Of a DNA stretch of 64,000 nucleotides, positions 1 through 64,000 are shown piece after piece. Position numbers and translations under genes: made by a program. The notes beneath the pieces are model-generated. The model was not told the origin of the DNA. It did no database searches and saw only the letters and a program-made list of their open reading frames with translations. The first letter of the stretch is position 1. Each line of letters starts with the position of its first letter. This DNA is from Levilactobacillus fuyuanensis (lineage in GTDB: Bacteria > Bacillota > Bacilli > Lactobacillales > Lactobacillaceae): assembly GCF_003946395.1 (NCBI RefSeq), contig NZ_RHNZ01000014.1, positions 1-64,000 on the forward strand. Reading direction: 5' to 3'.

Positions 1-46
1 GCGCCTTGAGACGCTGGCCAGTAACCCAGGGCTTATAGCCCTCGAG

Positions 47-75
47 AAAACCACCCGTTCAACGGGTGGTTTTTA
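47..75 (+). terminator. Rho-independent terminator of an upstream, off-window gene
   Basis: A 13-bp perfect stem (arms 47-59 and 61-73) closes on a very small loop and runs into a T-tract. It ends a transcript entering from the left. A short open frame stops at TAG 38-40 and could be the tail of that gene, but too little is visible to name it. Confidence 0.85.
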
Positions 76-611
76 TTTGTGCCGCTGTCAATCAATGAAC
101 TTGCACGTGGGGTTAATCGACTAACTGAGGGGGGAGTGGGCACCCAATTGTGGGGATTGTGGCAATCGCCCGATAACTAACCAACCAACTGAATGGATCG
201 GAAATGTGGAGACGGAACTTGTCCGATTAAAAAAACATTTCCCAATAAACTGGTCTGTACCGCGAATTGATTGAAAGGGTTCGGTCGAAGTAAAAGGCTT
301 AACTTGACGGGATTCGGAAACGCTTTCAAAAAAATAAAATTCCGCAAACCCGTGTTATAGCAAGGGTTTTCACGAGATATTAATCCGCATATAAAAAATA
401 GGTGTTGATTTATGCGTATAAATATAATACACTAAGTTTGTTCAGAAATGAAAACGCTTCACAAAGTTAACCGGAATTTTAGGGCTGGCCGGCCAGTCTA
501 GAAGGGTGATTAACACCAGGTGGAACTGCTTCATTTCTATCAATAGTTAAGCGGGAAAAGCCATTATTTAGTTTTTATCTTTGACCCCTTTAAACTTAGG
601 AGGAACGAAAT
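76..611 (+). promoter_or_regulatory. Control region of the arabinose operon: two cre sites, AraR-type operator, promoter
   Basis: No gene lies here. A 16-bp near-palindrome, ATTTATGCGTATAAAT (408-423), matches its own complement at 14 of 16 positions and abuts a -10 box TATAAT (423-428). A second element, ATCCGCA, sits 25 bp upstream at 383-389. This looks like an AraR-family arabinose-responsive operator (inference; araR is not in the window). Two catabolite-responsive-element-like sequences occur: GGAAACGCTTTCA near 316-328 and TGAAAACGCTTCAC at 449-462. The operon is therefore probably arabinose-induced and CcpA-repressed. A long leader (about 430-600) ends in the Shine-Dalgarno AGGAGG near 599-604. 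Confidence 0.75.
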
Positions 612-2015
612 TTGGAAGCGAAAGCGGAAAAGAAAGTTTCAAGTAAATTCATATTCTTCTTTGGATCGTTCGGTGGAATTCTGTTCGGTTACGATATCGG
701 TGTTATGACCGGTGCCTTACCATTCTTGAAGACCGACTGGGCATTGACTAACGCTTCATTAATCGGTTGGGTTACTTCATCAGTTATGTTCGGTGCCATC
801 TTCGGTGCCGCAATTGCTGGTCAACTTGCCGATAAGTTAGGTCGTCGGCGGATGATCTTGTTGTCATCCTTAATCTTCGCTGTTGGATCAATCCTTTGTG
901 GGTTTGCTCCTAACGGTGGGACTTACTACTTAATCGGGATGCGGATCTTCTTGGGGTTAGCCGTTGGTGCTGCCTCAGCCTTGGTCCCAGCCTACATGTC
1001 AGAAATGGCACCAGCGCGTTTGCGTGGTAACCTTTCTGGGATGAACCAGACCATGATTGTTTCTGGGATGTTAATTTCCTACGTTGTCGACTTTCTCTTA
1101 AAAGACATGCCTGGCAATATGTCATGGCGCTTAATGTTAGGCTTGGCTTCAGTGCCTGCCTTCATCCTCTTCTTCGGGGTTCTGAAATTACCAGAATCAC
1201 CACGTTTCTTAATCAAGACTGGTAAACTCGACGAAGCACGTACCGTTCTTTCATACGTACGTAAGCCAGAAGAAATTGACCCAGAAGTTGAATCAATTCA
1301 AAAGACTGCTGAAACTGAAAAGAGTAACTTACAAAAGACTTCATGGGCTACCTTATTCAACAGCAAGTATCGTTACTTAGTTATTGCCGGTGTTGGGGTT
1401 GCGACTTTCCAACAATTCCAAGGTGCCAACGCGATCTTCTACTACATTCCACTGATCGTTGAAAAGGCTACTGGTAACGCCGCAAGTTCTGCTCTGATGT
1501 GGCCAATCATTCAAGGTGTTCTGTTAGTTCTTGGTTCATTACTCTACATCGTGATCGCTGAAAAGTTCAACCGTCGGACGTTGTTGACTATGGGTGGTAC
1601 GGTTATGGCTCTGTCATTCCTGTTACCAGCTATCATCAACAAGTTAGTTCCTAACGCAAGTCCAATGATGATCGTTGTCTTCTTGTCAATCTACGTTGCA
1701 TTCTACTCATTCACTTGGGCACCACTTACCTGGGTCCTCGTTGGTGAAATCTTCCCATTAGCTGTTCGGGGCCGTGCATCTGGTTTAGCTTCATCATTTA
1801 ACTGGATCGGTTCATGGGCTGTTGGTTTGATCTTCCCTATCTTGACTGCTGCAATGTCACAAGAAGCTGTGTTCGCTATCTTCGGTATCATCTGTGTATT
1901 CGGTGTTCTGTTCATTCGTTTCTGCGTTCCAGAAACTCGTGGTCACTCACTTGAAGAAATCGAAGCTCGTGGGACTAACCATGGTAAGAGCAAAGAAGCT
2001 ACGAACAACGACTAG
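612..2015 (+). CDS. Sugar:H+ symporter, major facilitator superfamily (probable L-arabinose transporter)
   Basis: A 467-residue, 12-TM sugar porter expected to bring L-arabinose into the cell with protons. Family signatures are visible: the loop 2-3 motif DKLGRRR at residues 74-80, a YMSEMAPARLRG motif near 128-139, PESPR at 194-198, the QQFQGANAIFYY sugar-site motif at 267-278 and PETRG near 440-444. The start is TTG 612, 8 nt after AGGAGG. It is the first gene of a transporter-araB-araD-araA operon, so arabinose is the likely substrate. Xylose cannot be excluded from sequence. A close paralogue lies at 7161-8570. Confidence 0.9.
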   Translation: MEAKAEKKVSSKFIFFFGSFGGILFGYDIGVMTGALPFLKTDWALTNASLIGWVTSSVMFGAIFGAAIAGQLADKLGRRRMILLSSLIFAVGSILCGFAPNGGTYYLIGMRIFLGLAVGAASALVPAYMSEMAPARLRGNLSGMNQTMIVSGMLISYVVDFLLKDMPGNMSWRLMLGLASVPAFILFFGVLKLPESPRFLIKTGKLDEARTVLSYVRKPEEIDPEVESIQKTAETEKSNLQKTSWATLFNSKYRYLVIAGVGVATFQQFQGANAIFYYIPLIVEKATGNAASSALMWPIIQGVLLVLGSLLYIVIAEKFNRRTLLTMGGTVMALSFLLPAIINKLVPNASPMMIVVFLSIYVAFYSFTWAPLTWVLVGEIFPLAVRGRASGLASSFNWIGSWAVGLIFPILTAAMSQEAVFAIFGIICVFGVLFIRFCVPETRGHSLEEIEARGTNHGKSKEATNND

Positions 2016-2051
2016 TAATTCTCGATTTAAAATTATTGGGAGGTAAGTTAA

Positions 2052-3653
2052 ATGAACTTAGTTGAAACGACTCGCGCTATCGAAGCCGGTGAGGTTTCCT
2101 TAGGGATTGAGTTAGGTTCAACCCGGATTAAAGCGGTATTGGTCACTGATGACTTCAATACTATCGCCTCAGGCAGTTATGTTTGGGAAAACCGCTTTGA
2201 AGACGGTGTCTGGACATATCCTATCGACGAAGTTTGGACTGGAATTCAACAAAGCTACACGCAAATGGCAGCCGATGTACAAAGCAAGTATCACAGTGCT
2301 TTGACTAAGATCAGTGCCGTCGGGGTCAGTGCCATGATGCATGGTTACTTGGCATTCGATAAGAGTGGCAAATTGTTGGTACCATTCCGGACTTGGCGGA
2401 ACAACATCACGGAACAATCCGCTGATGAATTGACCAAGTTGTTCGATTTCAACATTCCACAACGTTGGAGTATTGCTCATCTGTACCAAGCTATCCTGAA
2501 TGGTGAAGACCACGTTCGCAACGTGAACTTCATTACCAGTTTAGCCGGCTACGTAACTTGGAAATTATCTGGCGAAAAGGTCTTAGGTGTTGGGGATGCT
2601 TCTGGTGTCTTCCCAATCGATGACAAGACGGGTTCTTACGACAAGAAGATGTTGGAGAAATTCAGCAACCTCGACAACGTTAAGCAATACCCTTGGGACA
2701 TCGAAGACATCTTGCCTGATATCTTACCAGCTGGTAAGGTTGCCGGTCACTTGACCGCTGAAGGGGCTAGTCTCCTGGATGCTAATGGCAACTTGGAAGC
2801 CGGTAGTGTGATGGCACCACCTGAAGGGGATGCTGGTACCGGGATGGTTGGTACGAACAGTGTGCGGAAGCGGACTGGGAATATCTCCGTTGGGACCTCA
2901 TCCTTCTCCATGAACGTCTTGGACAAGCCATTGACTAAGGTTTACCGCGATATTGATATCGTGATGACCCCAGATGGCTCACCAGTAGCCATGGTCCACA
3001 TTAACAACTGTTCTTCAGATATTAATGCTTGGGCTAGTGTCTTCAACGAATTTGCTGCCCGTTTGGGTGTTGAATTGAAGCCAGACCGTCTGTACGAAAC
3101 GCTCTTCTTAGAAGCAGCTAAGGCAGACCCAGATGCTGGTGGATTGGTCAACTACAGCTATCAATCTGGTGAAAATATCACCAAGATCAAGGCTGGTCGT
3201 CCATTATTCGTCCGGACACCAAACAGCAAGTTTAGCTTACCAAACTTCATGCAAACTCAGTTATACGCTGCCTTTGCACCATTGAAGATTGGGATGGACA
3301 TCTTGATCAATCAAGAACATGTTCATACTGATGTTATGATTGCCCAAGGTGGTTTATTCCGGACACCTGTTATTGGTCAACAAGTTTTGGCCAATGCGTT
3401 GAACGTGCCAATCACTGTTATGAGTACTGCCGGCGAAGGTGGTCCATGGGGGATGGCGGTCTTAGCTGTATATGCTAAGCGCGATACCGATGAATCATTG
3501 GAAGACTTCTTGGATCAAGAAGTGTTCACGAACCCAGAATCCATGACTTTGAGTCCAGAACCTGAAGGGGTTGCTGGATACCAGAAGTTCATCGAAAAGT
3601 ATCAAGGTGGCTTGCCGGTGGAAGCTGCCGCTGGCGATGCAATTAGCGACTAA
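2052..3653 (+). CDS. araB: Ribulokinase
   Basis: A cytoplasmic FGGY-family sugar kinase, 533 residues. It phosphorylates L-ribulose to L-ribulose 5-phosphate with ATP, the second step of arabinose breakdown. The N-terminal ATPase-fold motif GIELGSTRIKAVLV is at about residues 18-31, and a glycine-rich EGDAGTGMVGTNSV stretch lies mid-protein, as expected for the fold. The ATG follows GGGAGGT by 7 nt. It sits 36 bp after the transporter and 17 bp before araD, consistent with one transcript. Length and context fit the Lactobacillus AraB subfamily; xylulokinase is the alternative but is made unlikely by araD and araA next door. Confidence 0.93.
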   Translation: MNLVETTRAIEAGEVSLGIELGSTRIKAVLVTDDFNTIASGSYVWENRFEDGVWTYPIDEVWTGIQQSYTQMAADVQSKYHSALTKISAVGVSAMMHGYLAFDKSGKLLVPFRTWRNNITEQSADELTKLFDFNIPQRWSIAHLYQAILNGEDHVRNVNFITSLAGYVTWKLSGEKVLGVGDASGVFPIDDKTGSYDKKMLEKFSNLDNVKQYPWDIEDILPDILPAGKVAGHLTAEGASLLDANGNLEAGSVMAPPEGDAGTGMVGTNSVRKRTGNISVGTSSFSMNVLDKPLTKVYRDIDIVMTPDGSPVAMVHINNCSSDINAWASVFNEFAARLGVELKPDRLYETLFLEAAKADPDAGGLVNYSYQSGENITKIKAGRPLFVRTPNSKFSLPNFMQTQLYAAFAPLKIGMDILINQEHVHTDVMIAQGGLFRTPVIGQQVLANALNVPITVMSTAGEGGPWGMAVLAVYAKRDTDESLEDFLDQEVFTNPESMTLSPEPEGVAGYQKFIEKYQGGLPVEAAAGDAISD

Positions 3654-3670
3654 GAGAGGAAGTTAATTGA

Positions 3671-4399
3671 ATGTTAGAGGAATTAAAGCAAGAGGTTTAC
3701 GAAGCCAACATGCAATTGCCAAAGCTTGGCCTGGTTACCTTTACTTGGGGTAACGTTTCCGGGATCGACCGGGAAAAGGGTCTGTTCGTCATCAAGCCTT
3801 CAGGGGTTGATTACGACAAGCTGAAGCCTAGCGACTTGGTCGTCGTAAACTTGCAAGGTGAAGTTGTTGAAGGGGACATGAACCCATCCAGCGACACACC
3901 AACGCATACGGTACTTTACAACGCATTTCCAAACATTGGTGGGATTGTGCACACGCACTCTCCATGGGCCGTATCCTATGCTGGCGCCAACTTAGACGTT
4001 CCAGCAATGAACACGACGCACGCCGACACGTTCTACGGTGATGTTCCAGCGGCCGATGCATTGACCAAGGAAGAAATCGAAGAAGACTACGAAGGCAATA
4101 CGGGTAAAACCATTGTCAAGACCTTCAAGGAACGTGGTTTGGATTACGAAGCTATTCCAGCCGCTCTGGTTAGTCAACATGGGCCATTCGCTTGGGGTCC
4201 TACTCCAGCTAAGGCCGTGTACAATGCCAAAGTTTTGGAAGTGGTTGCTGAAGAAGATTATCACTCCATGCAATTAACCCATAAGAACCTGGAATTGCCA
4301 CAATATCTGTTGGATAAGCACTATTACCGTAAGCACGGTAAGAACGCTTATTATGGGCAAAACAATGCCAAGTCGCAGAGTCATGCGGCGCGTGAATAA
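3671..4399 (+). CDS. araD: L-ribulose-5-phosphate 4-epimerase
   Basis: Converts L-ribulose 5-phosphate to D-xylulose 5-phosphate, which in heterofermentative lactobacilli enters the phosphoketolase pathway. The 242-residue class II aldolase/epimerase fold shows the expected zinc ligands: the HTH pair His94 and His96 and a later His170. Asn28 of the WGN motif and Asp75 also match known active-site positions of the family. The ATG at 3671 follows an AGAGGAAG ribosome site. It lies between araB and araA in the operon. Confidence 0.95.
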   Translation: MLEELKQEVYEANMQLPKLGLVTFTWGNVSGIDREKGLFVIKPSGVDYDKLKPSDLVVVNLQGEVVEGDMNPSSDTPTHTVLYNAFPNIGGIVHTHSPWAVSYAGANLDVPAMNTTHADTFYGDVPAADALTKEEIEEDYEGNTGKTIVKTFKERGLDYEAIPAALVSQHGPFAWGPTPAKAVYNAKVLEVVAEEDYHSMQLTHKNLELPQYLLDKHYYRKHGKNAYYGQNNAKSQSHAARE

Positions 4400-4456
4400 T
4401 CTGGTATCAATTGCTTCATGAATAACAATCAATTATATAGAAGGAGTGCTTAAATT

Positions 4457-5881
4457 ATGTTATCAGTTCCTGATTATGAATTTTGGTTTGTTACCGGTAG
4501 TCAACATCTCTATGGTGAAGAACAATTGAAGTCTGTTGCCAAGGATGCTCAAGACATTGCCGACAAGTTAAACGCAAGCGGCAAGTTACCTTACAAGGTT
4601 GTCTTCAAGGATGTTATGACGACTGCCGAAAGCATCACTAACTTCATGAAGGAAGTTAACTACAACGATAAAGTTGCCGGGGTTATTACCTGGATGCACA
4701 CGTTCTCTCCAGCCAAGAACTGGATCCGTGGGACTGAATTGTTGCAAAAGCCATTACTTCACTTGGCTACGCAATACTTAAACAAGATTCCATACGCTGA
4801 CATTGACTTTGATTACATGAACTTGAACCAAAGTGCGCATGGTGACCGTGAATATGCTTACATCAATGCTCGTTTACAAAAGAACAACAAGATCGTTTAC
4901 GGCTACTGGGGTGACGAAGAAGTCCAAGACAAGATTGCTTCTTGGGAAGATGTTGCTGTAGCTTACAACGAAAGCTTCAAGGTTAAGGTTGCTCGTTTCG
5001 GAGACACCATGCGTAACGTTGCCGTTACTGAAGGTGACAAAGTACAAGCACAAATCCAAATGGGCTGGACTGTTGACTACTACGGTATCGGTGACTTAGT
5101 TGAAGAAATCAACAAGGTTAAGGATGCTGACATCGACAAGGAATACACTGACTTGGAAAGCAAGTACACCATGGTTCAAGGCGACAACGATGCTGACAAG
5201 TACAAGCATTCAGTACGTGTTCAATTGAAGCAATACCTTGGAATCAAGAGCTTCTTGGAAAAGGGTGGCTACACTGCCTTCACCACGAACTTCGAAGACC
5301 TCTGGGGTATGGAACAATTACCTGGTTTAGCCGCACAATTGTTAATTCGTGACGGTTATGGCTTCGGTGCCGAAGGTGACTGGAAGACCGCTGCTCTTGG
5401 CCGTGTCATGAAGATCATGTCCCACGGTAAGAAGACTGCCTTCATGGAAGACTACACACTTGACTTACGTGAGGGTCACAAGGCTATCCTTGGTTCTCAC
5501 ATGCTGGAAGTTGACCCAACTATCGCTTCCGACAAGCCTCGTGTTGAAGTTCACCCATTGGACATTGGTGGTAAGGCTGACCCTGCACGTCTTGTCTTCA
5601 CTGGTTCAGAAGGTGACGCCATTGACGTTACTGTCTCTGACTTCCGTGACGGCTTCAAGATGATCAGTTACGCCGTAGCTGCCCACAAGCCAGAAGCTGA
5701 GACTCCTAAGTTGCCAGTTGCTAAGCAACTCTGGACGCCAAAGGTTGGCCTTGAAAAGGGTGCCTTAGCTTGGATGCAAGCCGGTGGTGGTCACCACACT
5801 ATGCTCTCATTCGCTCTGACTGAAGAACAAATGGAAGACTTTGCTACTATGGTTAACATGAACAAGGCATTCATCAAATAG
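4457..5881 (+). CDS. araA: L-arabinose isomerase
   Basis: Isomerises L-arabinose to L-ribulose, the entry step of the pathway, using Mn2+. At 474 residues it has normal length. The N-terminal [13 protein letters not shown] signature is at residues 8-20. Metal and catalytic residues are recognisable in [25 protein letters not shown] and the C-terminal GGGHHTML motif. The ATG follows AAGGAG by about 10 nt. It is the last gene of the ara operon and is followed by an intrinsic terminator. The araB-araD-araA gene order is typical of lactobacilli. Confidence 0.97.
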
Positions 5882-5894
5882 TCATTAATGACTG

Positions 5895-5940
5895 AAAAAA
5901 TGGTTGGGGTTGCCGAGAGCAGCTCCGGCCATTTTTGTTT
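5895..5940 (+). terminator. Terminator of the ara operon
   Basis: An imperfect hairpin starts in an A-run (AAAAAATGG) and closes with CCATTTTT, giving a T-tract straight after araA. Its position 14 bp beyond the stop codon supports it as the operon end. Confidence 0.8.
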
Positions 5941-6184
5941 AACCAGTCAAGCGGCCGACGATTGTGACGTGGAATGGGTAAGTGAGACAGTGAAAATGTG
6001 GTCAGGTAGGTTCTAGATGTTGAGTCGTCGTTCTCAGCAACGTCTTGAGGCGTTGATTGCGCACTGAGAGACGATTGAACTCGTTGCGAGGCTGTGGTGA
6101 CCGGTTCTAGCTGTGCTTGTTAGCTATTGTGTGTTGTCAGATCGGATCGTGGCTTCAACAGGAACGTGCAAGGAGGAAGAGAAT
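5941..6184 (+). other. Intergenic region with a two-layer hairpin before the acetyltransferase
   Basis: No gene is supported. A foldable element is present: arms near 6025-6037 (TCGTCGTTCTCAG) and 6064-6074 (CTGAGAGACGA) enclose a smaller hairpin with CAACG/CGTTG arms. It could be a 5' leader structure or a mobile palindromic remnant; function unknown. The ribosome site AGGAGGAAG lies at its right edge. Confidence 0.4.
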
Positions 6185-6748
6185 ATGGGAAAATCAGAAA
6201 AAGAGAAAATGATCACCGGTGAGTTGTTCGACGTTTATAACGACGAATTGGTTGCCGAACGGGGTGCCGCTCGTAAGCAAGTCGAAGCCATCAATGCTTT
6301 AGGGGAAAGCGATCCCGAACAGAGTGAAAAGCTCGTTAAGAAGCTCTTTGGTTCCACGGGTAAGGACGTTAGTGTTCATGCGAGCTTCAAGTGTGATTAC
6401 GGCTATAACATCTACGTGGATGAGGATTTCTTTGCCAACTATGATTGTGTGATGCTCGATGTTGCCCCTATTCGAATCGGGAAACATTGCTTATTAGGGC
6501 CCAAGGTACAGATCTATTCCGTGAACCATCCGGCAGATCCTAAGTTGCGACGTAACGGTGCCATGGGTATCGGTAAGCCTGTGACCCTGGGCGATGATGT
6601 CTGGGTCGGTGGTGGTGCCATTATCTGCCCTGGCGTAACGTTAGGGAATAACGTGATCGTTGGTGCTGGTAGCGTGGTCACGAAGTCTTTTGGAGACAAC
6701 GTGGTTGTTGCAGGTAATCCAGCCCGGGTCGTTAAGCACTTAGATTAG
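6185..6748 (+). CDS. Sugar O-acetyltransferase of the maltose/galactoside acetyltransferase type
   Basis: A 187-residue acetyl-CoA-dependent transferase with a left-handed beta-helix built from hexapeptide repeats (for example IRIGKHCLLGPKVQI and VTLGDDVWVGGGAIICPGV). An N-terminal Mac domain carries GELFDVYNDELVAER. The catalytic histidine is probably His115 in YSVNHPADP. The family acetylates maltose, glucose or galactosides and is often linked to sugar uptake, perhaps to detoxify excess sugars. ATG 6185 was chosen because AGGAGGAAGAG lies directly upstream; a longer frame back to 6113 has no ribosome site. It stands alone between two arabinose-type symporters. Confidence 0.88.
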   Translation: MGKSEKEKMITGELFDVYNDELVAERGAARKQVEAINALGESDPEQSEKLVKKLFGSTGKDVSVHASFKCDYGYNIYVDEDFFANYDCVMLDVAPIRIGKHCLLGPKVQIYSVNHPADPKLRRNGAMGIGKPVTLGDDVWVGGGAIICPGVTLGNNVIVGAGSVVTKSFGDNVVVAGNPARVVKHLD

Positions 6749-6762
6749 ACCGACTATACCAG

Positions 6763-6790
6763 GTTCAAAGGGTGAAAGATACCTTTGAAC
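6763..6790 (+). other. Short inverted repeat behind the acetyltransferase
   Basis: Arms GTTCAAAGG (6763-6771) and CCTTTGAAC (6782-6790) are perfectly complementary around a 10-nt loop. No T-tract follows, so it is not the terminator, which lies just downstream. It may stabilise or mark the 3' end of the message. Confidence 0.5.
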
Positions 6791-6804
6791 GGTAATCCAT
6801 TATT

Positions 6805-6867
6805 AAGTGACTCATCAGAACGCTTCCATCCTTATGGGTGAGGGGTTCTGATGAGTCACTTTTTTTG
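6805..6867 (+). terminator. Strong intrinsic terminator
   Basis: A perfect 17-bp stem (6805-6821 with 6845-6861) is followed by a run of T. It ends the acetyltransferase transcript and insulates the promoter of the next symporter. Confidence 0.93.
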
Positions 6868-6929
6868 TGATAAAAAGTCAATTTGCGAAAAAACTTTTAG
6901 AGCAAGCGGTTGCTTTCATACCGGGATTT

Positions 6930-7160
6930 GTTAAAGAAAGCGCTTTGAAAAATCATCCGCACAATCAAAAACACTATTGATTTATCCGTATAACTGTTCT
7001 AAAATACTTGTATTGCGTTTGTGAAAACGTTTTACCTAAATTCTGGTAAACACCGGTTTTCCTGACGTTGAAACGATAACTATGATTTATCGGACCAATT
7101 TACCTTTAGCCCGATTTGGCACAGAGAGAACACGCAGAGACATTGGGAGGTATTTTTAAA
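6930..7160 (+). promoter_or_regulatory. Control region of the second symporter, matching that of the ara operon
   Basis: A cre-like GAAAGCGCTTTGA (6936-6948) is followed by ATCCGCA (6955-6961). Exactly 25 bp on from the start of that motif comes ATTTATCCGTATAACT (6980-6995), identical at 14 of 16 positions to the palindrome before the ara operon. A -10-like TAAAAT is at 7000-7005 and a second cre-like TGAAAACGTTTTAC at 7022-7035. The order and spacing repeat those at 383-462. The long frame starting at TTG 7116 lies in this leader and has no ribosome site. Confidence 0.75.
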
Positions 7161-8570
7161 GTGAAAGGCAACAAGAAAATTTCAAGCGGTTACATCTATT
7201 TCTTTGGCTCCTTCGGGGGGATTTTATTCGGTTATGACATCGGGGTCATGACGGGGGCATTACCATTCCTCGAGACGGACTGGAGCTTGTCCAACGCAAC
7301 ACTAATTGGCTGGATCACTTCAGCCGTTATGTTTGGGGCTATCTTTGGTGGCGCGCTTTCTGGTCAACTGTCAGATAAGCTTGGGCGGCGGAAGATGATT
7401 CTGCTTTCAGCCTTGATTTTTGCGCTGGGGTCCTTGATGTCCGCCATGGTGCCTAACCTGGGCGAATACTACCTGATTGGCGTCCGAATCTTCCTTGGTT
7501 TGGCCGTAGGGGCTGCTTCAGCGCTAGTGCCAGCCTACATGTCCGAAATGTCTCCAGCACGGTTACGAGGCCGGTTAACGGGGATCAACCAGACGATGAT
7601 TGTCTCCGGGATGTTGATTTCCTACGTTGTCGACTTTCTTCTGAAAGGGTTGCCAGAAGCCTTCGCTTGGCGACTGATGCTTGGCTCCGCTGCAATTCCC
7701 GCAATTATTTTATTTGCTGGGGTGCTCCGGTTACCAGAATCACCACGTTTCTTAATTAAAAATGGGCAATTAGACGCCGCTCGAACGGTCTTGAGCTACA
7801 TTCGTCCGGCTGATGAAATTGAAGACGAGATTGCGACGATTCAAAGCACGGCTAAAACGGAAAGTGTTGCTGCTAAGAATACCTCTTGGGCAACGTTATT
7901 CTCCGGTAAATACCGTTACCTAGTGATTGCTGGGGTCGGTGTCGCGGCTTTCCAGCAATTCCAAGGTGCCAATGCTATTTTCTACTACATTCCACTGATC
8001 GTGCAACAGGCTACCGGGAGCGCTGCTAGCAATGCTCTGATGTGGCCAATTATTCAAGGTATTATTCTCGTTGTTGGGTCCTTAGTCTTCCTGTGGATCG
8101 CCGATAAATTCAATCGGCGGGCACTGTTGATCTTGGGCGGGGCCGTCATGGGTCTGTCCTTCCTATTGCCAGCCTTCCTGAATGTGACGCACCTCAACAG
8201 TAACCCCATGTTGATTGTGGTCTTCCTGTCCATCTACGTGGCGTTCTACTCCTTCACGTGGGCGCCGCTGACCTGGGTGCTGATTGGGGAAGTCTTCCCA
8301 TTGGCCGTCCGTGGTCGGGCTTCCGGCTTGGCTTCATCCTTTAACTGGATCGGGTCATTCGCCGTAGGTCTGTTATTCCCAGTCATGACCGCTGCCATGT
8401 CTCAAGAAGCTGTTTTCGCCATCTTTGGGGTAATCTGCTTGCTGGGTGTGGTTTTCGTCCGGTTCTGTGTTCCAGAAACTAAGGGACGGACGCTGGAAGA
8501 AATCGAACAACAGGGGACGCATGCTAAGGAAACCGAAACCTTGGCTGCCTCTGAGGACTACACGGAGTAA
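7161..8570 (+). CDS. Second sugar:H+ symporter (paralogue of the arabinose transporter)
   Basis: A 469-residue, 12-TM sugar porter very similar along its whole length to the product of 612-2015. It keeps DKLGRR, PESPR, QQFQGANAIFYY and PETKG. The start is taken as GTG 7161 because GGGAGG stands 10 nt upstream, and it makes the N-terminus match the paralogue; TTG 7116 would add 15 unsupported residues. The shared operator argues for the same inducer, probably L-arabinose. The tails differ, so affinity or substrate range may have diverged. It is a single-gene transcript ended by a hairpin. Confidence 0.88.
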   Translation: MKGNKKISSGYIYFFGSFGGILFGYDIGVMTGALPFLETDWSLSNATLIGWITSAVMFGAIFGGALSGQLSDKLGRRKMILLSALIFALGSLMSAMVPNLGEYYLIGVRIFLGLAVGAASALVPAYMSEMSPARLRGRLTGINQTMIVSGMLISYVVDFLLKGLPEAFAWRLMLGSAAIPAIILFAGVLRLPESPRFLIKNGQLDAARTVLSYIRPADEIEDEIATIQSTAKTESVAAKNTSWATLFSGKYRYLVIAGVGVAAFQQFQGANAIFYYIPLIVQQATGSAASNALMWPIIQGIILVVGSLVFLWIADKFNRRALLILGGAVMGLSFLLPAFLNVTHLNSNPMLIVVFLSIYVAFYSFTWAPLTWVLIGEVFPLAVRGRASGLASSFNWIGSFAVGLLFPVMTAAMSQEAVFAIFGVICLLGVVFVRFCVPETKGRTLEEIEQQGTHAKETETLAASEDYTE

Positions 8571-8584
8571 TTTAATAGACGACA

Positions 8585-8634
8585 AAAAAGTCACAAGTAC
8601 CTGCGATTTAGTTCGCAAGTCCCTGTGACTTTTT
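8585..8634. terminator. Bidirectional terminator
   Basis: AAAAAGTCACA (8585-8595) pairs with TGTGACTTTTT (8624-8634), with an inner GCGA/TCGC helix. A-run and T-run flank both sides, so it can end the symporter from the left and the small minus-strand gene from the right. Confidence 0.88.
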
Positions 8635-8653
8635 AGCAGTTGATTACTGAACT

Positions 8654-8848
8654 CTAGATGAAGCAGACCCAGCTACCCATGCCCAACAATCCAATTCCAA
8701 CGACTGTAAAGATAATCAGTAAGGTCCTCGTGTCGGCATCGGCCTTGTGGTTTGTTTGTGGAAATAACTTAAAGATGATAAAAATCAGCAACGCAATTCC
8801 CGCTAATAGTATTAGTGTCCCCGTTAAGATATTGTGCGACATCATCAT
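8654..8848 (-). CDS. Small two-span membrane protein of unknown function
   Basis: A 64-residue protein with two hydrophobic spans (about residues 8-26 and 43-60) joined by a short charged linker containing NHKADADTRT. No family is recognised. GGGGGAG lies 6-7 nt before the ATG, and the frame begins Met-Met-Met, so the exact start may be one or two codons later. A TATAAT on the minus strand at 8875-8880 could be its -10. The overlapping plus-strand frame has no ribosome site and reads as antisense. Confidence 0.6.
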   Translation of the reverse strand: MMMSHNILTGTLILLAGIALLIFIIFKLFPQTNHKADADTRTLLIIFTVVGIGLLGMGSWVCFI

Positions 8849-9067
8849 AATTTTCTCCCCCTTTAACTGGTTTTATTATAACGACTCGGCCAGACTAATG
8901 CCAGAAAAGGGTGAAATAATTCCCGCCACTTCTATGCCTATGTTAAAATGTATCGTGATTAGAAGAATTTTACCCACGCCTACTGCAGTTGCAGTCGGGT
9001 TATCAAATAAGCAATTAACGAGTGTCAATTTGTAATCAGAACTAACAGCACATAAGGGGTGACGAGA

Positions 9068-9385
9068 ATGATCGACAAGCCAGAAGTAAGTGCCAGTGCT
9101 CTGTGGCTGACACCATTGGAACAAGGTATCATCCGCATCGGATTCGCCGATGACGGGCGAGAACTGTTAGGTCCCGTTCAGAAGATTACGTGGCAGGTTA
9201 CAGAGGGGCGGGTCCACTTAGGGACGCCATTTCTTATTGTCAGTGGCGCGAACGAAGAATTAACGTTGCATTTCCCGTTTGCTGGGCGAATCGCGCAGAT
9301 CAATGAAGCATTAGCCGCTCACCCGGAATGGCTGAACGACCGCAACGACGACCTTGATTGGATGGTCGACCTCGCGATTGAATAG
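9068..9385 (+). CDS. GcvH-like lipoyl-domain protein lacking the lipoylation lysine
   Basis: 105 residues. It keeps the GcvH framework: ALWLTPLEQGIIRIGFAD (11-28), LGPVQ and the C-terminal VNEAL...PELLN-like INEALAAHPEWLN (78-90). Where GcvH has its lipoyl lysine in an ESVKA-type turn, this protein reads SGANEE, placing Asn62 at the lysine position. It is therefore unlikely to carry lipoate unless the alignment shifts. The start is ATG 9068 because AAGGGGTGA lies just upstream; GTG 9059 overlaps that ribosome site. Function unknown. It precedes the pseudouridine synthase by 15 bp and is probably co-transcribed. Confidence 0.7.
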   Translation: MIDKPEVSASALWLTPLEQGIIRIGFADDGRELLGPVQKITWQVTEGRVHLGTPFLIVSGANEELTLHFPFAGRIAQINEALAAHPEWLNDRNDDLDWMVDLAIE

Positions 9386-9400
9386 AAGGGAAATTATGGC

Positions 9401-10300
9401 ATGGAATTAACGTGGCAGGTAACAAATCCAGTGACGAGTCTCAAACGGTTCTTGAACCAGCAGGGTGTTAGTCACCGCGTTTTTAGTGACTTGAAAGAAA
9501 ATGGGACGATTCGGGTTAATGACACGGTCGTCACTCCCGCAGTAACCCTGAAGGTGGGGGATGTAGTGGCGGTTACGCTACCTGCTGAAGCAGATGATCC
9601 CGACGTGGCGACGAGCACAGTCCCCATCACCGTTTTGTTTGAAAATCGGGACTGGTTGGTGATCGACAAGCCAGCCGGTCTCAACGTGGTGCCTGGGCCT
9701 GCTAACCGGACGGATACCCTGGTCAATCGGATCAAGGGTCACTGGGCGCAAACGCAGGCTGAGAATCGGGTGCCCCATATCTTAACGCGGTTGGACCGGT
9801 TCACCAGTGGGGTGGTCTGGGTTGCCCGGCACCGTCTGGCTAATAGTCTTGCGAGTCAGTTGCAGGCCCAACATCAGGTGGATAAGCGGTACCTGGCCAT
9901 CGTTAGCGGTCGATTGTCGCAGGACCACGGCATGATCGATGAGCCATTGGCGAGTGATCCAACTGGCTACAATCAGATGGTCTCACCGGCTGGCAAGCCG
10001 GCGCAAACCGAGTACTGGGTCAAGGAACGCTTTGCCCAGGCCACGATGGTGGAAGTTAAGCTACACACGGGACGGACCCATCAGATTCGCGCCCACTTTG
10101 CTTATTTAGATCATCCCCTGATTGGCGATCACCTCTATGATGGTCCCGAAATGGGCGGGATGACACGGCAGGCCTTGCATGCGCATACTTTGAGTTTTAC
10201 CGACCCCTTTACCCAAGAGGGTCGGTCTTTTATCAGCGAGGTACCTGCGGATTGGCAGCAGCTCGTTAAGCAATTAAGGAGTGACATGAATGGCAGATGA
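9401..10300 (+). CDS. RluA-family pseudouridine synthase
   Basis: A 299-residue enzyme expected to convert specific uridines of rRNA or tRNA to pseudouridine. An S4-like N-terminal RNA-binding part (SLKRFLNQQGVS...GTIRVND) precedes the catalytic domain. The catalytic aspartate is Asp132 in the TRLDRFTSGV motif, a variant of HRLDKDTSG. GRTHQIRAHFAYLDHPLIGD near the C-terminus is typical of the RluA group. Which RNA site is modified cannot be told. Its stop overlaps the start of the DUF1003 gene by 11 nt, indicating translational coupling. Confidence 0.9.
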   Translation: MELTWQVTNPVTSLKRFLNQQGVSHRVFSDLKENGTIRVNDTVVTPAVTLKVGDVVAVTLPAEADDPDVATSTVPITVLFENRDWLVIDKPAGLNVVPGPANRTDTLVNRIKGHWAQTQAENRVPHILTRLDRFTSGVVWVARHRLANSLASQLQAQHQVDKRYLAIVSGRLSQDHGMIDEPLASDPTGYNQMVSPAGKPAQTEYWVKERFAQATMVEVKLHTGRTHQIRAHFAYLDHPLIGDHLYDGPEMGGMTRQALHAHTLSFTDPFTQEGRSFISEVPADWQQLVKQLRSDMNGR

Positions 10301-11066
10301 ACAATTTCACTGTTTGGTCGATGGTGACCCTGTTTCTTTAGAGGGCAGCCTGCGATTGGCAGAATTAGACGCTGGGCTGAGAAATCGAATTAAGCGGGAT
10401 TATCCGCAGAGTAAGCCGACTGACTATATCTGTGGCCATCACCTCTTAAAGTACCGTCTGGAGCACGTGGACGCCCTAATCAATGCCGATATGAAGCAGA
10501 CTAAGAAGATCAATCAGAAGCTGACGAAGGCCCTGCAGAGCGATGACTACGATATTATTGACGTGAATGATAGCTTGTCAGAGAGTCTGACATTTGGGCA
10601 GAAGGTATCCGATGATGTGGCTCGTTTCGGTGGTTCCTGGGGCTTTATCTTTGTTTTCATGTTCGTCTTGATTGGCTGGATGATCGTCAATGGTCTGCAT
10701 TTATTTGGGGTCAACTTTGACAACTACCCCTTCATTCTGTTAAATTTAGTACTAAGTTGCGTGGCGGCAATTCAGGCACCCATCATCATGATGAGCCAGA
10801 ATCGTTCCGCCGATCGTGATCGCATGATGGCTGAAAACGACTACCATGTCAATCTGAAGTCGGAGCACGAGCTTCGTTTGCTTCACGCTAAGGTCGATCA
10901 CCTCGCACAGAATCAGGTCCCCCATACAATGGAGATCGCACGTTTTCAACTTGAAATTTTAGGCGAAATTCGCCAAGAACTAGCCGAATTACGGGCGCAC
11001 GACGCCGGAAGTTCAGATTCGGCAAAACGAAGGGAGTCCCCCCATGAGAACATGGATAACAGCTAG
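10290..11066 (+). CDS. DUF1003 membrane protein
   Basis: 258 residues. The core matches the DUF1003 family: GGSWGFIFVFMFVLIGWM, then YPFILLNLVLSCVAAIQAPIIMMSQNR, two membrane spans near 114-134 and 147-167, followed by the conserved DY.VN.K.E.E segment and a charged coiled-coil tail. The family is widespread but has no settled function. It overlaps the upstream pseudouridine synthase and is in turn overlapped by a 36-codon frame. The C-terminal 30 residues are polar and probably disordered. Confidence 0.85.
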   Translation: MADEQFHCLVDGDPVSLEGSLRLAELDAGLRNRIKRDYPQSKPTDYICGHHLLKYRLEHVDALINADMKQTKKINQKLTKALQSDDYDIIDVNDSLSESLTFGQKVSDDVARFGGSWGFIFVFMFVLIGWMIVNGLHLFGVNFDNYPFILLNLVLSCVAAIQAPIIMMSQNRSADRDRMMAENDYHVNLKSEHELRLLHAKVDHLAQNQVPHTMEIARFQLEILGEIRQELAELRAHDAGSSDSAKRRESPHENMDNS

Positions 11067-11154
11067 CGCCTTATTTGCCGTTGGACTGATATTTGGCAAG
11101 CGGGCCGCTGATCGTAAGGCAAGTAGTCTTAAACGGCTTGTCAGCGAAAATTAA
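11044..11154 (+). CDS. Candidate 36-residue membrane microprotein
   Basis: ATG 11044 is preceded by AAGGGAG about 8 nt upstream and opens a frame that overlaps the end of the DUF1003 gene in another phase. The product begins MRTWITASALFAVGLIFG, a single hydrophobic segment, and ends with a basic tail (KRAADRKASSLKRLVSEN). This is a plausible small membrane protein, translationally coupled to its neighbour. No homologue is recalled, so it remains a prediction. Confidence 0.5.
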   Translation: MRTWITASALFAVGLIFGKRAADRKASSLKRLVSEN

Positions 11155-11280
11155 GCTGGGTTTGGTGACGTCAATTCCGACGCTATAGTTCGGATTAGGC
11201 GACCAGCCAAACGTCATGACCGCTACATAAGTGAGTGGCAAGCTTTCCGCTCAGTTTGGCAAAATCTTTGACAAACACTG

Positions 11281-11326
11281 CATCCTCCATTAGGCTAGTG
11301 AGAGAACTAGAAATGGAGGATTTTTT
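11281..11326 (+). promoter_or_regulatory. Terminator-like hairpin that contains the ribosome site of the next gene
   Basis: ATCCTCCATT (11282-11291) pairs with AAATGGAGGAT (11311-11321), with an inner CTAGT/ACTAG helix, and is followed directly by TTTTTT and the GTG start at 11327. The GGAGG inside the right arm is the only ribosome site for the acetyltransferase. The structure could therefore act as an attenuator or translational switch, or simply end the upstream operon. Confidence 0.65.
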
Positions 11327-11914
11327 GTGATAATTCGCGAGGCTCAACCAACGGACGCTCCTCAGATAGCGCCGTTGATGAACTTGATCTACGATGAGAT
11401 GGAACTGACAGATTTGGAAGACGTTCCCGAACCCGACTTATTGAAGGCCATTACGGCGGCGTACCGGACCCGGACATACTTGTCTGGACCGGCAACCACA
11501 GTGGTGGCCGAGGCCGATGGCCAAGTCGTGGGGATGGCCTTTGGCTACCCCGGAGAACGAGAAGAAACTGTGGACGATGTCTTTACGCAAATCACTGCCA
11601 AGAGTGCTGCGTTTGACGTTCCGTTTGAAACCCAGTCGGAAACGGCTAAGGGTGAGTGGTACCTGGATTCACTGGCTGTGTCGCCCGACCATCAAGGGAA
11701 GGGGATTGGCCACCAGCTACTGCGGGCGCTGCCACATTACGCGCGACGGGACAATCAAGCTGTGATCGGTCTGAATGTGGACCTGGAGAATCCGGCCGCT
11801 ATGCGTTTGTATAAGCGTATGGGGTACGAAGTTTCCGGTGAACAGATGATTGGTGATCACCACTATTATCACATGCAACTAGAGATTGGGCAGCGTGCCC
11901 GGGTTGCGAACTAA
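11327..11914 (+). CDS. GNAT-family N-acetyltransferase
   Basis: 195 residues. The acetyl-CoA-binding signature is at WYLDSLAVSPDHQGKGIGHQLL (motif A, about residues 109-130), followed by NPAAMRLYKRMGYEVSGE (motif B). The acceptor molecule cannot be predicted. The GTG start sits 6 nt after a GGAGGA that is buried in a hairpin. A terminator follows the stop at once, so it is a single-gene unit. Confidence 0.85.
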   Translation: MIIREAQPTDAPQIAPLMNLIYDEMELTDLEDVPEPDLLKAITAAYRTRTYLSGPATTVVAEADGQVVGMAFGYPGEREETVDDVFTQITAKSAAFDVPFETQSETAKGEWYLDSLAVSPDHQGKGIGHQLLRALPHYARRDNQAVIGLNVDLENPAAMRLYKRMGYEVSGEQMIGDHHYYHMQLEIGQRARVAN

Positions 11915-11928
11915 CTAGATAGTGACGT

Positions 11929-11966
11929 GAGAGGCCGGGATAATTGTCCTGGCCTCTCTTTTAGAA
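11929..11966 (+). terminator. Intrinsic terminator
   Basis: GAGAGGCC...GGCCTCTC stem with an inner GGA/TCC extension and a TTTT tail, 15 bp after the acetyltransferase stop. Confidence 0.85.
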
Positions 11967-12165
11967 AATGCTGTGGGCATAAATGAAATTTTATTTGGCC
12001 GTAAATATTGGTATAATACTGATTGCCGGTAAGCGAGTATGACAACCATGGCCCGAACAGTACCTGTAAATATTGGTATGGTGAGGGTCGATTATTGCGA
12101 TTAAAAAACGTGTTGTGTTTATTATTTGTGACTGCAGAAGAGCGTATACAGATTAAAGACTAGCG
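11967..12165 (+). promoter_or_regulatory. Intergenic region with a promoter and a 14-bp direct repeat
   Basis: GTAAATATTGGTAT occurs twice, at 12001-12014 and 12066-12079, 65 bp apart. The first copy runs into TATAAT (12012-12017), a good extended -10, so a repressor or activator could bind there. No gene is visible. Transcription from here would cross the structured repeat and reach the gene at 12398. Confidence 0.5.
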
Positions 12166-12360
12166 TAGCCGGAGGAGGCCAGGGGTGGCACCGGCCGTGA
12201 TAGTGGTGTTAGACCGGGTGATTTTTCCCGGCCTTACAGCGCGGGACGCGTTTGGAAACTCGCATGATCCTAGCGAGGTTTCGAACCGAGCTGGAAGCCC
12301 GCTCTTTGGCTGCAAGCGATCCCCACACAGCGGCAGAACCCCTGGCAGCCGCAGGCGACA
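12166..12360 (+). repeat. Long structured intergenic repeat, copy A (plus orientation)
   Basis: A GC-rich element of about 195 bp. Its left end starts TAGCCGGAGGAGGCCAGGGG and its right end finishes CCCCTGGCAGCCGCAGGCGA, so the ends pair (CCAGGGGT with ACCCCTGG). Inside are at least two hairpins: one with a CCGGG/CCCGG core at 12213-12232 and one with GGAAACTCGC/GCGAGGTTTC near 12253-12282. It aligns over its full length with the reverse complement of 22447-22645 and 29526-29716. It lies in the probable 5' leader of the gene at 12398. Confidence 0.85.
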
Positions 12361-12397
12361 GTGTTCAATCTCAACGATATTTAGGAGGAATAATCAC

Positions 12398-12808
12398 ATG
12401 AAAGACAATATTCAAATGGGTGACGATGAGTTTGCCCAAATGATGCTGGTTCTGAAAGAACCCGTCACGCAGGCTAACCACAAAGAATTCAAATTCCTTG
12501 ATGGGACCGAGACTGGCGAAATGCAGGAGATTGCGCCCGACATCTGGGCAATGCCAGCTTACATGCAGGAAGACGATGATTTTACCATGTTCTTCCTGAC
12601 CACGCAGATCGAATCCGGCGAGACCGTGATGGCGTTTGCGACTGGGGAGACGGCCGATGGCGACTTCCGATTGAGCCAACCAATGGTGACCGGAGCCGGG
12701 CTGAACCTGTTAAATGAGCAACAACCCAACCGGGCCAAGCGGGTTTTGAAGTTCTTGAACGACATCTCCAAGGCTGATCAGGGTGACTGGCGGATGGTCA
12801 ACGACTAA
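12398..12808 (+). CDS. Acidic protein of unknown function
   Basis: 136 residues, strongly acidic (MKDNIQMGDDEFAQMM at the start, many Asp and Glu throughout), no membrane span, no signal peptide, and no family that I recognise. ATG 12398 is chosen because AGGAGGAA lies 8 nt upstream; the frame stays open back to 12185 only because it runs through the structured repeat. It stands alone between the repeat and the uracil permease. It is likely cytoplasmic. Confidence 0.7.
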   Translation: MKDNIQMGDDEFAQMMLVLKEPVTQANHKEFKFLDGTETGEMQEIAPDIWAMPAYMQEDDDFTMFFLTTQIESGETVMAFATGETADGDFRLSQPMVTGAGLNLLNEQQPNRAKRVLKFLNDISKADQGDWRMVND

Positions 12809-12852
12809 ACAATTTGATTGTTTAGTCCCTGACCCCCTGGGTACGATTGTTC

Positions 12853-12882
12853 TTGACAGGGGTCTGTCACAGACCGTATACT
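12853..12882 (+). promoter_or_regulatory. Uracil permease promoter with a palindrome in its spacer
   Basis: The -35 box TTGACA (12853-12858) and the -10 box TATACT (12877-12882) are 18 bp apart. Nearly the whole spacer is the palindrome GGTCTGTCACAGACC (12861-12875; 7-bp perfect arms around one base). That position suits a repressor operator. It could also fold in DNA only, since it lies upstream of the transcript start. Confidence 0.75.
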
Positions 12883-12894
12883 AGTAAAAATTTA

Positions 12895-13000
12895 GTTCCT
12901 TTAACATCGTCCCGTGAGGCGGTGAAGGGTTCGACTTCCGGCGATAGCTGGGTAAACTGGGCGAGCACGCTTCCTTACGGGACGGGCACGCCTTTTTTTA
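12895..13000 (+). promoter_or_regulatory. PyrR-dependent transcription attenuator
   Basis: The leader carries the PyrR-binding RNA motif GTCCCGTGAGGCGG (12909-12922) within a hairpin flanked by CCTTT and GAAGG. An alternative helix pairs CGTCCCGTGAGG (12908-12919) with CCTTACGGGACG (12973-12984), 12 bp with one G-U pair: the antiterminator. The terminator pairs GGCGAGC (12960-12966) with GCACGCC (12986-12992) and runs into seven T. By analogy with pyr attenuators, PyrR-UMP would favour termination when pyrimidines are plentiful. Confidence 0.85.
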
Positions 13001-13029
13001 AACCAATTTTGAACTGGAGGTCATGTGGG

Positions 13030-14301
13030 ATGAAAGAACCATCGCGTTATCGTAATCCAGATGCGTTGATCGATATTTGGGAACGACCGAGTCTGGGACA
13101 GTGGTTTGGGTTATCGCTTCAGCATTTATTCTCCATGTTTGGGTCCACCGTCTTAGTCCCGATTTTGGTTGGGTTGAACCCAGGGATTGCGCTCTTTAGC
13201 TCTGGGGTGGGCACTCTGATGTACATTCTGATTACGCGCGGGAAGATTCCAGCATACATGGGATCGAGTTTCTCATTCATCGTGCCGATGGTGGCCCTGA
13301 TGAAGACGACTGGTTATCCGGGAATCGCGCAGGGGACGATGGCCGTGGGACTGGTCTACCTGATTGTGGCTGTTATCGTTGCGCTAGCTGGCTCGGAATG
13401 GATCAATCAGGTCCTGCCACCCATTGTCGTTGGCCCAATGATCATGGTCATCGGGTTGTCGTTGGCCGGTAGTGCCGCGCAGAAGGCGACCGTGGACAGC
13501 AATGGCACCTATCACTGGCAGTTCTTCCTGGTGGCGATGATCACGTTGCTCCTGACGGTAGCCTTTAACCTGTACTTAAAGGGCTTCCTCGCGCTGATTC
13601 CCATCTTACTGGGAATCGTGGTGGGTTACTTGGTTGGCGCGATTGCGGGATTAGTCGACTTTAAGCCGGTATTGGAAGCGGCCTGGTTCCAGCTCCCAAA
13701 GTTTGAATTCCCGGGTGTGAGCTATCCGCTACATTTCTACTGGGGCGCCGTGTTGAGCCTCGCACCCATCGCATTCGTGACGATGACCGAACATATCGGC
13801 CACATCACGGTATTAAACGAACTGACGCACCGTAACTTTTTCGATGACCCAGGACTTCACCATACTTTAGCTGGGGATGGGCTGGCTTCAATCGTGGCTA
13901 GTCTGGTCGGTGGACCGCCCGTGACCTCCTACGGTGAAAACGTCGGGGTGCTGGCCATCACGCGGGTTCACAGTGTCTACGTCTTGATTGGGGCGGCAGT
14001 CTTCGCGGTCATCTTCAGTTTTGTCGGCAAGCTGAGCGCCTTGATTGAGAGTATTCCCAACCCGGTCATTGGGGGAATCAGCTTCCTATTATTCGGGGTG
14101 ATTGCCTCCAGTGGGATGCGCATTCTGATTGAAAAGCACGTCGACTTCAACAAACGGCGCAACCTGATGATTGCCTCGTCGATCCTGGTTATCGGGATTG
14201 GGAATGCCTACCTGAAGCTCGGTCAGTACGAATTCTCCGGGTTAGCGGTGGCGGCCGTGTTGGGGATTACACTGAACCTGATTCTGCCAAAGGATGTCTA
14301 A
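13030..14301 (+). CDS. pyrP: Uracil permease (NCS2 family)
   Basis: A 423-residue, multi-span nucleobase:cation symporter that takes up uracil. The NCS2 pattern is visible: GLSLQHLFSMFGSTVLVPILVGL near the N-terminus, a conserved AYMGSSFSFI segment and the mid-protein APIAFVTMTEHIGH and VGGPPVTSYGENVG motifs that line the substrate path. ATG 13030 was chosen over the upstream frame because GGAGG lies 9 nt before it and the PyrR leader occupies the extra sequence. PyrR control supports uracil rather than xanthine as substrate. Confidence 0.9.
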   Translation: MKEPSRYRNPDALIDIWERPSLGQWFGLSLQHLFSMFGSTVLVPILVGLNPGIALFSSGVGTLMYILITRGKIPAYMGSSFSFIVPMVALMKTTGYPGIAQGTMAVGLVYLIVAVIVALAGSEWINQVLPPIVVGPMIMVIGLSLAGSAAQKATVDSNGTYHWQFFLVAMITLLLTVAFNLYLKGFLALIPILLGIVVGYLVGAIAGLVDFKPVLEAAWFQLPKFEFPGVSYPLHFYWGAVLSLAPIAFVTMTEHIGHITVLNELTHRNFFDDPGLHHTLAGDGLASIVASLVGGPPVTSYGENVGVLAITRVHSVYVLIGAAVFAVIFSFVGKLSALIESIPNPVIGGISFLLFGVIASSGMRILIEKHVDFNKRRNLMIASSILVIGIGNAYLKLGQYEFSGLAVAAVLGITLNLILPKDV

Positions 14302-14315
14302 AATAAGTCGAGATA

Positions 14316-14363
14316 AAATGAAAGCATCGCTGACAACCTTTGCGTCAGCGATGCTTTATCATT
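14316..14363. terminator. Bidirectional terminator between pyrP and azlD
   Basis: A 14-bp perfect stem AAAGCATCGCTGAC/GTCAGCGATGCTTT (14321-14334 with 14344-14357), extended by AAATG/CATTT, lies between convergent genes. A-rich and T-rich flanks allow use from both sides. Confidence 0.9.
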
Positions 14364-14384
14364 TCTGAGAGAGTTTGTGGTGAA

Positions 14385-14720
14385 CTAGCCACCGATTGAG
14401 AAGTAGCGCAGGACGGCCATTGCCATGATGCCGACAACGACGACCATCAGGAGGCTCTTGGTCAGCACCCCAGCAATCGTGGCGGGGATGGCAGCCAGAC
14501 AGTTAGCCACGTTAAGCGTGGCGAGGTGGCCAGGATTGGCGACGAACAGGCTCTGGCAGCAGAGGGCTGTCATGATCGTAATGGGAACAAACGTGAGAAA
14601 GTCAATCAGCCAAGCCGGCATGCTGACCTGCTTCACGAAGGCAAAGGGGAGTACCCGTGAAGCGACGGTAATCACGCCGCACCCGAGAATCACCCACAGT
14701 TCGGTTAAACTCATCGACAT
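14385..14720 (-). CDS. azlD: Branched-chain amino acid exporter small subunit, AzlD type
   Basis: 111 residues with about four hydrophobic spans, typical of the AzlD/YgaH family that works with AzlC to export branched-chain or other bulky amino acids. Typical features are GCGVITVASRVLPFAF and LTFVPITIMTALCCQSL. It overlaps the end of azlC by 10 nt, so translation is coupled. The two-gene operon is transcribed leftward and ends at the shared terminator with pyrP. Confidence 0.85.
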   Translation of the reverse strand: MSMSLTELWVILGCGVITVASRVLPFAFVKQVSMPAWLIDFLTFVPITIMTALCCQSLFVANPGHLATLNVANCLAAIPATIAGVLTKSLLMVVVVGIMAMAVLRYFSIGG

Positions 14721-15415
14721 TTCTTCATCTCCATTCCAAAGAGACAGCCAGCTACCGTAGCGACGAGTAAGGCAAAGTTCTGACTCATCAGGCCAATCAT
14801 GAAGTAATAAATAATGGCAACAAAGATCATGACCATGAGTTGCAGGGATAAGCCCAAACGCCGGTCGCTAATCAGCTGGAGGTAGACTAGCCCAATGAAC
14901 ATGGCTGTTAGGGCGAAGTCAAAACCAAAACGGGTTGGGTCGGCAATCATGCCTCCCAGTAGGGCGCCGACAATGGTTGCCACGCCCCAGACCAGGTAGG
15001 CCACCAAGTTAGCCGCAGATTGCCAGGCAAAGCTCAACTTGCCGTTGGTCTTGTTCTGCTTGTTCATTGCCAGCGCGAAGGTCTCATCGGTCACAAGAGT
15101 CCCAATCAAAAGATTCTTGAACAGGGATTCGTGCCGGAAATATTGGGCCAGACTGGTACTCATCAGAATCATCCGTGAGTTGACCAGAAAGGTCGAGATG
15201 AAGATGGCGGACAGGGGATCGTGTAGCAGGAGCATGCTCGTGATGATAAATTGTGCGGAACCCGCGTAAACGATAAAGGACATACCGGCCACGACCAGTA
15301 GACTCAGGTGACTAGTGTGCGCGACGATACCAAATGCTAATCCAACTCCAATGTAGCCAAAAACAGTCGGTAACACATCGCGGACGCCGGTCCTGAAGGT
15401 TAGTGAAGGACCCAT
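14711..15415 (-). CDS. azlC: Branched-chain amino acid exporter large subunit, AzlC type
   Basis: 234 residues from the chosen start. AzlC family features: DVLPTVFGYIGVGLAFGIVA, the SFIVYAGSAQFI motif and LVNSRMILMSTSLAQYFRH, with about six to eight spans. The start is placed at ATG 15415, six codons inside the longest frame, because AGAGGA stands about 8 nt before it, whereas ATG 15433 lacks a ribosome site. It forms the exporter with AzlD. Substrate specificity cannot be read from sequence. Confidence 0.87.
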   Translation of the reverse strand: MGPSLTFRTGVRDVLPTVFGYIGVGLAFGIVAHTSHLSLLVVAGMSFIVYAGSAQFIITSMLLLHDPLSAIFISTFLVNSRMILMSTSLAQYFRHESLFKNLLIGTLVTDETFALAMNKQNKTNGKLSFAWQSAANLVAYLVWGVATIVGALLGGMIADPTRFGFDFALTAMFIGLVYLQLISDRRLGLSLQLMVMIFVAIIYYFMIGLMSQNFALLVATVAGCLFGMEMKKCR

Positions 15416-15806
15416 AGACAGACTTCCTCTCATTGAAAATTAATCAAGTTAAGTACCAGTTTATCGCTATCGTCGGTGAAGGTAAACCGGCAATCTGAAC
15501 TATTTATCCCAATTTGTGAAGAGGAGGCAAACAGAGATAATTGCGGGTAGCAAAGGTGGTACACTAAAGCAGTGAAATAAGAGATGCGTTAAAAGTTATT
15601 AGACCCTAAAAATTAACTCAAATTAGTCCCAATCAATCTGAACCAGAGGTTGATGTGCCGCGGTTTATGGGGCTTACCTTTGGCCTAGGCCACTCTGCAA
15701 CAAAAATGTAAAATTCCTGTGAAAAATACTTCGTGTAAAAGGGTTGCTTTTTACTGATGGCGGTTGTATGATACTCTCATTGACGAACGAAGAAAGCGGG
15801 GTAAAG
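15416..15806. promoter_or_regulatory. Divergent intergenic region between azlC and a small MerR-type gene
   Basis: No further gene is supported. A good promoter for the rightward gene lies at its end: TTGCTT and TATGAT with a 17-bp spacer in the segment 15744-15773. A perfect 12-bp palindrome TGGCCTAGGCCA is at 15681-15692, and a related pair ATTAGACCC / ATTAGTCCC is near 15599 and 15626. These may be regulator sites; nothing shows which protein would bind. Confidence 0.45.
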
Positions 15807-16046
15807 ATGATGAAGATGAACTTAACTGAACTGGCAAAGGCAGCTAATGTTGATGCTGGTCGGATCGATGAATACGTTAAGCATGGCTTGCTAGGGGCAG
15901 ACCACTCTGCGACGGAATTCGACGATTCGGATCTCTACTGGATCGACATGATTCAGTGTTTTCAGGATAACGGGACGTCTTTAGATGACTTATCCGGATT
16001 GTTACCACGATGCCGGAAAGGCCAATCTCGACTCATGCAAGTTTAG
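15807..16046 (+). CDS. Small MerR-type HTH protein
   Basis: 79 residues. The N-terminal NLTELAKAANVDAGRIDEYVKHGLL is a MerR-like winged-helix start, and DLYWIDMIQCFQDNGTSLDDLSGLLPR matches the second part of the DNA-binding domain. It then stops after a few residues, with no dimerising coiled coil or effector domain. It may be a natural mini-regulator or a truncated MerR. The start at 15807 (Met-Met-Lys-Met) is preceded by only a weak GCGGGG site. A terminator follows. Confidence 0.7.
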   Translation: MMKMNLTELAKAANVDAGRIDEYVKHGLLGADHSATEFDDSDLYWIDMIQCFQDNGTSLDDLSGLLPRCRKGQSRLMQV

Positions 16047-16074
16047 TAACGATAGTGTAAATATAGTTCCAAGT

Positions 16075-16113
16075 AGCGCCGTGCGGTTTAGCCGCAGGCG
16101 TTATTTTTTTGCG
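16075..16113 (+). terminator. Intrinsic terminator after the small MerR gene
   Basis: A CGCC...TGCGG/CCGCA...GGCG stem with a four-base loop is followed by seven T. Confidence 0.85.
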
Positions 16114-16179
16114 GTTAATTAACAACGAAAAAAGGCGGTCATTCCCGCAATAGGGGATGACCGTCTTTGATGTTACCGA

Positions 16180-16905
16180 TTATTCAGCTTTAACTTGTTT
16201 GATCAGCTGTTGCATGGCTTGGGCTTGGTAAGCGGCCGCAGCTTGCTTGGTAACTTTCTTCTGTTCTGCCGCTGATAGCGATGGGTTCTTGGTCATCGCT
16301 GCCATGACTTGTTGCTTGACGTAGGCCGTAGCCGCCGTCTTCTGTTTGGCTTGGAAGGCCTTTGAACTGGCAAGCTTTTGTAACTTCTTGGCTTGCGTAG
16401 CACTCAGCACCGTCCAGTTCTTGTTGATGTAAATGGTGTTGGTTTCCTTCACATACTTGTGACCGTTACCGGTGAGACCAAACCAGAAGCTGTCCATATC
16501 ACTCTTGTATTCGCGGTAAACCTTCTTGGTGACGATGCGATTGGTACCTGTCGTCCGTTTAACCACGTTCTTCGTCGTGACTTTAGCCTTGGTATGGCTA
16601 GTCTTCTTGGCGGTTGCACTGGTCTTGTAAACGTAGACCTGATGCTTATTAGCTGTCCCGATGGATTGGTAGATCATCATTGGGAGCTGCTTGGAAGGTG
16701 AAGCCGAGTAAATCTTTTGAGTCGACGTCGTGGTGACGTTGTGCAGGCCATAGTGGTCATGATCGTTCTTGACCAGGAAGAAGATGCTGGTCAGCATCCC
16801 GATAATTGCGATCGTAGTTAACGTATTGGCGAGAACCCGATTAGACATGTAGACGTAAAACACGAAAGCGAGAACCGCACAGAGAGCTAATGTAATGAGA
16901 ATCAC
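16180..16905 (-). CDS. DUF4811 membrane-anchored protein, partner of the DHA2 exporter
   Basis: 241 residues. Two N-terminal membrane spans (about 2-19 and 29-44) are followed by a basic, Lys/Thr/Ala-rich domain presumably outside the membrane; the C-terminal third is Ala/Gln/Lys-rich and likely helical. In lactobacilli DUF4811 genes are commonly placed directly after a DHA2-type exporter, as here. The start overlaps the exporter stop by 4 nt (ATGA type), so the two are translated together. Its role, perhaps exporter assembly, is unknown. Confidence 0.82.
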   Translation of the reverse strand: MILITLALCAVLAFVFYVYMSNRVLANTLTTIAIIGMLTSIFFLVKNDHDHYGLHNVTTTSTQKIYSASPSKQLPMMIYQSIGTANKHQVYVYKTSATAKKTSHTKAKVTTKNVVKRTTGTNRIVTKKVYREYKSDMDSFWFGLTGNGHKYVKETNTIYINKNWTVLSATQAKKLQKLASSKAFQAKQKTAATAYVKQQVMAAMTKNPSLSAAEQKKVTKQAAAAYQAQAMQQLIKQVKAE

Positions 16906-18392
16906 TTTGCGGCACCTCCTTTAATAGAATCTTCATCCGCCATATGAACAGAGTGGGAGCCCTTTAATTGGAAGGCCACGAACAGGGCAATGACGCTGAA
17001 CCCGATGGCAATCCAGAAGGCAGCATGGTAACCGTTCAAAGTGGCGTTAATGGCACGTGAGGCGTAACTCAGAGGGTCCGTCGTTAAGACGTGCTTAGCT
17101 GGCATACTGTTCTTGGTCACGTTGGTCAAGACACTGACCATGATGGCCGTTCCAACAGAACTGGCCACTTGCCGCTGGGTGTTGTTGACGGCAGTCCCAT
17201 GAGACAGCATGTTCATTGGTAAAGCGTTCATTCCGGCGGTGGTTGCAGGCATCATGACCATGGCAATCCCGAACATCCGAATGGCGTAGAGCATCACGAT
17301 GTAAAGTGTTGAGGTGTCCTTGGTGATCCAGACGAATGGTAAGGTCCCAACCGTCAGGAGGAACATCCCCATCGTGGCTAAACGCTTAGCCCCAAAGCGG
17401 TCAAATGCCCGCCCAGTGATGGGACTCATGATCCCCATCATGAGGGCCCCAGCTAACAGCGTTAATCCAGAATGGAAGGCCGACATCCCTTTAACCATTT
17501 GAAGGTAAAGGGGAATGACCATTTCAACACCGACCATGGCCATGTTGACCACGGAACTTAAGATAGCAGCAACTGTAAATTGCTTAGACTTGTAAACCCG
17601 GAAGTTCAAGAATGGGTCGTCCATGACGAGTTGACGCCAGATGAACAGACCAACGAAGATGAACCCGATGATCAAGGTAGAGAGCACTTTGACGCTACCC
17701 CAACCATCGTCACCGACGGAGGAGAAGCCATACAGCATACTTCCGAATCCAATAGTAGAGAGAATTGCGGACAGGACGTCTAATGGTTCCTTGTGCGTTT
17801 CGAGAACGCTACGCATGAGCCAGAAGCTGGCTAAGATGACAACGGCAACGATAGGAATAATCATGCCGAAGAGGTCACGCCAAGTCCAGTTGTCGATGAC
17901 CCACCCTGAAAGGGTCGGGCCAATGGCAGGTGCCAGACCGATAACGATCCCAGCAAGACCCATGGCAGTCCCACGCTTGTTAGCGGGGAAGATTGTCAGC
18001 ATCATGGTCTGCAGTAATGGCATGGAGACCCCCACACCAACGGCTTGGATCAACCGACCGGCCAATAACATTGGGAAGTTAACGGCTGCCCAACACGTGA
18101 TGGTTCCGACTAAGAAAGTCGTCATGGCACTGATGTATAAAACCTTGGAGCTGATGGTGTTCAGCAACCAGGCACTGATTGGGATCATGATCCCGTTGAC
18201 TAATAGAAATCCCGTGGTCAACCATTGCACGGTTGACGTTGAGACATCAAAGGCCTTCATTAAGGTTGGAAAGGCCGTACTTAAAATGGTTTGGTTTAAA
18301 ACGGTACAAAACGTCCCAATTAATAGGAGCACAACCAGGAGGTTCCGGTTGTAGGGTTTGCCGTTTGTATCAAGCGATGCTGCATTTCCCAA
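16902..18392 (-). CDS. DHA2-family multidrug exporter (14-TM major facilitator)
   Basis: 496 residues with about 14 spans. Typical of the EmrB/QacA-like DHA2 group are LLIGTFCTVLNQTILSTAFP near the N-terminus, the conserved VQWLTTGFLLVNGIMIPISA segment, LAGRLIQAVGVGVSMPL and the motif-C type GLAPAIGPTLSGWVID. It pumps drugs or other toxic compounds out using the proton gradient; substrates are unknown. It is divergent from the MerR regulator at 18613 and shares a face-to-face promoter-operator with it, so it is probably controlled by that protein. Confidence 0.88.
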   Translation of the reverse strand: MGNAASLDTNGKPYNRNLLVVLLLIGTFCTVLNQTILSTAFPTLMKAFDVSTSTVQWLTTGFLLVNGIMIPISAWLLNTISSKVLYISAMTTFLVGTITCWAAVNFPMLLAGRLIQAVGVGVSMPLLQTMMLTIFPANKRGTAMGLAGIVIGLAPAIGPTLSGWVIDNWTWRDLFGMIIPIVAVVILASFWLMRSVLETHKEPLDVLSAILSTIGFGSMLYGFSSVGDDGWGSVKVLSTLIIGFIFVGLFIWRQLVMDDPFLNFRVYKSKQFTVAAILSSVVNMAMVGVEMVIPLYLQMVKGMSAFHSGLTLLAGALMMGIMSPITGRAFDRFGAKRLATMGMFLLTVGTLPFVWITKDTSTLYIVMLYAIRMFGIAMVMMPATTAGMNALPMNMLSHGTAVNNTQRQVASSVGTAIMVSVLTNVTKNSMPAKHVLTTDPLSYASRAINATLNGYHAAFWIAIGFSVIALFVAFQLKGSHSVHMADEDSIKGGAAK

Positions 18393-18430
18393 AATAATTC
18401 CCTCTTTTTCCTAAAATTAATTCTGAAACC

Positions 18431-18525
18431 ACTATACGTAGAATGAACTACTTTGTCAACTAGCTTGACAACCTTTTTAAAATATATATACTGGTTGGAG
18501 AAAAGTGAACAACCTTTTTAAATTA
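18431..18525. promoter_or_regulatory. Face-to-face divergent promoters with a dyad over both -35 boxes
   Basis: Leftward promoter: TTGACA read on the minus strand (18454-18459), spacer 17, TATAGT (18431-18436). Rightward promoter: TTGACA (18465-18470), spacer 16, TATACT (18487-18492). The two -35 boxes form the dyad TTGTCAA-5 nt-TTGACAA (18453-18471), a good site for the adjacent MerR-type regulator. ACAACCTTTTTAAA also repeats directly at 18468 and 18509, 41 bp apart. Confidence 0.8.
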
Positions 18526-18612
18526 CCTATCAAAATTGATGACCGCTTTCATTGCACTTAGACGGGCATTTATAAAAATTGAAATTTTTTCAGAAAGCAG
18601 GTGATCCTTCTC

Positions 18613-19056
18613 ATGAATGAAGACGAAACAAATTTAATTAAAAAGTTTTCGATGGAGCATATCGTGCTGGGCATTGGAAATGTAGCCGAAGCAACCGGCG
18701 TCTCGCAGAGCCAGTTACGTTACTGGGAACGCAAAGGCTATATTCATAGCCAAGAGGTCGGCGATGGTAAAAATCGCAAATTTAGCTATAAAACGTTGAT
18801 CCAAGTGCAGCAAATCAAAATGCTTCTGGATCAGGGGCTCACATTAGTGGCTGCGGTGAAGCAGGCACAGCATCGCAAAGATTTTTTTGATGCGCTCAGA
18901 TCCTTTATGGATGGGCGATTCTCCCATATTAGTATGACTGATGACGGAGACATTCAAATCAACCTTGGTCGGTTCGATCCAGAGCCAACTCAGGAGCTGG
19001 TTGCAGATCGTACTAACGGTCAGTGGCACTTTAAGCTGATTCCCGCGGTTAAATAG
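18613..19056 (+). CDS. MerR-family transcriptional regulator
   Basis: 147 residues. The HTH is GIGNVAEATGVSQSQLRYWERKGYI followed by the wing, and LIQVQQIKMLLDQGLTLVAAVKQAQ. The short C-terminal region (HISMTDDGDIQINLGRFDP) does not resemble the cysteine-type metal sites, so it probably senses a small molecule or works with no known ligand. ATG 18613 was chosen because AAGCAGGTGATC (18595-18606) is an excellent ribosome site and covers the GTG at 18601. Likely regulator of the divergent exporter and of itself. Confidence 0.86.
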   Translation: MNEDETNLIKKFSMEHIVLGIGNVAEATGVSQSQLRYWERKGYIHSQEVGDGKNRKFSYKTLIQVQQIKMLLDQGLTLVAAVKQAQHRKDFFDALRSFMDGRFSHISMTDDGDIQINLGRFDPEPTQELVADRTNGQWHFKLIPAVK

Positions 19057-19352
19057 GGCGATTTCATTGTTAATCACCTGTAACAATGGTAATCTGAAGG
19101 TACGGGAGATTCTACATGTCCCGGGCAGAAAAAACTTTCGATACCAATCGATCTTCTGGCTGGATTGGTGGTCAATCATGTTGTTGACGTGTTGTGAAAC
19201 CAGGCTAATAACCATGAGTAATAGCGCGTTCATCTCGCGCATGGACTACGTTAACCAAAGTTGACGTAAGCAATCGTGAAACCTAAACGACGTGTTTTTT
19301 GGAAAATTGAAACTGATTTTGATTTTTCGCTCGCCCGGAACGGCTTCCGTTG

Positions 19353-19397
19353 GCGGTCGGTCAAGTTTAGAAAGTTCTTGACCAGCCGCTTTTTTTG
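19353..19397 (+). terminator. Intrinsic terminator in the merR downstream gap
   Basis: GCGGTCGGTCAAG pairs with CTTGACCAGCCGC apart from one mismatch and one G-T pair, followed by seven T (19390-19396). Confidence 0.8.
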
Positions 19398-19438
19398 TTG
19401 CCATTTTTCCTTGGACACGGCCGTTAACGTCGCCTCCC

Positions 19439-19608
19439 GGGCGGTCAACTATCGGCCGGAACGCTGGCGGCGGACGTCGGAAGCCAAGGAGCGGTCTTCC
19501 AACTTGTCCTTGAGACGCTGTGAGTCGCGTCTCAAGGACACCAATTCTCTAAGCGGTTAAAACCACCGCCAAGAGAATTCCGCCGGCTGAGCCGATAGTT
19601 GACCGCCC
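19439..19608. repeat. Nested palindromic element, about 170 bp
   Basis: The outer arms are a perfect 18-bp inverted repeat: GGGCGGTCAACTATCGGC (19439-19456) with its complement at 19591-19608. Inside lie two separate hairpins: TGTCCTTGAGACGC with GCGTCTCAAGGACA (19505-19518 and 19527-19540, 14 bp perfect) and AATTCTCT with AGAGAATT (19543-19550 and 19572-19579). No coding frame is supported. It may be a miniature mobile element or a structured RNA. Confidence 0.75.
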
Positions 19609-20092
19609 TCCGGCTAATACTTGTGTGTTGCCAAGTATGCGCTGGCAGTAATAAGCGGCATTGGCCTGAATTGTGCTTAGTAGGTAGATATGGGTAACTA
19701 CGGATCGAGAAGGGTACCCGGTCTAACTGCACCGTCACGGGGTTCCGTTCCTAATTGCCTCCGGTTCTGGCCCAAACGATGGTCGAAATGTGTCATCACT
19801 GGTTTAGACTTATGCCATGAAAAAATCAGTAACGATGAGTTGAGCTGACAGATTCTTCAATATCTTAGGCAATAATCGCTATTATAGAGACTGATCTCGT
19901 CTGTGAGAAATCTGTGAGAAAATGAAAGAAAAATGAAAAGAAAATTTTTATATGAAAGCCATCAGATGGGCGTTTTCATTTGTGCCATTTTGCACAGAAG
20001 AAAAAAGTTGGTCAAGATGGTTGTATTTCGTCGTCAGCGTGTTAATATAACAAAATCGCTTTAAACCAAAAACATGAAGGATGGTGTTATAC

Positions 20093-20656
20093 ATGCTGTT
20101 ACGACAAGCTACTATGGCGGACTTACCACAAATTGAATCAATCATTCGTGATGGTCGTGAATTATTGGCGGCCCAAGCAATTGATCAATGGCAGGGAGCC
20201 TACCCCAACACTGCGGTCTTAGTTGACGACATTCACCAAGGGTGGACGGTCGTGTTGGAAGAGAACAACGAAATCTTGGGAACTGCCGCAATTATTCCGG
20301 GAGAAGACCCAACGTACAAACAGATTGAAGGTCAGTGGCTGACCAAACAGGCGCCTTACTTGGCGATTCATCGTGTAGCAGTATCCAGCCACCATCATGG
20401 TCGGGGACTTGCCGGTGAATTGTTCAGTCGGCTCTTTGAACAGATTGACCACGCGGCGGACATCGAAAGTATCCGCATTGATACGCACCCTCAAAATATG
20501 GCAATGCAACACGTGATCAAGAAGAACGGTTTCACTGAAACTGGGATGATTGATCTTGCCGCCGTTGATATGCCTGGCACGAAGGATTTTGCCTACGAAC
20601 GGGTTACCGCTAACGTTAAGCCAGAACACATGCTGCACTCAGTGACGACCAAATAA
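20093..20656 (+). CDS. GNAT-family N-acetyltransferase
   Basis: 187 residues. Acetyl-CoA site YLAIHRVAVSSHHHGRGLAGELF, then RIDTHPQNMAMQHVIKKNGFTETG. Related lactobacillal proteins are annotated only as GNAT transferases; the substrate is unknown. ATG 20093 was chosen because AAGGATGGTG (20077-20086) fits the ribosome site and covers the earlier ATG 20081. It is a single gene ended by the terminator at 20698. Confidence 0.85.
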   Translation: MLLRQATMADLPQIESIIRDGRELLAAQAIDQWQGAYPNTAVLVDDIHQGWTVVLEENNEILGTAAIIPGEDPTYKQIEGQWLTKQAPYLAIHRVAVSSHHHGRGLAGELFSRLFEQIDHAADIESIRIDTHPQNMAMQHVIKKNGFTETGMIDLAAVDMPGTKDFAYERVTANVKPEHMLHSVTTK

Positions 20657-20697
20657 TTTTGTGACGTGCAGTTCCGTTAAATAAAGATGTATACAAT

Positions 20698-20740
20698 AGT
20701 AGGATTGGTTCCGCTTTCATCGGGAATTGATCCTATTTTT
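20698..20740 (+). terminator. Intrinsic terminator
   Basis: TAGGATTGGTTCC and GGGAATTGATCCTA form an imperfect stem leading into TTTTTG, 40 bp after the acetyltransferase stop. Confidence 0.8.
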
Positions 20741-20830
20741 GCGTCAAAGTCAGGTTTGCCGAAAACCACCTTTTCATTCGCTCTAAACTCTGCGATAATA
20801 GGGAGTAGTCAACCATAGGGGTGGTGCACG

Positions 20831-21730
20831 TTGGAGAAGAGTAGCTTATCGGGTGGCCGGTTCTTTCTGGTTACCGTGTTAAACGTTGTGATTACGATAT
20901 TTGAATTCATTGGTGGTCTGTTATCGGGCAGTCTGTCACTGCTCTCAGACGCCTTTCACAACTTTGGCGACGCACTCTCCATAGTGTTGAGTTATGCAGC
21001 CCATAAGATTGGTGGCCGCCAGCAGACACGCACCAACACGTATGGCTATCGACGTGCAGAAATTTTGGCGGCGTTGTTGAACGCTTTAGTATTGGTGGTT
21101 GTCTGCGTCATTCTGGCGGTCGAAGCCGTTCGGCGGCTCTTTCATCCCGAGCACGTGCAGGGGACGGTCATGCTCCTGGTCGCAATCGTGAGTTTCGTGG
21201 CGAATCTTCTGTCCACGGTGCTCCTGAATCGGGGGGCTAAGCACAATTTGAATGTGCGTGCGACGTATCTGCATTTATTGAGTGATGCACTGGCTTCGGT
21301 TGGTGTGATTGTTGGGGCCGTGATGATCACCGTGTGGCACGTGAACTGGGTTGACCCGGTGATTACGATTCTGGTGGGGATTTATATTGCTATCGAATCT
21401 TGGCCGATTGTGAAGCAGACGTTGGGCATTCTGATGGAAGCTTCACCCAATCTCGACTATGAAGCGATTGCTGCCGATATTGAGCAGTTGCCGGAGGTTG
21501 AAGGGGTTCATCATCTTCATGCGTGGCAGATTGACGAGAATAATATTGTCTTTTCGGTGCACGTCAATATGGATGATTTACCTTTGGCAGAGATCGAACC
21601 AATTTATCGGCAGATTGAAACCTTGCTGTGTCGGAAGTATAATGTGAATCACGTGACGATTCAGGCGGAGTGCCATCGGGGAGAGCACGAAGCATTATTT
21701 TATGATCAAAATGATTGGCGACACGAGTAA
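20831..21730 (+). CDS. Cation diffusion facilitator metal exporter (CzcD type)
   Basis: 299 residues with six spans, exporting Zn2+, Co2+, Mn2+ or similar in exchange for protons. Metal-site motifs are visible in span 2 (LLSDAFHNFGDALS) and span 5 (HLLSDALASVGVI), and a His-containing cytoplasmic domain ends the protein (VEGVHHLHAWQID). The D/H arrangement is closer to zinc exporters than to manganese ones. The TTG start 20831 follows GGGGTGGTG. The DtxR/MntR-type gene 54 bp downstream suggests a metal homeostasis unit. Confidence 0.88.
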   Translation: MEKSSLSGGRFFLVTVLNVVITIFEFIGGLLSGSLSLLSDAFHNFGDALSIVLSYAAHKIGGRQQTRTNTYGYRRAEILAALLNALVLVVVCVILAVEAVRRLFHPEHVQGTVMLLVAIVSFVANLLSTVLLNRGAKHNLNVRATYLHLLSDALASVGVIVGAVMITVWHVNWVDPVITILVGIYIAIESWPIVKQTLGILMEASPNLDYEAIAADIEQLPEVEGVHHLHAWQIDENNIVFSVHVNMDDLPLAEIEPIYRQIETLLCRKYNVNHVTIQAECHRGEHEALFYDQNDWRHE

Positions 21731-21784
21731 CTGTGCGGCTGATGTTGTTGTATTAGGAACATAATCTAGATGAGGTGAACAGTG

Positions 21785-22432
21785 ATGACTCCGATGAAGG
21801 AGGATTATTTAAAAATTATTTTCGAGCTGGGTGGTAAGCAAAAGAAAGTTTCCAACAAACAGATTGCTATCAGCTTGAATATTGCTGCCGGGTCCGTGAC
21901 CGAAATGGTCAATAAGATGACGGCAGAGGGTTTGGCCGAGCACACGCCCTACGCGGGAATTTCCCTGACTAACCGGGGTATCCGGCTGGCCGAGGATTTG
22001 GTTCGTAAGCACCGAATCTGGGAAGTCTTTCTCGTGGAAAAATTGGACTATGATCTGCCCGACGTTCACGCGGAGGCCGAAGTGCTGGAACACGTGACAA
22101 GTCCTAAATTAGTCAATTCACTGGATGACATGCTGGGTCACCCCACGCATTGTCCCCACGGTGGGGTCATTCCGGATCGGTTTGGCCACTACCATGAAGA
22201 CAGTCATGTGGTCTTGAATGATGCTAAGGACGGCTCGGTCGTGACCGTGGACCGGTTTATCGACAACCGGGACTTATTGACGTATCTGGGTGATTTGAAG
22301 TTGGATATCGGTGATCAACTGCGGATCATCAAGCACGATCCATTTGAAGGCCCCGTGACCGTTCAGAACTTAACGGATGATGCGGAATTGATTGTGAGCT
22401 ATAAGGCGTCCCACTACATCTTCATTAAGTAA
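21785..22432 (+). CDS. DtxR/MntR-family metal-dependent repressor
   Basis: 215 residues. An N-terminal winged helix (MKEDYLKIIFELGG...VSNKQIAISLNIAAGSVTEMVNKM) precedes the metal-binding dimer domain with EAEVLEH and HPTHCPHGG, and a C-terminal FeoA/SH3-like domain (VTVDRFI...DIGDQLRIIKHDPF). It probably binds Mn2+ or Fe2+ and represses metal uptake. ATG 21785 was chosen because GAGGTGA lies 6 nt upstream, whereas GTG 21782 is too close to it. It may be co-transcribed with the CDF exporter. Confidence 0.88.
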   Translation: MTPMKEDYLKIIFELGGKQKKVSNKQIAISLNIAAGSVTEMVNKMTAEGLAEHTPYAGISLTNRGIRLAEDLVRKHRIWEVFLVEKLDYDLPDVHAEAEVLEHVTSPKLVNSLDDMLGHPTHCPHGGVIPDRFGHYHEDSHVVLNDAKDGSVVTVDRFIDNRDLLTYLGDLKLDIGDQLRIIKHDPFEGPVTVQNLTDDAELIVSYKASHYIFIK

Positions 22433-22446
22433 ATTTGGCTGAACAT

Positions 22447-22645
22447 TGTCGCCTGCGGCTGCCAGGGGTTCTGCCGCTGTGGGGAACGACTGCAGCCAAA
22501 AGGCGGGCTTCCGTCTCGGCTTGAAACCTCGCTAAAAGCGTGCGAGTTTCCAAACACGTCCCACGCTGTAAGTCCGGGCAAAAGCAACCGCCCGGACTTA
22601 CACCGTCGACACGGCTGGCGCCACCCCTGACAGCCTCCGTCTAGA
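22447..22645 (-). repeat. Long structured intergenic repeat, copy B (minus orientation)
   Basis: About 199 bp, beginning 14 bp after the mntR-type stop. Read on the minus strand it aligns with copy A throughout. Its first inner hairpin is a perfect GTAAGTCCGGG/CCCGGACTTAC, where copy A has a different, less perfect stem at the same place. Terminal arms pair (TCAGGGGT with ACCCCTGG). It has no coding frame of its own. Confidence 0.85.
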
Positions 22646-22918
22646 TAAATGTTTAGCCGGCAACATTTAATGATTTTGAAGTGATAATGCTACGCTTTGA
22701 ACTGCAAATATTAAATATAATGTAATTGACGGGAACAATCGGTAGCTACTGGTTGCTCCTTTTATTTATGACGCGTTATCGGCCAGAATGGTTGGGTTTC
22801 CCCTATACTTATTACTAATGTAAAAATCTGGAAATCAGTCTCACTTTTTCCAGAATACATAGGAATTTCGTTTTAAGATAAAAACTTTTTAGGGATAAAA
22901 GCAACATTTGCAATCAAA
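22646..22918. other. AT-rich spacer between two repeat copies
   Basis: No gene is visible. A TATAAT-containing AT-rich stretch (about 22706-22722) is followed by a GGAACAA...TTGCTCC hairpin with a TTTTATTT tail (about 22730-22766), so a very short transcript is conceivable but unproven. The rest shows nothing recognisable. Confidence 0.35.
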
Positions 22919-22925
22919 GCCAGCC

Positions 22926-22993
22926 TAGTCGATGGAGGCTAGGGATGGCGCCGGCTGTGACCGCGGCAGTATCCCTGACAGCCGCAGGCGACA
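22926..22993 (+). repeat. Short form of the structured repeat, copy E (plus orientation)
   Basis: 68 bp that keep only the two ends of the repeat (left CTAGGGATGGCGCCGGCTGTGA, here split in reading; right ATCCCTGACAGCCGCAGG) and lack the roughly 130-bp middle. The ends still pair (AGGGAT with ATCCCT), though the bases differ from copies A-D. It looks like an internal deletion or a minimal version of the element, upstream of the ThrE genes. Confidence 0.75.
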
Positions 22994-23050
22994 CTTCGTA
23001 GACCAACCAGCCAAATTCTAAAGTATTTGCGTTATCCGGTAAGTTAGTGG

Positions 23051-23079
23051 TGTCAGACCCGTAGCGACTGTCGTATAAT
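23051..23079 (+). promoter_or_regulatory. Probable promoter of the threonine/serine exporter pair
   Basis: A perfect -10 box TATAAT (23074-23079) lies 28 bp before the ATG, with a weak -35 TGTCAG (23051-23056) at 17-bp spacing. Confidence 0.6.
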
Positions 23080-23106
23080 AAGTGAAAACCGGCGGGAGGG
23101 ACAGAG

Positions 23107-23862
23107 ATGAGTAGCCAGAAGAAACGGGATCAATTAATTTTACATACGGCATTAACCGCTGGTCGAATCATGATTGAAAATGGATCGGAAGTCGAGCGGG
23201 TCGAAGATACTATGGAACGTATTGCCCACAACGCGGGGGCGAAAACCAGCCAGCTTTTCGTGATGATCACGGGGATTCTGATGGCCATCAATGGTGAGGT
23301 TGGCGCTCAGATCGAACCGGTCAAGCGCCGGACGTTTGACTTGGAGAAGATCTCTGTGGTGAACGATTTGTCGCGGCAATTTGCGGTGCACAAGATCACG
23401 CTACAGGAATTTTCTAATCGATTGGGTCACTTGGACAAGTCGACCAAGTATTTTCCGTTTTGGCTCCAGCTCCTGTCGGCCGCCATGGTCAGTGGACCCT
23501 TGGAGGTCGTCTTCCGGCATAACCTCCCTGATTTCTGGATCACCTGTGTGGTAGGGGCTCTGGGCTGGTTAGTCTTCTACCTACTCAACAAATTTATTCA
23601 GATCCGTTTCCTGTCGGAATTTGCAGCAGCAGCCACGATTGGGGTGCTAGCTATCTGGTCTGTTCACCTGGGACTGGGGAATAGCGTGGATGATATTATC
23701 ATTGGGAGCGTCATGCCCCTAGTGCCTGGGGTGCCAATCACCAATTCCGTGCGCGACATTCTGGCCGGTAACCTAGTCAGTGGCCCGGCACGGGGTGTGG
23801 AGGCTTTGGTCAGTGCGGCTGCAATCGGCTTTGGCATTGCCATGGTCTTACAATTTCTTTAG
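23107..23862 (+). CDS. Threonine/serine exporter, larger subunit (ThrE N-terminal domain type)
   Basis: 251 residues. The N-terminal cytoplasmic part (LTAGRIMIENGSEVERVEDTMERI) is the DUF1212/ThrE signature; five or so spans follow. In many Firmicutes the ThrE exporter is split into a DUF1212 protein and a DUF3815 protein, as here with the next gene 12 bp away. The assigned role is export of threonine and serine; the physiological substrate in this organism is not shown. Confidence 0.87.
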   Translation: MSSQKKRDQLILHTALTAGRIMIENGSEVERVEDTMERIAHNAGAKTSQLFVMITGILMAINGEVGAQIEPVKRRTFDLEKISVVNDLSRQFAVHKITLQEFSNRLGHLDKSTKYFPFWLQLLSAAMVSGPLEVVFRHNLPDFWITCVVGALGWLVFYLLNKFIQIRFLSEFAAAATIGVLAIWSVHLGLGNSVDDIIIGSVMPLVPGVPITNSVRDILAGNLVSGPARGVEALVSAAAIGFGIAMVLQFL

Positions 23863-23874
23863 GGAGGGTACCAA

Positions 23875-24324
23875 ATGTCTTTGACTGAATTTTTGATTGA
23901 GGTCGCGGGTAATTACGTGGCGACCATCGGCTTTGGTATCCTGCTGAACATCCCTCGGCGCGCGCTGAACTATGCGGGCTGGATTGGGGTCATGGGTTAC
24001 TTTGTATATAAATTTATCGTGATCTGGGGTGGCGGCTACGTCGTCGGTAACATGATGGGGGCGGTCCTCATTGGGGTGGCCTCGCTGCAGGCTGCCCGGA
24101 TCAAGAAGATGCCGATGATTCTCTTTAATATCCCCGCGTTGGTGCCCCTGGTACCTGGGGGTCAGGCCTACCAGATGATCAAGTATTTTGCGCTGGGAGA
24201 GAACTCCACGGCGTTTGTCTTCCTAATTCAGGTCGTCATGATCTCCGGAGCGATTGCCTTTGGTTTTCTGCTATCAGAATTGGTCAACCGGGTCCAGCAA
24301 CGGGTCTGGCGGCATCGGCGATAA
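23875..24324 (+). CDS. Threonine/serine exporter, smaller subunit (DUF3815 type)
   Basis: 149 residues, almost entirely hydrophobic with about four to five spans. FGILLNIPRRALNYAGWIG and the MPMILFNIPALVPLVPGGQAY motif are characteristic of the second half of ThrE. GGGAGG lies 9 nt before the ATG. It belongs to one transcript with the preceding subunit and presumably forms the channel with it. Confidence 0.87.
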   Translation: MSLTEFLIEVAGNYVATIGFGILLNIPRRALNYAGWIGVMGYFVYKFIVIWGGGYVVGNMMGAVLIGVASLQAARIKKMPMILFNIPALVPLVPGGQAYQMIKYFALGENSTAFVFLIQVVMISGAIAFGFLLSELVNRVQQRVWRHRR

Positions 24325-24433
24325 CCTTAAGGAAGTTTGATAATTTAAGGCAACTCTAGAAATCTAGCGGTGGGGTGGTATACTCATTGCTAGGGGTTTC
24401 CCAGAATCGGGTATGACGAAAGGAATTTTAATC

Positions 24434-25102
24434 ATGATGTTATTTAATCGAGATCGGGATCGGCCGTGGAAGTTTACATTGACCACGGTACTTTTCCTGG
24501 TGGTGGCTTACTTTGTGAAGGCCCAGAACGCCTACGTGGACTTCTTGGATTCATCAATCATTGACGTGGTCCAGAAGAACCAGCCAGGCTGGAAAACGTT
24601 ACTATACAGGGGAGTGACTAGCCTAGCAGAACCAAAATTAGCTATTATATGGGTCTTGATCCTCGCCTTCTTATTGTGGGGCTTCAAATTCAAGATTCCA
24701 GCGCTCTGGTGCTTAGCAACCTTAGCCGGTGGGGATGTTATCGCCGCTTTGGTGAAGAAGGTCATTGCGCGTCCCCGGCCATCGACCCATTTGGCCATTG
24801 ACGACGGCTTTAGCTTTCCCAGTGGGCACGTCTTCGGGACATTTCTGATTATTGCGATGATCTGGGTCGTGCTCCTACCAATGATTTCGCATGCGTGGAA
24901 GGCCTGGGTGCTTCGAATCGTCCTAATTATCTGGATGGTGTTGGTTATGGTTTCTCGAGTCTACTTAAACGCGCACTTCCCAACGGATACCATTGGGGCA
25001 ATCTTATTGGCTTACTTGTGGTTACAAGTGGCAGAGGGCCTCTACATTCGGGTTGCGCCGATGATGCAGAACTGGCCACTACTCAAGAAGTCCGAAATTT
25101 AA
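24434..25102 (+). CDS. PAP2-family membrane phosphatase
   Basis: 222 residues with about six spans. The three PAP2 motifs are present: KKVIARPRP (108-116), PSGH (129-132) and SRVYLNAHFPTD (174-185), with catalytic His132 and His181. The family dephosphorylates lipid phosphates such as undecaprenyl pyrophosphate or phosphatidate at the membrane surface. ATG 24434 was chosen because AAAGGA lies about 10 nt upstream; the earlier ATG 24413 has none. An extended -10 TATACT is at 24379-24384. A bacitracin-resistance-type role is possible. Confidence 0.87.
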   Translation: MMLFNRDRDRPWKFTLTTVLFLVVAYFVKAQNAYVDFLDSSIIDVVQKNQPGWKTLLYRGVTSLAEPKLAIIWVLILAFLLWGFKFKIPALWCLATLAGGDVIAALVKKVIARPRPSTHLAIDDGFSFPSGHVFGTFLIIAMIWVVLLPMISHAWKAWVLRIVLIIWMVLVMVSRVYLNAHFPTDTIGAILLAYLWLQVAEGLYIRVAPMMQNWPLLKKSEI

Positions 25103-25146
25103 GGGTATGAAAGTGAAGCTGAGGATAATATTCTTAGCAAAAATCA

Positions 25147-25196
25147 AAAGGTAGCTGCATCGATTCCATTTGGAATTGACGCAACTACCTTTTTGT
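25147..25196. terminator. Bidirectional terminator
   Basis: AAAAGGTAGCTGC and GCAACTACCTTTTT form an interrupted stem with an inner TTCC/GGAA helix between the convergent PAP2 and hydrolase genes. Confidence 0.85.
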
Positions 25197-25221
25197 CAAT
25201 AATTCTTTAAATGACTTTAAG

Positions 25222-26010
25222 TTAATTTAGCTCGTTCAGCCATTCGTTCGCCAGATCCATCCAGTGGGCAACGTGGGGCAGATCGGTTCCCGGTTTCCAC
25301 GCCGTCACGTGGTTCGCAAGTGCCAAGCCATGGGGACCGTGATGGAAGATGTGAAGGTCAGTGTCTACATGATGAGCCAGGGAAGCCTGGGCGTAGCTCA
25401 TTGCGTTTTGAACCGGTACCAGTGGATCGGCGGCCGTACCCCAGATGAAGGTGGGAACGTTTTGGTCATTGACCAGTTCATCGGCGGCAATACTGTCGAC
25501 ATCATCCGTCCAACTTGCCAACACTTGTGCGTCAGTCGGAAAGCCTAGCTTGGGCGAAATAACCGGGTAGCCCAGAATCACGGCGTTTGGCTTGACCTGT
25601 TCCGGCTGGGTGCCAGCGAGGGTGTTGATTTTGGCATCGTGCCAGAGGTCATTGAAGAGGGCAACGATGTGGCCACCCACGGAGAAGCCGGCGATAGTGA
25701 TACGATCGGAATCAATGCGCCATTCCTCAGCGTGTTGCCGGATGGTGGCGACACTTTGGGCCAACTCAACGATTGGTGCAGGCAACAGGGGATGCTTCTC
25801 TCCTGTAAAGCTGTAGCGAAGGAAGAAGGCCTGAAAGCCCCGGGCGGACCAAGCCAAGGCTAAATCCTCAGCCTGTTGCTCGGGGATGTGCGTGTAAGAC
25901 CCACCGGGCACGATGATTATGGCGGGAGCGGTCGCATTGCCGTCCTCACGCAGGTAACCTTGTAAGTAAGCCGCGGAGTCGGTGGCCAGTGACTGGGTAA
26001 TAATCTTCAT
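25222..26010 (-). CDS. Alpha/beta hydrolase, BD-FAE/acetyl-esterase like
   Basis: 262 residues, cytoplasmic. The oxyanion-hole region VPGGSYTHIPEQQAEDLA and the nucleophile elbow GFSVG with Ser110 are clear. The acid is probably in AADPLVP and the base in HGPHGLAL. Similar lactobacillal proteins are described as xylan or short-chain ester hydrolases; the natural substrate is unknown. CAAGGAGGA lies 8 nt before the ATG. A minus-strand promoter is visible upstream (TTGATA at 26106-26111, spacer 18, TATAAT). Confidence 0.85.
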   Translation of the reverse strand: MKIITQSLATDSAAYLQGYLREDGNATAPAIIIVPGGSYTHIPEQQAEDLALAWSARGFQAFFLRYSFTGEKHPLLPAPIVELAQSVATIRQHAEEWRIDSDRITIAGFSVGGHIVALFNDLWHDAKINTLAGTQPEQVKPNAVILGYPVISPKLGFPTDAQVLASWTDDVDSIAADELVNDQNVPTFIWGTAADPLVPVQNAMSYAQASLAHHVDTDLHIFHHGPHGLALANHVTAWKPGTDLPHVAHWMDLANEWLNELN

Positions 26011-26135
26011 TGCAAATCCTCCTTGAATTAGTGAATCATGTTAAGATCATGTTAGTATAGATACTAAAAGTTATGCAGACATTATATCTAATTGTAACGC
26101 ACTTTATCAAAAAATAACGAGAGGGAGTTGTGCGA

Positions 26136-26684
26136 TTGACAGCAATTTTAAAGACGCAACGGCTGGACTTACGGCCCCTGACGGACAGCGATTATCCGGC
26201 CTATAAGCGCTTAGTGACCAATCCAGTGATTGCACAGCCCGTGGGTTTCTCACCACAACCGGATGACCAGCAGGTTCGGCGGTGGTACCGCGCGGATCGA
26301 AACAGTGTGCAGTCTTACGCAGTCGTTCTTCACCAGACCAATCAATTTATTGGCGCGGTCATCTTTTACGATTGGTTCGCAGATAACGGCCTTCCCGATG
26401 AAACGAGTCTAGAATTGGGGTACTTCTTGGACCCTGAATATTGGGGACGAGGCCTCATGCCTGAGGCTTTAACAGCATGTTTTAGGGATTTGAGCCAGGC
26501 AGAATCGTCGGTTAAATTAGTCTGGGCCAACTGCCTGGTCAGCAACGAACGCTCCTGCCAATTATTAGAAAAATTATGTTTCCAAACAATTGGTGACCAA
26601 TTGATGGGCGTGACCGGTGGTGGACAAACGTTGCAACGTCAAGCTTTGTTTCGACTAAGCCTGGATGATTCGCAAAATAATTGA
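26136..26684 (+). CDS. GNAT-family N-acetyltransferase (RimJ/RimL-like)
   Basis: 182 residues. It begins TAILKTQRLDLRPLTDSDYPAYKRL, a typical start for the RimJ/RimL-like subgroup, and has ELGYFLDPEYWGRGLMPEAL as acetyl-CoA motif and SNERSCQLLEKLCF as the later motif. Targets may be protein N-termini or small molecules. The start is placed at TTG 26136, 8 nt after GAGGGAG; GTG 26130 would be too close to that site. A lysine riboswitch unit follows. Confidence 0.82.
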   Translation: MTAILKTQRLDLRPLTDSDYPAYKRLVTNPVIAQPVGFSPQPDDQQVRRWYRADRNSVQSYAVVLHQTNQFIGAVIFYDWFADNGLPDETSLELGYFLDPEYWGRGLMPEALTACFRDLSQAESSVKLVWANCLVSNERSCQLLEKLCFQTIGDQLMGVTGGGQTLQRQALFRLSLDDSQNN

Positions 26685-26703
26685 CACTAATCTAAATTTA
26701 ATC

Positions 26704-26990
26704 TTGCAATTTTCAGAATTCATGAGTATACTTCAATGTATCGAATAGAAGAGGCGCAATCAACATGAGTCGCTTCCCTCAGGTGGGTATCACCGATGAG
26801 GGGAAGCAAAAGGGGCGATTGCCGAAATTCCCACGTGACTACCTAGCGTGAGGATTGGGTCCTGGTTTAACAGATCAGGGACTGTCGCAGTCAAATATTA
26901 GGCTGCGGGGCGCTTTCAACGATATTGACTTGGAATTATGAACTTTCCAATCTCTTTCGCGGGCTTTTATTGCGAAGGAGATTTTTTCGT
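26704..26990 (+). promoter_or_regulatory. Lysine riboswitch with its promoter and terminator
   Basis: Promoter TTGCAA (26704-26709), spacer 17, TATACT (26727-26732). The leader carries lysine-riboswitch (L box) hallmarks: AGAAGAGGCGCAA near 26746-26758, GGGGAAGCAAAAGGGGCGAT then TGCCGAAAT near 26797-26827, and GGCTGCGGGGCG near 26902-26913. A terminator pairs AATCTCTTTCGC (26949-26960) with GCGAAGGAGATT (26972-26983), 12 bp with one G-T pair, followed by T. Lysine binding would favour the terminator and shut the permease off. The downstream gene identity fits. Confidence 0.85.
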
Positions 26991-27041
26991 TCACTGGGTC
27001 GTTTCGAGGAAGTCCTTCTAAAATAAGAAGGAGGAAACATT

Positions 27042-28556
27042 ATGGAACAAAGCATGACAAACGCAACAACCAGCGAGGCTTCTGATCAAGTTAAGCGGGG
27101 ACTCAAGACGCGACACGTATCAATGATCGCGTTAGGTGGCTGTATCGGGACAGGGTTATTCGTCGCAAGTGGTTCAGCTATCTCAACCGCCGGGCCTGGT
27201 GGTGCGCTAGTTGCCTATGTTGCCATGGGTCTGATGGTTTACTTCCTGATGACTAGTTTGGGCGAAATGGCCACGAACATGCCAATTTCTGGTTCGTTCG
27301 CCGCTTATTCTGCCAAGTATGTTGATCCAGCTTTAGGATTTGCCATGGGCTGGAACTACTGGTTCAACTGGGCCATTACGGTTGCCGTTGACATTTCTAC
27401 TGCCGCTTTGGTTATGAAGTTCTGGTTACCCGGCGTTCCCGGCTGGATCTGGAGTGCCGTTGCCTTGCTTCTGGTCTTCACAATCAACGCATTCTCCGTG
27501 CAAGCCTTTGGTGAAACGGAATTCTGGATGTCTCTGATCAAGGTTGTCACGATCTTTGTCTTCCTGGCCGTTGGGTTAATGACCATCGTTGGTATCATGG
27601 GTGGTCACGCAACTGGCTTGGAAAACTTCACTTACAAGAAGGCACCATTCGTTGGCGGTTTCCCAGCCATTCTGAGTGTGTTCGTTGTTGCCGGGTTCTC
27701 CTTCCAAGGTACTGAATTAGTTGGTATCACGGCCGGTGAATCTGAAGACCCTTCACACAGTGTGCCTAAGGCGATTAACTCAGTGTTCTGGCGGATTATT
27801 TTATTCTATATTTTAGCTATCTTTGTCATTGCCGCTGTCTTACCATACACGAGTCATGATCTGTTAGGTTCTTCTGCAAGTGATATTGCAATCAGTCCAT
27901 TTACGTTGGTCTTCCGGCGTGCCGGTTTGGCCGCCGCTGCTAGTGTGATGAACGCGGTTATCTTGACGGCCGTTATCTCAGCCGCCAACTCCGGGATGTA
28001 CGCTTCAACGCGGATGCTGTTCTCCCTTTCTAAGGAAGGTTATGCACCTAAGTTGTTCGAAAAGACTGGTAAGAATGGGATTCCTTATCCTGCATTGTTT
28101 GCCACGACCATCATCGCTGCGCTGACCTTTATCAGTAGTATTGCCGGTCCTCAAATCTACATGTGGTTAGTTGCTGCTAGTGGGTTGACTGGATTCATTG
28201 CTTGGTTCGGGATTGCTTTATCTCACTTACGGTTCCGTCGGGCTTTCACCTTACAAGGTCACAAGCTGTCTGAACTCAAGTACCATGCAAAGTGGTTCCC
28301 ATTAGGACCAATCCTGGCCTTGGTATTATGTATCGCTGTTATCGTAGGTCAAGATCCACAATCCTTCTTCACGGGTAACTGGGAACAAGTACTGGTTACT
28401 TACATGAGTGTGCCACTGGTCTTAGTGCTCTACGTTGGCTACAAGATCAAGAAGCACACGAAGTTGATTCCATTGAAGGATGTCGACGTTTCCCCAGTCC
28501 ATCGTGATGGGACGTTAAAGGAAGACGCTGCAGCACGTGAAGCATCAAACGATTAA
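27042..28556 (+). CDS. lysP: Lysine-specific permease
   Basis: 504 residues with 12 spans, amino acid permease (APC) superfamily. The N-terminal RGLKTRHVSMIALGGCIGTGLFVASG and SLGEMATNMPISGSFAAYSAKYVDPALGFAMGWNYWFNW signatures fit the LysP/AAT group. It imports L-lysine with protons. The upstream lysine riboswitch is strong independent support for lysine. ATG 27042 follows AAGGAGGAA. It is a single-gene transcript ended at 28602-28645. Confidence 0.93.
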   Translation: MEQSMTNATTSEASDQVKRGLKTRHVSMIALGGCIGTGLFVASGSAISTAGPGGALVAYVAMGLMVYFLMTSLGEMATNMPISGSFAAYSAKYVDPALGFAMGWNYWFNWAITVAVDISTAALVMKFWLPGVPGWIWSAVALLLVFTINAFSVQAFGETEFWMSLIKVVTIFVFLAVGLMTIVGIMGGHATGLENFTYKKAPFVGGFPAILSVFVVAGFSFQGTELVGITAGESEDPSHSVPKAINSVFWRIILFYILAIFVIAAVLPYTSHDLLGSSASDIAISPFTLVFRRAGLAAAASVMNAVILTAVISAANSGMYASTRMLFSLSKEGYAPKLFEKTGKNGIPYPALFATTIIAALTFISSIAGPQIYMWLVAASGLTGFIAWFGIALSHLRFRRAFTLQGHKLSELKYHAKWFPLGPILALVLCIAVIVGQDPQSFFTGNWEQVLVTYMSVPLVLVLYVGYKIKKHTKLIPLKDVDVSPVHRDGTLKEDAAAREASND

Positions 28557-28601
28557 TCTGAAATTGTGTGGGCAATTTTCACTTAAATAAAAAAATTTTA
28601 A

Positions 28602-28645
28602 CGACGATTGGTTCGGGTGAATCCCGACCAGTCGCCGTTTTGTGT
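28602..28645 (+). terminator. Intrinsic terminator after lysP
   Basis: CGACGATTGGTTCGGG pairs with CCCGACCAGTCGCCG with minor mismatches around a GTGAAT-type loop, then TTTTGT. Confidence 0.8.
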
Positions 28646-28796
28646 CTGACAAGGGGACAGAACCCGTCAACCGCTGAAGAGGAATTTTCCACGATATATT
28701 GTCTTTTGCCGGTAGGGTTGGTACAATATGTAGTGTTGAAATTTAGACCGGATGAAAACGATTTCCGGTATGCGCGTAAATCAAAGGAGAGATAGC

Positions 28797-29429
28797 ATGC
28801 TTGTACTATCAGGAACAATTGGGGCCGGCAAGACGAGTTTAACGAACTTATTAGCCGAACACTTACAGAAACCAGCTTTTTATGAATCGGTGGACGATAA
28901 TAAGATTCTGCCACTGTTTTACCAGAACCCGCAAAAGTATGCTTTCTTATTGCAAATCTACTTTTTAAACAAGCGGTTGGACAGCATTAAGGCTGCCAAC
29001 GCTGACAATGAAAGTGTCTTGGATCGTTCAATCTTTGAAGATTCCTTGCTCTTTCACTTAAACGCTGACCTCGGTCGGGCAACCAGCACAGAAGTTGACA
29101 TCTACGACTCCTTACTGGCCAACATGATGCAAGAATTACCAGACGCCGTTCACAAGAAGAACCCTGATCTGTTGATTCACATCAATATTTCCTTTGAAAC
29201 GATGTTGGAACGGATCAAGAAACGTGGCCGTTCTTACGAACAGATCGATCACGATCCTAGCTTGTTTGAATACTACAAACAACTCGACCAACGTTACGTG
29301 AACTGGTACAACAGCTACGACAAGTCACCCAAGATGCAAATCGATGGTGACAAGCTGGACTTCGTGGAAGACCCAGCCGCACGTCAAGAAGTTCTCCACT
29401 TGATCGATGAAAAGATTGCGTCACTTTAA
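28797..29429 (+). CDS. Deoxynucleoside kinase (deoxyadenosine/deoxyguanosine type)
   Basis: 210 residues. Phosphorylates deoxynucleosides in the salvage pathway. The P-loop GTIGAGKTSL is near residues 6-15, the FYESVDDNKIL segment holds the substrate-binding glutamate, LDRSIFEDSLLF is the conserved DRS motif, and ERIKKRGRSYEQID is the lid. In lactobacilli these enzymes handle dA, dG or dC; which is uncertain. ATG 28797 was chosen because AAAGGAGAG lies just upstream. A terminator follows. Confidence 0.9.
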   Translation: MLVLSGTIGAGKTSLTNLLAEHLQKPAFYESVDDNKILPLFYQNPQKYAFLLQIYFLNKRLDSIKAANADNESVLDRSIFEDSLLFHLNADLGRATSTEVDIYDSLLANMMQELPDAVHKKNPDLLIHINISFETMLERIKKRGRSYEQIDHDPSLFEYYKQLDQRYVNWYNSYDKSPKMQIDGDKLDFVEDPAARQEVLHLIDEKIASL

Positions 29430-29460
29430 GTTTAATTTGACTAAACGCTATTAGGCGTTT

Positions 29461-29497
29461 GAGAGTACTGACCACGGTTAGTGCTCTTTTCTTTACA
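29461..29497 (+). terminator. Intrinsic terminator
   Basis: GAGTACTGAC pairs imperfectly with GTTAGTGCTC, followed by TTTTCTTT. Confidence 0.75.
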
Positions 29498-29525
29498 GCG
29501 AAATACATCTGACAAATGTTGCGGG

Positions 29526-29716
29526 TGTCGCCTGCGGCAGCCAGGGTTCCACCTGCTATGGGGACCGCCTGCAGCCAGAGTGCGAGCTTTCGTCTCGGTT
29601 TGAAACCTCGCGAAATTCGTGCGAGTTTCCCAACGCGTCCCGCGCTGTACGGCCGGGAAGGTCACCGGTCTAACACCGCTGTCACAGCTGGCTACACCCT
29701 GGCTGCCTTCGGCTAA
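29526..29716 (-). repeat. Long structured intergenic repeat, copy C (minus orientation)
   Basis: About 191 bp just after the terminator of the deoxynucleoside kinase gene. On the minus strand it aligns with copies A and B end to end, including the GGAAACTCGC/GCGAGGTTTC hairpin. Its end arms read CCAGGGT and ACCCTGG, a paired change from copy A. Open frames across it reflect its GC content only. Confidence 0.85.
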
Positions 29717-29954
29717 GGCAACGTTTGACAGTATGCATTGAACTGGTTGGGAACCCCAAGTGTAGACACACTAGAGTTCTCTTACGATTGAGAAGAATAG
29801 TGAATTTTCGCATAGATCCGTTTTTTGTCTGCTGTCAGTTCTTATCGAAGAGCTGCCATAGCTAATGGATTTCGCGCGTCATATAACAATTTGGCGGAAA
29901 TTTTGTATTTCTTGCGGTATTGTCATCAGCAAGTATCCGGGTGAGTAACAAGCT
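29717..29954. other. Spacer between repeat copies C and D
   Basis: About 240 bp with no gene and no clear terminator. It does not resemble the spacer between copies B and E at 22646-22918. Confidence 0.4.
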
Positions 29955-30194
29955 TAGCCGGAGGAGGTCAGAATGTAGCCAGCCGTGACGATGACCTTAG
30001 CTGACGATTTTTGTCAGGTTAGGTCATGGGACGAGCTTGGAGACGCTGGTCCTTGCGGCTTCAAGTCGAGGTCCAAGACCGCTTCTCAGGCTTGGACCGG
30101 TCCCCACAGCAGGCGGAATTCTGACAGCCGCAGGCGGCGCTTTTACGCAATCTGCAGGTAAGTAGCAGGCGGAATCTCTGGCAGCCGCAGACGA
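29955..30194 (+). repeat. Long structured intergenic repeat, copy D (plus orientation), plus a partial right end
   Basis: Copy D spans about 29955-30139. Its outline matches copies A-C but its stems carry different bases: end arms TCAGAAT with ATTCTGA, first hairpin ATGACC..CTGAC/GTCAG..GGTCAT, and a GGTCCAAG/CTTGGACC hairpin near the right end. A detached right-end fragment (GCAGGCGGAATCTCTGGCAG, 30165-30184) follows. The serS promoter lies immediately downstream, at 30231. Confidence 0.8.
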
Positions 30195-30230
30195 TAGCTG
30201 TACTAATACAGTAGCCGGAAAAATTCCCGA

Positions 30231-30483
30231 TTGTCATCACGGCCGAAATGCGGTATGATAAGCGTAATCAAAAACACGAGGTGCCTATCCAGTAGACGGC
30301 CAGAGAAGCGGGGAAAGCTGCAAACCGCAACGTCGAACATTCCAGCACTAACTAAAGTGGGCGGGTAATGCCGCACGGTGCAGACCGTTATCATGTTCAA
30401 GGGTATGACTGAAGATTGCAGTCATGAACTTGGGTGGTACCGCGAAGGTCTTCGTCCCATGTGACGGAGGCTTTTTTTGTACC
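30231..30483 (+). promoter_or_regulatory. Promoter and T-box leader of serS
   Basis: Promoter TTGTCA (30231-30236), spacer 17, TATGAT (30254-30259). The leader contains the T-box sequence GGGTGGTACCGCG (30432-30444), which binds the tRNA acceptor end, and a terminator CTTCGTC...GACGGAG with seven T (about 30450-30479). An AG-rich stem I with AGTA and GCTG elements precedes it (30290-30345). Uncharged serine tRNA would stabilise the antiterminator and raise serS expression. The specifier codon could be AGC or UCC near 30335-30345; I could not fix it. Confidence 0.9.
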
Positions 30484-30510
30484 ATCCGGAAAATTGAAGG
30501 GAGTAAGTAG

Positions 30511-31782
30511 ATGCTAGATTTAAAATTGATTCGCCAAGAACCAGACTTCATTAAAGAGAAGTTAGCAACCCGGGGTGTTGATCCCGCTGATATCGATGAC
30601 CTATTGGGCTTAGATGCCCAACGCCGGGAATTGATCGTTAAGAGTGAAACCATGAAGGCCCAACGTAACACGGTGTCCGATGAAATTTCACAACTGAAGC
30701 GCAACAAGGAAGACGCTAACGACAAGATTACCGAAATGCGTCAGGTTAGTGCGGACATCAAGAAGATCGATGCTGACCTCGATACGTTGAAGGCCCAAGT
30801 CCACGACGCGGCTGCTCACTTACCAAACATTCCTAATGACAACGTGCCTGTTGGCTTGACGGAAGACGGCAGTGTCGAAATTCATAAGTGGGGCGAAAAG
30901 CCTAACTTGGACTTCAAGCCAAAGGCCCACTACGAATTGGGTGAGGACTTGGGTATCTTGGACTTTGAAGCAGGGGCCAAGGTCTCCGGAAGTCGTTACC
31001 TCTACTACTTGGGCTTAGGCGCACGTCTAGAGAGAGCCGTTTACAACTTCTTCCTTGATGAAAACACCAAAGCTGGCTTCAAGGAAGTCTTACCCCCATA
31101 CATCGTGAACGATGATTCCATGTACGGGACTGGCCAATTCCCTAAGTTTAAGGAAGACGTTTATCAATTGCGAGACGAGGACATGACCTTGATTCCTACG
31201 GCCGAAGTGCCTTTGGTCAACTACTACCGTGACGAAGTAATCCCTGAAGAGGACCTGCCAGTTTGGTTCACTGCCTTGACCCCAGCCTTCCGTTCCGAAG
31301 CCGGGAGTGCCGGTCGCGATACCCGTGGCTTGATCCGTCTCCACCAATTTAACAAGGTTGAAATGGTGAAGTTCTGTAAGCCAGAGAACTCATGGGATGA
31401 ACTGGAAGCCTTAACGAAGCATGCTGAGAGCCTCTTACAGAAGCTGGGCTTGGCTTACCATGTGATTACGCTGACGACGAGCGACATGAGCTTCACGGCT
31501 GCTATGACTCATGATTTGGAAGTCTGGTTCCCAGAACAAAATACGTACCGGGAAATCTCCAGCTGTTCTAACACGACGGACTTCCAAGCACGTCGGGCAC
31601 ACATCCAATACCGTGATGACAATGGCAAGCTCCAATATGTCCACGCCTTGAATGGTTCTGGCTTGGCCGTTGGTCGGGCAGTCGCTGCAATCATGGAAAA
31701 CTACCAAAACGCTGACGGTTCTATCACGGTTCCCGATGTCTTGGTCCCTTACATGGGTGGCGTAACGCGGATCACGAAGTAA
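30511..31782 (+). CDS. serS: Seryl-tRNA synthetase
   Basis: 423 residues, class II synthetase that charges tRNA-Ser. An N-terminal antiparallel coiled coil (about 25-105: [23 protein letters not shown] onward) grips the long variable arm. Class II motif 2 ([21 protein letters not shown]) and motif 3 ([19 protein letters not shown]) are intact. The ATG follows AAGGGAG. T-box control upstream confirms the identity. Confidence 0.97.
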
Positions 31783-31878
31783 CCTTTAGCTATTTACAGG
31801 TCGCGTGATGATTGTGTTAAATGCAACTTACATGCATCAATATGAATAAGTAGTCAGTGCAAGTCGGCACTGAATGGA

Positions 31879-31917
31879 GCACTTAACGGTGAATATAACC
31901 GTTAAGTGCCTTTTTTG
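31879..31917 (+). terminator. Terminator downstream of serS
   Basis: A perfect stem GCACTTAACGGT/ACCGTTAAGTGC with a six-base loop is followed by TTTTTT. Confidence 0.92.
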
Positions 31918-32342
31918 AATGGTCGGCTAAAGTAGCGGAGAACAGTGTCATGTAGGGCTTTGGCGAGAGTGCTATGCGCCCTAATTATGAAATGAATAAT
32001 TATTTTGATTATTTTTGCAATTTCTTATTGACGTAGGGTAGGGAGTTCGTATAAAATAGTTTCTGTTGGTTAATTAGCTCCCGTCGCGCTGAAGGCGCAA
32101 GGCAGTGTGTTGACCGCAACTACAAGAAATAAGCGATTCAAGTTTTTTGCAAGAAAATGCAAAAAAGACTAGCTTTTTCTTCTCAGGTACGCTAAAATAT
32201 TACTTGTTGTTAAGCGAGTAGTTATTCAGCTAACGAATATTTATTCAAAATATTTCAAAAAGGTTGTTGACAAGCTTCGCTGAACATGGTAAATTATAAT
32301 AGTTGTTTCGAACGAGATATACTTCTTGCTTCGGAAGTCCAT
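31918..32342 (+). promoter_or_regulatory. Leader and promoters of the tRNA cluster
   Basis: No gene is visible. Two promoters are present: TTGACG (32028-32033) with TATAAA (32050-32055), spacer 16; and TTGACA (32267-32272) with TAAATT (32290-32295), spacer 17, next to TATAAT. An AT-rich hairpin TTTTTTGC/GCAAAAAA is at 32143-32166. Tandem strong promoters are usual for rRNA/tRNA operons, yet no rRNA follows. Confidence 0.7.
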
Positions 32343-32415
32343 GGAGGATTAGCTCAGTTGGGAGAGCGTCTGCCTTACAAGCAGAGGGTCACAGGTTCGA
32401 GCCCTGTATCCTCCA
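32343..32415 (+). tRNA. tRNA-Val (anticodon TAC)
   Basis: 73 nt, full cloverleaf. The acceptor arms GGAGGAT/ATCCTCC pair perfectly and the anticodon loop is CTTACAA. CCA is not encoded. First gene of the tRNA cluster. Confidence 0.97.
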
Positions 32416-32454
32416 TCGGGAACTCAGGTTCCTCGGCGTTAGTTCGCCAGCGTT

Positions 32455-32536
32455 GCAGGTGTGGCGGAACTGGCAGACGCGCTAGATTTAGGTTCTAGTG
32501 TCTTATGACGTGGGGGTTCGAGTCCCTTCACCTGCA
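32455..32536 (+). tRNA. tRNA-Leu (anticodon TAG)
   Basis: 82 nt with a long variable arm. Anticodon stem CTAGA/TCTAG around loop TTTAGGT. CCA is not encoded. Confidence 0.96.
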
Positions 32537-32573
32537 TTAACCGAATATTGCAAAATATCTTAAAAAATATTTT

Positions 32574-32646
32574 GCCGACTTAGCTCAGTTGGCAGAGCAT
32601 CTCACTAGTAATGAGGAGGTCGGAGGTTCGAATCCTCTAGTCGGCA
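32574..32646 (+). tRNA. tRNA-Thr (anticodon AGT)
   Basis: 73 nt. Acceptor GCCGACT/AGTCGGC and anticodon loop CTAGTAA. A34 is expected to be read as inosine or to decode ACN broadly. CCA is not encoded. Confidence 0.95.
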
Positions 32647-32673
32647 TGGCACCATTAATATAATAGCCAATTT

Positions 32674-32745
32674 GCGGAAGTAGTTCAGTGGTAGAACATC
32701 ACCTTGCCATGGTGGGGGTCGCGGGTTCGAATCCCGTCTTCCGCT
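32674..32745 (+). tRNA. tRNA-Gly (anticodon GCC)
   Basis: 72 nt. Acceptor GCGGAAG/CTTCCGC, anticodon loop TTGCCAT. CCA is not encoded. Confidence 0.96.
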
Positions 32746-32756
32746 TTTGCCCTTTT

Positions 32757-32842
32757 GCCGGGGTGGCGGAATTGGCAGACGCACAGGACTTAAAATCCTG
32801 CGGTCAGTGATGACCGTACCGGTTCGATCCCGGTCCTCGGCA
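32757..32842 (+). tRNA. tRNA-Leu (anticodon TAA)
   Basis: 86 nt with a long variable arm. Anticodon stem CAGGA/TCCTG around loop CTTAAAA. The acceptor stem has one G-T pair. CCA is not encoded. Confidence 0.96.
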
Positions 32843-32862
32843 TTTAATTGAATAATAATTAT

Positions 32863-32936
32863 GCACCCATAGCGCAATTGGATAGAGTGTCTGACTACGA
32901 ATCAGAAGGTTGTAGGTTCGACTCCTACTGGGTGCA
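32863..32936 (+). tRNA. tRNA-Arg (anticodon ACG)
   Basis: 74 nt. Acceptor GCACCCA/TGGGTGC, anticodon loop CTACGAA; A34 is the usual inosine site in bacterial tRNA-Arg. CCA is not encoded. Confidence 0.96.
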
Positions 32937-32970
32937 TTTTTGTTGCTTATAAGCAATTGTAAGCAATTTT

Positions 32971-33044
32971 CGGGAAGTAGCTCAGCTTGGTAGAGCACCT
33001 GGTTTGGGACCAGGGGGTCGCAGGTTCGAATCCTGTCTTCCCGA
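32971..33044 (+). tRNA. tRNA-Pro (anticodon TGG)
   Basis: 74 nt. Acceptor CGGGAAG/CTTCCCG, anticodon loop TTTGGGA. CCA is not encoded. Nearly the same as the next gene outside the anticodon and T arms. Confidence 0.96.
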
Positions 33045-33082
33045 TTTGACTGACAAGATTTGTGGGTCAGTGAGCTTTTTCT

Positions 33083-33156
33083 CGGGAAGTAGCTCAGCTT
33101 GGTAGAGCACCACGTTCGGGACGTGGGGGTCGCAAGTTCAAATCTTGTCTTCCCGA
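33083..33156 (+). tRNA. tRNA-Pro (anticodon CGG)
   Basis: 74 nt. Anticodon stem CCACG/CGTGG around loop TTCGGGA. The T loop is TTCAAAT instead of TTCGAAT. Probably a duplicate of the neighbouring tRNA-Pro with a changed anticodon. A weak CTGAC/GTCAG hairpin with T-rich tail lies between them (33048-33081). Confidence 0.93.
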
Positions 33157-33185
33157 TTTTTTTATCCCGAATACATATAATAAGC

Positions 33186-33237
33186 GTAACGGCGGTTTCC
33201 ATACAGATTGTTTGGAGGCTGGCCGTTTTTTTGTTAC
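33186..33237 (+). terminator. Terminator of the tRNA cluster
   Basis: An imperfect stem with AACGGC and GCCGTT arms enclosing TTTCC/GGAGG is followed by seven T. Confidence 0.8.
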
Positions 33238-33493
33238 CATAGATTACTAAGTGCTGTTGGCTGCTAATCTGAAGAAATTGGATTACTATCATTGTATGGA
33301 ATGACGTGAGGTATACCTGTAGGTCCCGTGAAGCAGCAATTCCTGGGTTGTGGGTGGCAACCTGATTGCCAGTTGTTGGTAAGAAAATAAAACTTCTCAG
33401 CGATAAGCAGTCTAATCCGTTGCAATTTCACTGTAGTTTCGTATAATATTAGTCAACATTAGTCAAGAACACTGGACTGAAGGGGGGACGATA
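33238..33493 (+). promoter_or_regulatory. Promoter and CtsR operator of ctsR-clpC
   Basis: -35 TTGCAA (33420-33425), spacer 16, -10 TATAAT (33442-33447). Directly downstream is the heptad direct repeat AGTCAAC-ATT-AGTCAAG (33451-33467), a good match to the CtsR operator pattern of two RGTCAAA-like heptads 3 nt apart. CtsR would therefore repress its own operon until heat or protein stress. The remaining 180 bp hold no gene that I can support. Confidence 0.88.
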
Positions 33494-33961
33494 ATGGAGA
33501 ATCAGAATATTTCGGATATTATTGAATCTTACCTGAAGCAGATTTTGGCTGAATCCCAGCAGGTGGAGATCCGCAGAGCGGAAATTGCCAATCAGTTTAA
33601 CGTTGTGCCGTCCCAAATCAATTACGTCATCAAGACGCGTTTCACGATTCAGGACGGCTACGTGGTTCAGAGTAAACGGGGCGGTGGCGGTTATATTCGC
33701 ATCGAAAAGGTCAAGTTGTTAGATAACCTCGACTTTATCGACTCGTTAGTCACGGCCGTTGGTGATCAGATTTCTCGGCATGACAGTCTATCCGTCGTGC
33801 GGAGTCTGTTCGAAGCTGGGGCCATCAACCGTAGCGAAGCCAATATCATCTTGGCAGCCATCAATAAGGACGCCATTAACACGGGTGACCGACAGGCGGA
33901 TGAGCAGATTCGCGCTCAGATTTTAATTTCAATTTTGAATCACCTACGATATGAGAGTTAA
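33494..33961 (+). CDS. ctsR: Transcriptional repressor of class III stress genes
   Basis: 155 residues. The winged-helix N-terminus (ISDIIESYLKQILAESQQVEIRRAEIANQFNVVPSQINYVI) and the RGGGGYIRI wing, whose Gly-rich turn senses heat, are characteristic of CtsR. It binds heptad repeats before clp genes and is degraded by Clp protease under stress. It sits 17 bp before clpC. No mcsA or mcsB genes lie between, as usual in lactobacilli. Confidence 0.95.
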   Translation: MENQNISDIIESYLKQILAESQQVEIRRAEIANQFNVVPSQINYVIKTRFTIQDGYVVQSKRGGGGYIRIEKVKLLDNLDFIDSLVTAVGDQISRHDSLSVVRSLFEAGAINRSEANIILAAINKDAINTGDRQADEQIRAQILISILNHLRYES

Positions 33962-33978
33962 GAAAGTGAGGAGCTGCA

Positions 33979-36468
33979 ATGGATAATTTATTTACACCAA
34001 GCGCTAAGAGTGTCCTCGTCTTGGCACAGGAACAAGCAAAATACTTCAAGCACCAAGCGGTGGGGACGGAACACTTACTACTGGCCCTCACCATTGAAAA
34101 AAATGGCATTGCTAACAAAGTCTTACAGCAATTTTCTGTGACCGACGATGACGTTCGCGAAGAGATTGAACGCTTTACCGGCTATGGCACTTTAGCAAAC
34201 ACAGACAAGGATAGTTACTTGCCGTACTCACCAAAGGCCAAATCCATGTTGGCCTTGGCTGGTGACGAAGCTAAGCGATTAGGCGCAACCAAGATTGGGA
34301 CGGAACACTTGTTACTGGCTTTACTGAGTGACGAGACGATCCTGTCCTCTCGTATCTTGAAGAACCTCAACGTAGCCTTACCCGATGCCCACAAGGTCGT
34401 CTTACGTAAACTTGGTATCACGGATACCCCTAAGCGGCGCAACGATAACCGTAGTCGTCGCGCACCACAGGGTGGGACACCAACCTTGGATTCTTTGGCA
34501 CGGAACCTAACTGAATCCGCTAAAGAAGGCCGCATGGACCCAACTGTTGGTCGGGAAAAGGAAGTCAAACGGGTCATCCAGATTCTGAGTCGGCGGACGA
34601 AGAATAACCCCGTCTTAATTGGCGAACCCGGTGTCGGGAAGACCGCCATTGCCGAGGGCTTAGCCCAACGGATCGTGGCCGGCGATGTTCCCGAGGATAT
34701 GCAGAACAAGCGGCTGATGATGCTCGACATGGGCTCATTAGTAGCTGGGACCAAGTACCGTGGGGAATTTGAGGATCGGCTGAAGAAGGTCATTGAAGAA
34801 ATCTACAACGATGGTCAAGTCATCCTATTTATTGATGAACTCCACACGCTGATCGGTGCCGGTGGTGCTGAAGGGGCCATTGATGCCTCCAACATCTTGA
34901 AGCCAGCACTGGCTCGTGGTGAACTCCAAACCATTGGGGCAACTACTTTGGATGAGTACCAGAAGTACATCGAATCCGATGCTGCTCTGGAACGGCGGTT
35001 TGCGACGGTTCAGGTCAACGAACCAACGAGTGCGGAAGCCTTAGAAATCTTGAAGGGCTTGCGGTCACGCTACGAAGATCACCATCACGTCAACATTACG
35101 GATGATGCCTTGGACCAAGCCGTTAAATTATCGACGCGCTACATCAGCGATCGTTTCTTACCGGATAAGGCCATTGACCTGATGGATGAAGCTTCCGCAA
35201 AGGTCCGTATCGATCAGATGGATAAGCCAACGCCGGCTAGCAAGCAAGCAAAGGCATTAACCGACCTTGCTGCAGCCAAGGAAGCTGCCATCGAACGCCA
35301 GGACTTCGAACAAGCCGCTAAGTTGCGGACGGAAGAAATGGCCCTCCGGCAAAAGGTTGAGGCCCGTGCGGCTAAGGCTGCTGCCGCGGTGACACCAGAC
35401 CGGCAATACGCGATCGATGTTACCGGCGAAGACGTTGCCGATGTCGTGGCTGAGTGGACGGGGGTTCCCGTAACGCAGCTGAAGCAGACGGACGCCGATC
35501 GTTTGGTTAACCTGGAGTCAATCCTGCATAAGCGGGTTATTGGCCAGGAGGAAGCCGTTTCAGCCGTTTCTCGGGCCATTCGGCGGGCACGGTCAGGGTT
35601 GAAGGACCCTAACCGGCCAATCGGGTCATTCATGTTCCTAGGACCCACCGGTGTTGGGAAGACCGAATTAGCTAAGGCACTGGCCGAAGCCATGTTTGGT
35701 TCCGAAGACAACATGATTCGTGTCGACATGAGCGAATACATGGAGAAGTACTCAACCAGTCGTTTAATCGGGTCGGCTCCCGGCTACGTCGGTTACGACG
35801 AGGGTGGCCAATTAACGGAAAAGGTTCGGCAGAAGCCGTACTCCGTGGTCCTCTTCGATGAAGTTGAAAAGGCTCATCCGGACGTCTTCAACATTCTCTT
35901 GCAGGTCTTAGATGACGGGTACCTGACCGATTCTAAGGGGCGTAAGGTCGACTTCCGGAATACTATCTTGATCATGACGTCTAACTTGGGGGCAACGAAG
36001 CTGCGGGATGAAAAGACCGTTGGGTTTGGTGCCGAGGACATGGCCAACAGTTACCGGGCAATGTCTCAGACCATTCGCGAAACGTTGAAGCAGTCGTTCC
36101 GGCCAGAATTTCTGAACCGGATCGATGAAACGGTCATCTTCCACTCCTTGAAGAAGGATGAACTCCACGAAATCGTGAAGTTGATGGCTAAGCACATCGT
36201 GGACCGGGTCGCTGAACAAAACATCAAGCTGAAGATCACACCGGCTGCCATTGAAGTGGTCGCCAAGGCGGGCTTTGATCCCGAATACGGGGCACGGCCA
36301 ATTCGTCGGGCTCTGCAGACGCAGGTTGAAGATAAGTTGAGTGAGGCTTTGCTGAATGGCGAAGTTAAAGCTAACGACCAGGTCACGGTTGGGGCGACGC
36401 GTGGTGAAATCACGGTAAACGTGAAGGCACCAAGCAAGGCTAAGCCAACTGCAGTGGCGAGTCACTAA
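33979..36468 (+). CDS. clpC: ATP-dependent Clp protease ATP-binding subunit ClpC
   Basis: 829 residues, Hsp100 unfoldase that feeds ClpP and helps remove damaged proteins. The N domain has two repeats ([32 protein letters not shown]). The first AAA module has Walker [10 protein letters not shown] near residue 215. A UVR motif ([19 protein letters not shown]) is in the middle. The second AAA has GPTGVGKTE near 555. The ATG follows GTGAGGAG. Co-transcribed with ctsR and ended by a strong terminator. Confidence 0.96.
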
Positions 36469-36483
36469 ATTTACGATAAATGA

Positions 36484-36530
36484 ACGATAGTGGTGTTTCC
36501 TCTGGATGGGGGAGACACCACTATTTTTAG
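36484..36530 (+). terminator. Intrinsic terminator after clpC
   Basis: ATAGTGGTGT and ACACCACTAT form a 10-bp perfect stem, extended inward by TC/GA, with a TTTTTAG tail. Confidence 0.9.
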
Positions 36531-36801
36531 ACACAGGTAGGCCTTAAAGGTGAGTTGGAGCTAGTCCCTCAGCAGATGGTAAACCACAGGCATTGACCTA
36601 GCTGGTGATAAATGAATGTGGTACACTTAAATTGATAATATGGTATATTAGGAAGGTTGATTGGTCACACTTTACTGGCTGATTAGGTCCCTATTTAGGA
36701 TCGTCAATCGTGAAATTTCTGGCGGTCGTAGATGACAGTTTTAACAACCTATATATAATATGAAAAAACAAATCACATTTAGAAAGGAAGCCGGCCTGCT
36801 C
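36531..36801 (+). promoter_or_regulatory. Intergenic region before the TetR-type regulator
   Basis: No further gene. Several AT-rich -10-like boxes occur; the best, TATAAT at 36752-36757, directly precedes ATG 36760. That argues that translation begins later, at ATG 36802, since a transcript from it would start near 36764. No clear -35 partner was found. Confidence 0.5.
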
Positions 36802-37401
36802 ATGAAGAGAGAAGAACAATTGACCCACACCCACGCCGCTATCTTAGCTGCAGCGCGGGAACAATTCTTGGCACAGGGTTACCAGGCGACGTCGACCCGC
36901 GATATTGCGAAACAAGTGGGAATTACCCAGCCTGCCCTGTATCACCATTTTAGCGATAAGGAGGTCATCTTCCTGGAGGTCATCAAGACCGTTGGGGGAG
37001 AGATCAAAACCGGTATCACTGACGCGGTAGCGCAGATGCCAGCAGATGCGGACCCCGTGGAAGCTTTAACGACAGTCACTGAAGTGCTTACTAGCGCTCA
37101 CCCACGGGATGTCTTCACCGTGATTCATGGGAGCTTCAAGTTCCTGAAACCGGAGAACAAGCGACAACTGGGGATGGTTTTCATGCAAGATTACCTGATG
37201 CCCCTGACCAGCTTCTTTGAGACCGGTGTGGTCAGCTTGCAAGATGGGGTTAAGGCCCAGGACGCGGCTTCCTTTTATCTGACCAGCCTGAGTCCACTGT
37301 TCAATACGTTCCACCACGTCGGACCTGCGGATGCCTCACAGCACGATCAGACACTAGCACTGGTGCGGTTGATTTTATTTGGGGTTGCCGTTAAGAAGTA
37401 G
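36802..37401 (+). CDS. TetR-family transcriptional regulator
   Basis: 199 residues. HTH: HAAILAAAREQFLAQGYQATSTRDIAKQVGITQPALYHHFSDKEVIF, the classic TetR pattern. The C-terminal ligand domain is unlike those I can name, so the effector and target are unknown. The start is ATG 36802; AAAGGAAG lies 11 nt upstream. It is placed alone between clpC and rpoB, with no obvious divergent target gene. Confidence 0.87.
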   Translation: MKREEQLTHTHAAILAAAREQFLAQGYQATSTRDIAKQVGITQPALYHHFSDKEVIFLEVIKTVGGEIKTGITDAVAQMPADADPVEALTTVTEVLTSAHPRDVFTVIHGSFKFLKPENKRQLGMVFMQDYLMPLTSFFETGVVSLQDGVKAQDAASFYLTSLSPLFNTFHHVGPADASQHDQTLALVRLILFGVAVKK

Positions 37402-37411
37402 AGCTTCTCTA

Positions 37412-37550
37412 TTGACATTTACCCTAGAATCTAGTACTATATCATTTGTATGCAACTGTGAATTGAAATTGGATGCACCGATATATTGTCCGGTAGCGTC
37501 CGTTATAAGAAGCCAAAAGCAAACTGTGGGTTTGTTTTTGGATTTTTTTT
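37412..37550 (+). promoter_or_regulatory. rpoBC promoter with an attenuator-like leader terminator
   Basis: TTGACA (37412-37417), spacer 17, TACTAT (37435-37440). About 70 nt into the expected transcript, CCAAAAGCAAAC (37513-37524) pairs with GTTTGTTTTTGG (37530-37541), 12 bp with one wobble, followed by eight T. It lies 92 bp before the rpoB start. It could serve as terminator of the TetR gene, but the promoter upstream makes it also an attenuator for rpoBC. Confidence 0.7.
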
Positions 37551-37641
37551 GCCAAAAATCCGGCTGATTATGCAAATGTAATCAAAATGTAACATTAGGG
37601 ATTTTGACCAATTTACAGAATAAATAGGAGAGGTGAACAAC

Positions 37642-40600
37642 TTGGCAGGACACTTAGTGAAATACGGGAAACACCGTACTCGCCGTAGCTATTCGCGGAT
37701 CAAGGAAGTCCTTGATCTCCCTAACTTAATCGAGATTCAGACGAATTCTTACAACTGGTTCCTCGATGAAGGTTTACGGGATATGTTCGACGACATCATG
37801 CCAATCGAAGATTTTCAAGGAAACCTTTCGTTAGAGTTTGTTGATTATCAATTACTGGAACCCAAATATACGGTCGATGAAGCACGGGAACACGATGCCA
37901 ATTTCTCAGCACCACTGCACGTGACCTTACGCTTAACCAACCATGAAACGGGCGAAATTAAATCGCAAGACGTCTTCTTCGGTGACTTCCCATTAATGAC
38001 GGCCCAAGGGACCTTTATCATTAACGGGGCAGAACGGGTTATTGTTTCTCAATTAGTCCGCTCACCAGGCGTTTACTTCAATGAAGATACTGACAAGAAC
38101 GGCCGGACTGTGTTTGGCGCAACGGTTATTCCTAACCGTGGTGCTTGGCTTGAATTCGAAACCGACGCTAAGAATATTTCTTACGTTCGGATCGACCGGA
38201 CGCGGAAGATTCCAATGACCGAATTAGTTCGGGCATTAGGTTTCGGTTCCGATGATGAAATCTTAGATATCTTAGGCGACAATGAAAGTTTGTCTAACAC
38301 GTTGGAAAAGGATATTCACAAGAATACCGACGATTCCCGTGTTGAAGAATCTTTGAAGGATATCTACGAACGGCTACGTCCAGGTGAACCAAAGACGGCT
38401 GACTCTTCACGGAGCTTGCTGACGGCACGGTTCTTTGACCCTAAGCGTTACGACATGGCTCCCGTTGGTCGTTACAAGACCAATAAGAAGCTCAGCCTGA
38501 AGACGCGTTTGCTCGGCTTGACCTTAGCTGAAACGTTAGCTGACCCAGATACTGGTGAAGTTATCGCGCAAAAGGGGACGGTCGTTGACAAGGACGTCAT
38601 GAAGACGTTGGCACCATTCTTGGATCAAGATGATTTCAAGATGGTTACTTTCCAACCTTCAGACGAAGCGGTTGTTACTGAACCTCTGAAGTTACAAATC
38701 ATCAAGGTGCAATCTCCAGATGACCCAGAACAAGAAGTTCCCGTTATTGGGAATGGGAACATTGACATCAAGCTGAAGCACATTCGCCCAGCCGACATCA
38801 TTGCTTCCATGAACTACTTCTTCGATCTGCAAATTGGGATTGGCAACACCGATGATATTGACCACTTGGGTAACCGGCGGATTCGTTCCGTTGGTGAATT
38901 GTTGCAAAACCAATTCCGGATCGGGTTATCCCGGATGGAACGGGTCGTTCGTGAACGGATGTCTATTCAAGACGCCGCAACCGTAACGCCACAACAATTG
39001 ATTAACATTCGTCCAGTGGTTGCTTCCATTAAGGAATTCTTCGGTTCATCTCAATTGTCACAATTCATGGACCAGACCAACCCTTTGGGTGAATTAACCC
39101 ATAAGCGTCGTCTGTCTGCCCTTGGACCTGGTGGTTTGACGCGTGACCGTGCCGGATATGAAGTCCGGGATGTTCACTACACCCACTATGGTCGGATGTG
39201 CCCAATTGAAACGCCTGAAGGTCCTAACATTGGGTTGATCAACAGTCTGTCCAGTTACGCACGGGTTAACAAGTATGGGTTTATTGAAACGCCATACCGT
39301 CGTGTGTCATGGGACACGCACATGGTTACCGACAAGATCGATTACTTGACTGCTGATGAAGAAGATAACTACGTCGTTGCCCAAGCCAACACGCCTTTAA
39401 ACGATGACGGTTCATTTGCTACGGATACCATCATGGCCCGTGACGAAGATAACAACATCGAAACCAGTGCTGACAAGATTGACTACATGGACGTTTCGCC
39501 TAAGCAAGTTGTTGCCGTGGCCACTGCATGTATTCCTTTCTTGGAAAACGATGACTCCAACCGTGCCTTGATGGGTGCCAACATGCAACGGCAAGCTGTG
39601 CCATTGCTTGACCCTCATGCACCACTGGTTGGGACTGGTATTGAATATAAAGCTGCGCATGACTCCGGGGTTGCTTTAATTAGCCAACACGAAGGAACTG
39701 TTGAATACGTCGATGCACGTGAAATCCGTGTTCGTCGCGACGACGATGCGCTTGACACTTACAAGCTCATGAAGTTCCGCCGGTCAAACGGTGGTAAGAA
39801 CTACAACCAACGTCCAATCGTTAAGGTTGGCGATCGCGTCGACAACGACGAAATCTTGGCTGATGGTCCTTCAATGGAAAATGGGGAACTTGCTTTAGGG
39901 CAAAACCCATTAGTTGCCTTCATGACTTGGCAAGGGTACAACTTCGAAGATGCCATCGGGATCAACGAACGGTTGGTTCGCGATGACGTTTACACGTCGA
40001 TTCATATTGAAGAATACGAATCAGAAGCACGTGACACGAAGCTTGGACCTGAAGAAATGACGCGTGAAATTCCTAACGTCGGTGAAGATGCCTTGAAGAA
40101 CTTGGACGAAGACGGGATTATCCGTGTCGGTGCCGAAGTTCAAGACGGTGACATCTTAGTTGGTAAAGTGACGCCTAAGGGTGTGACTGAATTATCAGCC
40201 GAAGAACGTTTACTCCATGCTATCTTTGGTGAAAAGGCCCGTGAAGTGCGGGATACTTCCCTTAAGGTTCCACATGGTGGTGGCGGGATCATCCAGGATG
40301 TTAAGATCTTTACTCGTGAAAACGGGGATGAATTATCACCTGGTGTCAACATGATGGTTCGGGTCTACATCGCACAAAAGCGTAAGATCCAAGTTGGTGA
40401 CAAGATGTCTGGTCGTCATGGTAACAAGGGGACGGTTTCTGTCGTTATCCCTCAAGAAGATATGCCATACATGCCAGATGGGACGCCAATCGACATCATG
40501 CTGAGTCCAATGGGTGTGCCTTCCCGGATGAACATCGGGCAAGTGCTCGAATTGCATTTAGGGATGGCTGCTCGTAAGTTAGGGATTCACGTGGCTACGC

Positions 40601-41256
40601 CAGTCTTCGATGGTGCCCAAGATACTGATATCGCGGACGCTTTGAAGGAAGCCGGTATGGCTGCTGATGCCAAGACTGTCTTATACGATGGTCGGACTGG
40701 TGAACCGTTCGATAAGCGGGTTGCCGTTGGTGTCATGAACTACCTGAAGTTGGCTCACATGGTCGACGACAAGATGCACGCCCGTTCCATTGGACCTTAC
40801 TCATTGGTTACCCAACAACCCCTTGGTGGGAAAGCACAATTTGGTGGCCAACGGTTTGGTGAAATGGAAGTTTGGGCCTTGGAAGCTTACGGTGCCGCTT
40901 ATACGTTGCAAGAAATCTTGACGTACAAGTCTGATGACGTTGTTGGTCGGGTTAAGACCTACGAAGCCATCGTTAAGGGCGATCCAATTCCAAAGCCTGG
41001 TGTCCCTGAATCATTCCGTGTTCTGGTTAAGGAATTACAATCCTTAGGGTTGGACATGAAGGTCTTAAACGGGAACAACGAAGAAATCGAACTCCGCGAT
41101 ATGGACGACGATGACGATGATGTTGTGAACGTTGATGCTTTGAGCAAGTACGCCCAACAGCAAGAAGAGCAACGCAAAGCGCAAGCTCAGGCCGACAGTG
41201 CCAAGACCACACCAGAATCAACGAAAAATGAAAGTCAACCGAACACACAAGACTAA
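37642..41256 (+). CDS. rpoB: RNA polymerase subunit beta
   Basis: 1204 residues. The catalytic core subunit holding the rifamycin pocket ([20 protein letters not shown] from about residue 469, wild-type looking). The [12 protein letters not shown] motif and the C-terminal [24 protein letters not shown] are intact. TTG 37642 was chosen because AGGAGAGGTGA (37627-37637) is the ribosome site and covers the GTG at 37633; it also restores the usual start AGHLVKYG. The tail is acidic (DDDDDDV) and then Gln/Lys-rich. It is followed by rpoC after 21 bp. Confidence 0.98.
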
Positions 41257-41277
41257 TTAATAAGGGAGGTCGCTTCT

Positions 41278-44200
41278 TTGGTCGATGTCAATAAGTTCGA
41301 AAGCATGCAGATCGGGCTGGCTTCACCTGATAAGATCCGTAGCTGGTCTTACGGGGAAGTCAAGAAGCCTGAAACCATCAACTACCGGACGTTAAAGCCT
41401 GAAAAAGATGGGCTGTTCGACGAGCGGATTTTCGGTCCTACCAAGGACTGGGAATGTGCCTGTGGGAAATACAAGCGGATCCGTTACAAGGGTGTCGTTT
41501 GTGACCGTTGTGGTGTTGAAGTTACCCGTTCTAAGGTTCGTCGTGAACGGATGGGCCATATCGAATTGGCTGCTCCTGTAACCCACATCTGGTACTTCAA
41601 GGGGATCCCAAGTCGGATGGGCTTGGTCCTCGACATGAGTCCTCGTGCCCTGGAAGAAATCATCTACTTTGCATCCTACGTTGTCTTAGATCCAGGTAAC
41701 ACCCCATTGGAAAAGAAGCAACTCCTTTCCGAACGGGATTACCGTGACAAACTTGTAGAATACGGTAGCAAGGCCTTCAAGGCTGAAATGGGTGCCGAAG
41801 CCATCAAGAAGCTATTGATGGCCGTAGACCTGGATAAAGAAGTTAAGGAATTAAAAGAAGAATTGAAGGAAGCCACTGGTCAAAAGCGGACGCGTGCCGT
41901 TCGTCGTTTGGACATCTTGGAAGCCTTCGTGACTTCAGGTAACCGTCCTGAATGGATGGTAATGGATGCCATTCCGGTAATCCCACCTGATCTTCGTCCA
42001 ATGGTACAACTCGAAGGTGGTCGTTTCGCAACGTCCGACCTGAATGACTTGTACCGGCGGGTTATCAACCGGAACAGCCGGTTGAAGCGTTTACTGGACT
42101 TAAACGCACCTGGGATCATCGTTCAAAACGAAAAGCGGATGCTTCAAGAAGCCGTTGATGCTTTGATCGATAACGGTCGTCGTGGCCGTCCAGTTGCTGG
42201 TCCTGGTAACCGTCCACTGAAGTCTCTTTCACACATGTTGAAAGGGAAGCAAGGACGTTTCCGTCAAAACTTGTTAGGGAAGCGGGTTGACTACTCTGGT
42301 CGTTCCGTTATTGACGTTGGTCCTTCCCTCAAGTTCAACCAAATGGGTCTGCCAGTTCCAATGGCTCTGGAATTATTCCGGCCATTCATCATGAAGGAAT
42401 TGGTTGCGCGTGGTTTGGCTTCTAACATTAAGAATGCCAAGCGCCAGATCGACCGTGAAGATGACGATGTCTTCAATGTTCTTGAAGATGTTATCAAGGA
42501 ACACCCTGTTCTGTTGAACCGGGCACCTACGCTTCACCGTTTGGGGATTCAAGCGTTCGAACCAGTCTTGGTTAGTGGTAAAGCTATGCGTCTTCACCCA
42601 TTGGCTTGTGAAGCTTACAATGCCGATTTCGATGGGGACCAAATGGCCATTCACGTGCCATTATCTGACGAAGCACAAGCTGAAGCACGTTTGCTGATGC
42701 TAGCTGCTCACCATATCCTGGCTCCTGCCAGTGGTAAGCCAGTTGTTGCGCCTTCTCAAGATATGGTTATCGGGAACTACTACCTGACCATGGAAGAAGA
42801 TAACCGTGAAGGGGAAGGTATGATCTTTACCGACCTCAACGAAGCCGTCTTGGCTTACCGTAACGGTTTGGTTCACTGGCACAGCCGTGTCGGGGTCCAA
42901 GTCTCCGGCATGACTGACAAGCCATTTACTGACGAACAACGCAGTAAGATTATGGTAACGACCGTTGGGAAGTTGATCTTCAATAACATCCTGCCTAAGT
43001 CATTCCCATACTTGAACGAACCAACCAGCACGAACCTGAACGGCTACGTCCCTGACAAGTACTTCTTGGCACCGGGCGAAGACATTCACGATTACCTGCA
43101 AAATGCTGAATTAGTTGGCCCATTCAAGAAGGGCTTCTTGTCTGACATTATCGCTGCCGTTTACCAACAATACAAGGTTACTGAAACCTCTAAGTTGTTG
43201 GACCGGATCAAGGATTTGGGTTACGACGAATCCACGAAGTCTGGGTTAACGGTTGGGATGGTCGACGTTACCGACTTGAAGGAAAAGCCAGAAATTATCG
43301 ACGCAGCCCACAAACAGGTTGCTACGGTAACGAAGCAATTCCGTCGTGGGTTGATCACCGACCACGAACGTTACGAACGAGTTATTGGGATCTGGAACGA
43401 TGCCAAGGATGACATTCAAAACGCTCTGATTCACAGTTTCGACCAACAGAACCCTATCTTTATGATGAGTGATTCTGGTGCTCGTGGTAACATTTCTAAC
43501 TTTACCCAGTTGGCTGGTATGCGTGGCTTGATGGCCGCTCCTAGTGGTGACATCATGGAGCTGCCTATCACGTCTAACTTCCGTGAAGGCCTGACGGTTA
43601 TGGAAATGTTCATTTCGACCCATGGGGCCCGTAAAGGGATGACCGATACGGCCCTCAAGACTGCCAACTCAGGTTACCTGACTCGGCGTCTGGTCGATGT
43701 TGCGCAAGACGTTATCATTCGGGAAAAGGATTGTGGGACTGACCGTGGTTTGAAGATTCGTGCCATCACTGATGGTAACGAAATGATCGAACCATTGTAT
43801 GACCGGATCTTAGGGCGTTACACCCAAAAGACCGTCTACGATCCAAAGACTGGGGACGTTATTGTTCCTAAGAACCAAATGATCGTCGAAGACACGGCAC
43901 AAAAGATTGTTGATGCTGGTGTTGAAGAAGTGACGATTCGTTCCGCCTTCACTTGCAACACTGAACATGGTGTTTGTGAACATTGTTATGGCCGTAACAT
44001 GGCTACTGGTGACGAAGTTGAAGTTGGTGAAGCCGTTGGTACTGTTGCCGCGCAATCTATCGGTGAACCAGGTACTCAGCTGACCATGCGTAACTTCCAT
44101 ACCGGTGGTGTTGCCGGGAACGAAGATATTACCCAAGGGCTTCCTCGTGTTCAAGAATTATTTGAATCTCGGAACCCTAAAGGTAAAGCTGAAATTACTG

Positions 44201-44925
44201 AAGTTACTGGGACGGTTGAATCAATCGAAGAAAACCCAGCAGAACGGACCAAGGAAATCACCATTAAGGGTGAAGCCGATACGCGGAGTTACACGTTACC
44301 GATCACTGCTCGTATGCGGGTCAGCGAAGGCGACTTCATTCACCGTGGTTCAGCATTGAACTATGGGTCTGTTGATCCTAAGGAAATGCTGCGGGTTCGC
44401 GATGTCTTGTCTACTGAAACTTACATCTTAGGTGAAGTGCAACGTGTTTACCGGATGCAAGGTGTTGCTATCAGTGATAAGCACGTTGAAATCATGGTTC
44501 GGCAGATGTTACGTAAAGTTCGGATCATGGATCCGGGCGATACCGATGTCTTGCCTGGTACTTTGATGGATATTCAAGACTTCCGTCGCGCTAACTACCA
44601 GACGTTAATCTCTGGTGGTATCGCCGCTACGGCGCGTCCAGTTATCTTGGGGATCACCAAGGCTGCTTTGGAAACGAACAGTTTCTTATCAGCCGCATCC
44701 TTCCAGGAAACGACGCGTGTCTTGACCGACGCTGCTATTCGTGGCAAGAACGATCCATTAGTTGGTTTGAAGGAAAACGTTATTATTGGGAAGATCATTC
44801 CTGCCGGGACTGGGATGCCAGATTACCGTCAGATCAAGCCCAAGGAAGTTGGCGGTTCGTCAACCGAAGGCGTCTACTCAATCAGCGATTTGGAAAAGCA
44901 AATGCAAGAGGATTCACAGGCTTAA
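41278..44925 (+). CDS. rpoC: RNA polymerase subunit beta'
   Basis: 1215 residues. An N-terminal zinc site has Cys60, Cys62, Cys75 and Cys78. The catalytic NADFDGD motif lies near residues 447-453. Bridge-helix and trigger-loop regions ([34 protein letters not shown]) are recognisable. The TTG start follows AAGGGAGGT by 7 nt. Last gene of the rpoBC operon; a terminator-like hairpin and a set of tandem repeats follow. Confidence 0.98.
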
Positions 44926-44934
44926 GAGCGTGCA

Positions 44935-45489
44935 GTAAGGCGCTTAGGTTCTGAGCATTAACGAGAATAAGCTCTCTGGTCGGCAGCTGCCGGCCGGGGA
45001 GCTTATTTTTGTTAAGCACAGGAACCTGCCTTACGGAACGCGTTTCGGAAGTTGCCAGTATTGGGATAGTATGGCGAGAGCAAGTCAGATGTACTGAGCA
45101 AATGTAGTCAGTCGGCAGCTGCCGGCTAGGAGCCTTATTTTTGTTAAGCGGAAGAATCTGGCTAGCGGAACGCGTTTTGGAACTTGCCAGAATCGGGATA
45201 ATCAGGCGAGAGCAAATCAGGTGTACTGAACAAATATGGCTAGTAAAATTCCTGCCGGCCGGGGAGCTTATTTTTGTTAAGCGCAGGAACCTGCCTTACG
45301 GAACGCGTTTCGACTAGAGTGTAAGTGAGGGCGGTTAGTCCTTGAGCATTAACGTCAATAAGTGCCAGTTCGGCGGAGCCGAGCCGGCACTTATTGGGGT
45401 TAAGCGGAGGGGACTGCCCGAGGGAACACGTTTCGGAGGTCGCCAGTATTGGGATAATATGGCGAGAGCAAGTCAAATGTACTGAACAA
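44935..45489 (+). repeat. Four imperfect tandem repeat units after rpoC
   Basis: Units begin near 44935, 45106, 45239 and 45320. Shared landmarks recur every 123-133 bp: TTATTTTTGTTAAGC (45003, 45136, 45269; changed in the fourth), GGAACGCGTTTCGG (45036, 45168, 45300, 45423) and GCCAGTATTGGGATA with a following GGCGAGAGCAA (units 1, 2 and 4; lost in unit 3). Units 1 and 4 have full hairpins: AATAAGCTC/GAGCTTATT (44966-45007) and AATAAGTGCC/GGCACTTATT (45357-45395). The first serves as rpoC terminator. No coding frame is seen. Confidence 0.85.
44966..45011 (+). terminator. Terminator of rpoBC (within tandem unit 1)
   Basis: AATAAGCTC pairs with GAGCTTATT around a GC-rich CGGCAGCTGCCG inner palindrome, followed by TTTTTG. 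Confidence 0.85.
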
Positions 45490-45532
45490 GAAACCAGTAG
45501 CCATCCAATGAAGGATAACTACTAGTTTCTTA
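45488..45532. terminator. Bidirectional terminator between converging genes
   Basis: AAGAAACCAGTAG and CTACTAGTTTCTT pair with one mismatch; GGAT/ATCC-type bases extend it. It closes the tandem array and the minus-strand comC operon. Confidence 0.82.
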
Positions 45533-45558
45533 TTGAAGCCAAAAATTCTAAGACAATA

Positions 45559-45744
45559 TTATTCCTTTGTAATGGGTAAGTTAAAAAGAGAATCTGCTTC
45601 ACGTTCCTTAGCAGCCAACCATTGTTGAAAGGCCGGGTCCTGATCTCTTCGGGCCATTTGTTCCTTTTCAACCGTTGTTAAGGCACGTGCTTCGGGTTCA
45701 TCAATAACTAGGACGAGTTTCTGATCATCTTCAGTATTTTTCAT
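45559..45744 (-). CDS. Small acidic protein of unknown function
   Basis: 61 residues, rich in Glu, Asp and Lys (KNTEDDQKLVLVIDEPEARALTT), predicted soluble and helical in its second half. ATG 45744 was chosen because AAAGGAG stands about 9 nt upstream. It overlaps the end of the JAB-domain gene by 14 nt, so it is coupled to it. No homologue is recognised. Confidence 0.65.
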   Translation of the reverse strand: MKNTEDDQKLVLVIDEPEARALTTVEKEQMARRDQDPAFQQWLAAKEREADSLFNLPITKE

Positions 45745-46351
45745 AGCACACGGCTCCTTTTGCATAAACGTAATCGGTGGCACGTAACTTGGCTTCTTGG
45801 TTCGGCCAACCAGCGGCTTTACCGGCAGTATACCAAAAGTTGAATATAGTATCTACCTTAGGCCCTCGAACGGGAATTGAAATGACTTGGACAGAGGCAT
45901 CGTGCCCGATGACAATACTGCATGCGATTGTTGGCTCATTGGCGAGAGTATTTATGTCAGTAATAGAAGGACGCGTGCTGCTTGGATGGTTATGGAGTAA
46001 AATAATTTTGCTTCCGTGATCGAGAATGTTTTGGTATTGTATACTGTTAAATCCAGTGTGAAATGGTGTAACCTGGTCGCAATTTTGAGTAATGACGATA
46101 CCGGTCCGAGCATCTATAGCATAAAGGTCTTCCAATTGTGTGGCGTTTCGATGTTCCAGAATTTTCATAGATGACTGATAGAGCGCTTCTTGAACAGGCC
46201 TAGGCAGAGAAATGTGTCGAAACTTATCATGGTAACCCTTTGCGTTTACTAACTGGCGGTTGATAGTGAAACTGTTGTGAGTAGATATACTTGATACTTT
46301 TGTTGTTTCAGCAGCTAAGTAACTTTCCTCCTTCACGCCACCAGCCACCAC
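45731..46351 (-). CDS. JAB/MPN-domain protein, RadC-like
   Basis: 206 residues. The JAMM metal motif is present as LLHNHPSSTRPSITD (His120, His122, Asp132), as in RadC-like proteins, but the usual N-terminal helix-hairpin-helix of RadC is missing. Metal-dependent peptidase or structural roles are possible; function unproven. The start is unclear: GTG 46351 or GTG 46339 are in frame, but the good AAGGAGG nearby has no start codon after it. The frame overlaps the prepilin peptidase end by 19 nt. Confidence 0.7.
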   Translation of the reverse strand: MVAGGVKEESYLAAETTKVSSISTHNSFTINRQLVNAKGYHDKFRHISLPRPVQEALYQSSMKILEHRNATQLEDLYAIDARTGIVITQNCDQVTPFHTGFNSIQYQNILDHGSKIILLHNHPSSTRPSITDINTLANEPTIACSIVIGHDASVQVISIPVRGPKVDTIFNFWYTAGKAAGWPNQEAKLRATDYVYAKGAVCYEKY

Positions 46352-46992
46352 CCAACCGCGCTGACCACCAAATCAGGCAGAAAAGCAATCCTTCCACCAA
46401 CACGTGCTCGCCAAAGCCCTAGCAAGCACGCCACCACCAGCCAATGGGCAGTTGCGGTCACGCCCCGCAGTAAACCATAGCTGACCATCATTTCCAGGTC
46501 GCCGTCACCAATGACTGGGTGGCGCCAGCGTGGCCAGAGTAGATGAATGGCTAACAAGCAGGCGCAGCCAAGCAGCCAGACAAGAGGGGAGTGGTGCCAA
46601 AGTGAGAAACCAGTCGCCAGCCAACTCACCCAGCCGGGAAAGGTTTGCGTTTGCCAATCGCATAGGGCGGCGAATCCCCAGAGGGCAAGCCATAGAACAA
46701 TTAGAAAGCTGGTCCAATCAGTTACGGTGGTCGCTAATAACCCGGCAGTAACTTCCACGATGAGGGTAACCGCTGGAATCGTTCCACCACAGGTCTGACA
46801 TTTCCCCCGAAGTAAGGTGTAGCTTAGAACTGGCACCAGTTGCCAATAGGTGAGGGGTGTCTGACAGGTATCACAGTGTGAAGCAGGGAACAGGTAGGAG
46901 TCGCCGGTGACATAGCGACTAGCCATGGCAACCAGTAGAGATCCTGTACAGCTACCATATATAAATAGAATAATTATCAGCATTATTTTCAC
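46333..46992 (-). CDS. comC: Prepilin peptidase, ComC type (A24 family)
   Basis: 219 residues, polytopic membrane protein. It cleaves and methylates type IV pilin-like precursors such as ComGC in DNA uptake. The zinc-type cysteine pairs CDTC (40-43) and CQTC (65-68) and the two catalytic aspartates (Asp112 in CDWQTQTFP and Asp165 in GDGD) are all present, so it should be active. First gene of a minus-strand operon with the JAB protein and the 61-residue protein. Other competence genes are not in this window. Confidence 0.88.
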   Translation of the reverse strand: MKIMLIIILFIYGSCTGSLLVAMASRYVTGDSYLFPASHCDTCQTPLTYWQLVPVLSYTLLRGKCQTCGGTIPAVTLIVEVTAGLLATTVTDWTSFLIVLWLALWGFAALCDWQTQTFPGWVSWLATGFSLWHHSPLVWLLGCACLLAIHLLWPRWRHPVIGDGDLEMMVSYGLLRGVTATAHWLVVACLLGLWRARVGGRIAFLPDLVVSAVGWWLVA

Positions 46993-47055
46993 CCCTATAC
47001 TCTATAACTACGTAAAAGAAGGCGAAATATTTGTGGGGAAAGCCAGAAACCTTCA

Positions 47056-47257
47056 TTGACATGTGTTTTCTGGCGTGGTATTCTATTAAAGGTGCTTTTC
47101 GCAGACAGGTCTCGGGTAATCATTACCGGACATGCTGACTGACGGCGGGAGAGACACTTCAATTGAACCCGCGTCCGAGTGGCTTTTTTCTTTAAGGGAA
47201 AATGAACCACCTGGATGTGTGGACTAAACTCAAGAATAGGAAAGGAGGACTATTTAG
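47056..47257 (+). promoter_or_regulatory. Promoter and structured leader of the str operon
   Basis: TTGACA (47056-47061), spacer 17, TATTCT (47079-47084). The roughly 160-nt leader can form GACGGCGGG/CCCGCGTC and, alternatively, AGACACT (47152-47158) with AGTGGCT (47178-47184) followed by a run of T, a terminator-like end. This is compatible with attenuation or ribosomal-protein feedback. Confidence 0.7.
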
Positions 47258-47671
47258 ATGCCTACTATTAACCAATTGGTGCGTAAAGGTCGTAAATCTA
47301 AAAGTTCTAAATCAGATGCCCCAGCTTTAAACTTCGGGTATAACAGTTTCAAAAAAGCTCAAGTTAAGAATCCAGCTCCACAAAAGCGTGGGGTTGCTAC
47401 TCGTGTCGGTACCATGACACCAAAGAAGCCTAACTCAGCTTTACGGAAATATGCACGTGTACGGTTATCAAACTTAATTGAAGTGACTGCTTACATTCCT
47501 GGTATCGGTCATAACCTTCAAGAACATAGTGTTGTTTTGATCCGTGGTGGCCGGGTAAAGGATTTACCTGGGGTTCGTTACCACATTATCCGTGGTGCGC
47601 TCGATACTGCCGGTGTTACTGACCGTCGTCAAAGTCGGTCCAAGTACGGTACTAAGAAGCCTAAGGACTAA
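47258..47671 (+). CDS. rpsL: 30S ribosomal protein S12
   Basis: 137 residues. Decoding-centre protein with the conserved [17 protein letters not shown] loop, lysines unchanged at the streptomycin-linked positions, and [24 protein letters not shown] precedes the ATG. First gene of the rpsL-rpsG-fusA operon. Confidence 0.98.
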
Positions 47672-47743
47672 GATGACTTATTAGACTGACTTGCACGGTT
47701 GCCGTCAAGCAGTCTGAAACAACATTCGAGGAGGATATTAACA

Positions 47744-48214
47744 ATGCCTAGAAAAGGAAACGTACAAAAGCGTGAAGTCCTTCCTGATCCAATTTACAAC
47801 TCAAAGTTGGTTACTCGTTTGATTAACCACACGATGATGGATGGGAAACGTGGGACTTCCACAAAAATTATTTATGGTGCCTTCGACATCATTAAGAACG
47901 AAACTGGTAACGATCCAGTTGAAGTCTTTGAAGAAGCAATGAAGAACGTTATGCCAGTCTTGGAAGTTAAGGCTCGGCGTGTTGGTGGGTCAAACTACCA
48001 AGTTCCAATCGAAGTTCGTCCAGATCGTCGGACCACTTTAGGTCTGCGTTGGATGGTTCAATACTCCCGTTTACGTGGCGAACACACCATGGTTGAACGC
48101 TTAGCGCGTGAAATCATGGACGCTGCTAACAACACGGGTGCAGCTGTTAAGAAGCGTGAAGATACGCACCGTATGGCTGATGCCAACCGTGCCTTCGCAC
48201 ACTACCGTTGGTAA
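47744..48214 (+). CDS. rpsG: 30S ribosomal protein S7
   Basis: 156 residues, binds the 16S rRNA 3' domain and starts head assembly. [19 protein letters not shown] is the normal start; the earlier in-frame ATG lacks a ribosome site, while GAGGAGG lies 8 nt before ATG 47744. The [15 protein letters not shown] motif is conserved. Confidence 0.98.
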
Positions 48215-48223
48215 AAAGCAGCT

Positions 48224-48404
48224 ATTGCGCTGCATTGCCAGCAGTGTGATAAAATGTTAGAGCGGAGTGTTGCATAGCACCTTCGTCTCTAGCTTAAGGG
48301 ATCTTCCCTTAATCGAGAGGTGGCTACTTAATCAGTGTGATGATAGTAGCCACCTTTTGGCACAATCAACCTATGATCAAATTGAGAGGAGTTACACATT
48401 AATC
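48224..48404 (+). promoter_or_regulatory. Internal promoter and hairpins before fusA
   Basis: A possible promoter (TTGCGC 48224-48229, GATAAA 17 bp on) is followed by a TTAAGGG/CCCTTAA hairpin (48294-48312) nested in CTCT/AGAG, and a terminator-like GGTGGCTACT/AGTAGCCACC stem with TTTT (48319-48358). fusA can thus be attenuated apart from rpsL-rpsG. Confidence 0.65.
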
Positions 48405-50504
48405 ATGGCTAATACTCGTGAATTTCCGCTTGAGAAGACTCGTAACATTGGTATCATGGCTCATATTGATGCCGGTAAGACGACGACTACTGAGCGTATC
48501 CTGTATTATACTGGTAAAATCCACAAGATTGGTGAAACCCATGATGGGGCTTCACAAATGGACTGGATGGAACAAGAACAAGAACGGGGTATTACGATTA
48601 CTTCCGCCGCTACGACTGCGGAATGGAAAGAACACCGGATCAACATCATTGACACCCCAGGACACGTGGACTTCACTGTTGAAGTTGAACGTTCCCTGCG
48701 TGTGCTTGATGGTGCCGTTACCGTCTTAGATGGTCAAGCCGGGGTTGAACCTCAAACTGAAACTGTTTGGCGTCAAGCCTCAGACTTCGATGTTCCCCGT
48801 ATCGTTTTCGTTAACAAGATGGATAAGCTGGGTGCCGACTTCGACTTCTCAGTAAACTCTATCCACGACCGTCTTCAAGCCAACGCCGTTGCTTTGCAAA
48901 TGGCTATCGGTGCTGAAGATGACTTCAGTGGTGTTGTTGACTTAATCGAAATGAAAGCCTACGTTTACGACAAGGATGAATTGGGTTCCTCATGGGACAC
49001 TGTTGACATTCCTGCCGACATGCTTGAAGAAGCAAAGAAGCGTCATGAAGGCATCATCGAAAGCGTCGCTGACGTTGATGATGAAATCATGGAAAAGTAC
49101 CTCGAAGGTGAAGAAATCACCAAAGAGGAATTAAAGGCTGCTATCCGTCGTGCCACTTTACGTTTGGACATGTTCCCTGTCTTTGCTGGTTCTGCCTTCA
49201 AAGATAAGGGTGTTCAGATGTTGATGGATGCCGTTGTGGACTACTTACCATCTCCATTGGATGTTAAGCCTTACAACGCCACTGTTCCTGACACTGACGA
49301 AGCCGTTACTTTACGTGCTAACGATGACGATCCATTCGCTGCCTTGGCATTCAAGGTTGCTACCGACCCATTCGTTGGTCGTTTGACTTACATCCGGGTT
49401 TACTCCGGTACTCTGGAATCTGGTTCTTACGTACTTAACGCTACGAAGGACAAGCGTGAACGTGTTGGTCGTTTGCTGCAAATGCATTCAAATCACCGTC
49501 AAGAAATTCCAGAAGTCTTCTCCGGTGATATTGCCGGGGCCATTGGTTTGAAGAACACCACTACTGGTGACTCTTTGACTGACCCTGATCACCCATTACA
49601 TTTGGAATCAATGAACTTCCCAGATCCTGTGATCCAGGTTGCCGTTGAACCAAAGACGAAGGCTGACCAAGATAAGATGAACAACGCCTTACAAAAACTT
49701 TCTGAAGAAGACCCAACTTTCAAGGCTGAAACTAACCCTGAAACTGGTGAAACTCTGATTGCTGGGATGGGTGAACTTCACTTGGATATCATCATCGACC
49801 GGATGAAGCGTGAATTCAAGGTTGAAGCTAACATTGGTGCCCCTCAAGTTGCCTACCGTGAAGCCTTCACGAAGTCAACTAAGGTCCAAGGTAAGTTCGT
49901 TCGTCAATCTGGTGGTAAAGGTCAATATGGTGACGTTTGGATCGAATTCACCCCTAACGAACGTGGTAAGGGTTACGAATTCGAAGACGCTATCGTTGGT
50001 GGGGTTGTTCCTCGTGAATTTATCCCTTCAGTTGACCAAGGTCTGCAAGAAGCCATGGCAAACGGTGTGTTAGCCGGTTACCCATTGGTTGATGTTAAGG
50101 CCAAGTTATACGATGGTAGTTACCATGAAGTCGATTCTAGTGAAGCAGCCTTCAAGGTTGCTGCATCATTGGCTTTACGTAAGGCCGTCCAAAGTGCTGG
50201 TCCTGTTATCCTTGAACCAATCATGAAGGTTGATATCTTGGTACCAGAAGACTACATGGGTGATATCATGGGTCAAGTTACCGCACGTCGTGGTAAGGTT
50301 GATGGTATGGAAGCTCGTGGGAACGCACAAATGATTCACTCTTACGTTCCGTTATCCGAAATGTTCGGGTACGCTACGACGTTACGTTCTGCATCACAAG
50401 GTCGTGGTACCTTTACCATGACGTTTGATCACTACGAACCAACGCCAAAGAGTGTTCAAGCTGATATTATCAAGAAGAATGGCGGTACTCCAGTCGAAGA
50501 CTAG
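48405..50504 (+). CDS. fusA: Elongation factor G
   Basis: 699 residues. GTPase for ribosomal translocation and, with RRF, recycling. G1 AHIDAGKTT near residues 18-26, G2/G3 [10 protein letters not shown] and DTPGHVDF, G4 NKMDKLGAD, then domains II-V. ATG 48405 was chosen because GAGAGGAG lies upstream and the protein begins [16 protein letters not shown]; the longer frame runs through the leader hairpins. A terminator follows. Confidence 0.98.
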
Positions 50505-50525
50505 AGTCTGGTTGTTCTCTAAAAT

Positions 50526-50562
50526 GAAGCGTCTCGCCGTTATGGTGAGACGCTTTTTTTTA
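50526..50562 (+). terminator. Terminator of the str operon
   Basis: AAGCGTCTC and GAGACGCTT pair around a CGCC-type loop, followed by TTTTTTTT. Confidence 0.92.
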
Positions 50563-50702
50563 CGCAATTACCTTCCTTGATGGGGCACTGGCATGGGAGA
50601 CCAGCAGGACTTAGAGCCTGCTCAAAAGGCCGACCTGACAGAATGTGGTGCTTTGCGTTATAATAATCTCTGTGCGTTTGAAGCTAAGTAGGAGAGTGAG
50701 TT

Positions 50703-52031
50703 ATGGAAGAGTTGTTTGAGCGGGCGTCGATTCCGCGAGCTTACTTTAAGCTCGCATTGCCCGTTGTGTTAAGCATGGTGGCCAGCATGATTTACAATCT
50801 GGCTGATACCTTCTTCGTTTCCCAGACGCAGAACACGAATTTAGTGGCGGGGGTCGCGCTGTGTACGCCGTTGTTTTCTTTCCTGATTGCGATTGGGGAT
50901 ATCTTTGGTCTTGGTGGTAGCTCACTGATTTCACGATTGCTAGGGGAGAAAGCTTATGCCACTGGGAGTCGCGTCAGTAGCTTCTGCCTGTATGGGGCAG
51001 TTGTTCTCGGACTGGTGACGACAGTCGTCCTTCTGGGATTTAGTCGGCCGATCTTACACCTGCTGGGAGCGACAGCGGCAACCTATCCCTACGCTGAACA
51101 GTTCTACCGCATCATGGCGATTGGGGCAATGCCAATCATTGTCTCGATTGTTCCGGGTAATCTGATTCGGACCGAGGGGTTTGCCACGCAGTCGATGGTC
51201 GGTACCATGGTGGGAACCGTGATCACAATCATCTTAGATCCGTTACTGATCTTTCCGATGGGGTTAGGCGCTGCTGGTGCGGCTCTAGCCACGGTGATTG
51301 GTTATACAGTCTCGGCTGGACTCCTGGTGTACCTGACAAAGCGTTATTGCCAGGTGATTTCAATCGATGTCAAGCTCAGTAGGATTGACAGTCAGTTGAT
51401 CCGTCAGGTCCTGTTCATTGGGATTCCGGGGTCAATTACGAATCTCATGCAGGCGTTTGGGACGGCAGTCTTGAATCGTTACCTGGTTGACTACGGTGCA
51501 ACCAGGGTGGCGGCGATGGGAATTGTCCTAAAGGTCTATATGATCATCATGCTAGTGATGGTGGGCTTTGCCTTTGGGGCACAGCCGCTGATTGGCTATA
51601 CGTTTGGTGCGAAGAACCAGAAGCGCTTCAAGAAGATTCTCCGCTTTGACTTGATGGTGGAGGTCGTCTATGCACTGGTTTTTGCGGTAATCCTTATGAT
51701 ATTTGCGCCACAGATTATTGGACTATTCCTACATAATCCAGCGGTCATCAGTGCTGGGACGTATATGCTACGCGTCTTCCTGGTAACGACGCCGTTTGTG
51801 GGGGCCGTTCTCGTCTACACAACGGTCTTTCAAAGTACTGGAAAGGCTAGTGGGGCCTTTATCATGTCGATTGCGCGGCAAGGGGTTGTGTTCTATCTGA
51901 TGATTGTGCTGGGTGCCCACTTTCTGGGGTACCACGGGATCATCTGGGCACAGCCGGCTGCTGATGTACTGACGTGCTTGATTGGTTGGTTACTGGCAAG
52001 ATTGCTATTTAATAGGAAGAAGTCGGCTTAA
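50703..52031 (+). CDS. MATE-family multidrug exporter
   Basis: 442 residues with 12 spans, exporting cationic drugs or other compounds with Na+ or H+. The two-fold repeat is visible (ALPVVLSMVASMIYNLADTFFVS; FIGIPGSITNLMQAFGTAVLNR). GAGAGTGAG is the ribosome site; a TATAAT (50660-50665) with CTGACA 18 bp upstream is its likely promoter. Substrate unknown. It stands alone between the str and S10 operons, on the same strand. Confidence 0.88.
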   Translation: MEELFERASIPRAYFKLALPVVLSMVASMIYNLADTFFVSQTQNTNLVAGVALCTPLFSFLIAIGDIFGLGGSSLISRLLGEKAYATGSRVSSFCLYGAVVLGLVTTVVLLGFSRPILHLLGATAATYPYAEQFYRIMAIGAMPIIVSIVPGNLIRTEGFATQSMVGTMVGTVITIILDPLLIFPMGLGAAGAALATVIGYTVSAGLLVYLTKRYCQVISIDVKLSRIDSQLIRQVLFIGIPGSITNLMQAFGTAVLNRYLVDYGATRVAAMGIVLKVYMIIMLVMVGFAFGAQPLIGYTFGAKNQKRFKKILRFDLMVEVVYALVFAVILMIFAPQIIGLFLHNPAVISAGTYMLRVFLVTTPFVGAVLVYTTVFQSTGKASGAFIMSIARQGVVFYLMIVLGAHFLGYHGIIWAQPAADVLTCLIGWLLARLLFNRKKSA

Positions 52032-52429
52032 TTATGTGACTGTAGTGGTCGTGAGAGACTGTGACCAGTGCAGTGAGCGGTTATTGAGTCGGCTCACGGA
52101 TTGAACAGGTCAGCCTAGCCAGATACTGTTAAAATTAAGTCTGATTTGGGATAAATATATTTATGCTGAATTGATCTGTGTCAAATTGGTCAGCGATTTC
52201 ACAAAAAAGATTGACTAATTCTGTTAAAACCCTTGTCAGACGGCGTTTTATTTAGTATGATAGTCAAGTGCTGTAAATCCGAGGGTATTTTACTACCCCC
52301 GGGGGAGAGCTCAAAGTTTAAGCGATGATGTGGGAGATTGCGACACACCCGGCCGCTTTGCCATGAGGGTGTGGCGGGAATTTCCACGGAGTTAGTCTTA
52401 TTTTTAAAATAGACGAAGGAGGGAACACA
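52032..52429 (+). promoter_or_regulatory. Promoter and structured leader of the S10 operon
   Basis: TTGTCA (52233-52238), spacer 17, TATGAT (52256-52261). The leader of about 160 nt holds GGGTA/TACCC and a larger nested structure: GTGGGAGATT paired with AATTTCCAC, enclosing ACACCC/GGGTGT (about 52330-52395). It may be a ribosomal-protein binding site, by analogy with L4 control of S10 operons. The first 200 bp show no gene and no clear terminator for the MATE gene. Confidence 0.7.
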
Positions 52430-52738
52430 ATGGCAAAACAAAAAATTCGGATTCGGTTGAAGGCTTACGAACATCGTATCCTCGACCAATCAGCGGACAA
52501 GATCGTTGAAACAGCTAAGAGAACTGGTGCCACTATCTCTGGTCCAATTCCATTACCAACTGAACGGACGATCTACACCGTATTACGTTCACCACATAAG
52601 TTTAAGGACTCACGTGAACAATTCGAAATGCGGACGCACAAGCGTTTGATTGATATCGTTAACCCAACGCCAAAGACAGTTGACTCATTAATGAAGCTCG
52701 ACTTGCCTAGCGGTGTTGACATCGAAATCAAGTTATAA
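52430..52738 (+). CDS. rpsJ: 30S ribosomal protein S10
   Basis: 102 residues, 30S head protein also used in antitermination (NusE). [30 protein letters not shown] is the typical start. GAGGGAAC precedes the ATG. First gene of the S10 operon. Confidence 0.98.
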
Positions 52739-52776
52739 TTTTTCAAAATAAATACAATATAATCGGAGGTGTACTC

Positions 52777-53427
52777 ATGACCACAAAAGGAATCTTAGGG
52801 AAAAAGGTCGGGATGACGCAAGTCTTCACTGATGCTGGCGAATTAATCCCCGTTACTGTTGTCGAAGCAACCCCAAACGTAGTGTTGCAAGTTAAGACGA
52901 TGGAAAACGACGGTTACGATGCCATTCAACTTGGTTACCAAGACAAGCGTGAAGTACTCAGCAACAAGCCCGAACAAGGTCATGTAGCAAAAGCAAACAC
53001 GACTCCTAAGCGCTTCATTCGTGAATTCAGAGATGTTGAGCTGGGAGATTACAAGGTAGCAGACGAAGTTAAAGTTGATACCTTCCAAGCAGGAGACATC
53101 GTTGATGTCACTGGTGTCACTAAAGGTCATGGATACCAAGGTAACATTCATAAAGATGGTCAAAGCCGTGGCCCTATGGCCCATGGTTCTCGTTACCACC
53201 GTCGTCCAGGTTCTCTGGGTGCTATCATCAACCGGGTTTTCCCTGGCATGAAGCTTCCAGGTCGGATGGGTAACAAGCAAGTTACTATCCAAAACCTTGT
53301 GATCGTTAAGGCTGACGTTGATAACAACGTTCTGTTGATTAAGGGCAATGTGCCTGGTGCCAACAAGTCACTCGTTACTGTTAAGAGTGCTGTTCGCCCA
53401 CCACGCCCAAAGCATTCTGAAAACTAA
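52777..53427 (+). CDS. rplC: 50S ribosomal protein L3
   Basis: 216 residues, binds 23S rRNA near the peptidyl-transferase centre. [28 protein letters not shown] and [28 protein letters not shown] are conserved. CGGAGGTG lies 9 nt before the ATG. The W-loop stretch is normal. Confidence 0.98.
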
Positions 53428-53448
53428 TTAGGAAGGGAGGATAATTAA

Positions 53449-54072
53449 ATGACAAGCGTAGCATTATACAAACAAGATGGTAGCCAAAACGGCGACGTTA
53501 CCTTGAATGCCGATATCTTCGGTGTTGAACCTAACGAAAGCGTCGTATTCGACACAATTTTGATGCAACGGGCATCTCTTCGCCAAGGAACTCACGCCGT
53601 TAAAAACCGGAGTGCCGTTCGTGGTGGTGGGAAGAAGCCATGGCGTCAAAAGGGTACTGGTCGGGCACGTCAAGGTTCAATCCGTTCACCACAATGGGTT
53701 GGCGGTGGTGTGGTCTTTGGCCCTACCCCTCGTTCTTACAGTTACCACCTTCCTAAGAAGGTCGGCCGTTTAGCATTGAAGTCTGTTCTTTCACAAAAGG
53801 TTCTCGATGATAGCTTCGTCGTAGTTGACGGGTTAGCATTTGATGCTCCTAAGACGAAAGAATTTGCTTCTGTGCTTGCTGGTTTGAATGTCACGACTAA
53901 GACGTTAGTTGTTCTTGAAGACGACAACGTTACTGCTGCTTTAGCAGCCCGCAACTTAGCCAACGTTAAGGTTATTCCTGCCAAGAGCTTGAATGTCCTC
54001 GACATTGCTGATGCTGATAAGTTAGTGATCACGCAACCAGCTCTTTCTCAAGTAGAGGAGGTGCTCGCATAA
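53449..54072 (+). CDS. rplD: 50S ribosomal protein L4
   Basis: 207 residues. The extended loop near the exit tunnel carries [23 protein letters not shown]. In E. coli L4 also represses the S10 operon. Its stop codon shares one base with the rplW start (54072), so translation is coupled. Confidence 0.98.
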
Positions 54073-54359
54073 TGGAAGCACGTGACATTATTTTACGTCC
54101 AGTTGTTACTGAAGCCTCAATGGCAACTATGGATGACAAGCGTTACACGTTCGACGTTGATGTACGAGCAACTAAGACTCAAGTCAAGCATGCTATTGAA
54201 GACATCTTTGACGTTAAGGTTGTTAAAGTCAACATCATGAACTTGAAAGGTAAGAAGAAGCGTCAAGGTCGTTACGAAGGCTACACTAAGAAGCGTCGTA
54301 AGGCAATTGTCAGCTTATCTGCCGACTCAAAAGAAATCAAGTTATTCAACGAAGAATAA
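54072..54359 (+). CDS. rplW: 50S ribosomal protein L23
   Basis: 95 residues at the tunnel exit, docking trigger factor and [29 protein letters not shown] and the [18 protein letters not shown] end are conserved. GAGGAGGTG within the end of rplD is its ribosome site. Confidence 0.98.
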
Positions 54360-54385
54360 AATCTCAGATATAGGAGGGAAATAAC

Positions 54386-55234
54386 GTGGCGATTAAGAAA
54401 TACAAACCAACAAGCAATGGTCGTCGTAACATGACGAGCTTGGTTTACAAAGACGTCATCACTAAGACGACTCCTGAAAAGTCATTGCTTGATTCACAAA
54501 GCCATACTGCCGGCCGTAACAACGCTGGTAAGATGACTGTCCGTCATCGTGGCGGTGGTAACAAGCGTCAATACCGGATCATCGACTTCAAGCGTATTAA
54601 GGATGATGTTCCTGCAACTGTTAAGGCTATCGAATACGATCCTAACCGGACTGCTAACATTGCCTTATTAGTATATGCTGACGGTATCAAGTCATACATC
54701 ATTGCTCCTAAGGGCTTAAAGGTTGGCGACAAGGTTCAATCTGGTCCAGAAGCTGATATCAAGACTGGTAACGCTTTGCCATTAGCTAACATTCCATTCG
54801 GTACTGTTATTCACAACATCGAATTGAAGCCAGGTAAGGGTGGCCAATTGGTCCGTTCTGCTGGGACTTCAGCACAATTGTTAGGTAAAGCTAACGATGA
54901 CAAGTACGTGTTAGTTCGGTTATCATCCGGTGAAGTTCGGATGGTTCTGAAGGTTAATCGTGCTACTATCGGTGCCGTAGGTAACGAAGAACATGAACTG
55001 GTTAACGTTGGTAAAGCCGGCCGTACTCGTTGGGCTGGTCAACGTCCTCACGTTCGTGGTTCAGTTATGAACCCTAACGATCACCCACATGGTGGTGGTG
55101 AAGGTAAAGCACCTGTTGGTTTACCATCTCCTCTTTCTCCATGGGGTAAGAAGACTGTTGGTAAGAAGACGCGTTCTAAGAAGAACAAGAGCAACAAGTT
55201 CATCGTTCGTCGTCGTAAAGGTTCTAAGATGTAA
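54386..55234 (+). CDS. rplB: 50S ribosomal protein L2
   Basis: 282 residues, needed for subunit joining and peptidyl transfer. The GTG start follows [32 protein letters not shown] and the C-terminal [18 protein letters not shown] with the catalytic-region histidine are intact. A 78-bp gap with a short GATTATTCGG-type hairpin follows before rpsS. Confidence 0.98.
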
Positions 55235-55312
55235 TCATCCGATTATTCGGATGTCGAGAGACCTGGTGATCATCGCGTTTAGCGATGCGCCACAAGTAGA
55301 GGAGGTTTCATA

Positions 55313-55588
55313 ATGGGTCGTAGTTTGAAAAAAGGACCTTTCGCCGATGCGCACTTATTAAAGAAAGTTGATGCGCAGAAGGATCAAGACAAGAAGGCCG
55401 TCATTAAGACCTGGTCCCGCCGGTCTACTATTTTCCCTAGCTTTATTGGTTTAACCATTGCTGTATACGATGGACGGAAGCATGTCCCAGTTTACATTCA
55501 AGAAGATATGGTTGGCCACAAGCTTGGCGAATTCGTTCCAACCCGGACATTCCGTGGTCATGGTAGCGACGACAAAACAACTCGTTGA
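55313..55588 (+). CDS. rpsS: 30S ribosomal protein S19
   Basis: 91 residues. [18 protein letters not shown] and [15 protein letters not shown] are diagnostic. GAGGAGG lies 7 nt before the ATG. Head protein contacting tRNA and S13. Confidence 0.98.
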
Positions 55589-55604
55589 TAAGGAGGATTA
55601 ACTA

Positions 55605-55961
55605 ATGGCTGAACAAGTTACATCAGCGCAAGCGACTGCTAAGACGGTTCGGATTGCTGCTCGCAAAGTCCGCCTTGTCATCGATCTTATCCGCGGCAAG
55701 AGCGTCGCTGAAGCGATCGCTATTTTAAAGTTCACACCGCGTGGAGCATCACCGGTTGTGGCAAAGGTTTTGAACTCAGCAATTGCTAATGCAGAAAATA
55801 ATTTTGACTTAGATCGTCAAGATTTAGTTGTTAGCGAAGCCTACGTGAACGAAGGCGCAACCCTTAAGCGGTTCCGTCCTCGTGCCAAAGGCTCTGCTTC
55901 ACCAATCAACAAGCGTACGAGTCACATTACGGTTGTTGTATCTGAAAAAAAGGAGGGATAA
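55605..55961 (+). CDS. rplV: 50S ribosomal protein L22
   Basis: 118 residues. The tunnel-lining hairpin is [32 protein letters not shown] precedes the ATG. The macrolide-linked loop looks unaltered. Confidence 0.98.
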
Positions 55962-55964
55962 CGC

Positions 55965-56624
55965 GTGGGTCAAAAAGTAAATCCAACTGGATTACGGGTC
56001 GGTATCATTCGCGATTGGGAAGCAAAGTGGTATGCTGAAAAGGATTTCGCTGCTTACCTGAAGGAAGACCTTCAAATCCGTAAGTTTATTGAAAAGCGTC
56101 TTGTTGACGCATCTGTTTCAACTGTTGAGATTGAACGGGCTGCAAACCGCGTCAATATCTCAATTCACACTGCCAAGCCAGGTATGGTTATTGGTAAGGG
56201 TGGTTCAGAAGTCGAAAATCTCCGTAAGGAATTGAACGACTTAACTGGCAAACGTGTCCACATCAACATCGTGGAAATCAAGAAGCCAGATCTGGATGCC
56301 AAATTGGTCGGCGAAAACATCGCCCGTCAATTGGAAGGCCGTGTTGCATTCCGTCGCGCTATGCGTGGAACGATGCAACGGACCATGCGTTCTGGTGCCA
56401 AGGGTATCAAGACGCAAGTATCAGGTCGTTTAAACGGTGCTGACATGTCCCGTGTCGAAAGCTATGCTGAAGGTACGGTTCCTCTGCACACGTTACGTGC
56501 TGATATTGATTACGCTTGGGTAGAAGCTCACACTACTTACGGTTCTTTGGGTGTTAAGACCTGGATCTACCGTGGTGAAGTTTTGCCTGAAAAGAAACAA
56601 TCTAACGGACAAGGAGGGAAATAA
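55965..56624 (+). CDS. rpsC: 30S ribosomal protein S3
   Basis: 219 residues at the mRNA entry. A KH domain with [17 protein letters not shown] is followed by the C-terminal domain [20 protein letters not shown]. The GTG start is 3 bp after rplV, with AAGGAGGG inside the end of that gene. Confidence 0.98.
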
Positions 56625-56625
56625 C

Positions 56626-57060
56626 ATGCTGGTACCTAAGCGAGTAAAGTTCCGTCGTGTCCACCGTGGTAAGCTACGTGGCGAAGCCAAGGGTGGCAAG
56701 AGCGTTGCTTTCGGTGACTACGGTTTGCAAGCGTTGGATTCCAAGTGGATTACCAACCGTCAAATCGAAGCTGCCCGTGTTGCAATTACGCGTTACATGA
56801 AGCGTGGTGGGAGAGTTTGGATTAAGATTTTCCCTCACAAATCCTACACTGCTAAAGGTGTTGGGGTCCGGATGGGTAATGGTAAAGGTACGCCTGATGG
56901 CTGGGTAGCCCCAGTTAAGCGTGGCAAGGTTATGTTTGAAGTGGGTGGCGTTTCTGAAGAAACTGCTCGCGAAGCATTACGTCTTGCAGCCATGAAGCTT
57001 CCCGTTCGTACTAAGGTTTTATCTCGAGAGGAAGTAGGTGGCGAATCTAATGAAGACTAA
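56626..57060 (+). CDS. rplP: 50S ribosomal protein L16
   Basis: 144 residues, organises the A-site tRNA elbow. [23 protein letters not shown] is the normal start; the longer frame back to 56551 lies in rpsC and has no ribosome site, whereas AAGGAGGGAAATAAC is just before ATG 56626. It overlaps rpmC by 11 nt. Confidence 0.98.
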
Positions 57061-57244
57061 AGAAATCAACGAATTAACCACTGCTGAAATGCTCGATAAA
57101 GAAAAGAGCTACAAGGACGAATTATTCAACTTGCGTTTCCAATTAGCTACTGGTCAATTGGAAAACACCGCACGGTTGAAGCAGGTTCGCAAGAACATTG
57201 CGCGGATTAAGACCGCTCTTCGCCAACAAGAACTGAACAAGTAG
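57050..57244 (+). CDS. rpmC: 50S ribosomal protein L29
   Basis: 64 residues, coiled two-helix protein near the tunnel exit. ATG 57050 gives [14 protein letters not shown], matching lactobacillal L29 length; GTG 57038 would add four residues and is a fair alternative because GAGAGGA lies before it. Confidence 0.95.
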
Positions 57245-57272
57245 AATACGATAAGAAGGAGGTCACTAATAC

Positions 57273-57539
57273 ATGAGTGATGCACGTAATAACCGCAAGG
57301 TTTACCGTGGTCGTGTCGTGTCCGACAAAATGGACAAGACGATCACTGTCGTTGTAGAAACGACGAAGACGGATGCAAGATATGGCAAGCGTGTCAAGTA
57401 CTCCAAGAAGTACAAGGCACATGACGAAAACAACGAAGCCCAAACCGGCGACATTGTTGAAATCATGGAAACTCGTCCATTATCTGCTACCAAGCGGTTC
57501 CGCTTAGTCGACATTGTTGAAAAAGCAGTAATCATTTAG
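57273..57539 (+). CDS. rpsQ: 30S ribosomal protein S17
   Basis: 88 residues with an OB fold. [22 protein letters not shown] and [22 protein letters not shown] are typical. AAGGAGGTCAC precedes the ATG. Confidence 0.98.
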
Positions 57540-57589
57540 GTGTCGTTTTTATCGTATTCTGAACTAGATCTGAAGGGAGGACACTAGCT

Positions 57590-57958
57590 GTGATCCAACA
57601 AGAAAGTCGCTTAAAGGTCGCCGACAATTCCGGCGCCCGGGAAATCCTGACTATCAAGGTTCTGGGTGGCTCAAAACGTCGCTATGCCGGAATCGGTGAT
57701 GTCATCGTTGCTACTGTCAAACAAGCAACACCAGGTGGCGTTGTCAAAAAAGGTGATGTAGTCAAGGCTGTTGTTGTTCGTACGAAGTCTCGTGTACGTC
57801 GTAATGACGGTTCTTACATCGGTTTTGATGAAAATGCTGCTGTGCTGATTAAAGACGACAAGAGCCCACAAGGGACTCGGATCTTTGGACCAGTTGCACG
57901 TGAATTACGTGACAACGACTTCATGAAGATTATCTCATTAGCACCCGAAGTACTGTAA
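57590..57958 (+). CDS. rplN: 50S ribosomal protein L14
   Basis: 122 residues, at the subunit interface. [26 protein letters not shown] is diagnostic. GTG start, GAAGGGAGGAC upstream. Confidence 0.98.
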
Positions 57959-57994
57959 TCAAGAATCATGTTAAACAAGGAGGTGCCCACAGGA

Positions 57995-58306
57995 ATGCTT
58001 ATTAAAACTGGTGACAAGGTCCGCGTGATCGCTGGCAAGGATAAAGGCAAGGAAGGTACTGTTTCCAAGATCTTTAATGCCAAGAACCGCGTGATCGTTA
58101 AAGGCGTCAATATGATTAAGAAGCACCAAAAAGCTTCTCAAACTAATCCCCAAGGCGGAATTATTGATATTGAAGCACCAATTCACGCATCCAACGTTAT
58201 GCTTATTGATCCTTCGAACAACGAACCAACCCGGCTTGGCGTTCGTGTTGAAGATGGTCACAAAGTCCGGTTCTCTAAGAAGTCCGGCGAAACCATCGAC
58301 AAATAA
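57995..58306 (+). CDS. rplX: 50S ribosomal protein L24
   Basis: 103 residues, KOW-domain assembly initiator. ATG 57995 is used because AAGGAGGTG (57977-57985) ends 9 nt before it and [20 protein letters not shown] is the standard start; the frame from 57968 includes that ribosome site. Confidence 0.97.
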
Positions 58307-58331
58307 TCACTGAAAGGAGGAACATAATTTC

Positions 58332-58874
58332 ATGTCAGCTCGTTTAAAAGAAAAGTTTGTAAATGAAATTACCCCATCATTGGTGGAAAAATTCAGCTAC
58401 AGCTCTGTTATGCAAACGCCGAAGATCGAAAAGATCGTATTGAACATGGGTGTTGGTGACGCTGTTACCAACGCTAAGAACCTCGACGAAGCCGTTGAAG
58501 AACTTGGTTTGATTTCTGGTCAAAAGCCATTGGTTACTAAGGCCAAGAAATCAATCGCAACCTTCCGTCTTCGTGAAGGTATGTCAATCGGTGCTAAGGT
58601 TACCCTTCGTGGCGACCGGATGTACGAATTCCTGGATAAGTTGATCAACGTGTCATTGCCACGTGTTCGTGACTTCCATGGTGTTAGCTCCCGTGCCTTT
58701 GATGGCCGTGGTAACTACACTTTGGGGATCAAGGAACAATTGATCTTCCCAGAAATCAACTTTGATAACGTTAACCGTGTTCGTGGTTTGGACATTGTTA
58801 TCGTTACAACGGCTAACACTGATGAAGAGTCACGCGAATTGCTGACTCAATTCGGTATGCCGTTCTCACACTAA
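58332..58874 (+). CDS. rplE: 50S ribosomal protein L5
   Basis: 180 residues, binds 5S rRNA and the P-site t[23 protein letters not shown] and [24 protein letters not shown] are conserved. AAAGGAGG stands well upstream (about 12 nt), slightly long. Confidence 0.98.
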
Positions 58875-58892
58875 TTAAGGAGGTTCACACAA

Positions 58893-59078
58893 TTGGCTAA
58901 GAAATCACAAATTGCTAAGAACAAGCGTCCTGCGAAGTTCTCTACACAAGAATATACTCGTTGCGAACGTTGTGGACGTCCACACTCTGTTTATCAAAAG
59001 TTCCACCTTTGCCGTATCTGCCTACGCGAACTTGCCCACAAGGGTCAAATTCCTGGTATGAAGAAGGCTAGCTGGTAA
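58893..59078 (+). CDS. rpsN: 30S ribosomal protein S14, short zinc-binding form
   Basis: 61 residues with four zinc cysteines (Cys24, Cys27, Cys40, Cys43; CERC and CRIC). This is the C+ form typical of Gram-positives. The TTG start follows AAGGAGG. Confidence 0.98.
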
Positions 59079-59111
59079 AACGAATTTTAAACAAAGGGAG
59101 GGTAAACGTTA

Positions 59112-59510
59112 ATGTCCATGACTGATCCTATTGCAGACTTCTTGACGCGGATCCGTAACGCCAACATGGTGCGTCACGAATCACTCGAAGTACCTGCATC
59201 TAAAATTAAACGCGACATCGCTGAAATCCTGAAGCGCGAAGGTTTCATCCGTAATGTTGAATACATCGATGATGACAAACAAGGTATCATCCGCGTATTC
59301 CTCAAGTACGGTAAGGATAACCAACGTGTTATCAGTGGTTTGAAGCGTATTTCCAAGCCCGGCTTACGTTCATACGTTAAGGCCGACGATGTACCAAAGG
59401 TATTAAACGGTTTAGGTATCGCTATCATCTCAACCTCAGAAGGGGTCGTTACTGATAAAGAAGCGCGTGCCAAGAAAATCGGTGGCGAAGTTCTCGCCTA
59501 CATTTGGTAA
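59112..59510 (+). CDS. rpsH: 30S ribosomal protein S8
   Basis: 132 residues, core 16S-binding protein and known regulator of the spc operon in E. coli. [21 protein letters not shown] and the end [26 protein letters not shown] are conserved. ATG 59112 or ATG 59118 could serve; GGGAGGG favours the first. Confidence 0.97.
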
Positions 59511-59540
59511 AACTTTTAAGAAGATAGGAGGTGCCTTACA

Positions 59541-60077
59541 GTGAGTCGTATTGGTTATAAAACTGTCGACGTCCCAGCCGGCGTTGACGTAAAACGCGAT
59601 GGTGATCAAGTGACTGTCAAAGGTCCTAAAGGTTCTTTAACCCGGACTTTCTCTGACATCATCACCATGAAAATTAGTGACGGTGCGGTTGATTTTGACC
59701 GTCCAGACAACAACAACAAGACCCGTGCACTTCACGGTACTCAGCGTGCTAACTTAAACAACATGGTTCAAGGTGTTGTTAATGGTTTCGCTAAGACTTT
59801 GAAGCTGGTCGGTGTTGGTTACCGTGTTCAAGCTAAGGGTAAGACTTTGGTATTGAGCGTTGGTTACTCCAACCCTGTTGAAATGGCAATTCCAGAAACC
59901 TTGGAAGTTAAGGTTCCTGACAACACTACCATCAACATTTCTGGTATCAGTAAGCAAGAAGTCGGTGACTTTGCCGCCGAAATCCGTGCCGTTCGTTCAC
60001 CAGAACCTTACAAGGGTAAGGGTATCCGTTACGAAAACGAATACGTTCGGATTCGTGAAGGTAAGACCGGTAAGTAA
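59541..60077 (+). CDS. rplF: 50S ribosomal protein L6
   Basis: 178 residues near the factor-binding site. [20 protein letters not shown] and [26 protein letters not shown] are diagnostic. GTG start after AGGAGGTG. Confidence 0.98.
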
Positions 60078-60124
60078 CAGTAACGCAGCTTAATTGCTGA
60101 TAATTCTACAAAGAGGTGACTATT

Positions 60125-60481
60125 TTGATTACAAAACCAGATAAGAACAAGACACGTCAAAAGCGTCATACGCGTGTCCGGAACAAAATTTCTGGAACTG
60201 CAGAACGCCCACGCTTAAACGTTTTCCGCTCTAACAAAAACATCTACGCTCAAGTCATTGATGACGTAGCGGGTGTCACGCTTGTTAGTGCCTCAACGTT
60301 AGATAGCGAAGTGTCTGGCGACAACAAGACTGACCAAGCTAAGGCTGTTGGTGTTTTAGTTGCTAAGCGCGCTGTCGAAAAGAAGATTGGCAACGTCGTG
60401 TTTGATCGTGGTGGGTACTTGTACCATGGCCGTGTTCAAGCATTGGCAGAAGCTGCTCGTGAAAACGGGCTGGAATTTTAA
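60125..60481 (+). CDS. rplR: 50S ribosomal protein L18
   Basis: 118 residues, carries 5S rRNA into the ribosome. TTG 60125 is chosen because AAGAGGTGA (60111-60119) ends 5 nt upstream and gives [14 protein letters not shown], as in relatives; GTG 60116 is part of the ribosome site. Confidence 0.97.
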
Positions 60482-60503
60482 CAGTAAGGAGGAATAACCA
60501 CAC

Positions 60504-61007
60504 ATGGCAAAATTTATTGATCCCGACAAGTTAGAACTTGAAGACAACGTTGTTGCTATCAACCGGATCACCAAAGTTGTTAAAGGTGGCCGTCGTCTTC
60601 GGTTCTCAGCACTTGTAATTGTCGGCGATAAGAACGGTCACGTTGGCTTTGGTACTGGTAAAGCACAAGAAGTCCCAGAAGCTATCCGTAAGGCTGTTGA
60701 AGCCGCTCGTAAGAACTTGATCGAAGTTCCAATCGTGGGAACTACCATTCCTCACGAAGCACTCGGTCTTTATGGTGGGGGTAAGATCTTACTCAAGCCC
60801 GCTGCTGAAGGTTCTGGAGTTACTGCCGGTGGTGCCGTTCGTTCCGTCATGGAATTAGCCGGTGTTGCTGATGTTACTTCAAAGCGTCTTGGCTCTAACA
60901 CGCCAGTTAACGCAGTTCGTGCCACTTTTGCTGGCCTTGCTGAGTTAAAGCGTGCTGAAGAAGTTGCCGCTCTCCGTGGTGTCTCTCTTCAACACTTAGC
61001 TGAATAA
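60504..61007 (+). CDS. rpsE: 30S ribosomal protein S5
   Basis: 167 residues, fidelity and mRNA helicase region. [37 protein letters not shown] is the double-stranded-RNA-binding-like domain. AAGGAGGA precedes the ATG. Confidence 0.98.
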
Positions 61008-61021
61008 GGAGGGGTATTAAA

Positions 61022-61204
61022 ATGGCTCAATTAAAAGTTACTTTAATTCATAGTGTTGCACACCGCCTCCCTAAACAGCGGAAGATCGTGGCTGCTCTTG
61101 GCTTGAACCGTGTGAACAGCACTGTTCTTCAACCAGACAACGAAGCAACGCGTGGTGCGCTTTTCCAAATCGCACATTTAATTAAAGTTGAAGAAGTTAA
61201 GTAG
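61022..61204 (+). CDS. rpmD: 50S ribosomal protein L30
   Basis: 60 residues. [30 protein letters not shown] is typical. AAGGAGGGG precedes the ATG. Confidence 0.97.
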
Positions 61205-61239
61205 TACTCATTTCATTTTATAAGGAGGTGCGCAATAGC

Positions 61240-61674
61240 ATGAAGTTGAACGAATTAAAACCTGCTGAAGGCTCACGGAAGGTTCGTAACCGGGTTGGTC
61301 GTGGTGATTCATCTGGTAACGGTAAGACTGCTGGTCGTGGCCAAAAGGGTCAAAAGGCTCGTAGCAAGACCCGTTTGGGTTTTGAAGGTGGCCAAATGCC
61401 ACTGTACCGTCGTATTCCAAAGCGTGGGTTTACCAACATTAACCGTAAGGAATTTGCTGTCGTAAACTTATCCGCTTTGAACGTCTTTGATGATGGTGCT
61501 GAAGTTACTCCAGCTGCCTTGGTTGAAGCTGGCATCGTGAAGAACGAAAAAGCCGGTATTAAGATCTTAGGCAACGGTGAAGTAACGAAGAAGTTGACGG
61601 TCAAGGCCGCTAAGTTCTCCAAGTCAGCTGCCGAAGCTATCGAAGCTGCTGGTGGTAAGACTGAGGTGATTTAA
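61240..61674 (+). CDS. rplO: 50S ribosomal protein L15
   Basis: 144 residues. [21 protein letters not shown] and the [36 protein letters not shown] loop are conserved. ATG 61240 is used because AAGGAGGTG covers the GTG at 61228. The stop shares one base with the secY start. Confidence 0.98.
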
Positions 61675-63005
61675 TGCTCACAAGCTTAAAAAACGCTTTT
61701 AAGATTAAAGATATTCGTAAAAAGATTCTCTTTACTCTTCTGGTTTTGATTGTCTTTCGGTTGGGTACCTATATTACTGTCCCCGGCATTAACGCAAAGG
61801 CACTTCAAAGCGTTGCGTCTTCTGGGTTAGTTAGTATTTTAGATACCTTCAGTGGTGGTGGGTTAACAAACTATTCCATCTTCGCGATGGGGGTTTCACC
61901 TTACATCACTGCACAAATCGTTATTCAATTGCTACAAATGGACATCGTTCCGCGCTTCGTTGAATGGAGTAAGCAAGGGGACGTTGGACGGCGGAAGTTA
62001 AACCAAGCCACTCGCTACTTAGCGATTGCCTTGGCTTTCGTTCAGTCGATCGGGATCACTGCTGGTTTCAGTGCGCTTAGCTCAATGAAACTGGTGCAAA
62101 ATCCTAGTGTCGCAACATACCTCTCAATCGGGTTAATCCTGACTGGTGGGACGATGTTGACCACTTGGATGGGTGATATGATTACCGACCGGGGGTTAGG
62201 AAACGGGATTTCAATGATTATCTTTGCAGGTATCATTGCTCGGACTCCAACTGCCGTCTACAAACTCTACAAAGATTACTTCGTTGACATTGCGACTGGT
62301 GACATGTGGAAGAGCGTGCTCTTCGTGTTAGGCTTAGTTGTTCTGGTATTGTTGATCATCACGTTTACGACGTGGGTTCAACAGGCCGAACGGCGGGTTC
62401 CAATGCAATACACGCGTCGGGTTTCTGGTTCACCAGATTCCAGTTATCTTCCATTAAAGGTTAACGTGGCTGGGGTTATCCCAGTTATCTTCGCAAGTTC
62501 GTTTATTGCAACGCCTCAAACTATTTTGATGGCATTCCAAAACACGCACTCGCAAGATGCTTGGTACCAAACCATGACGAACCTTTTCAACATGCAAACC
62601 TTCGATGGTGCCATTTTGTACACCGTTCTGATCATTGTGTTCACGTTCTTCTATGCGTTCGTTCAAGTTAACCCAGAAAAGTTGTCTGAGAACCTGCAAA
62701 AGCAGGGGAGCTACATTCCTGGTGTTTGGCCTGGTCACGAAACGCAGTCATACGTTTCCAGTTTGTTGATGCGACTCAGCACTGTTGGGTCACTCTTCCT
62801 TGGATTCATTTCCTTAATTCCGTTGTTAGCCCAAAATCTTTGGGACTTAGATGAGTCTATTGGTTTAGGTGGTACCAGCCTCTTAATCGTCGTTGGTGTT
62901 GCTATCGAAACCATGCGTCAGGTAGACGGATTGATGATGAAGCGCGAATACGTCGGCTTTATTCAAGGGTCGTCAAATGGCCCTCAAGGTCCAGAACCAG
63001 CTTAA
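61674..63005 (+). CDS. secY: Preprotein translocase channel subunit SecY
   Basis: 443 residues with ten spans, the protein-conducting channel of the membrane. IRKKILFTLLVLIVFRLGTYITVPGI begins span 1; the TRRVSGSPDSSYLPLKVNVAGVIPVIFA loop binds SecA and ribosomes. Overlaps rplO by one base, so coupled. A short AGCGGGTGTG/CACACCTGCT hairpin (63015-63043) lies after the stop, before adk. Confidence 0.98.
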   Translation: MLTSLKNAFKIKDIRKKILFTLLVLIVFRLGTYITVPGINAKALQSVASSGLVSILDTFSGGGLTNYSIFAMGVSPYITAQIVIQLLQMDIVPRFVEWSKQGDVGRRKLNQATRYLAIALAFVQSIGITAGFSALSSMKLVQNPSVATYLSIGLILTGGTMLTTWMGDMITDRGLGNGISMIIFAGIIARTPTAVYKLYKDYFVDIATGDMWKSVLFVLGLVVLVLLIITFTTWVQQAERRVPMQYTRRVSGSPDSSYLPLKVNVAGVIPVIFASSFIATPQTILMAFQNTHSQDAWYQTMTNLFNMQTFDGAILYTVLIIVFTFFYAFVQVNPEKLSENLQKQGSYIPGVWPGHETQSYVSSLLMRLSTVGSLFLGFISLIPLLAQNLWDLDESIGLGGTSLLIVVGVAIETMRQVDGLMMKREYVGFIQGSSNGPQGPEPA

Positions 63006-63089
63006 TGAGTTTCCAGCGGGTGTGTTGATCTAATTGGCACACCTGCTTGTGTATTTCAGGCTAATAATTTTGAAATAAGGAGAACGAAC

Positions 63090-63749
63090 ATGACAGCAAT
63101 GAATTTAATCCTCATGGGCTTACCGGGTGCCGGTAAAGGGACTCAAGCTCAAAAGATTATCGATGAGTTCCACTTACCGCATATTTCTACGGGAGATATC
63201 TTCCGTGAAGCGATGAAGAACGAAACCGAAATGGGCTTGGCAGCTAAGAAGTTCATCGACAAAGGTGAATTGGTACCGGATGAAGTCACGAATGGCATCG
63301 TTCGGGATCGCTTAGCTCAAGACGATACCAAGGCAGGGTTCATGTTGGATGGGTTCCCCCGTTCCATCGTTCAAGCCGAAGCTTTAGACAGCTTTGGTCC
63401 TGAACTTGATCGGGCCATCAACGCCGTGATCAATATTCACGTCGAACCAGATGTCTTGGTAGAACGCCTTTCTGGCCGGTACATCTGCCGGACTTGTGGT
63501 GCCACTTATCATAAACTGTACAACAACCCTAAGGTTGAAGGCACTTGTGATGTTTGTGGTGGCCATGATTTCTACCAACGTGAAGATGACAAACCTGAAA
63601 CGGTGAAGAATCGCTTGGCTGTTAACCTTAAGGCTAACACGCCATTAGTTGATTACTACACCAAGAAGGACTTGCTCTTTACAGTTGATGGTGACCGGGC
63701 TATCGATGATGTCTACGTCGACATTGAAAAGATCTTGAAGAACCTGTAG
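63090..63749 (+). CDS. adk: Adenylate kinase
   Basis: 219 residues, cytoplasmic, interconverts ATP+AMP and ADP. P-loop GLPGAGKGT (10-18), the long-lid form with a zinc site: Cys133, Cys136, Cys153 and Cys156 (CRTC, CDVC), usual for Gram-positives. AAGGAG lies 6-7 nt before the ATG. Confidence 0.97.
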
Positions 63750-63762
63750 TTTTACTAAGTTC

Positions 63763-63912
63763 TTGCTAAGTTGCAGGAATTATGGTAGACTTATTCAGGT
63801 TTAGCCTGTAAATGGCGCGCTGTCGCAATTCACAGGTGCTAGGCGGGAGCAACATCCTTGCTCCTGCTGCTTTTACGTGTATTTTACACGCAATTATAAG
63901 GGAGGTACTTTC
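63763..63912 (+). promoter_or_regulatory. Promoter and leader of infA
   Basis: TTGCTA (63763-63768), spacer 17, TAGACT (63786-63791). The leader has a CCTGT/ACAGG hairpin and then GCGGGAGCAA/TTGCTCCTGC (63843-63852 with 63858-63867), followed by a short T-rich tail, so it is terminator-like. GGGAGG precedes infA. Confidence 0.7.
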
Positions 63913-64000
63913 GTGGCGAAAAGCGATGTCATCGAAGTCGAAGGTAAAGTTACCGAAACATTGCCTAACGCAATGTTTCGGGTCGAATTAGAAAACGGTC
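63913..64000 (+). CDS. infA: Translation initiation factor IF-1 (5' part)
   Basis: The first 29 codons are in the window; the gene runs off the right edge. GTG start, then [20 protein letters not shown] and FRVELENG, the standard IF-1 OB-fold start. AAGGGAGGT lies 8 nt upstream. Placed after adk as in most Firmicutes spc clusters. Confidence 0.96.

Follow-up and report, generated by a model that had tools for sequence, protein, structure and literature searches.

Intergenic spaces of a 64,000-nucleotide stretch of the Levilactobacillus fuyuanensis genome (contig NZ_RHNZ01000014.1, positions 1 to 64,000; here called the window) carry a repeat in both orientations, and the locus raises the question of what this repeat is and why its helices are kept. 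A preliminary description had proposed that paired base changes among the copies imply selection for structure, either in RNA or in extruded DNA, and that the repeat could be a structured RNA, a miniature mobile element, or a REP-like site. The copies belong to an apparently uncatalogued, large family of ~195-base folded repeats that lie beside Levilactobacillus genes. The repeat appears to be a parasitic or domesticated element that spreads slowly and acts as a folded single strand, probably RNA.

Copies in the window and in other genomes

Direct reading and alignment confirmed the six copies named in the preliminary description (A to E and a right-end fragment), but the list was incomplete, since the structure model adds a seventh, copy F (Table 1). 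The same reading and alignment place A, D, E, and the fragment on the plus strand and B and C on the minus strand, in line with the two orientations noted earlier. All gene positions used here come from a home-made open reading frame (ORF) caller and not from an annotation; it puts copies A to D outside genes, in agreement with their intergenic description. The end-arm pairs quoted earlier and the altered inner hairpin of copy D are likewise present in the sequence. A mechanical ORF (12185-12808) crosses copy A, its likely start being the ATG at 12398 after AGGAGG, and a mechanical 94-amino-acid ORF overlaps copy F. The genes that neighbour the window copies are of unrelated kinds. Taken alone, copy A has a fold energy that stands out only modestly (z = -2.26), with 3 of 200 shuffles doing as well.

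Table 1. Repeat copies, fragments, and outer arms in the 64-kb window
Feature	Position	Strand	Score, sequence, and setting
5' outer arm, copy A	12150-12165	+	AGATTAAAGACTAGCG; read by eye
Copy A, full-length, 195 bp	12166-12360	+	Structure model, 153 bits; read directly and aligned; 37 nt upstream of ATG 12398, ~250 nt past GNAT gene 11327-11914
3' outer arm, copy A	12361-12371	+	GTGTTCAATCT; read by eye
Copy F, long, diverged, newly added	19447-19600	-	Structure model, 57 bits, E = 1.1e-11
5'-end fragment adjoining copy F	19700-19764	-	HMM E-value 3.7e-4
3' outer arm, copy B	22437-22447	-	Plus strand = GGCTGAACATT; read by eye
Copy B, full-length	22447-22645	-	Structure model, 159 bits; 3' end 14 nt from stop codon of iron-dependent-repressor-type gene 21782-22432 (+)
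5' outer arm, copy B	22648-22658	-	Plus strand = AATGTTTAGCC; read by eye
Copy E, short, internally deleted	22926-22993	+	31 bits; upstream of ThrE-type gene (23107)
Copy C, full-length	29526-29716	-	Structure model, 139 bits; 97 nt from stop codon of deoxynucleoside-kinase-type gene 28752-29429 (+)
Copy D, full-length, compensated inner hairpin	29955-30139	+	Structure model, 145 bits
3'-end (right-end) fragment	30163-30194	+	

The window's own genome contains at least 40 BLAST matches (with 40 of 157 candidates scored) and at least 82 structure-model matches. A search of this genome and of other lactobacilli with a structure model, as the preliminary description had proposed, found matches in 34 of 35 Levilactobacillus genomes, at least 82 in each of 19 of these, and in 6 of 245 other genomes of the order, which belong to four other genera of the same family. 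All such counts per genome are lower bounds, and copy number between species ranges from 0 to at least 82. In 400 kb examined from two species, 111 core matches of ~157 nt make up ~4% of the DNA. The full element is branched and mostly 183 to 199 bp long (about 165 to 195 bases in the family description), and 48 elements of genome G000 average 61.2% G+C, compared with 49.1% for three G000 contigs.

Copies are far more alike within species than between species, a likeness that could also stem from gene conversion. At least 39 further copies in genome G002 are 83 to 95% identical to one G002 copy, and the listed G002 copies are 74 to 76% identical to a window copy. In 12 G002 copies the alignment runs to a sharp border, with 5' flanks that are mostly unrelated.

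No Rfam 15 family matched the element (gathering cut-off or E <= 0.1), which leaves the earlier suggestion of no known named family unrefuted. A T-box (twice) and cspA (once) were matched nearby, beside copies and not on them. A search of open PubMed Central papers showed, among those listed, none on such a repeat in Levilactobacillus, which does not establish absence from print; since Rfam 15 has no match, the family would merit an entry if confirmed. BLAST with two queries found no copy on plasmids or phages, in a collection that includes at least 99 Levilactobacillus plasmid records, and this absence is odd for an active transposon.

Covariation and the strand that folds

In its one conserved branched shape, the fold combines a basal stem, in which G.A mismatches are fixed, with an inner multi-helix domain. 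Among 48 divergent copies, 37 of 43 pairs covary and 96.4% of cells are paired, compared with 31 to 43% when the alignment is slid; the covariation was equaled in 0 of 500 shuffles and exceeded all slid controls. In 118 copies outside the training set, 40 of 43 pairs covary. Compensatory helix changes beyond controls, by which a structured RNA family is recognized, are therefore present, and the preliminary claim that structure is kept by selection is supported by both sets of covarying pairs; its own stated counter-outcome, covariation no better than chance, did not materialize. Some of the apparent compensation, mainly in the locus-specific outer arms, may reflect template switching and not selection.

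The G.A mismatch is conserved in 192 of 198 copies and the A.G mismatch in 191 of 198 (~97%), and unpaired bases such as GUG are invariant or nearly so in the 48 divergent copies. Change between orthologs was counted in 24 of 32 orthologous pairs, the 8 with less than 85% identity having been dropped. Paired sites differ at 0.047 per base, compared with 0.088 at unpaired and flank sites; double changes kept pairing in 19 cases and broke it in 6, and single changes broke it slightly more often than they kept it (56 versus 48). At 6 of 9 orthologous loci, element identity (0.88 to 0.98) was above that of the near flanks (0.60 to 0.91).

On one strand, G-U cells outnumber A-C cells in two alignments (66 versus 17 and 148 versus 58), with 2 of 43 pairs left out of each for being less than 70% Watson-Crick; those left out of alignment A2 hold 8 A-C and 39 G-U cells. 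Among core pairs that are at least 85% Watson-Crick, G-U exceeds A-C in 33, the reverse holds in 11, and 6 are equal. The excess sits in G-C pairs (211 versus 78), with A-T pairs at only 62 versus 53, and in the outer arms G-U is not above A-C (451 versus 584). The sense fold is lower in energy in 130 of 198 copies. These data support the strand reading TAGCCGGAGG...GCAGGCGAC as the folded molecule, either as RNA or as single-stranded DNA. Of the preliminary alternatives, RNA or extruded DNA, selection for structure stands, and the one-strand excess of G-U over A-C speaks against extruded double-stranded DNA. The strand bias together with the ~97% conserved G.A mismatches argues for a folded single strand and not a cruciform; correction of a palindrome would tend to erase the G.A and A.G mismatches.

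Gene ends, flanks, and outer arms

Placement of the repeat is polar: in two counts of lone copies, 42 of 45 and 46 of 46 have their nearest gene on the 3' side, and the 3' end adjoins a stop codon more often than a start codon. Where the 3'-side gene is antisense, its stop codon is within 38 nt in 28 of 42 copies, and in 42 of 64 copies the G-U-favoured strand runs antisense to the mRNA of the gene on the 3' side. None of 64 and none of 107 copies lies inside a called gene (the 107 being the 111 core matches minus the four weakest; 104 are flanked by genes on either side).

Within the window's clade, the sequence on the 5' side repeats the 3' flank in inverted orientation, and does so even if the 3' flank is coding. 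Swapped partners paired as highly as true arms in 0 of 5,000 cases, and the corresponding figure for pairing of the 5' arm with coding sequence was 0 of 2,000. In 21 copies no more than 22 nt from a stop codon, the 3' arm falls inside coding sequence, and its pairing with the 5' arm persists; the 5' arm is therefore taken as the derived side, and on the same 21 copies integration into pre-existing terminators or palindromes was rejected. The 20 copies examined from G002 and G014 gave no significant arm signal, and 96 copies from G000 and G007 gave no trend with divergence. The arms are therefore not a general part of the process, and both their formation at insertion in all lineages and their growth with age were rejected. 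A motif, GGTAAGGCGGCCAG, was seen downstream of copies in G002 and G014.

A search for target-site duplications, which the preliminary description had named as a feature to look for, found none in the youngest copies. The longest exact direct flank repeat was matched in 354, 4,504, and 4,152 of 5,000 permutations (60, 60, and 20 copies, each 60 drawn at random from the larger sets of 96 and 99). Gapped direct flank similarity was weakly raised in two older sets (16 and 161 of 5,000 permutations as high) and not raised in the young copies (4,787 of 5,000).

A sister genome lacks copies, or has reduced ones, at 10 loci, and contains solo and deleted forms of the element. Outside full copies, the solo-core pattern matched 24 times, with 10 of the matches lying between called genes; for 5 of those 10 the sister genome has a full copy at the locus, on which basis solo cores were rejected as the ancestral target. 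Direct repeats of AGCCGnAGG occur at both element ends. No clean insertion footprint was found among the comparisons listed (the sister genome and G026 versus G011), and the loci listed for G026 and G011 include composite rearrangements.

Proposed origin of the repeat and its relation to known systems

The reading we favour, to which we give about an even chance, is a non-autonomous, chromosomally dispersed Lactobacillaceae repeat that is copied as a folded strand in each lineage and whose fold is kept mainly by that copying. New copies would arise when the folded strand is copied, by machinery probably supplied in trans, into gap DNA beside genes. The fold would persist mainly because only competent strands get copied, with some maintenance after insertion. 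In the window's clade the hairpin may also act on its own flanks during DNA synthesis, the element-bearing strand snapping back to copy the adjoining gene end and so leaving locus-specific inverted arms, and the AGCCGnAGG repeats could allow deletion back to a short hairpin. No autonomous partner was found in the fragment list, which covers a subset of the genomes (G026 and G011 not among them). Y1 transposases occur in 23 of 35 genus genomes; none was found in G001 or G011, each with at least 82 model matches. RVT_1 (reverse transcriptase) occurs in 10 of 35 and was not found in G000, G007, G001, G018, and G026, where it could have been lost or be too divergent. Dependence on either enzyme was rejected, as the distribution does not fit. 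A promoter of the element's own on its 5' side was also rejected: no clear promoter-hexamer peak lies upstream of 91 copies, and the 5' flanks of the 12 G002 copies are mostly unrelated.

An unlikely alternative is a host cis element, a gene-end or leader RNA structure (stabilizer, processing site, or attenuator) kept for regulating the neighbouring gene. Its tight placement after stop codons, the lack of copies inside called genes and of BLAST matches on plasmids, the element identity above near flanks at 6 of 9 orthologous loci, and the roughly halved rate of change at paired sites all agree with such a role. However, the G-U-favoured strand is antisense to the 3'-side mRNA in 42 of 64 copies, 10 loci in the sister genome lack or have reduced copies, the window neighbours are unrelated, and copy number varies from 0 to at least 82 between species.

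It is rather improbable that the repeat is a bacterial analogue of a SINE, in which the 3' end of a structured RNA is copied into DNA, beginning at a free DNA end next to a stop codon. As the copy is self-folding, synthesis could continue into the adjoining gene end, so that an inverted copy of that end remains on the far side. If true, an RNA-driven repeat would account for ~4% of the sampled DNA in two species, and some of its host genomes would be without detectable reverse transcriptase.

A conventional DNA MITE, whose terminal inverted repeats are acted on by the transposase of an insertion sequence, is similarly doubtful. The imperfect terminal inverted repeats, high copy number in both orientations, likeness within species, and weak gapped flank similarity in older sets would suit it, but exact direct flank repeats are not above swapped partners in three sets, the fragment list has no same-strand 5' and 3' ends spaced like an insertion sequence or around an ORF, and the inner fold is elaborate and strand asymmetric. 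The G+C content (61%, versus 49% for genome contigs) also differs from that of MITEs, at least as they are described as AT-rich in one account (PMC10969869).

A REP/IS200-type element of single-stranded DNA, in which a Y1 transposase recognizes one folded strand, is very unlikely. G.T is better tolerated than A.C in DNA too, and the strand-specific fold, polar placement, and Y1 transposases in 23 of 35 genomes are consistent with it. Against it stand the high-copy genomes in which Y1 was not found, G001 and G011, and the ~195-bp branched element itself, given the 20 to 40 bp of REPs described in PMC3733652. Of the three preliminary suggestions, the REP-like site needs refining: the family is not a typical REP, being much longer and occurring at high copy number in some genomes where Y1 was not found.

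The chance is slim that these are intrinsic, bidirectional transcription terminators spreading as hairpins. They lie just past stop codons, many copies in the window's genome have an A-run before and a T-run after the stem, and T4 follows within 60 nt in 32 of 91 copies, compared with 16 of 91 in a control stretch. Yet A4 upstream shows no clear excess (38 of 91 versus 31 of 91), most copies lack a T-run, and neither at copy A nor inside copy B did a terminator-like site score. Another terminator-like site lies beyond 16 of 41 and before 13 of 41 antisense-placed copies, in a rough scan that scores positive for 167 of 293 copy-free gaps as well. A host terminator role was set aside on these run counts and scans.

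Template switching at DNA replication, without selection, can create and correct hairpins in the cited account (PMC8794818) and may still fit the outer arms, which copy coding ends without wobble preference, but as the sole cause it is highly improbable and for the core is disfavoured by the two G.A mismatches kept at ~97%, with one strand favoured there and unpaired bases such as GUG (near-)invariant in 48 divergent copies.

Bacterial small interspersed repeats are usually short palindromes or AT-rich MITEs. The Levilactobacillus repeat stands out by a branched covarying fold kept across the genus and in some relatives and by a near-constant orientation relative to the nearest gene. If confirmed, it would offer a tractable food-grade system for studying how such repeats multiply, the possible building of RNA hairpins by template switching at replication, and the effect on gene ends of having scores of similar folds.

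PMC3049150 describes BOX, RUP, and SPRITE of Streptococcus pneumoniae as small interspersed repeats present in large numbers, for which strong RNA structure is predicted; they are regarded as parasitic and slow to move, are clustered or nested, and sometimes lie at gene ends. By description, the present repeat is like them in these respects. The streptococcal repeats hardly occur outside S. pneumoniae and S. mitis, apart from BOX relatives in S. suis, and BOX is built of modules (boxA-boxB-boxC). The present repeat differs in having one covarying branched fold across a genus and four other genera, a strong polarity of the 3' end, and, in the window's clade, arms that copy gene ends. Bacterial MITEs are described as short and AT-rich, with imperfect terminal inverted repeats and a structured transcript, and as lying between genes (PMC10969869). 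The present repeat is also short, intergenic, and bounded by imperfect terminal inverted repeats, but is GC-rich, with no target-site duplication in young copies and no partner insertion sequence seen in the fragment list. With the REP/BIME systems and their Y1 (RAYT) transposases it shares intergenic hairpins and high copy number; it is longer and branched, and its distribution does not require Y1. Finally, template-switch hairpins extend a stem by inverted copying of a flank, as in the outer arms, although PMC8794818 treats RNA genes and not interspersed repeats.

Copies in the window and in other genomes

Direct reading and alignment located all six features named in the preliminary description, and a covariance model, which had been proposed there and was built from 48 divergent copies (alignment A2, R1), recovered the four long copies, with 139 to 159 bits, and the short one, together with one additional copy. 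Placement between genes held for copies A to D according to a home-made gene caller, but a mechanical ORF (12185 to 12808) crosses copy A; in all likelihood this ORF begins at the ATG at 12398, i.e., downstream of the copy.

Repeat copies and other features in the window
Feature	Position	Strand	Remarks
Copy A, full length	12166-12360	+	
Additional diverged long copy	19447-19600	-	Covariance model, 57 bits
Copy B, full length	22447-22645	-	
Copy E, short	22926-22993	+	Covariance model, 31 bits
Copy C, full length	29526-29716	-	
Copy D, full length	29955-30139	+	
Right-end fragment	30163-30194	+	
Lysine riboswitch	26741-26923		116 bits; upstream of ORF at 27042
Tandem repeats of ~132 bp	44979-45498		66-80% alike; common 61-bp block up to 98% alike
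Two similar segments	909-1961 and 7452-8504		75-77% identity; separation, 6543 bp; probably paralogous genes

The initial impression that the repeat belongs to no named family agrees with Rfam, which across the window matched only the lysine riboswitch and tRNAs, gave a best E value of 2.2 at copy A under relaxed limits, and did not match the copies themselves at 20 loci of other species. The source genome, G000, contains at least 40 BLAST matches to copy A (all 40 that were scored of 157 candidates). Among 58 genomes (G000 and 57 relatives), BLAST matched 29 of the 35 Levilactobacillus genomes, G000 included, and none of the 23 from other genera. An exact 21-base pattern was found at 69 loci, of which 67 belong to Levilactobacillus or to lactobacilli named no more precisely than that; the remaining two, which are uncultured, are probably due to chance. 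The structure model is more sensitive: at an E value of ≤0.001 it matched 34 of the 35 genomes of the genus, with at least 82 matches each in 19 of these and only weak, distant matches in some, and G021 was the sole genome without a match. An order-wide draw of 246 genomes, searched with stricter filters than the genus, yielded seven matching genomes, namely, G000 and six others of the same family from four other genera.

Core matches (E ≤ 0.001) number 111 in the 400 kb covered of G026 and G011, two close species, and fill ~4% of that sequence. Related subfamilies are very dense at loci L225 to L244 of these species, often neighbouring and oppositely oriented. No copy was found by BLAST in plasmid and phage collections (queries, one G000 and one G002 copy; at least 99 Levilactobacillus plasmid records included), by the 21-base pattern in viral contigs, or by the structure model in small G002 and G014 contigs totalling 45 kb. 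Another dispersed repeat (L144:14792-15156, contig C54 of G000) has several 76 to 89% matches in the sister genome G007.

Fold and folding strand

The compensatory changes reported in the preliminary description exceed chance. Of the 43 consensus pairs, 37 change on both sides among the 48 divergent copies, 96.4% of cells are paired versus 31 to 43% with partners slid, and 0 of 500 shuffles reached any of five pairing measures. A second set of 118 copies, to which G026 and G011 contributed 107 and six genomes from outside the genus the other 11, has covariation at 40 of 43 pairs; its cells are 94.8% paired versus 25 to 48% slid. The alignment of this set was fitted to the model and hence leans its way, and many of its loci are common to G026 and G011. 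An extra four-pair helix, GGGA/UCCC, closes the inner domain (96.8% paired, with little variation). Mismatches are conserved in the basal stem (G.A in 192 and A.G in 191 of 198 copies), beneath which 128 of 198 copies have tandem A.G/G.A and the others Watson-Crick pairs. Mismatch conservation speaks against a stem that template switching has simply made perfect. Within 24 orthologous pairs, differences amount to 0.047 at paired bases versus 0.088 at unpaired or flanking ones; double changes keep the pair in 19 cases and break it in 6, and single changes keep it in 48 and break it in 56, a modest upkeep of the fold. That the family and its fold are genuine is nearly certain.

Selection for a double-stranded cruciform should leave G-T and A-C departures equally common. 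G-U exceeds A-C at 33 core pairs, A-C exceeds G-U at 11, and 6 are equal, with 66 versus 17 cells in A2 and 148 versus 58 in the alignment of the 118 further copies, A3 (helices were predicted on the sense strand, a mild bias, and the antisense consensus is nearly identical). The excess is found in G-C pairs (211 versus 78 cells; A-T pairs, 62 versus 53). At unpaired sites, C>T (0.094) and G>A (0.078) are near equal and T>C (0.086) is above A>G (0.021), a bias that, if anything, works against G-U. For 130 of 198 copies the sense strand has a lower folding energy than the complementary one, and the outer arms have no G-U preference (451 G-U versus 584 A-C). Given the preference in the core, the active form is probably a folded single strand, the one that reads TAGCCGGAGG...GCAGGCGAC, and we have good confidence in strand specificity. 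RNA is the likeliest form of this strand; it may also be single-stranded DNA, since G.T is tolerated there too.

Flanks, gain, and loss

The flanks of G000 copies are locus specific, and in 47 copies their own partners pair better than the flanks of other copies (0 of 5,000 permutations for five windows within 60 nt; 88 of 5,000 at 40 to 80 nt). In 21 copies with a stop codon ≤22 nt away, pairing links the 5' flank to the end of the adjacent coding sequence (mean, -18.4 versus -14.8 kcal/mol; 0 of 2,000), and the signal is absent deeper inside that gene (875 of 2,000); the 5' arm therefore resembles this gene end copied in inverted orientation. The arm signal recurred in 60 copies from other Levilactobacillus loci (0 of 5,000), and one arm pair has, by eye, compensated differences between G000 and G007. 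The arms are not a general rule, because 20 G002 and G014 copies gave no significant signal (894 of 5,000; 238 to 1,781 of 3,000) and arm strength did not depend on divergence in 96 G000 and G007 copies. Template switching onto the nascent strand, as described in PMC8794818, would explain arms copied from gene ends; on such a snap-back origin our opinion is evenly balanced.

Downstream of many copies at L205 to L224 (G002 and G014) is a motif like GGTAAGGCGGCCAG (11 of 20 by regular expression, others by eye), which is similar to the 5' strand of the element itself and might form an alternative pairing with the element's 3' strand. At L207 (G002, contig C1, near 1208800), the 3' end and this motif form a short tandem duplication.

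In G002, 39 further copies are 83 to 95% identical to one copy of the same genome, whereas identity of G002 copies to the window copy is 74 to 76%; the similarity of G014 copies to each other is more widely spread. Alignment of 12 G002 copies stops at an abrupt border, and the flanks beyond it are mostly unrelated, except for a 5' flank common to two and a few border bases alike. This likeness and these borders point to amplification or conversion within species, and we consider such amplification rather likely. Target-site duplications, a check suggested at the outset, were not found as exact repeats between the flanks in three copy sets; gapped direct similarity was weakly raised in two older sets and not in young copies.

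Ten loci differ by 110 to 250 bases between G000 and G007, which may be losses or gains; the poorer genome retains a short AGCCGnAGGCG-like core between pairing flanks at four, a partial copy at three, and no recognisable trace at three. Deletion would be eased by the direct repeats at both ends of the element. At nine orthologous loci, six element pairs are 0.88 to 0.98 identical, each exceeding both near flanks, and three are 0.61 to 0.78 identical, as if replaced. At one locus of two near species (L087:800-1230 and L064:940-1240; flanks, ~96 to 97% identical), the elements are clearly different family members, as if one had supplanted another. Reverse transcriptase domains occur in 10 of the 35 genomes of the genus and were not found in G000; Y1 transposases occur in 23 of 35 and were not found in the high-copy genomes G001 and G011. 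None of the listed end fragments are spaced around an ORF.

Polarity beside genes and relation to known repeats

Among 64 G000 and G007 copies outside genes (home-made gene caller), the 3'-side gene is antisense in 42, so that the 3' end of the element faces a stop codon, which lies within 38 nt in 28 of the 42. Of the 64 copies, 56 have their nearest gene on the 3' side; for lone copies the figure is 42 of 45, and for lone copies in G026 and G011 it is 46 of 46. The 88 lone copies so placed point to a stop codon in 60 cases and to a start codon in 28. A 5' end ≤60 nt from a gene was found in 0 of 64 (G000 and G007) and 0 of 104 (G026 and G011) copies.

The repeat family is structured, strand specific, polar, and interspersed; it is real and widespread and apparently lacks a catalogue entry. 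Because it fails the MITE and REP features tested, it is not filed in either class. BOX, RUP, and SPRITE, small interspersed repeats found in streptococci (PMC3049150), are the nearest known kind.
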